IMG/VR virus record: IMGVR_UViG_3300047328_000012
Coordinates: 1-20,496 of that record
Direction: 5' to 3' (one strand)
DNA length: 20,496 bases
Origin: a virus
Part shown: positions 1 to 20,496 of the stretch, piece by piece
How positions within the stretch are numbered: position 1 is the first letter of the stretch
How the letters are laid out: every line of letters begins with the position of its first letter
The notes under the pieces: model-generated
What the model was told of the DNA's origin: nothing
Database searches by the model: none
Seen by the model: only the letters and a program-made list of their open reading frames with translations
Translations under genes and position numbers: made by a program

Positions 1-1422
1 CCCGCCGCCACCGCCGCCGCCTGAAATGGCAACCGTGAGCGTGCCGCTGCTGAATGTGGCGCTGACGCCCGAGCCGACAAAGTTGAGCGTTGACACCGCA
101 CCAGAGCCGCCGGCGGCCACACCTTCATCCTGAAACTGGATATTGCCTTGCTTGTTGGCGGCCGCGATCCGAGCATCGGCCGCCGAATTGAAATCAGAAA
201 TGAAGGTTGCTGTCTTTGTGCCGATGAGATCGGCCGCGCTTCCACTGAACGCCAGAGCCGAGAGATCGTTGAAATACTTTTGGGCCTTTCCGAATGCAGT
301 CAAGATGCTGTCAGCTGCCGCGATCGCTGTCCGCGCGCCGGCGGCCGCAAAACCTGTGAGCACCGAGGCGCGCACGCGCGGCTCTGTGAAATACTGATTG
401 GTCCCCTCGCCGATGTTTGTCGTCGTGAGCGTCACCGCGCCAGTCTGGCCGTTGACCGACAGCACGAGATCAGTCGGCGTGAGCAGCTCCTGCCAGTCGG
501 AGAGCGTTGCCGGATTTCCGCCGCCGCCCAGGACAAAGGACTTGTTGAGATCGGTGCGGATCGCGATATCGCCCGTCTCGGCCGTAAGCGCCAGCATTGC
601 CGCTTGGCTGGCAACCACAAAGCGATCGGTGATCGCGATCGCCGGCAGCTGCGATGTCGGGATTTTTCCGCCGGCATCGAGCGTTGCCAGGCCGCTCGCA
701 ACTGCCTTTTGCGCCGTGATCCGAGCATCGGCGGCCGAGTTGAAATCCGAAATGAAGGTCGCCGTCTTTGTTCCGCCGAGATCGGCCGCGTTGCCGCTGA
801 AGGCGATTGCCACCAGATCATTGAGCCACTTGCCGAGCTTGTTGAATGCACCGAGCACGCTATCGCTTGCGGCGAGTGCCGTGCGCGATCCAGATGCAGC
901 ATAGCCGGTGAGCAAAGACGATCGCACGCGCGGCTCTGTGAAATAGAGATTGGTGCCTTCCGGTACGAGCGCCGTCGTGTAGTTGAGCGATGTACGCGCG
1001 GCGGCGACATCGGCCGAGCCTAGTAGAGAAAGGCCGAAAGTGCCGGCCTGGCTGTCGTCGAGCTTGGCATTGAGCGCCGCCTGCAGATCGGTTTGGTTGG
1101 ATAGCGTGCCGCCGATCAGCCCCCAGAGAGTGCCAGGAATGAGTGTCGAGAGATCGACAAGATCGATCCAGGCGATATCCCCCACAAGTCGATACTGCAG
1201 CTGGTCGCCCAGGACACGATATTCAGGATTGCGGCCGGCCGTGCCGGGAATGTTTCCGATGGCGATACCTGTACTGCCGGAGGCCTCGATCTGCAGGCCC
1301 GTCGATCCGACAGGAACGAGATTGAGTGTGCCCCCGCTCGGGTCGCTGATCTGCAGCGTCGAGGAGTTTCCTACCCCGAGCTCAATCGTAACCTCAGATG
1401 CAGCGATCAGCGAAAGGCTCAT
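1..1422 (-). CDS. Fibre-like protein with internal 81-residue repeat, 3' end beyond the left edge
   Basis: This is an open frame of 474 codons that starts at an ATG one base after the previous stop and runs off the left edge. The N-terminal 130 residues are beta-rich (TIELGVGNSSTLQISDPSGG onwards). An 81-residue unit beginning EGTN-YFTEPRVR occurs at residues 155 to 235 and again, ungapped, at 339 to 419. Between the copies is a segment I recognise from phage fibres: AMLALTAETGDIAIRTDLNK, then LSDWQELLTPTDL and SVNGQTGAVTLTT. The last visible residues are strands followed by a run of seven Gly at the edge, which suggests a glycine-rich linker or tip. The likely role is a second receptor-binding fibre or fibre extension. 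The product is inferred from motifs; the C-terminus and any chaperone are unseen. Confidence 0.83.
   Translation of the reverse strand, partial: MSLSLIAASEVTIELGVGNSSTLQISDPSGGTLNLVPVGSTGLQIEASGSTGIAIGNIPGTAGRNPEYRVLGDQLQYRLVGDIAWIDLVDLSTLIPGTLWGLIGGTLSNQTDLQAALNAKLDDSQAGTFGLSLLGSADVAAARTSLNYTTALVPEGTNLYFTEPRVRSSLLTGYAASGSRTALAASDSVLGAFNKLGKWLNDLVAIAFSGNAADLGGTKTATFISDFNSAADARITAQKAVASGLATLDAGGKIPTSQLPAIAITDRFVVASQAAMLALTAETGDIAIRTDLNKSFVLGGGGNPATLSDWQELLTPTDLVLSVNGQTGAVTLTTTNIGEGTNQYFTEPRVRASVLTGFAAAGARTAIAAADSILTAFGKAQKYFNDLSALAFSGSAADLIGTKTATFISDFNSAADARIAAANKQGNIQFQDEGVAAGGSGAVSTLNFVGSGVSATFSSGTLTVAISGGGGGGG
166..408 (-). repeat. Intragenic repeat unit, copy 2 (81 codons)
   Basis: This is the second in-frame unit, with no insertions or deletions relative to copy 1. 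Substitutions are mostly conservative at protein level and often synonymous at DNA level, which suggests an old duplication kept by selection for fibre structure. Confidence 0.85.
718..960 (-). repeat. Intragenic repeat unit, copy 1 (81 codons)
   Basis: This is the first of two in-frame 243-base units in the fibre-like gene, offset by 552 bases from copy 2. Both share EPRVR, a D-S-L/I-L helix region, and a GTKTATFISDFNSAADARI end. At the DNA level, 23 bases are identical at 923-945 and 371-393. Confidence 0.85.
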
Positions 1423-1423
1423 G

Positions 1424-1750
1424 TCAGTCGGCCACGTTGATAACGCCGGTGCCTGTCGAGGCCAGCGTGTTGTCAGCATTCCAGATGTTGATCGTCGTCG
1501 CGATCTGCGTCGGATTGTTGAGAGACGTGAGGTTTGCGGCCGTCACGTCATAGCTGAATTCACCGGTCGCAACGCCGAGCTGCACGCCGGAACCGAGCGC
1601 GAGCGTGATCACGGCATTCCCGTTGACGAGCTTCACTTCGATCGATCTCGAGGTGAGGTCCATCGGCCCAGAAATGCCGGCGATCACCTCAGTCGCGAGA
1701 CCCTTCATGCGCGTTGTGTGCGCCTTCTTGTAAACTGCCGTGCCTGACAT
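1424..1750 (-). CDS. Small beta-rich protein between lysis genes and distal fibre, function unknown
   Basis: This is a 108-residue protein. After a basic start (SGTAVYKKAHTTRMKG) it reads as a run of beta strands: EVKLVNGNAVITLALGSG, GVATGEFSYDVTAANL, TTINIWNADNTLAS and TGTGVINVAD. The alternating pattern is reminiscent of the small immunoglobulin-like domains found at the start of baseplate or fibre proteins (BppU N-terminal type), but that is a weak resemblance. Two ATGs in tandem overlap the preceding stop; the second (1750) was chosen because GGAGG is 5 bases upstream of it. One base separates its TGA from the following fibre-like gene, so the two are probably made together and may act together on the tail. 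Confidence 0.7.
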   Translation of the reverse strand: MSGTAVYKKAHTTRMKGLATEVIAGISGPMDLTSRSIEVKLVNGNAVITLALGSGVQLGVATGEFSYDVTAANLTSLNNPTQIATTINIWNADNTLASTGTGVINVAD

Positions 1751-2103
1751 CATGCCCTCCGCTTTGGCTGTGTTGCGAGGAGCTTCACGGCATCGCTGAT
1801 ATCTGAGCGCAAACCATGGATCTCCGTAGTCAGCCCGTCGATGCGCTTCAAAACGCGATCCTCGAGGTCGCGAAGGTAGCCATTGCGGGCGTAGTCCTTT
1901 GCAACCTCTGTCTTGTATTCCGCGAGATCAGCTCTCACGGCATCGATATTGCGCTGAGCATCGGCCGTAACCGCATCGATCTTTTTTTGCGCGTCATCTC
2001 TCACCTTGGAGATCGCCGCCTCAAGCCGCCACCACAAGCCGGCAAGAGCCATGATAAGACCGGCGAGAGAGGCAAGATCGGCAAAGGTAATTGGCCCGCT
2101 CAT
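1750..2103 (-). CDS. Membrane-anchored coiled-coil protein, possible spanin-like lysis protein
   Basis: This is a 117-residue protein with one N-terminal transmembrane segment (residues about 8 to 25, ADLASLAGLIMALAGLWW), followed by a nearly continuous charged helix to residue 110. Two 11-residue tandem units (DAQKKIDAVTA and DAQRNIDAVRA) suggest a hendecad-type coiled coil. A motif KDYARNGYLRDLEDRVLKRI follows. An N-terminal anchor plus periplasmic coiled coil is the layout of inner-membrane spanins such as Rz, and the gene ends the lysis cassette. However, no embedded or adjacent outer-membrane lipoprotein gene was found, so a complete spanin pair is not shown. The ATG overlaps the holin-candidate stop (ATGA), and its own stop overlaps the next start. 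Confidence 0.72.
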   Translation of the reverse strand: MSGPITFADLASLAGLIMALAGLWWRLEAAISKVRDDAQKKIDAVTADAQRNIDAVRADLAEYKTEVAKDYARNGYLRDLEDRVLKRIDGLTTEIHGLRSDISDAVKLLATQPKRRA

Positions 2104-2504
2104 TTGCCGCCTCTCAGATTGCTCATGATCTTGACGCCGCTCGCGCCGATAAAGAGCGAGGAGACGATAATGCCGGCCCACTCATCGAGCGGCGGCGGCA
2201 GCGCCGCGATCGTCCAGGTCTGAGGGAAGGCACAGAGCTTGCAGAACAGGATCGAATAGATGCACACGGCCGCAAACCAGAGGCCGAGCGGAATGATGAA
2301 AAAGAGCGGGAACCACCAGCCGGGCCCGGTGAGGATCGCCACCTGGGCGCGCACGTACTGATTGACCGCCTCGAGGCGCATCTTCTGGCGCTCTGTCTCG
2401 TTGTCGCCGGCCTTGTCCACCGACTGCAGAATGCGATCGAGCGGCCCCTTGAGGAGCCACCCGCCGAAGCCGCCGAGGGCGCTTGTGATGATTGACCAGA
2501 TCAT
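2100..2504 (-). CDS. Membrane protein, 3TM-type holin candidate
   Basis: This is a 134-residue protein with an amphipathic or hydrophobic N-terminus (MIWSIITSALGGFGGWLL), a charged segment (DNETERQKMRLEAVNQYVRAQ), and two strong membrane helices at about 64 to 88 (FPLFFIIPLGLWFAAVCIYS) and 108 to 127 (EWAGIIVSSLFIGASGVKIM). This layout, including the 'ILTGPG-WW' run before the first helix, resembles the holin-like 3TM family of alphaproteobacterial phages and gene transfer agents. That family link is from memory and not certain. The start at 2504 follows the previous stop by two bases and has only a weak ribosome site, so translation is probably coupled. The stop overlaps the next start as ATGA. 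Confidence 0.77.
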   Translation of the reverse strand: MIWSIITSALGGFGGWLLKGPLDRILQSVDKAGDNETERQKMRLEAVNQYVRAQVAILTGPGWWFPLFFIIPLGLWFAAVCIYSILFCKLCAFPQTWTIAALPPPLDEWAGIIVSSLFIGASGVKIMSNLRGGK

Positions 2505-2506
2505 GA

Positions 2507-2803
2507 TCAGCCGCTGCCTACTGCCTTCTTGGGACCACGCATGCGGAAAAACATGTTGGCAGCAGCAACGGCAAACAAGATCGCGCCGACTTGTTTCGGC
2601 TGCAGTATCTTGTCCCAGGGCAACACCTGAGCGCCGTCCACGAATTCTTTCAGGGCGTCGAGGAGCTGGCCGAGGCCGAAGGGCAGGCCCGCGAGGAAAT
2701 TCGTGATCACCGTTCCGTAAGTCGGGAAGTAGTGATCGATGATGAAGTAGAGCGCGATCAGGATCATGAGCGCGATCAGAACCCACATGAGAAAATCAAC
2801 CAT
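2507..2803 (-). CDS. Small membrane protein in the lysis cassette, holin candidate
   Basis: This is a 98-residue protein with an N-terminal transmembrane helix (residues 4 to 23, DFLMWVLIALMILIALYFII). A central amphipathic part (LGQLLDALKEFVDG) is followed by a weaker second hydrophobic segment (VGAILFAVAAANMFF, 72 to 86) and a basic C-terminus. It has no family signature I can name. The ATG at 2803 overlaps the endolysin end by 8 bases, with GGG 8 bases upstream; an in-frame TTG at 2821 is less likely. Two membrane passes, a basic tail and coupling to the endolysin fit a holin or antiholin, but the neighbouring 134-residue protein is an equal candidate. Confidence 0.72.
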   Translation of the reverse strand: MVDFLMWVLIALMILIALYFIIDHYFPTYGTVITNFLAGLPFGLGQLLDALKEFVDGAQVLPWDKILQPKQVGAILFAVAAANMFFRMRGPKKAVGSG

Positions 2804-3626
2804 TCTTTTGCCCTTTCGCAATGATGATGGAGATAAACAGGATTGCAGCGATCACGCCGGCCCCGAGGAGAACGTAGGCCCAGGGGAAACCGCTCGCGGC
2901 CGCTGCAGCGCCGGCAGCGACACCGCCGGCGATGCCACCCGCTGCCGCCTTGCCGGCGGGCGGAGGAGCAGGCACCTCGACATCAATCGCGGCCGGCTCA
3001 TTCTTGCCGGCCGGCGGATCGATCGGCACATCAGCCGAGGGCTTTATTTCATCTGCCGGCATGCGCGCCGCCTCGAGCACCTCGAGGATCAGGCGATGCC
3101 ACCGCGCGAAGGCCTCGGCCTTGTCGGTGCCGTTGATGATGCGGCGCGCGCCGATCGGATCATCGACACCCTCGCCAAAGTATCGCGCGAGGCTGTGAGG
3201 CTTGCCTTTCTTGTCCTTGGCAAACATGCCGTCGAGCATGCCGACAAAAAGGATATCGACCGCGATCACAGGCACGAGCGCGAGATCGGGATTTTCCGCG
3301 AGCGGAATGTTGAGAGCGCGGCCGAGCTTCTCGTAGTTTTCGAGCCAAGTGAGCTGCACGAGGCCTCGCCCATAGTAAACCCGCTTGCCATTGACCGGCT
3401 TGCCATAGTCCTTGCCCTTGCCGCGACCGATCTCGCGCACCGGCCGCCACTGGCATTCTCCCCAGGCCGTGGCAAGCATGTAGGCTAGGAAACGCGGATC
3501 GGGCAGCTCGCGGCGCTCGAACTCATCGAGCAATGCGCCGATGATCTCCACCTGAGTTTTATCGAGCCCCTTCGATGCGAAGCGAGCCCGAAGGCCATCG
3601 AAAACTTTTTTGCGATCAAATCTCAT
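2796..3626 (-). CDS. Endolysin, GH19 chitinase-like, with C-terminal membrane anchor
   Basis: This is a 276-residue lysis enzyme that cleaves the peptidoglycan glycan strand. The catalytic domain spans residues about 8 to 185 and has GH19-type motifs: MLATAWGECQWRPVREIG with likely catalytic Glu57 and Glu65, YYGRGLVQLTWLENYEKLG (84 to 102), PLAENPDLAL, and RRIINGTDKA near 161 to 170. It is followed by a Pro/Glu/Asp-rich linker (about 195 to 222), a Gly/Ala-rich stretch (224 to 246), and a strong transmembrane segment, WAYVLLGAGVIAAILFISII (249 to 268), ending in a short basic tail. It has no N-terminal signal peptide. A C-terminal anchor is unusual for this class. GAGG lies 6 bases before the ATG. 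The last 8 bases overlap the next gene. Confidence 0.87.
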   Translation of the reverse strand: MRFDRKKVFDGLRARFASKGLDKTQVEIIGALLDEFERRELPDPRFLAYMLATAWGECQWRPVREIGRGKGKDYGKPVNGKRVYYGRGLVQLTWLENYEKLGRALNIPLAENPDLALVPVIAVDILFVGMLDGMFAKDKKGKPHSLARYFGEGVDDPIGARRIINGTDKAEAFARWHRLILEVLEAARMPADEIKPSADVPIDPPAGKNEPAAIDVEVPAPPPAGKAAAGGIAGGVAAGAAAAASGFPWAYVLLGAGVIAAILFISIIIAKGQKNG

Positions 3627-3644
3627 GTTGAGCCTCAGTAAAAA

Positions 3645-5006
3645 TCAGGTCGCCAGAGGCAACTCAAAGCCGCGCACGTAAATGTTAAAGACGGTTGCAT
3701 CGACATGCTTCCGATAGATCGTTTGCGCCGTGAAAACAGGAATATCCCAATTCCCCCCACAGTACTCGCCATCTATCAACGTGCCGGCACCGGTGTTTGT
3801 GATGATTTCGGCAATTGCGTATGCGCCCGCGCTATCAGACGAAAGACGCAAGCCTCTCGAGGAGTTCACGGGAATTGTCACGCGTCCGAAAGCGCGAACC
3901 GCTATAGCAGGAACTGCGATCGCAATTGAAAGCGCCGTCCAGGATGTCACGCCAGCTGGATTGAAAAGCACATCAACCTGGTGAACAAGCCTGCCAAAGC
4001 TCCGCGTTGTGCGGAAATTGCTGCTCGCGTCATTGTAAACAGCGCCGACGAGAGCCTTGAATGTGTACGCGCCGAGCGTTGCGCAATCCACCGCCGATGT
4101 CGAAAAGAGGCCGGCGACATTCGTCCCGTCAGAAACAACCCAAAGATAATACCAGGTCGAGGCCGCTTCCGTTCCAGTGTCGAGGCTGTTGAGGCCGGCA
4201 GCGCCCATTGTGATCGCCACATTCACGCCGCTCAACAGCAAGCCGATGCCGCCGCCATCCTTCACAATGAGCTCGTCGGCCGTCACGAGCATTTTGGTGA
4301 GCGGCGTCACGGCGTCATTCGCTGTCCTCAGGTTGCGCGAAAAGCCCCTGATCCCACCCGTCACACCCGAGGCAGGGTGAGTGTGGACAGCAAGAGCAAA
4401 CGCCGTCGAGGGCTGTGTTGCAGCCGAACCGAGGCCCAGATTGGTGCGCGCCGTGGCCTGATTGGCGAGGCCCGCAAGATTTCCGGCTTTCGTGAGGTAG
4501 CCGCTCGGATCGACACCGAGCGCCTGGATCGCCGTCAACGCGGCCTGGGCAGACGCGGCCGAAACTGCAGCTTGCGAGGCAGCATCGCCGGCAACGATGC
4601 CAGGCAGCGCCTTCAATGCGCGCCTCAGCTCCTGCAGGTTGACAGTGAAGGCCGAAAGCTCGCGCTCGAGCTGATCGATATCGAGCGCCTGGCCCTTGGA
4701 GACGGCGAGCTCGCGGCGCGGGAGGCGATCACCCGTCACGCGAATTTGCGTTGCGGACGTGATCGCCGAGGCGAATGCAATGCTGAAAGTTGAATAGACG
4801 GCCGAGGGATCGGTTTTCGTGACCGTTACCGTCGCCGGCACCCAGGGATCGGTGCCAGGCGAGGCGGCGCGCGTCTCGACCAGGACATCGGCAACGTCAA
4901 AAATGCCCCATCCGTCGCCGAACGGGCCATAAGTCGTTGAACCATTCCCCAGGAAAACGGCCGTCTGCCGAAGGGATGCCGGGATCGGAAAAGGTGTATC
5001 GGCCAT
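3645..5006 (-). CDS. Tail fibre protein with T7-like N-terminal attachment domain
   Basis: This is a 453-residue fibre protein. Residues 1 to about 100 resemble the T7 gp17 N-terminal virion-attachment domain: TAVFLGNGSTTYGPFG, a IFDVADVLVETR strand, an SIAFASAITSATQIRVTG block and a following DRLPRRE. Residues 108 to 135 form a short coiled coil (LDIDQLERELSAFTVNLQEL). Next comes the fibre-shaft repeat AGLANQATARTNLGLGSAAT (about 178 to 197) and an HTH (H-x-H) motif at 208 to 210, seen in metal-binding fibre tips. The C-terminal half has WYYLWVVSD and AGLFSTSA (residues about 285 to 304), typical of a beta-rich tip domain. The start at 5006 was preferred over 5033 because the latter gives a nine-residue extension before the recognisable MADTPFPIP end. 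It acts in host receptor binding. Confidence 0.85.
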   Translation of the reverse strand: MADTPFPIPASLRQTAVFLGNGSTTYGPFGDGWGIFDVADVLVETRAASPGTDPWVPATVTVTKTDPSAVYSTFSIAFASAITSATQIRVTGDRLPRRELAVSKGQALDIDQLERELSAFTVNLQELRRALKALPGIVAGDAASQAAVSAASAQAALTAIQALGVDPSGYLTKAGNLAGLANQATARTNLGLGSAATQPSTAFALAVHTHPASGVTGGIRGFSRNLRTANDAVTPLTKMLVTADELIVKDGGGIGLLLSGVNVAITMGAAGLNSLDTGTEAASTWYYLWVVSDGTNVAGLFSTSAVDCATLGAYTFKALVGAVYNDASSNFRTTRSFGRLVHQVDVLFNPAGVTSWTALSIAIAVPAIAVRAFGRVTIPVNSSRGLRLSSDSAGAYAIAEIITNTGAGTLIDGEYCGGNWDIPVFTAQTIYRKHVDATVFNIYVRGFELPLAT

Positions 5007-5047
5007 GCCAAGCTCTCGCGTTTGGCGAAACATGCGCCACGCCGGCC

Positions 5048-5061
5048 GCCGTCAAGTGCGG
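5048..5061 (-). promoter_or_regulatory. Promoter-like motif upstream of the tail fibre gene (copy 2)
   Basis: On the minus strand this reads CCGCACTTGACGGC, identical to the motif before the capsid gene at 13 of 14 positions. It begins two bases after the stop of the ejection protein gene and 41 bases lie between it and the tail fibre start. The weak -10 candidate at the same 15-base spacing is CATGTT. A short hairpin (TGGCG/CGCCA) lies just downstream. Confidence 0.42.
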
Positions 5062-5063
5062 CA

Positions 5064-7613
5064 CTAGCGCCCGATCGCATTCCCCACGTTTGGCGATCGC
5101 CTGGCCGGCAGATTGCGCCCATCCGGCGTGAAGGAGCCAGGCGGAATGAAAAACGGCATGCCGTCCTTTTTGGCCTTGTCATAGCGGCGCTTAAAGGCCT
5201 TGTGCGCCTTGGGATCGGTTGCCCATTGGAGGTTATCGAGCACCACCCTACTCCACGCGAGCCGCGTCGAGGGATGGCTCGAGAAAACCGGCGTCCACCG
5301 CTGCAGATACTGGCGCGCCGAGCTGGCGCGATTGTCAGGCTGCAGCGCCATTGCCCAGACCAGGTTGAAGCTGTCGCCAAGAAAGGCGATGCCAGGCCCG
5401 GCCAGGCTCTCGATCATCGACTGCCCAAACCGGTTTTCGGTCATCTTCACGAAATCGCCGAACAGGCCAAAGCCGCCGCCGGTGAAAAGCGCCTTGCCCC
5501 AGAATGCCGCGTCCATCGTCTCAGGGTCTTTGCCGTCGATCATGTTCTTGATCTGGATATAGGCGGCCGCGCCGAGCGTGAGCGGCACCACCAGGGACGC
5601 GAAATAAGCCGCACCCTGCCTCAGGCTGCCACCAGGCCCGCGCGATCCCATTTCGGCAAGCGCCTCCATCTGCAGGGACGTGAACGACAGGCCGAAGCTC
5701 TTGAACTGCAGAAAGTAATCAAGGAGCTCGCCGGGCAGCGTGCCGCGTTGCTGGCCGGCCGACACAACCGCCCGCGCATTCGGCGTGCCCGAGGGAACGC
5801 TCCGTTCGGACCAGCTCGAGGTGAGCTCTGCCAGCTTCTCGGCCGCGCGCCGGTGCGCTGTCGCCTTTGCCTCGCTCGCGATCTGGGCCGGCGTTGCTGT
5901 CGCGGCGTCGATGTACTGCACGGCACCGCCGCGCCTGGCGATCTCCATGGGCGTCACGAAGCCGGCCGCGTCGATCGACTGCGACCAGATATCCCAATCC
6001 TCTTTCGTGATGCCGAAGCCCTCGAGCGTGCGCTTCAAACGCGGATCGATCTTGTCGAACGTCACGCCGTCTTTTGCGAGATCGGCAATATGCGCCTGCC
6101 AGGCGCGCGCCTCCACGAGCTTGCGGCCCGTTGTGAGCGGCTTCAACCCGTTCAACATCATCGTGCGATCGGCAACCCATTTCGTCCACTCAGCGCCGAC
6201 CATGGGCCCGGCAAATCGGAGCTCGTCTGCCATCACATGCATGTACTCATCCCAGATCACGCCGGAACGAATGATCTCCTCGCGGCTCTGCCGGCTGATC
6301 ATCTGCAGCATGCCAGGCATGGACTTGGCAAACGGAAGGCCGGCGAGCTTGCGCGAGGCACGCGCGATAAATGGATCGGTGACGGCCGCCAGGATGCCGG
6401 TCGCACCGAGCACGGCCGACGAAGCCAGATTTTTGACCGAGGCCGTGAAGGATGCGGCACCGCCGACCACCGTCCCATTGCCGCGCAATGAATGCCAGAG
6501 CCAATCAAGATATGCCGAGGCCGCCTTTGCCTCGCTCTGCGATCCATCCATCAGCGCAATCTTGCCGGCCTTGCTCGCGTAGCCGGCGCGCTTCTGCCCC
6601 ATCTCGCGCTGCACAACCTGGCGCATCCACTCGACCATTGCATCGGGATTTGGACCGAGGAGCTCCATGGCGGCAATGTCGCGGGACATCGAATTCACAT
6701 GCCCGAAAATGGCCTGGATCACATCGCCCCGGCCGAACTGGCGATGATACTCCATCCAATCGCTTCCGCTCTTGAACACAAAGAAGCGATGATCTTGCCG
6801 GCGAGACGAGATCGAGCCGGCACCCATCGGCCGCGATGTCGGCGTGAGCCATGCCGCGCTGTCGCTCACGATCTGATCATAGGCATGATCGAGCGCCTTC
6901 TCGAGGTTGGCGATGCTGATCGGGTACGTTGTGTACTTGTCGATGATCTTCGATCGCTCGAGGAGCGGCCGGATCGCATTCTTCCAGCCGTCGCGCCCCA
7001 TGGCCTTTACCTTCGCGTTGTCGTGGCTGTGCGGCAGCGCAAAGCCCTCGAGCTTTGGCATGTTGCCGCCGGCAGCGTTGAACCGCTTGCGGAGGTCCTC
7101 GAACAGCTTTTCGATGCCGTTCGCGAGCGTGACCGCGACAGGATTGCCGGCCTGGCCGCCGTGAAGGCTCTCGATCACATCGCGCAACAGCGCCTGATTT
7201 TCGCGCTTGCCCAGGACGCCCTTGCGGCGAAAGACATTCATGAAATCGGAGAGCTGGCCGTGCGCCGTGGCGATGATCGCCTCAGTCAGACCGCGAACCG
7301 AGGAGCCGTTGCGAAAGCCGTAGTGCGAGAGCACCGACTTTGCGGCCGTAAAGAAATCCTCCTCCTGCATGAACCGCTCTTTGAGCCGGCCCTGGGCATT
7401 TTCAGTCAGGAGAGCGCGCCGCTCGATCTCGATCGCATCGTCGCGCAACGCCTTCTCGAGGGCCTTCTTTGCCTCCTGCATGGCAAGCGCATCACCGACA
7501 GCCTGCTTGCTCGCCTCGAGGTAATCGTCAAACTGCCGCGCCAGATCATCGGCCTCGCTCTGGCTGATCTCGCCCTGGGCTGCTGCCGAATTGAGACAGT
7601 CTCGGATTGTCAT
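5064..7613 (-). CDS. Large internal virion / DNA ejection protein
   Basis: This is an 849-residue protein, last of the ejection set before the tail fibre, the position of T7 gene 16. The N-terminal 110 residues are charged helices (ALAMQEAKKALEKALRDD). A mid-region hydrophobic helix, about 386 to 416, reads SAVLGATGILAAVTDPF. The C-terminal third has LLDYFLQFKSFGLSFTSLQ (about 628 to 650), a motif I recognise from large podovirus internal proteins. It also has a membrane-like segment SLVVPLTLGAAAYIQI (about 670 to 690), GGGFGLFGDFVKM, and a basic Pro/Arg-rich end (NLPARRSPNVGNAIGR). No transglycosylase motif is present; that domain is on the 943-residue protein. The ribosome site is GGAGG, 9 bases upstream of the ATG. 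The TAG stop is followed two bases later by the second promoter-like motif. Confidence 0.82.
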   Translation of the reverse strand: MTIRDCLNSAAAQGEISQSEADDLARQFDDYLEASKQAVGDALAMQEAKKALEKALRDDAIEIERRALLTENAQGRLKERFMQEEDFFTAAKSVLSHYGFRNGSSVRGLTEAIIATAHGQLSDFMNVFRRKGVLGKRENQALLRDVIESLHGGQAGNPVAVTLANGIEKLFEDLRKRFNAAGGNMPKLEGFALPHSHDNAKVKAMGRDGWKNAIRPLLERSKIIDKYTTYPISIANLEKALDHAYDQIVSDSAAWLTPTSRPMGAGSISSRRQDHRFFVFKSGSDWMEYHRQFGRGDVIQAIFGHVNSMSRDIAAMELLGPNPDAMVEWMRQVVQREMGQKRAGYASKAGKIALMDGSQSEAKAASAYLDWLWHSLRGNGTVVGGAASFTASVKNLASSAVLGATGILAAVTDPFIARASRKLAGLPFAKSMPGMLQMISRQSREEIIRSGVIWDEYMHVMADELRFAGPMVGAEWTKWVADRTMMLNGLKPLTTGRKLVEARAWQAHIADLAKDGVTFDKIDPRLKRTLEGFGITKEDWDIWSQSIDAAGFVTPMEIARRGGAVQYIDAATATPAQIASEAKATAHRRAAEKLAELTSSWSERSVPSGTPNARAVVSAGQQRGTLPGELLDYFLQFKSFGLSFTSLQMEALAEMGSRGPGGSLRQGAAYFASLVVPLTLGAAAYIQIKNMIDGKDPETMDAAFWGKALFTGGGFGLFGDFVKMTENRFGQSMIESLAGPGIAFLGDSFNLVWAMALQPDNRASSARQYLQRWTPVFSSHPSTRLAWSRVVLDNLQWATDPKAHKAFKRRYDKAKKDGMPFFIPPGSFTPDGRNLPARRSPNVGNAIGR

Positions 7614-7958
7614 TTATTCGTACCTCCACGTCGAGATTACAGGCAGGCGCTCAAACTTTCCTGCCAAGTCGTGAGTGCAATCCGAGAGGAATTGCATTAC
7701 GCCATCCTTCACGAAGGAATGACACACAAGAGGTTTTCTTTCGACCTTCTGGCCGGCGAGCACTTTGTCTGCCTCGGCGTCAGTCAGCCTAACAAAGCCG
7801 GTGACGAGGACGGACGGCGAGAATGTCGGGTTCACAGTGTCGCCGTTCCATTGCCAGCCGCTAGGCTCTGTTGTGATCGAATGCAATTCGCCGCAACCAG
7901 GACACCAGAAATTGAGCCCCTTACTGCCACCGCCTACCCACGACTTTACGACATCCAT
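7614..7958 (-). CDS. DUF6527-like small zinc-binding protein
   Basis: This is a 114-residue protein of the small family often labelled 'ammonia monooxygenase' in phage annotations and now called DUF6527. It has the family pattern: CPGCGELH (C19, C22, H26), WNGD and NPTFSPSVLV, then CHSFVKDG (C79, H80) and DCTHDLAG (C94, H96) near the end. The Cys/His set suggests a structural zinc site. Its biochemical role is unknown; the old name has no relation to ammonia oxidation that I can support. The tandem ATG ATG overlaps the preceding stop, and I chose the second ATG because AAGG is 7 bases upstream of it. The gene sits inside the ejection-protein block, and the next gene starts immediately after its TAA. 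Confidence 0.85.
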   Translation of the reverse strand: MDVVKSWVGGGSKGLNFWCPGCGELHSITTEPSGWQWNGDTVNPTFSPSVLVTGFVRLTDAEADKVLAGQKVERKPLVCHSFVKDGVMQFLSDCTHDLAGKFERLPVISTWRYE

Positions 7959-9745
7959 CATGCCACCTTGCAGGCCGCGACTAGATCGGCCAGCCCCTTT
8001 GATTTTGCTGCCTCTGCCTTCAAATCGGAGATCTTCACAACCACCGGCTGGCCGTTGCCATCGGTGCCGGCCGGCAGGCCGTCGATCGCATCGAGCGAGG
8101 TGCCGGTCTTTGGCGCGGCCGGCGCGGCAGGAGCCGCCGGCGCGGGAGCCGCAGCTGCTGCAGGAGTTGCCGGCGCGGCAGGAGCTGCAGGCTCGGCCGT
8201 TGCTCGAGCCGCATCGAGGGCTTGCGGCGTTGCCGGCTCGATCGCTGCCCGACCGGCGGCCGGCGGCATGACCTCACGCGGCCGCATGAGTTCGGTATAG
8301 CGCAGCTGCACGGCCGGATCGTCGGCTCGAATGTTGCCGCGCGCCTTGATCGCCTTCACATCGCGCTCGAGCTTCCGGTTGATTTCCCTCTCAACCTGGC
8401 GCGCGAAATCCGTTTCGTCGGCCGAGCGAATGTTGTCGAAGGCACGCCCTGACGGCAACTCGCGCGCGCTGCCGCCGGCCTTGAGGTGAGCCAGGTCCTT
8501 TTCATTTTCGCGCACGAAAGCCTCGAGGGCGAGCTCCTTCTCCTCCTGCAGATTGCGCACGAAATCGAGATAGTCGGCGTCCTCAGTGAGCGGCTTTGAG
8601 ATCGCCGCCGTTTCCGGTTTTGGTGCCGGATTTATGCTTGCGGTTATGCCTGGGCTCTGAGGTGCCGGGACATCGATCGCCGGTTCCTGGATCGGCTGGC
8701 CGCGCTCGAGGGCGATCGTCGCATCATCGACAGCCTTGAGATCGGTGCCGGCGGCATCGGCGGCCGCCTGCACGGCCGCGCCGTCGCCATCGACCTCTGC
8801 AGCTCGCGCGAGATCGGCGAGCTCATCGGGCGCAACCTCGACGCCGGCAGCCTCGGCGATCACTCTGAGATCGGCCTCGGTGCCGCCATGCTCGGCGATC
8901 CTGGCGAGGGCGGCCCTCGTTTCCGGGGTTTCACGGCCGAGCGCCCTCAGAGCGGCCGAGCCGCCCTCGAGCGCCCCGCCGAGGCCGCCACCGAAGGCCG
9001 CCGCCAGCCCGACATTCTGCCAAAATCCGGGGTCCTCGACACCCGCCTTTTGCCGCCACTCCTGGGCCATGAGCTGCATGATCGCCTCGGAGCCGGCATT
9101 GACGGTCGCCTCGGTCCCGATCCTGGTCACAACCCGCGCGGCCAGGCTTTTGCCCACAGACGAGGAAGGTCCACCCACGAGCGCCAGGGCCGCCCCCAAG
9201 GGGTCCCTCAGCATGCCCGAGCCGGCCCCCAGGGCTTGCGCAGAAAAGCGGCCGATCATTCCCACGTCCTGAGAGCCCTTCAAGGCGGCTTCTGCCCGTC
9301 TCCGCGCATCCTGAGCGATCTGAGCGGCATCGTCGGCAATAGGGATTTCTGCCCGGATCACCCCGGCCTGGTCCGGGCGCTCGCCGGCGAGCTTCTTGAG
9401 GCCGGCGTTGAATTCCTCCTCGAGGGCCTGGTTGCCGGCCAGCTCCTCCCGCTTCACGCCCAGGAGACGCATGCGGACATCGGGCAGGACATAGCCAGGC
9501 CGGCGGATCGGGTTCTGCAGCTCGACCCCTGTCGCCTTGGCGATATCGGCGATCCGCTTGTCGTAGGCCTCCATGAGCGCATTCGCCTCGCTCTCGGAAT
9601 TGTCAACGAGCATCTGCTCCCGGTGACTTGACGCGACCAGCTCGGAGAACTGGCTGCCATAGTCGCCAGTCGCTTCCCACCAGGAGCGTTTGTCGGGACC
9701 GGGCAACACACCCTCTGGCATTCTGGTTTCGCCGAGGAATAGCAT
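7958..9745 (-). CDS. Internal virion / DNA ejection protein, second of the set
   Basis: This is a 595-residue protein between two other ejection proteins. The N-terminal part is charged and helical. Residues about 150 to 270 include Gly/Ala-rich hydrophobic stretches (GRFSAQALGAGSGMLRDPLG, PLGAALALVGGP, NVGLAAAFGGGLGGALEGG) that could insert into a membrane. An acidic helical region follows, then a long charged coiled-coil-like stretch (FVRNLQEEKELALEAF onwards) and a Pro/Ala low-complexity linker at about 502 to 545. The ATG at 9745 overlaps the previous stop (TGATG) and has GGGGG 5 bases upstream; an open extension to 9907 lacks support. No enzyme motif is visible. An ejection role is inferred from the company it keeps, its size and the membrane-active stretches. 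Confidence 0.78.
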   Translation of the reverse strand: MLFLGETRMPEGVLPGPDKRSWWEATGDYGSQFSELVASSHREQMLVDNSESEANALMEAYDKRIADIAKATGVELQNPIRRPGYVLPDVRMRLLGVKREELAGNQALEEEFNAGLKKLAGERPDQAGVIRAEIPIADDAAQIAQDARRRAEAALKGSQDVGMIGRFSAQALGAGSGMLRDPLGAALALVGGPSSSVGKSLAARVVTRIGTEATVNAGSEAIMQLMAQEWRQKAGVEDPGFWQNVGLAAAFGGGLGGALEGGSAALRALGRETPETRAALARIAEHGGTEADLRVIAEAAGVEVAPDELADLARAAEVDGDGAAVQAAADAAGTDLKAVDDATIALERGQPIQEPAIDVPAPQSPGITASINPAPKPETAAISKPLTEDADYLDFVRNLQEEKELALEAFVRENEKDLAHLKAGGSARELPSGRAFDNIRSADETDFARQVEREINRKLERDVKAIKARGNIRADDPAVQLRYTELMRPREVMPPAAGRAAIEPATPQALDAARATAEPAAPAAPATPAAAAAPAPAAPAAPAAPKTGTSLDAIDGLPAGTDGNGQPVVVKISDLKAEAAKSKGLADLVAACKVA

Positions 9746-12576
9746 CAGTACCCCCGGAAAGCGCCAGAGACGCGCGGCGCGAGCTTTGGCGTGAGAGCGA
9801 CCAGATCGAGCACGAAGGGCTTTCCATCCTCGCCGGCGAGCGGCACCGGCTCGCCCTCGAGCGTGAAATCGACAAAGACATAACCCTTTGCCGTCAACAC
9901 CGGCCAAAGGTCACGCATGCGATCGACACCGCCTTGCGGCTTCACCGCGAGATCGCTCTCGCGCACGCTCGCCAGGACATCGGCCAGGCGATCGGCGCGG
10001 ATCGTATTCGGCACGAGCACCTTTTGCGCATCGGCCCACATGCCCGGATCATACTCTGCAAAGCCGCCCCACTGGCCGGCACTGTCATAGACCGCACCAG
10101 CGGCCTCGTTGAGGGCGCGCAAGTGAATGTCGGCCGCCTCATCGCTGTCGGGCTCTACGCCGGCATCATCGATGCGCTTGCGCGCAATGCGCTCGGCCGT
10201 GGCGATCACGCGCTGCTCGTCCTCAGGCTGGAAAATGAGCGACACGCCGCCGACCTCCTGAGCCTGCTTGCGGCGCTCCTGCCATCCCTTGCTCGAGTAG
10301 GCGTTGCCATCGGCATTCTTGCCGCTGCCGGCGATCGCATCGCGCGCCGCCAGGGCATCACCGCCGCCGGCGAGGATCGCGCCGGCACCGGCGAGAACAG
10401 GAGCGGCCTGGCCGAATTCGGAGAGCATCGCCTTTGTCTTGCCGCCGGCACCCTGGATCATGGCGGCCGCAAACCGAGCACCGACATTCGGATCGGCTTG
10501 CGCCATCTCCTCGAGCATCTTGACCTCGCCCGGCCGGAAAAACCGCTCGGCCGTGCCGAACTTGGCGGCAACGGCAGCGCCGGCCTCGGCGCGCGCCTGG
10601 ATCACCGCTTTCATATCTTCCGGCGTCTTGACGTTTTCAAAAGTCGGCACAGCTTCGATCACGCCGGCGCGCTCGCCATATCCGAGAGGATCGGTTGCAA
10701 GCGCCTGGCGCGCCTTCACAACCATTGCCTCCATGGCGGCAATCATCGCCGCATCCTCTTTCGAGGGAGCATTGCCGGCGGCCTTGCGGAGATCGCGCAC
10801 GCGCGCCTCAACCTCTCCGATCGGTCGATCGCGGAGCATCTTTGCAACGTCCAGCGTTTTCCGCGTGACGGTCATGAGCTGCTCGCCATTCTGCACTTTT
10901 GCCGCTGCTCGCTCGAGCGCGGCAAGATCATCGGCCGGGATATCGTAGCCAGCGGCCGCACGATCGAGCACGCCCTGGGCGAGGCTCGAGAACTGCTCGC
11001 GATTGCCGGCATCGGTGCGAACCCACTCGGAGGCCTGGCCTTTGAGCCCGGCATCGATCTCGCGCCAGGCCGAGCCCGAAACACCCTCGAGCTTGCCGGC
11101 TTTGAAATCCGCCTCGAGCCGCGTGCGCAGCTCCTCGATCGCGGCCGCGTCCTTGCCCTTGCCTTGCTGAATGTACCAGCTCGCGGTCACGCCATCATCG
11201 ACCTTTTGCGCCAGCTCTTTCGCCTTGTCGGACGTGATGAAGCCGCGCGCCACACCATTGCGAAGATGGTTCTTGATCCTGGCGGCATTCGCCATCGCAA
11301 TATCTTTGCTGTCGGCATTTGCCGGGTCCAGCTGCTCGAGCGCCGTATCGAACCCCCGCTGCAAATCCTTGCTCTCACTGTCCCAACGTGTCTCATTTTG
11401 CCGCTTCATTTCCGTCTCGCGCGCATCCTGAGCCTCGCGGAGATATCGCCGCTCCACGGTCGAAAAAGCGGAATTGAAATCGCCGGCGAGCTCAGGCGTC
11501 ACATGCGCCTCGAGCTGCTTCTGCCTGAGCTGCTTGAATGCCTCGGCCATGCCTTCGGGATCGCCCTTGAACGTGCGCGCGATCTCGGCCGTGCCGTTGA
11601 GCATTTCATCCTCGAGGCGCTTCACATAAGTCGCCTCGGCAACGCGATCAAACGCCGCACCGAACAGCGTATCGCGACCGGCCTTCGGCATCTGCCCACC
11701 CTCGGCCGTGATCGACAGCGGATCGCGCGGGCCCTGGATCGGATCGATATCGAGATCGACCTCTGGCATCGGGCCTAGAAAGCTTTCCGCACCGACCGGA
11801 TCATCGCCCGCCTTCGATGTCCAAAGCCTGGCAAATTGGCCGGCGGTCATTTCGAGCGTGCCGCCATTCTGCAACACGGCTTTGCGGCCGACAATTTTCC
11901 AGGCCGGCTCTCCGGGATTTTTCAGGAGAGCAACAGCGCCGCCGGCTCCCTGCTGATGCGCAAGATAGAGCTCGCCGATCGTCACGTCGCGGCCGAGCTT
12001 TTTTTCGAGATAGTCCCTGTTATCGCGAAGCAGGCGCGCGCCACCATCGGCCGCCTGATTAACGTCATAGGGATCGATGCCATACTGAGCGGCCGTTGAA
12101 GGCATGAACTGCAGAAGTCCGGCAGCGCCACTTTCGGCATTGCGCGCCTTTGGATTGAAACGGCTCTCGATCCTTGCGAACGTGATCAGGGCTTTTGCAC
12201 TCTGGCCGTGGCGATAGGCGGCCTTGGTGAGCGCCGCCTGCACATCGCCAGGAGCTGACTTGTTGAGTGCGTCGGCCATGGTGCCAGTGACAGGCCCGGC
12301 CTCAATCCGATCGTCGGCCGGGTCCTGCCGGCGGCCGCCGGTCACGGTGACAGTCGGGCTTGCCGCATTTGCGGCAGCGCGGCCGGCATCTTCGCCCTTG
12401 CGCACGGCCGTTGCCTCGGCCTTCTGGCGGAACATATCGGCAGCGCCGAACAGTGATCGACTGACAGCGGCCGCAAGCTCGCCGCCTGGGCGATCGATAG
12501 CGAGCAATCCATCCGACAGAACGGCGTTTGCCTTGAACGGCTGATAACCGATCGGGCTCTGTTTCAGATTAGGCAT
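9745..12576 (-). CDS. Ejection protein with N-terminal lytic transglycosylase domain
   Basis: This is a 943-residue internal virion protein. Residues about 105 to 225 form a soluble lytic transglycosylase (SLT) domain. The catalytic Glu is probably E137 in ARIESRFNP, followed by GAAGLLQFMPSTAAQYG and, later, LAHQQGAGGA, which takes the place of the usual AYNAG-type motif. Such domains open the peptidoglycan so that the DNA channel can cross the periplasm; in T7 the equivalent domain is at the N-terminus of gp16. The remaining 700 residues are long, charged, Ala-rich helices with no clear membrane segment. The start at 12576 is four bases after the previous stop; an earlier in-frame methionine at 12630 would overlap the preceding gene. 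The stop overlaps the next start as TGATG. Confidence 0.88.
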   Translation of the reverse strand: MPNLKQSPIGYQPFKANAVLSDGLLAIDRPGGELAAAVSRSLFGAADMFRQKAEATAVRKGEDAGRAAANAASPTVTVTGGRRQDPADDRIEAGPVTGTMADALNKSAPGDVQAALTKAAYRHGQSAKALITFARIESRFNPKARNAESGAAGLLQFMPSTAAQYGIDPYDVNQAADGGARLLRDNRDYLEKKLGRDVTIGELYLAHQQGAGGAVALLKNPGEPAWKIVGRKAVLQNGGTLEMTAGQFARLWTSKAGDDPVGAESFLGPMPEVDLDIDPIQGPRDPLSITAEGGQMPKAGRDTLFGAAFDRVAEATYVKRLEDEMLNGTAEIARTFKGDPEGMAEAFKQLRQKQLEAHVTPELAGDFNSAFSTVERRYLREAQDARETEMKRQNETRWDSESKDLQRGFDTALEQLDPANADSKDIAMANAARIKNHLRNGVARGFITSDKAKELAQKVDDGVTASWYIQQGKGKDAAAIEELRTRLEADFKAGKLEGVSGSAWREIDAGLKGQASEWVRTDAGNREQFSSLAQGVLDRAAAGYDIPADDLAALERAAAKVQNGEQLMTVTRKTLDVAKMLRDRPIGEVEARVRDLRKAAGNAPSKEDAAMIAAMEAMVVKARQALATDPLGYGERAGVIEAVPTFENVKTPEDMKAVIQARAEAGAAVAAKFGTAERFFRPGEVKMLEEMAQADPNVGARFAAAMIQGAGGKTKAMLSEFGQAAPVLAGAGAILAGGGDALAARDAIAGSGKNADGNAYSSKGWQERRKQAQEVGGVSLIFQPEDEQRVIATAERIARKRIDDAGVEPDSDEAADIHLRALNEAAGAVYDSAGQWGGFAEYDPGMWADAQKVLVPNTIRADRLADVLASVRESDLAVKPQGGVDRMRDLWPVLTAKGYVFVDFTLEGEPVPLAGEDGKPFVLDLVALTPKLAPRVSGAFRGY

Positions 12577-12580
12577 TGGT

Positions 12581-13117
12581 TCACCGCTGATTGAACAAAG
12601 AAGCAGTATTGAAAAGAGCTTTAGTGCCACCTTCCAGCCACCCCATGAGTTTTGCGGACTTGGCAGCCAGACGGAAATTCGCCGCCTTTTCCGTGAGGCG
12701 AGCCAGTCGCTGTTGCGTTGTGGAGCTGTCAGTTGTCAGGCCGAGATCGGCCTCTCGATAAACCTTTTGCCGCGCCGCCTGGGCCGAGCCGAACGAGAGA
12801 TCGACGCCGCTACCGGCATAGGCAGCATTGATCTCGCCTTTCGCATCGGCGGCCGCCGCAAGAAGGCTCCGCTTGCGATCGACACTCTGCACCGTCTCGA
12901 ATGTCTTTTCGGCCTCGGCATCCTTTGCCTGCATTTCCAGAGCGGCGGCCTGCTGATTGCCCGAGGAAATCGCCGCTACCAAGCCGCCGACCGTCGCGAT
13001 GCCCTGCAGCACCGAGGAGATCGAAAGGCCGGTCGATGCCGCTCCGGCCGCCGCGCCGGCACCAGCTGCAGCGCCGCCGCCCGTCAAGAGTGATCCCACA
13101 GCTGTTGCCAGGAACAT
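12581..13117 (-). CDS. Internal virion protein, gp14-like (ejection protein)
   Basis: This is a 178-residue protein in the T7 gene 14 position. T7 gp14 is an internal core protein released into the outer membrane during ejection. The N-terminal 55 residues are hydrophobic and rich in Gly/Ala/Ser (MFLATAVGSLLTGGGAAAG onwards), including VLQGIATVGGLVAAIS, compatible with membrane insertion. A helical, Ala/Gln-rich coiled-coil-like region follows (residues about 55 to 95), then AAYAGSGVDLSFGSAQAAR. That segment resembles the 'ayagSGv....Gs....' stretch common in podovirus gp14 homologues. The start at 13117 overlaps the stop of the nozzle gene (TAATG) and has a GGGGAG ribosome site; the frame extends upstream, but those codons overlap the nozzle gene. 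Four bases separate its stop from the next gene. Confidence 0.82.
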   Translation of the reverse strand: MFLATAVGSLLTGGGAAAGAGAAAGAASTGLSISSVLQGIATVGGLVAAISSGNQQAAALEMQAKDAEAEKTFETVQSVDRKRSLLAAAADAKGEINAAYAGSGVDLSFGSAQAARQKVYREADLGLTTDSSTTQQRLARLTEKAANFRLAAKSAKLMGWLEGGTKALFNTASLFNQR

Positions 13118-15564
13118 TAGAGGCTCTCCCCGATGGTTATATCCCTGACGTGAAGCTCGCCGGGGAACGTCTGAGTGATAACGCCAGTCGTTCCGGTCAC
13201 ATGACCAGGAATTCCGATGCGCCTCACGGTTTTGGTTTTCGCTTGCGGCGGGAGGCTCACGTTGTCGGTCACGTCCCACAGCGGCACATTCTCAGGATTG
13301 CTCGAATTTGCTCCGATCGCGATGCTCGTTGTTCCAATTACGGCAACACCCATGGAGTGAATGCGCCCCGGCCGCTGAATGATCTCGTCCTGCCGCGTGA
13401 TGAAAAATCTCGGCATGCTCTCGAACACCGGCGGAAGCCATGGCCCGACTTGCGCCTCGCCGCTGTAGGAATTCCCGAGATCAATACGGCCGCCGGCAAC
13501 CGTGAAAGGCCCAAGCACATATCCCTCGGCCGTGCGCGCCCAGACCGACTTGCCCTCATAGATGGAAAGCCCATCGATCACGCCGCTCAAATCTGGCGTG
13601 CGGAGGAGTGCGCCTTTGAAATAGGTTGCGCGATCCAGCCGATGGTGGCGAGGCTTGCCGTCGAATTCAATCGCGATCCGCACGTCATTTGCAGCGTCAA
13701 CGTGAACCTCGCGCGCGAGCCATCCGGCCGGCAACACCCACTCATGGAACCCAAGCACCTCCTGGCTCTGGATCACGCTTGCAACGATCACGCGACCATC
13801 GGATCGCAGGAACCAGGCGCGACTTGCATCAGCCTTATTCGTGGAGGCTTGGCCGCAGGAGCGGATCACGAGATCGACCAGGTGCCCGGCCAGCAAATGC
13901 TCTGGCACAGCCTCGAATTTCGTGTCGATCTCACTGTAGGAGAGAGAAAGGATTTGATGCCCGCTCGGCGGATTTGAATTCGGATTGACGCCGACATAAT
14001 AGATCTTCCCCTCGAGGTCGATCGGCATGCAATTCGGAACCGTTCCCACGCTGGCCGTGCGCGCAAAGTTTACCGGCTGATCTGCAGCGAGCGTGCGATT
14101 TGCAGCGAAATAAATTGCCTTGTCAGTCATGACCAGGAGATACGTGCTTTCAGCAAATGCGAGCACGCGCTCGAGGACGTTTCCGCCCCTCAGCTTGTCA
14201 AGCCTGGCGGCATCGCTGCCGGCAGCGTCAATGTTGAGATTGAAATAGTTTGCAGCGGCCGACATCGAGAGCGCGGGCGGGATCGGGAGATCGCCATAGA
14301 GCAAGCGATCCTGAGCGAACCCGAACACACCAGGCCACCCCCGAGAGCTAGAGAGCAGCGGCTCGAAATCCGTCTCTCCGATCTGCATGTGCGAGGCGAG
14401 CGCCGCCACAGTTGCCGTATTGGTGATGATTGCGGACAGCTGTCGTTCGACGCCCGACAGATTGCCGCCGAAAGTGATCGTCATTTTTGACGGAGAGGTG
14501 AGGCTGGCGATCGTCACCGTCACCGTTGCGCCAAGTGACGGAAGCGCCTCGAGCGCCGCCTTTATCTTGGCCGCAGTCGTGGCGGCATCGGCCGATCCGA
14601 TCGCGACCGGCACATTACTCGCGTTCACAAAGGGGATGCCCGGCGTTGTCTCTCCATCGACAGTTATCTCGATCGTCGCGAGCGGCGTGCCGGTCCAAGT
14701 GACATTGACCTCCCAGATATCATCTGTCTTTGTGTAGATCGCGCCATAGTCTGCCGTGGGCACACCCTCATAAGGCCACAAGTCTTGCACCCAATCGAAC
14801 ACGGTATCGCCGCGCCTGATGCGGATCGTCTCGAGGTTGTTGCGCGCAATTCCGAGCGTTGCACCTTCGGCGTAGAAATTGACGCCCGGCAGAATGTCGG
14901 CCGTGATGCCAGGAAGATACACGCCGCCTATGAATTCATCATCGCGCCAGACATCGAGAAATCCAGCCTGCAGAGAGAAGAAATACCGATCGCCACTGTC
15001 ATGCTTGAGCGAGCTGTAGCGCGGCGCATCATAGGTCGAACCCTCGGCAAGAATTGTCACCGCGCCGACACTGACAGTTGCAACAGCCGACAAGTTAGCG
15101 AGGAGCCGCACGCGCGTTGCCGGCTGAGCGGAGCCCGGCGCGATTGCAAATGTTTTCTTCTGGGCCACACCACCAAACGACAATGGATTTCCGAAATTGA
15201 TCCAGGCACCGTTGACCATGACCTGGGCTTGAACAGTGTGAGCACCAGTTGAGGCCGAGAGGCTGTCCACATGGATTGCAGCAACATTGCCGACCACGAG
15301 CGCCTGATAGATTTCGTTCACACCCGCAAACGGTCCAGGCGAATTGAACGAGCTCGTTGGCACCAGCACATCGAGACGCGCCCGCACCGGGCCGTTGTCA
15401 AAGCTGCCGGCCATGCGGCGAAAGCCGGAAAGCGGAACCGGCTCGATATCTTTGAAGCGCAGTCCGGCCGAGTAGAACTGTTTGATGTCAGCGCGGCCGG
15501 CGGCATCCGGCGAGAGCTCACCGGCATTTGCGCTGCGAAATGGTGCCTCGCCGCGCGCGACCAT
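13117..15564 (-). CDS. Tail tubular protein B (gp12-like nozzle)
   Basis: This is an 815-residue protein in the T7 gp12 position and close to its length (794 residues); gp12 forms the hexameric nozzle below the adaptor. The N-terminus carries the family signature (NAGELSPDAAGRADIKQF) and then SGFRRMAGSF, comparable to 'GG..RRPGT'. The body is beta-rich, as expected of a propeller-like nozzle protein, with repeated aromatic/Gly motifs such as GVFGFAQDRLLYGD. Residues about 284 to 390 look like an inserted Thr/Ala-rich beta domain (TVTWTGTPLATIEITVDGE onwards). I chose the ATG at 15564 because it sits one base after the adaptor stop; an in-frame GTG at 15597 would overlap that gene by 32 bases. 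The stop overlaps the next start as TAATG. Confidence 0.85.
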   Translation of the reverse strand: MVARGEAPFRSANAGELSPDAAGRADIKQFYSAGLRFKDIEPVPLSGFRRMAGSFDNGPVRARLDVLVPTSSFNSPGPFAGVNEIYQALVVGNVAAIHVDSLSASTGAHTVQAQVMVNGAWINFGNPLSFGGVAQKKTFAIAPGSAQPATRVRLLANLSAVATVSVGAVTILAEGSTYDAPRYSSLKHDSGDRYFFSLQAGFLDVWRDDEFIGGVYLPGITADILPGVNFYAEGATLGIARNNLETIRIRRGDTVFDWVQDLWPYEGVPTADYGAIYTKTDDIWEVNVTWTGTPLATIEITVDGETTPGIPFVNASNVPVAIGSADAATTAAKIKAALEALPSLGATVTVTIASLTSPSKMTITFGGNLSGVERQLSAIITNTATVAALASHMQIGETDFEPLLSSSRGWPGVFGFAQDRLLYGDLPIPPALSMSAAANYFNLNIDAAGSDAARLDKLRGGNVLERVLAFAESTYLLVMTDKAIYFAANRTLAADQPVNFARTASVGTVPNCMPIDLEGKIYYVGVNPNSNPPSGHQILSLSYSEIDTKFEAVPEHLLAGHLVDLVIRSCGQASTNKADASRAWFLRSDGRVIVASVIQSQEVLGFHEWVLPAGWLAREVHVDAANDVRIAIEFDGKPRHHRLDRATYFKGALLRTPDLSGVIDGLSIYEGKSVWARTAEGYVLGPFTVAGGRIDLGNSYSGEAQVGPWLPPVFESMPRFFITRQDEIIQRPGRIHSMGVAVIGTTSIAIGANSSNPENVPLWDVTDNVSLPPQAKTKTVRRIGIPGHVTGTTGVITQTFPGELHVRDITIGESL

Positions 15565-15565
15565 G

Positions 15566-16192
15566 CTATGCAAACCTCGCCTGAGTGAGGGGATCACGAT
15601 CGAGGAAGCCGCGCCCCTGAGGCTGAGCCTGGATGTTGATGGCGATCAGCGCGCCGAACAGACCGCCGCGATTGCGATCGGCTGGCGGGCCGAGCGCCTG
15701 GGCGCGATAGGATGCCGCGAGCTCCGTATCCTGCAGGAGCGGCACCGCGAGATCGCTGGCGAGCAGCATCGCGAATGCCTCTTTGAAACCTTCATCCCAA
15801 TAATCAGGATCGACCAGGCCCTTGCATCGAACCCATACCGGCTCGACATTTGTGTAGAGAAACCCGCCTTCGATCATGAACTCGCGGAGATACTGCTCGC
15901 GAACGACATCAGTGAGCACGGCGACTGGATCGCCAATGCGCGTTGCCGGCAGCTGAAACCCGAATGCCCATCCGTTATTCGGCGTCTCTGCAAGTTTGTT
16001 TGTTGCATAGGTCTTGCGCGCGATGCTCCAATCGAAAAGGGACATCGCAAGCGCAACAGTGCCCGGCCACACTGTTTGCACAATGCCGCCGAGCGATGTC
16101 GTTGTGTCGAGAGAAAAAGCCGCCGCACCCTGGCCGAGCTTCACAAGCGCGCGGTTGGCGACTGCCACCATGCTCTGGGTCATCTCTGCCAT
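15566..16192 (-). CDS. Tail tubular protein A (gp11-like adaptor)
   Basis: This 208-residue protein matches the podovirus gp11 adaptor in size (T7 gp11 is 196 residues) and in recognisable features. It has an N-terminal NRALVKLGQG segment, a FDWSIARKTYATNK helix like the 'W..A....aL' helix of the family, and a GFQLPATRIGDPVAV segment equivalent to 'LP.D..R'. The helix FKEAFAMLLASDLAVPLLQDTEL matches the family pattern of a C-terminal helix rich in LAs and LA. The adaptor forms the dodecameric ring between the portal and the nozzle. GGAG lies 8 bases before the ATG. The gene ends one base before the likely start of tail tubular protein B. Confidence 0.85.
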   Translation of the reverse strand: MAEMTQSMVAVANRALVKLGQGAAAFSLDTTTSLGGIVQTVWPGTVALAMSLFDWSIARKTYATNKLAETPNNGWAFGFQLPATRIGDPVAVLTDVVREQYLREFMIEGGFLYTNVEPVWVRCKGLVDPDYWDEGFKEAFAMLLASDLAVPLLQDTELAASYRAQALGPPADRNRGGLFGALIAINIQAQPQGRGFLDRDPLTQARFA

Positions 16193-16224
16193 GGGTGCGG
16201 CTCCAAGTCTCAGGGAGGAAAGGA

Positions 16225-16509
16225 TTACGTGCCGGCGGCTTCGCCGTTGACGGCAACGGTCACGTTGCCGGTCGCGGGCACGGCCGTCACGACGAGATCG
16301 AGGCGATCGGCGGTCGCGCCGCCGGCGAGAGCGACGGCTTCGATGATGTCGCCGACCTTGAGCTTGTCACGGACGTTGTTGAAGTAGCCGGCCGCAACGA
16401 TCGTGGCGGCGGCATCGGGCGATGCGTACTTGTAGAAATTCGTCGGCGCAGCATCGGCCGTGTGGGGTACTGAGATCGCCAGCACCAGCGAACGGTTGTT
16501 GAGAGCCAT
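16225..16509 (-). CDS. Small capsid-proximal protein, candidate head decoration protein
   Basis: This is a 94-residue protein with an excellent ribosome site (AAGGAG, 8 bases before ATG), which suggests strong expression. Its composition is Ala/Val/Thr/Asn-rich with few charges and looks mainly beta-stranded. A central NFYKYASPDA...AAGYFNNVRDKLKVGDIIEA stretch is followed by two C-terminal strands (LDLVVTAV and GNVTVAVNG). There is no membrane segment or signal peptide. A short beta-rich protein encoded between the capsid gene and the tail adaptor is often a decoration, stabilisation or head-fibre protein, but I cannot name the family with confidence. It lies downstream of the capsid terminator, so it depends on readthrough or on an unseen promoter. 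Confidence 0.72.
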   Translation of the reverse strand: MALNNRSLVLAISVPHTADAAPTNFYKYASPDAAATIVAAGYFNNVRDKLKVGDIIEAVALAGGATADRLDLVVTAVPATGNVTVAVNGEAAGT

Positions 16510-16555
16510 AGTCGAAACTCCTTGCGGATATGAAAACGAGGATGAAGGAAGAAGG

Positions 16556-16585
16556 AAAAGCGCGGGCAGCAGCAGCCGCCCGCGC
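16556..16585 (-). terminator. Intrinsic terminator after the capsid gene
   Basis: A perfect 8-base-pair stem, GCGCGGGC with GCCCGCGC (arms 16578-16585 and 16560-16567), encloses a 10-base loop. On the minus strand it is followed at once by TTTT and then a pyrimidine-rich run. It begins 10 bases after the capsid stop. It occupies the place of the T7 T-phi terminator, which follows gene 10. The U-run is short, so readthrough into the tail genes is expected. Confidence 0.75.
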
Positions 16586-16595
16586 GATCAGTCGA

Positions 16596-17498
16596 TTACG
16601 GGCCGCGAACGACAGCCGTGATCTTCTGCAGGAGCGTGCGGCGAACGAGCTTCGCCTGGATGCCGATGGCGGCAGCCGAGAGCTGAACCTTCATCTGCCA
16701 GGGCGTGCCCTGCAGATCAGGGCGCGGGGTCATTGTCACATTCTCGAGATTGACCACGGTATTCGCGCCGAGGGCGCTCCGCTTCCACATGTAGGTGATC
16801 AGCTGTGTCGGCTGGCCTGCAGGAGAATTGAAATAGCTGTCCGGGCAAACGAGATAGGTGATGTTGCGGACAGTTTTCATCTTCATGCGCTGAGCGTTCC
16901 CCCAGGAGAGGCCGTCAGGGCCAGCCCATTGCGTGTTGGCCCATTCCTTGTAAAGGCTGAGCTGAGACGACCACATTTCCGGGATCATGCAGAACGTGGG
17001 ATCGCCGTAATCGTCGGTTCCGAGGCCCGCGATTTCTGCCCGCATCTTTTCAAAGTGCAGGAGATCGGGAACTTCGGCGCCGGTGCCGGTCGTGAGAATG
17101 TTTGCACCACCGTCAGCGGCATAGAATGCATCGAGGGCCCGGCGACGGATGGCATCGCGTTCACGGCGAACCGCCTTGGCGAGGAGCTCGGCAAGTGTTG
17201 CCTGCTCGTTCGGGCCGGCCTTGTAGGCATCCTGGGTGCGCCAGAATTCAGTGCCTTCGTAGTCGTCCATCGTGATCTGAACGGTCGTGAGGCCGGGGTT
17301 GCTCACCGGCACCGCTTCGATCGCGCCGGTCAGCTTGTACATGCTCGAGGTGCCGGTCGCGATCGGGAACTTGATCGTGTTGGCTTCCTGGTCGCCGTTG
17401 ATGAAGGTGTTATCGAGAAGGCCGCCGTTCGCCTGGACGGCGATCGTCACCTTGTCGAGAATTTTTTCTTTGAACCAAGCAGAAATCTGCTGTGACAT
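16596..17498 (-). CDS. Major capsid protein
   Basis: This is a 300-residue protein directly downstream of the scaffold and set apart by intergenic regions on both sides, as expected for the most abundant virion protein. The start has a strong ribosome site (GAGGA, 8 bases before ATG). The sequence suggests a mixed alpha/beta protein: an N-terminal helix (ISAWFKEKILDKV), a loop rich in Gly/Asn, and a charged helix (LLAKAVRRERDAIRRRALDAFY) that could be the spine helix of an HK97-type fold. Beta-rich stretches follow, including ITYLVCPDSYF and NLENVTMTPRPDL. It is shorter than T7 gp10A (345 residues). I see no slippery site that would give a gp10B-like frameshift product. The identification is by context and general character, not by a diagnostic motif. 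Confidence 0.82.
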   Translation of the reverse strand: MSQQISAWFKEKILDKVTIAVQANGGLLDNTFINGDQEANTIKFPIATGTSSMYKLTGAIEAVPVSNPGLTTVQITMDDYEGTEFWRTQDAYKAGPNEQATLAELLAKAVRRERDAIRRRALDAFYAADGGANILTTGTGAEVPDLLHFEKMRAEIAGLGTDDYGDPTFCMIPEMWSSQLSLYKEWANTQWAGPDGLSWGNAQRMKMKTVRNITYLVCPDSYFNSPAGQPTQLITYMWKRSALGANTVVNLENVTMTPRPDLQGTPWQMKVQLSAAAIGIQAKLVRRTLLQKITAVVRGP

Positions 17499-17592
17499 GA
17501 TGAAATCCTCATTGCTGTGCTTCGTTTGCGCAACGTCGAGGGATAGCCAGCCGTTGAAGGGGTCCTGTGAAGGATAGCCCGCCCGTGCCGGG

Positions 17593-17632
17593 TCGCGGCC
17601 CTAGTCGCATGGGAGGCAACCTAGAGCCGCGA
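17593..17632 (-). other. Long RNA stem-loop in the scaffold-capsid intergenic gap
   Basis: Arms at 17593-17604 and 17621-17632 pair over 12 positions, with one position that is a G-U wobble in the minus-strand transcript. Four more pairs (17605-17608 with 17616-17619, including one G-U) extend the stem past a single bulged base to a 7-base loop. No U-run follows on the minus strand, so it does not look like an intrinsic terminator. It may be a processing or stability element, an attenuator, or an operator over the adjacent promoter-like motif. Confidence 0.6.
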
Positions 17633-17636
17633 GAAA

Positions 17637-17650
17637 GCCGTCAAGTGAGG
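17637..17650 (-). promoter_or_regulatory. Promoter-like motif upstream of the capsid gene (copy 1)
   Basis: On the minus strand this reads CCTCACTTGACGGC. It contains CTTGAC, the usual -35 box of alphaproteobacterial housekeeping promoters. Fifteen bases after TTGACG comes TAGGTT, a poor -10 box. It starts one base after the scaffold stop codon. A copy with one mismatch lies at 5048-5061 in front of the tail fibre gene. Whether the host or a phage RNA polymerase reads it cannot be told from the sequence. Confidence 0.42.
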
Positions 17651-17651
17651 A

Positions 17652-18599
17652 TCAGTCGCCGTAGAACTGCTTATATTTGGCATCGAGCGCCTTGGCCTTT
17701 TCCTCATATCCAGGCTGGCCTCGGAGAGCTTCGACGGCGGCTTGCTCGGCGCGCAAGCTTTCGCGGGTCACTCCGCCGGCCGGCGAGCCTCCACCGCCGC
17801 CATTTGGCCCGTTGCCGCCGCCTTGGCTCAGGCCGCGCACCCACTCGAAAAACTGGTGCCCTTTTGCGCTGTCGCCAAGCATGAGCTCGGCATATTTTCC
17901 CGCCTCGGCCGGCAATCCCATGTTCTGCGATGCAAGCGACAGGAAATCATAATTCTCCTGCATGCGCTTGTCGATCGCCGCATCCTGCCCCTTAGGGTCA
18001 AGGCTCTTTGCGGTATCGGGCAGAAGGGCCGCGCGCTCGGCCTTCGGATCGATCGGCGGCTCAAGAAGCCCGGCCTCGGAGGCAGCATTGAGAAAATTCT
18101 GGTAGAGGTTGCCCACGGCGCGCCGGCCGATCCCGTCCTTGATCGCGGCCTCGGCGACAGTCTTGAACAGCGGATCGCTCTTGAGCGCATCAAAATAGGG
18201 CTGATTTTTCTCCTCGATCTTGAAATCGGGGATCTTCCCGAAATCAACCATTTCCTCGAAAGTTTTCACAACGTCGCGCTTGCTGTCGAGCTGGCGATAG
18301 CCATCGAGGGCCTTCTGGTTTTCGGCGATCCGCTTTGCGATGTTGTCGAGCGTTGTCTTGCTGTCGGCACCCTTGAAACTTGGATCGAGCCCCTCAGGCC
18401 AATAGTCGCCGCCGGCAGGAGCGCCGCCGGCAGCCCCTGCAGCATCGCCCGCCTGGGCAGCTGCTGCAGGGGCGCTCCCGTCGCCAGCCGCAGGGGCATT
18501 GCTCTGGCCGGAACCGCCAGGACCGGAACCGTCGCCGCCGGCACCGCTGCCGGCACCGTCAGGGCTCAGAAATCTCGAGATCATCAGAAAGCGTTGCAT
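17652..18599 (-). CDS. Capsid scaffolding (assembly) protein
   Basis: This is a 315-residue acidic protein placed directly before the major capsid gene, the T7 gene 9 position. Scaffolds form the internal core around which the procapsid is built and are lost before or during packaging. Residues about 14 to 65 are a low-complexity Gly/Ser/Ala/Pro tract. The WPEGLDPSFKG motif and a helical, charged body follow, then a second Gly/Asn/Pro linker near 265 to 280. The C-terminus is a charged helix ending KALDAKYKQFYGD; scaffolds usually contact the capsid protein through such a C-terminal helix. The start at 18599 follows the previous stop by three bases and has an AGGGG ribosome site. No sequence motif is diagnostic by itself, so the call depends on composition, length and position. 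Confidence 0.82.
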   Translation of the reverse strand: MQRFLMISRFLSPDGAGSGAGGDGSGPGGSGQSNAPAAGDGSAPAAAAQAGDAAGAAGGAPAGGDYWPEGLDPSFKGADSKTTLDNIAKRIAENQKALDGYRQLDSKRDVVKTFEEMVDFGKIPDFKIEEKNQPYFDALKSDPLFKTVAEAAIKDGIGRRAVGNLYQNFLNAASEAGLLEPPIDPKAERAALLPDTAKSLDPKGQDAAIDKRMQENYDFLSLASQNMGLPAEAGKYAELMLGDSAKGHQFFEWVRGLSQGGGNGPNGGGGGSPAGGVTRESLRAEQAAVEALRGQPGYEEKAKALDAKYKQFYGD

Positions 18600-18602
18600 G
18601 GT

Positions 18603-18974
18603 TTACCCCTTGTGTTGCGCATTGCGCAGTCGCTGGCCTTCGGCAACGGCGCGGCTCAGAACGTGACCAACACCCGCCCTGCCCGCATGTTTTGCCGCTG
18701 CAATTGCTGCCTCCTCGATCGCCTTGAAATCACCGGCCGGATATGGCGCGCGATCGGTAAGCGAGTGCAACCAGGCGAAAACCTTGCTGCCGAGCTCTGT
18801 CTGAGAATAGCGCGCGATCTCGATCAGGAGATCATCTTCGGGCCGGAAGGGATCGGCCGTGAGCGCCGGCGCGAAAGCCTGCTTGAACCACTCCCAACCT
18901 TGCGGCCCCTGGTCCTGGGCCGCCGTCTCGCGCTCCTGATCGCGCGCGCCAAAATGCGCAACCGGTCCACTCAT
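18603..18974 (-). CDS. Small conserved-position protein between portal and scaffold, function unknown
   Basis: I do not recognise this 123-residue protein. It starts at an ATG overlapping the portal stop (TGATG); the GTG one codon upstream is less likely. The N-terminal 30 residues are polar and Gln/Glu-rich. The rest is predicted largely helical, with a WEWFKQAF segment, the hydrophobic stretch DDLLIEIARY, and an Ala-rich helix (EEAAIAAAKHAG) before a basic C-terminus. It has no signal peptide or membrane segment. T7 has no gene between the connector and scaffold genes, so this is an insertion relative to the T7 order. Its place in the head block and its coupling to the portal suggest a role in head assembly or portal function, but this is inference only. 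Confidence 0.75.
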   Translation of the reverse strand: MSGPVAHFGARDQERETAAQDQGPQGWEWFKQAFAPALTADPFRPEDDLLIEIARYSQTELGSKVFAWLHSLTDRAPYPAGDFKAIEEAAIAAAKHAGRAGVGHVLSRAVAEGQRLRNAQHKG

Positions 18975-20496
18975 CACGCGGCCGCCTGTCCTGTTTCAGA
19001 TGCAACAAGGCCCTGAGCAAGCTGAGGAGCGGCGCGGGTTGCCATTTCGGCCATGACAGCATTGCTCTGCTGTTGGGCAACCGCCTCATCGATCTTTGCG
19101 CGCTGCTCCTCGTCAGGAACCAGGCGCTTCGGGATCATCATTGCATCGGCAACCTCGTCGCCGCTCTCGTCAATGTCGAGGTGACGCGGCAGCTTTTCGG
19201 AACCGCCGGCGAGCGCGCGCATCATATCCGCATAGCTCATGATGTTTTTCACGCGCTGAGCATTCATCGCGGCCGCCATGGGCGAGCGCACGCCGACTGT
19301 CGTCACGAGCTCGTTGAAATTCATGAGCCCGCCGAGATAGCCGAACGAATTGAGGATTTCCGCACAACGCGGAACGATATCGGGATGGAGCTCGCGCCAA
19401 AGACGCATGAAGCCGCCGAGGTGAACGCGGCTTTCCTGCTCGAGCAAGCCGGCAATCTCGGAGGCCGATCGCGGCGTGCCCTGGGAGGGCTGCAACCGGC
19501 GATCCATGAGGCTCTCGCGGATTTGCGACTGCATGCCGTCGATCACCATGGAAGCTATGTCGAGCCGGCCGGCGGCAGGGTCAAGGCGCTGCACGTCTGG
19601 GCCGAGCATGCCGCCCGTCGATTGCATCGCCCAGAATGCCCCCGGTGCCATAGCCGCCGTGTCTGGATTGAATGTGCCGGCACGATAACCCCAGATACCG
19701 AGCATCTGGATTGCCGCCGACTTGAGAGCGAGCTCCTGGGCCTTGTTCACTGTCTTGATCGACGGGAGTGCGAGCAGGATCGGCCCACGTCCACGGAGCT
19801 CGCCGGCAACGCGGTAATAGCGCGGCGTTGCCACTGGCTTCGTGCGATAGATTTCGCTCGAGATAAACTCATGGCAGTCGCTGCTCATGTAGGCCCCGAA
19901 TTGCCAAAGCCCATCCGGCCGCCGCCAGAAATCTTGATAGACCTCGACCTCGCTGTAGCCCGTCGAGCCTTTGCACTTGGCTTTGAACTCATCCGAGAAT
20001 TTGCCCTTCGGGAAGGCATCGAGGAGCGCGCAACGCTCGACCATGCGTTTCCAGCTGACCAAGCCCACGCGGCCGTAAGCATCACCATAGAGCGCCACCT
20101 CGTCATTCGGCGGCGTGAAAAAGATGATCGGCTGATCAGGCGTCCCTCGCATCGGGATCATGACGGCGGTGCCGAGGCCGAGATCAATGCAGGCCTCGTG
20201 TGTTGCCGTGTCGAGATCGCCGGCCGTCATGAACGGCGCGATGAATTCTCCGGTCTGCTCGAGCTCGCGCTCGAGGCGCTTGAGCTTCTGAATGCCTTCT
20301 CGGCCCTCCTTCTTGAGAGCCATCGAAACGAGCGGACCAGGCGCGAGCACCGGCGGCTCGGAAAACAAGAGCCGCTGCAGCTCGCCGGCGAGGTGCATGG
20401 CGCTCGTGGGCCCGGTCATATCGAAAAGCTTGTCGGCCGTGCGCTTGCTCTTGCTCGCGCCGCCTGCCTTTCGGTTTGGCAGAACATAATCGTAGG
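18974..20496 (-). CDS. Portal (head-to-tail connector) protein, 5' end beyond the right edge
   Basis: This is the podovirus portal, the dodecameric ring at one capsid vertex through which DNA is packaged and ejected. The reading frame stays open to the window edge. A methionine at 20419 could be taken as the start, but the codons upstream of it read YDYVLPNRK and then DKLFDMTGPTSAMHLAGELQ. That matches the conserved N-terminal part of T7 gp8-type connectors, where a D-x-T-G/A segment precedes the 'LASGLQ'-like helix. The true start is therefore beyond 20496 and probably only a few tens of residues are missing; 507 codons are visible, against 536 residues for T7 gp8. The C-terminal half is helical and ends in an Ala/Gln-rich tail. 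The stop overlaps the next start as TGATG. The family call rests on motif, length and position before the scaffold and capsid genes. Confidence 0.88.
   Translation of the reverse strand, partial: YDYVLPNRKAGGASKSKRTADKLFDMTGPTSAMHLAGELQRLLFSEPPVLAPGPLVSMALKKEGREGIQKLKRLERELEQTGEFIAPFMTAGDLDTATHEACIDLGLGTAVMIPMRGTPDQPIIFFTPPNDEVALYGDAYGRVGLVSWKRMVERCALLDAFPKGKFSDEFKAKCKGSTGYSEVEVYQDFWRRPDGLWQFGAYMSSDCHEFISSEIYRTKPVATPRYYRVAGELRGRGPILLALPSIKTVNKAQELALKSAAIQMLGIWGYRAGTFNPDTAAMAPGAFWAMQSTGGMLGPDVQRLDPAAGRLDIASMVIDGMQSQIRESLMDRRLQPSQGTPRSASEIAGLLEQESRVHLGGFMRLWRELHPDIVPRCAEILNSFGYLGGLMNFNELVTTVGVRSPMAAAMNAQRVKNIMSYADMMRALAGGSEKLPRHLDIDESGDEVADAMMIPKRLVPDEEQRAKIDEAVAQQQSNAVMAEMATRAAPQLAQGLVASETGQAAA

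Follow-up and report, generated by a model that had tools for sequence, protein, structure and literature searches.

The locus raises the question of why one short palindrome, GANTC, should be missing from a long run of phage genes, and what could have selected against it. The window, by which we mean the whole stretch of DNA analysed, constitutes the entire public record of 20,496 bases and is a structural-gene fragment of a podovirus with the following features:

1..20496, no strand: GANTC-free stretch, the entire public record; 0 sites against 48.7 (Markov) and 46.9±5.4 (shuffle)
18974..20419, minus strand: head-tail connector (portal), its frame running on to the record end; phrog_332, 4.6e-34
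17652..18599, minus strand: scaffold-like protein, by position between connector and capsid; in 42/43 records, without PHROG match
16596..17498, minus strand: major head protein; phrog_3437, 1.3e-29
15566..16192, minus strand: tail protein of the tail tubular protein A type; phrog_394, 6.8e-21, and phrog_9239, 4.1e-9
13117..15597, minus strand: tail protein, tail tubular protein B type by position; phrog_376, 3.7e-45
12581..13279, minus strand: internal virion protein, ending at 13117 in a non-overlapping gene model; phrog_418, 5.9e-5
9745..12630, minus strand: virion protein with lytic transglycosylase domain; phrog_4067, 1.1e-22
7958..9907, minus strand: conserved virion-module protein, ending at 9721 in a non-overlapping gene model; in 38/43 records, without PHROG match
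5064..7613, minus strand: large virion structural protein, the first query used in searching for relatives; phrog_684, 4.2e-119
3645..5033, minus strand: tail-fibre-like protein; phrog_2282, 5.7e-8
2796..3626, minus strand: putative lysis-module protein, from open reading frame and position only

GANTC counts in the window

An exact count returned no GANTC on either strand of the window, confirming an absence that the sequence-only reading had reported by eye. The word is expected 48.7 times under a maximal-order Markov estimate and 71.1 times from base composition alone (the earlier figure was about 70), and shuffling synonymous codons over 18.6 kb of coding sequence gave 46.9±5.4 sites, with a minimum of 34 in 500 shuffles. 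Among the 256 words of the form XYNZW, GANTC ranks lowest and the next word stands at 0.50. There are 172 occurrences of GANT with A, G or T as the next base, in agreement with the earlier estimate of well over a hundred, and the constraint on codon choice that it had predicted is complete: serine following aspartate or glutamate is encoded by AGY in 29/29 cases, against 98/312 elsewhere. Control palindromes occur at normal levels in the window, and GATC is not avoided (259 sites; pooled O/E of 1.1-1.2 across the clade).

A count this far below Markov expectation for a single recognition word (0 against 48.7) is the pattern known from restriction-site avoidance, with near-total loss of sites reported for roughly one viral genome in ten (Rusinov et al. 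2018, PMC6286503). The likeness lies both in the near-complete loss of one short palindrome (O/E <0.1) and in relief where phage DNA is modified, phages with hydroxymethylated DNA being reported there not to avoid sites. GANTC depletion itself has already been published, for pelagiphages and a SAR11 proviral region (Seong et al. 2022, PMC9516812). The earlier claim that the absence far exceeds ordinary palindrome avoidance is right as to size and wrong as to kind, since both papers supply precedents.

Depletion among relatives and their hosts

A search with the window's connector gave 71 relatives, and gene content and GANTC levels were compared across a sample of 43 records, in which the level ranges from none to host-like. 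Many of the relatives are prophages, those that were located being in Rhizobiales genomes. Every Rhizobiales host genome tested (7/7) encodes one RAMA-domain protein of CcrM size, which supports the proposed link to the site of CcrM. Combining depletion with a CcrM-type protein in its relatives' hosts, the window's lineage, with its own host presumed to be similar, belongs among the GANTC-depleted alphaproteobacterial phages.

Host chromosomes stand at 0.52 and 0.72 for GANTC and methyltransferase-bearing relatives match this level, as would be the case if phages simply inherited the mild shortage of their hosts under no selection of their own. For the depleted phages this explanation, to which we attach almost no credence, is refuted: the window has 0 sites where about 47-49 are expected, and the prophages G192 and G241, viewed in situ, are 28-kb GANTC deserts between chromosome flanks of normal density. 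It may account for the 0.4-0.7 level of the other relatives. Depletion is confined to the prophage and recurs among relatives, its state having switched several times on the clade tree. Avoidance as published is more pronounced in phages that are not temperate (PMC6286503), whereas depleted members here mostly bear an integrase (a tyrosine integrase in 19/24 GANTC-depleted records against 4/18 other records), which rules out a lytic lifestyle as the cause. The mismatch also counts against a restriction reading, although the published bias is a tendency rather than a strict requirement.

The GANTC sites that remain are commoner between genes than inside conserved genes, and many lie near record ends or in tail-fibre-like or singleton genes, with one in a tRNA-like stretch. 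They share no context, ruling out an intergenic GANTC conserved for regulation. Their distribution also bears on the idea that CcrM methylation itself is avoided, (hemi)methylated GANTC recruiting GcrA and RNA polymerase or coupling phage genes to the cell cycle. GANTC is indeed the CcrM site, a CcrM-type protein is present in the 7/7 host genomes, and GcrA binding is methylation-dependent (PMC3667746). However, the purge extends past promoters into coding sequence, the excess of residual sites between genes is the reverse of what promoter-driven selection would leave, and phages with a GANTC-type methyltransferase keep their sites (see below), making this idea quite improbable.

A phage methyltransferase and the retention of sites

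One family of m6A methyltransferases (phrog_799; cluster 26 in our gene-content comparison) separates the GANTC extremes, being present in 14/18 site-keeping and 0/20 depleted records (Fisher 3.2e-7, for a cut of 0.26 between the two groups that was chosen after the data were seen). A threshold-free comparison of GANTC level agrees (Mann-Whitney 1.6e-6), and the pattern matches the relief that DNA modification brings phages under restriction avoidance. When 128 palindromes were compared, none followed the methyltransferase nearly as strongly as GANTC; CCGCGG is low clade-wide and independent of it, and general avoidance of 6-bp palindromes was rejected as a cause. Phylogeny-corrected pairs gave 3-5 in which methyltransferase and depletion are opposite and 0 in which they are the same, numbers too small for significance (p 0.06-0.25).

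Aligned to PhiLM21_p027, a protein published as GANTC-specific that protects DNA from HinfI (PMC5537653), the clade enzyme gives an hhalign probability of 100 at 47% identity, and it bears the motifs DPACGxGHM (SAM) and NPPF. From this homology and the specificity of the statistical link, we infer that it methylates GANTC. The suggestion of a phage-borne ccrM is not supported in the window or its relatives, with no match to PF01555 or PF05869 (N6/N4 and Dam methyltransferases) in 42 records; the clade enzyme is too divergent for Pfam and was therefore detected through gene content. Its gene holds a fixed place by the primase, which together with an HTH-like protein is its steady neighbour, and no conserved partner nuclease occurs among the neighbours. 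In the two closest relatives of the window, G009 and G019, that slot is closed, and the window's own genome, whose record covers structural genes only, probably lacks the methyltransferase too. Four records (G013, G027, G030 and G045) lack it yet keep sites at 0.31-0.48, against the pattern; ten early proteins considered as candidates for a methyltransferase of another type matched repressors or an antirepressor-like protein, or yielded no hit.

In comparison with the phage CcrM-like methyltransferases described previously (PhiLM21_p027; PMC5537653, PMC7139368), the family of the site-keeping relatives is homologous and also lies by replication genes, whereas it is missing from the window's depleted lineage. 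Earlier work described their role as regulatory or left it open; the distribution here points to protection.

A phage whose own nuclease cut GANTC, whether in the host chromosome or in competing phages, would likewise require site-free DNA. The window's record stops short of its genome's early region, and Mesorhizobium phage Lo5R7ANS, with an annotated BglII-like nuclease and a methyltransferase, has 8 GANTC sites against 71.6. Among families found in at least four records, however, none is nearly universal in depleted records and absent elsewhere (the closest is in 15/20 depleted and 3/18 site-keeping records). Those associated with depletion are mostly small, at around 110 aa or below, and we regard such a nuclease as very unlikely.

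A proposed trade-off between masking and deleting GANTC

That most relatives either erase GANTC or carry their own methyltransferase suggests that a GANTC left unmethylated puts these phages at risk. We think it probable that selection acts against unmethylated GANTC, the simplest cause being a putative GANTC-cutting restriction activity, and that phages mask or delete their sites in response; the selective agent would then be a nuclease. These podoviruses, many of them temperate and some integrated in Rhizobiales chromosomes, would meet hosts that mark GANTC through CcrM, which, being active in part of the cell cycle only, may come too late for phage DNA that is replicating. Any GANTC left unmethylated there would then be a liability if GANTC-specific restriction enzymes occur among these bacteria. 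One option would be a small m6A methyltransferase of GANTC type, encoded next to the primase, with sites kept near host density; the other would be to do without it and purge the sites, as the window appears to have done.

The earlier interpretation is thus partly supported. It offered three reasons: escape from a nuclease directed at GANTC, from methylation-dependent host control, or from an unfavourable methylation state of phage promoters. The first fits best, as methyltransferase carriers do not avoid GANTC; reasons that place the harm in methylated sites predict the opposite. Its suggestion of a HinfI-like enzyme in hosts is not supported, no GANTC nuclease having come to light in any host, which also counts against the restriction reading. 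The trade-off appears to be new within the literature searched; it suggests that phage DNA needs protecting where GANTC is unmethylated and implies a search target, a GANTC-directed nuclease or its equivalent in hosts known for orphan CcrM. More speculatively, and with low confidence, CcrM methylation may serve across Alphaproteobacteria as a "self" mark for stand-alone GANTC nucleases or another surveillance factor, in which case cell-cycle methylation would double as immunity and force phages to mask or delete GANTC.

A host factor other than restriction, such as an undermethylation sensor or the stalling of CcrM on many unmethylated sites, could also act on unmethylated GANTC, and would fit the trade-off as well as a nuclease. 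Seong et al. noted no recognisable R-M systems in the SAR11 hosts of depleted phages (PMC9516812), a point that also weighs against the restriction reading. Enterobacteriophages such as phiX174 have similarly lost GATC, the site of an orphan host methyltransferase, a loss linked in coliphages to mismatch repair (PMC5014478), but the site lost here is GANTC and GATC is normal. In enterobacteria Dam and MutH act on GATC. Counterselection of the Dam/MutH type would remove GATC, of which the window retains its 259 sites and the clade an O/E of 1.1-1.2. MutH is not known from alphaproteobacteria; together with normal GATC, this calls for an agent other than MutH. No host factor of the kind proposed is known, and we consider this alternative unlikely.

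A nuclease acting on unmethylated GANTC, the reading we prefer, agrees with the escape from defence proposed for pelagiphages (PMC9516812), where a CcrM-type motif is likewise depleted in alphaproteobacterial phages, including an integrated provirus, and depletion clusters on a head-tail connector tree. Here, in contrast, the clade is a high-GC one of Rhizobiales, absence is complete and controlled at codon level, and depletion is tied to whether the phage carries a methyltransferase, a link not found in the available portion of that paper. Relative to restriction-site avoidance (PMC6286503), the agent known in this system is a host methyltransferase of the orphan kind and the cognate endonuclease is putative. 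Beyond marine pelagiphages, GANTC depletion now covers Rhizobiales prophages and a phage of Rhodobacter: outside the clade, RcTitan has 1 GANTC site in 44,496 b and no annotated methyltransferase, and its Burkholderia relative KL1 has 76 against 120.9 expected.

GANTC depletion in the window and its relatives

The window contains no GANTC on either strand by exact count, as the sequence-only reading had claimed against roughly 70 expected; 71.1 sites are expected from base composition, 48.7 from a maximal-order Markov estimate, and 46.9±5.4 (minimum 34 in 500 shuffles) from synonymous-codon permutation of 18.6 kb of coding sequence. The further claim that avoidance shapes codon choice is borne out by serine after Asp or Glu, which is encoded by AGY in 29 of 29 cases and elsewhere in 98 of 312. 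Among the 256 words of the form XYNZW, GANTC is the most depleted in the window, the runner-up having an observed/expected ratio (O/E) of 0.50, and its one-letter neighbours are common (e.g. GANT[AGT], 172 times). GATC is plentiful (259 sites), so the window is not avoiding adenine-methylation sites in general. Some six-base palindromes are also scarce in the window (CCGCGG 0 observed/11.5 expected, AGCGCT 0/10.1, GGCGCC 1/18.4); CCGCGG is scarce across the whole clade, with or without methyltransferase.

The window is the whole of its public IMG/VR record (20,496 b) and carries minus-strand structural genes for the connector, capsid, tail tubes, internal virion proteins and tail fibre. No close match was found among 50,697 phage records. 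Protein searches recovered three IMG/VR loci with virion proteins 52-55% identical to those of the window, and related prophages in two Rhizobiales, Tianweitania aestuarii and Aquamicrobium defluvii; connector alignment yielded 71 loci. ARAGORN calls a tRNA-Ile(TAT) at 9824-9913 of the window (minus strand), inside or at the edge of a coding sequence, which is probably a false positive.

Across 74 loci, GANTC O/E spans 0-0.87 and is at or below 0.16 in over half; four control palindromes pooled over the same loci lie near 0.7-1.1, and the host background for GANTC is 0.52 and 0.72. Among 43 records (the window and 42 whole relatives) the range is 0.00-0.72, and depleted records were separated from the others at 0.26, a cut chosen after the data had been seen. 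Phages with distantly related connectors show no depletion (observed/expected GANTC: Methylophilales MEP301 108/95.7, Vibrio 22O28-1 92/90.4, Pelagibacter Hodr 77/73.8). In one relative (G013, 54,023 b, L118-L120), gene lengths of 737, 153, 286 and 773 aa at ~1.3-7.3 kb recur at ~40.6-46.6 kb, a repetition that suggests either two copies of the phage in the record or a duplication introduced by assembly.

The sites that remain in depleted records have a density of 0.044/kb in conserved genes, 0.22/kb in genes found in few records, 0.32/kb between genes inside the records, and 1.46/kb in the spaces between called genes no more than 2.5 kb from a record end, where the DNA is probably host flank. 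This pattern looks like purging over time once new DNA has been acquired. One of two residual sites in G009, a relative, falls in a tRNA-like stretch (L110:17850-17960) upstream of the gene at 18143-19267, perhaps a candidate attachment site.

A methyltransferase family in site-keeping relatives

When the gene content of records 30 kb or longer was compared, a single family (METHYLTRANSFERASE) stood out, present in 14/18 site-keeping and 0/20 depleted records (Fisher 3.2e-7, or about 2e-5 corrected for the ~70 families tested). A threshold-free test of 128 palindromes against the methyltransferase places GANTC first (1.6e-6), more than two orders of magnitude ahead of the second, CCATGG (3.8e-4). 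Four records keep GANTC at O/E 0.31-0.48 with no methyltransferase (G013, L118-L120; G027, L152-L154; G030, L160-L161; G045, L197-L198).

Every member of the family matches phrog_799 'DNA methyltransferase', and the family carries the SAM motif DPACGxGHM and a catalytic NPPF; a Pfam search missed it. It aligns with PhiLM21_p027 at 100% probability and 47% identity, and that enzyme, like phage enzymes that share its specificity without being related to it, shields DNA from HinfI (PMC5537653, PMC7139368). GANTC specificity is predicted for the clade enzyme from homology and statistics. Its gene adjoins or is near the primase gene in 14/14 cases; where both usual neighbours were found, they are separated by 725-3,596 bases when the methyltransferase is present and often by almost nothing when it is absent, as in the window's closest relatives, G009 and G019. 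No conserved nuclease partner was found beside it.

A tree built from four core proteins shows five changes in depletion and six in methyltransferase presence. In phylogenetically independent pairs the two are opposite in three to five cases and change in the same direction in none (p 0.06-0.25), the pairs being too few to reach significance. Inside the depleted group, G036 (methyltransferase present, O/E 0.39) and G030 (absent, 0.31) sit beside G029 (absent, 0.02), as if sites had come back following gain of the gene, with its later loss in G030.

Prophages, host CcrM and probable selection against the site

A tyrosine integrase is present in 19/24 depleted records vs 4/18 others, so depletion does not single out strictly lytic phages. 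In two host genomes (G192, L228-L231; G241, L232-L235) the in-situ prophage has a 28-kb GANTC-free stretch in the chromosome, with 0-1 sites in 24 kb of prophage vs 39-40 in the 20-kb left flank (~2/kb); GANTC is likewise low in the G412 and G439 prophages. There is no such desert at the methyltransferase-bearing prophages of Tianweitania (G006) and G289, and five more distant prophages without methyltransferase are of intermediate density. Each host genome tested (7/7) encodes one protein (open frame, 384-438 aa) with a RAMA domain, which is the domain of the CcrM C-terminus and is found among 14 control genomes in Caulobacter only; the presence of CcrM therefore fails to separate the depleted from the site-keeping state.

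A total purge of GANTC implies strong negative selection. Harm from the methylated site would predict the strongest avoidance in methyltransferase-bearing phages; these do not avoid GANTC most, which places the harm in the unmethylated site. Because CcrM is active late in the cell cycle, phage DNA that is being replicated is probably undermethylated, and integrase-bearing phages would hence need the purge as well. The simplest agent would be a putative GANTC endonuclease acting on unmethylated sites. Complete loss of Type II sites is frequent among phages, mainly non-temperate ones, and is no longer seen when DNA is modified (PMC6286503). Seong et al. (PMC9516812) described GANTC-depleted pelagiphages and hosts of these phages with no recognisable R-M systems, so a non-classical agent may act in place of a classical R-M nuclease. 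The trade-off between carrying the methyltransferase and deleting sites was not found in the passages searched of open-licence papers, including PMC9516812 and PMC9836097.

Phages outside the clade

In a small, hand-picked set of other phages, some covered in part, Rhizobium/Sinorhizobium phages with a related methyltransferase have GANTC O/E of 0.44 (phiLM21), 0.53 (RHph_Y25) and 0.47 (RHph_N28_2); RHph_I1_23 (0.56) encodes a 33% relative. Rhizobium phage RHEph04 (L225) has an O/E of 0.57 and its relative RHph_Y55 0.60, queuosine-type biosynthesis genes being seen in RHEph04 only; GANTC is not avoided beyond background in RHEph04, in line with what masking of sites by base modification would predict.

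For phages without the clade enzyme the O/E values are RcTitan 0.01, Mesorhizobium phage Lo5R7ANS 0.11 (8 of 71.6), Atu_ph02 0.19, RHEph01 0.28, OspP_OH 0.33 and SIO1 0.46. In the GANTC-poor Lo5R7ANS genome, an annotated BglII-like restriction endonuclease adjoins an adenine methyltransferase (L105:7233-8502). The whole record of Rhodobacter phage RcTitan (KR935213, L270 and L272) contains exactly one GANTC in 44,496 b and no annotated methyltransferase; Burkholderia phage KL1 (38 kb), whose polymerase is 51% identical to that of RcTitan, has 76 of 120.9 expected. RcTitan is a lytic-type siphovirus and no kin of the window.
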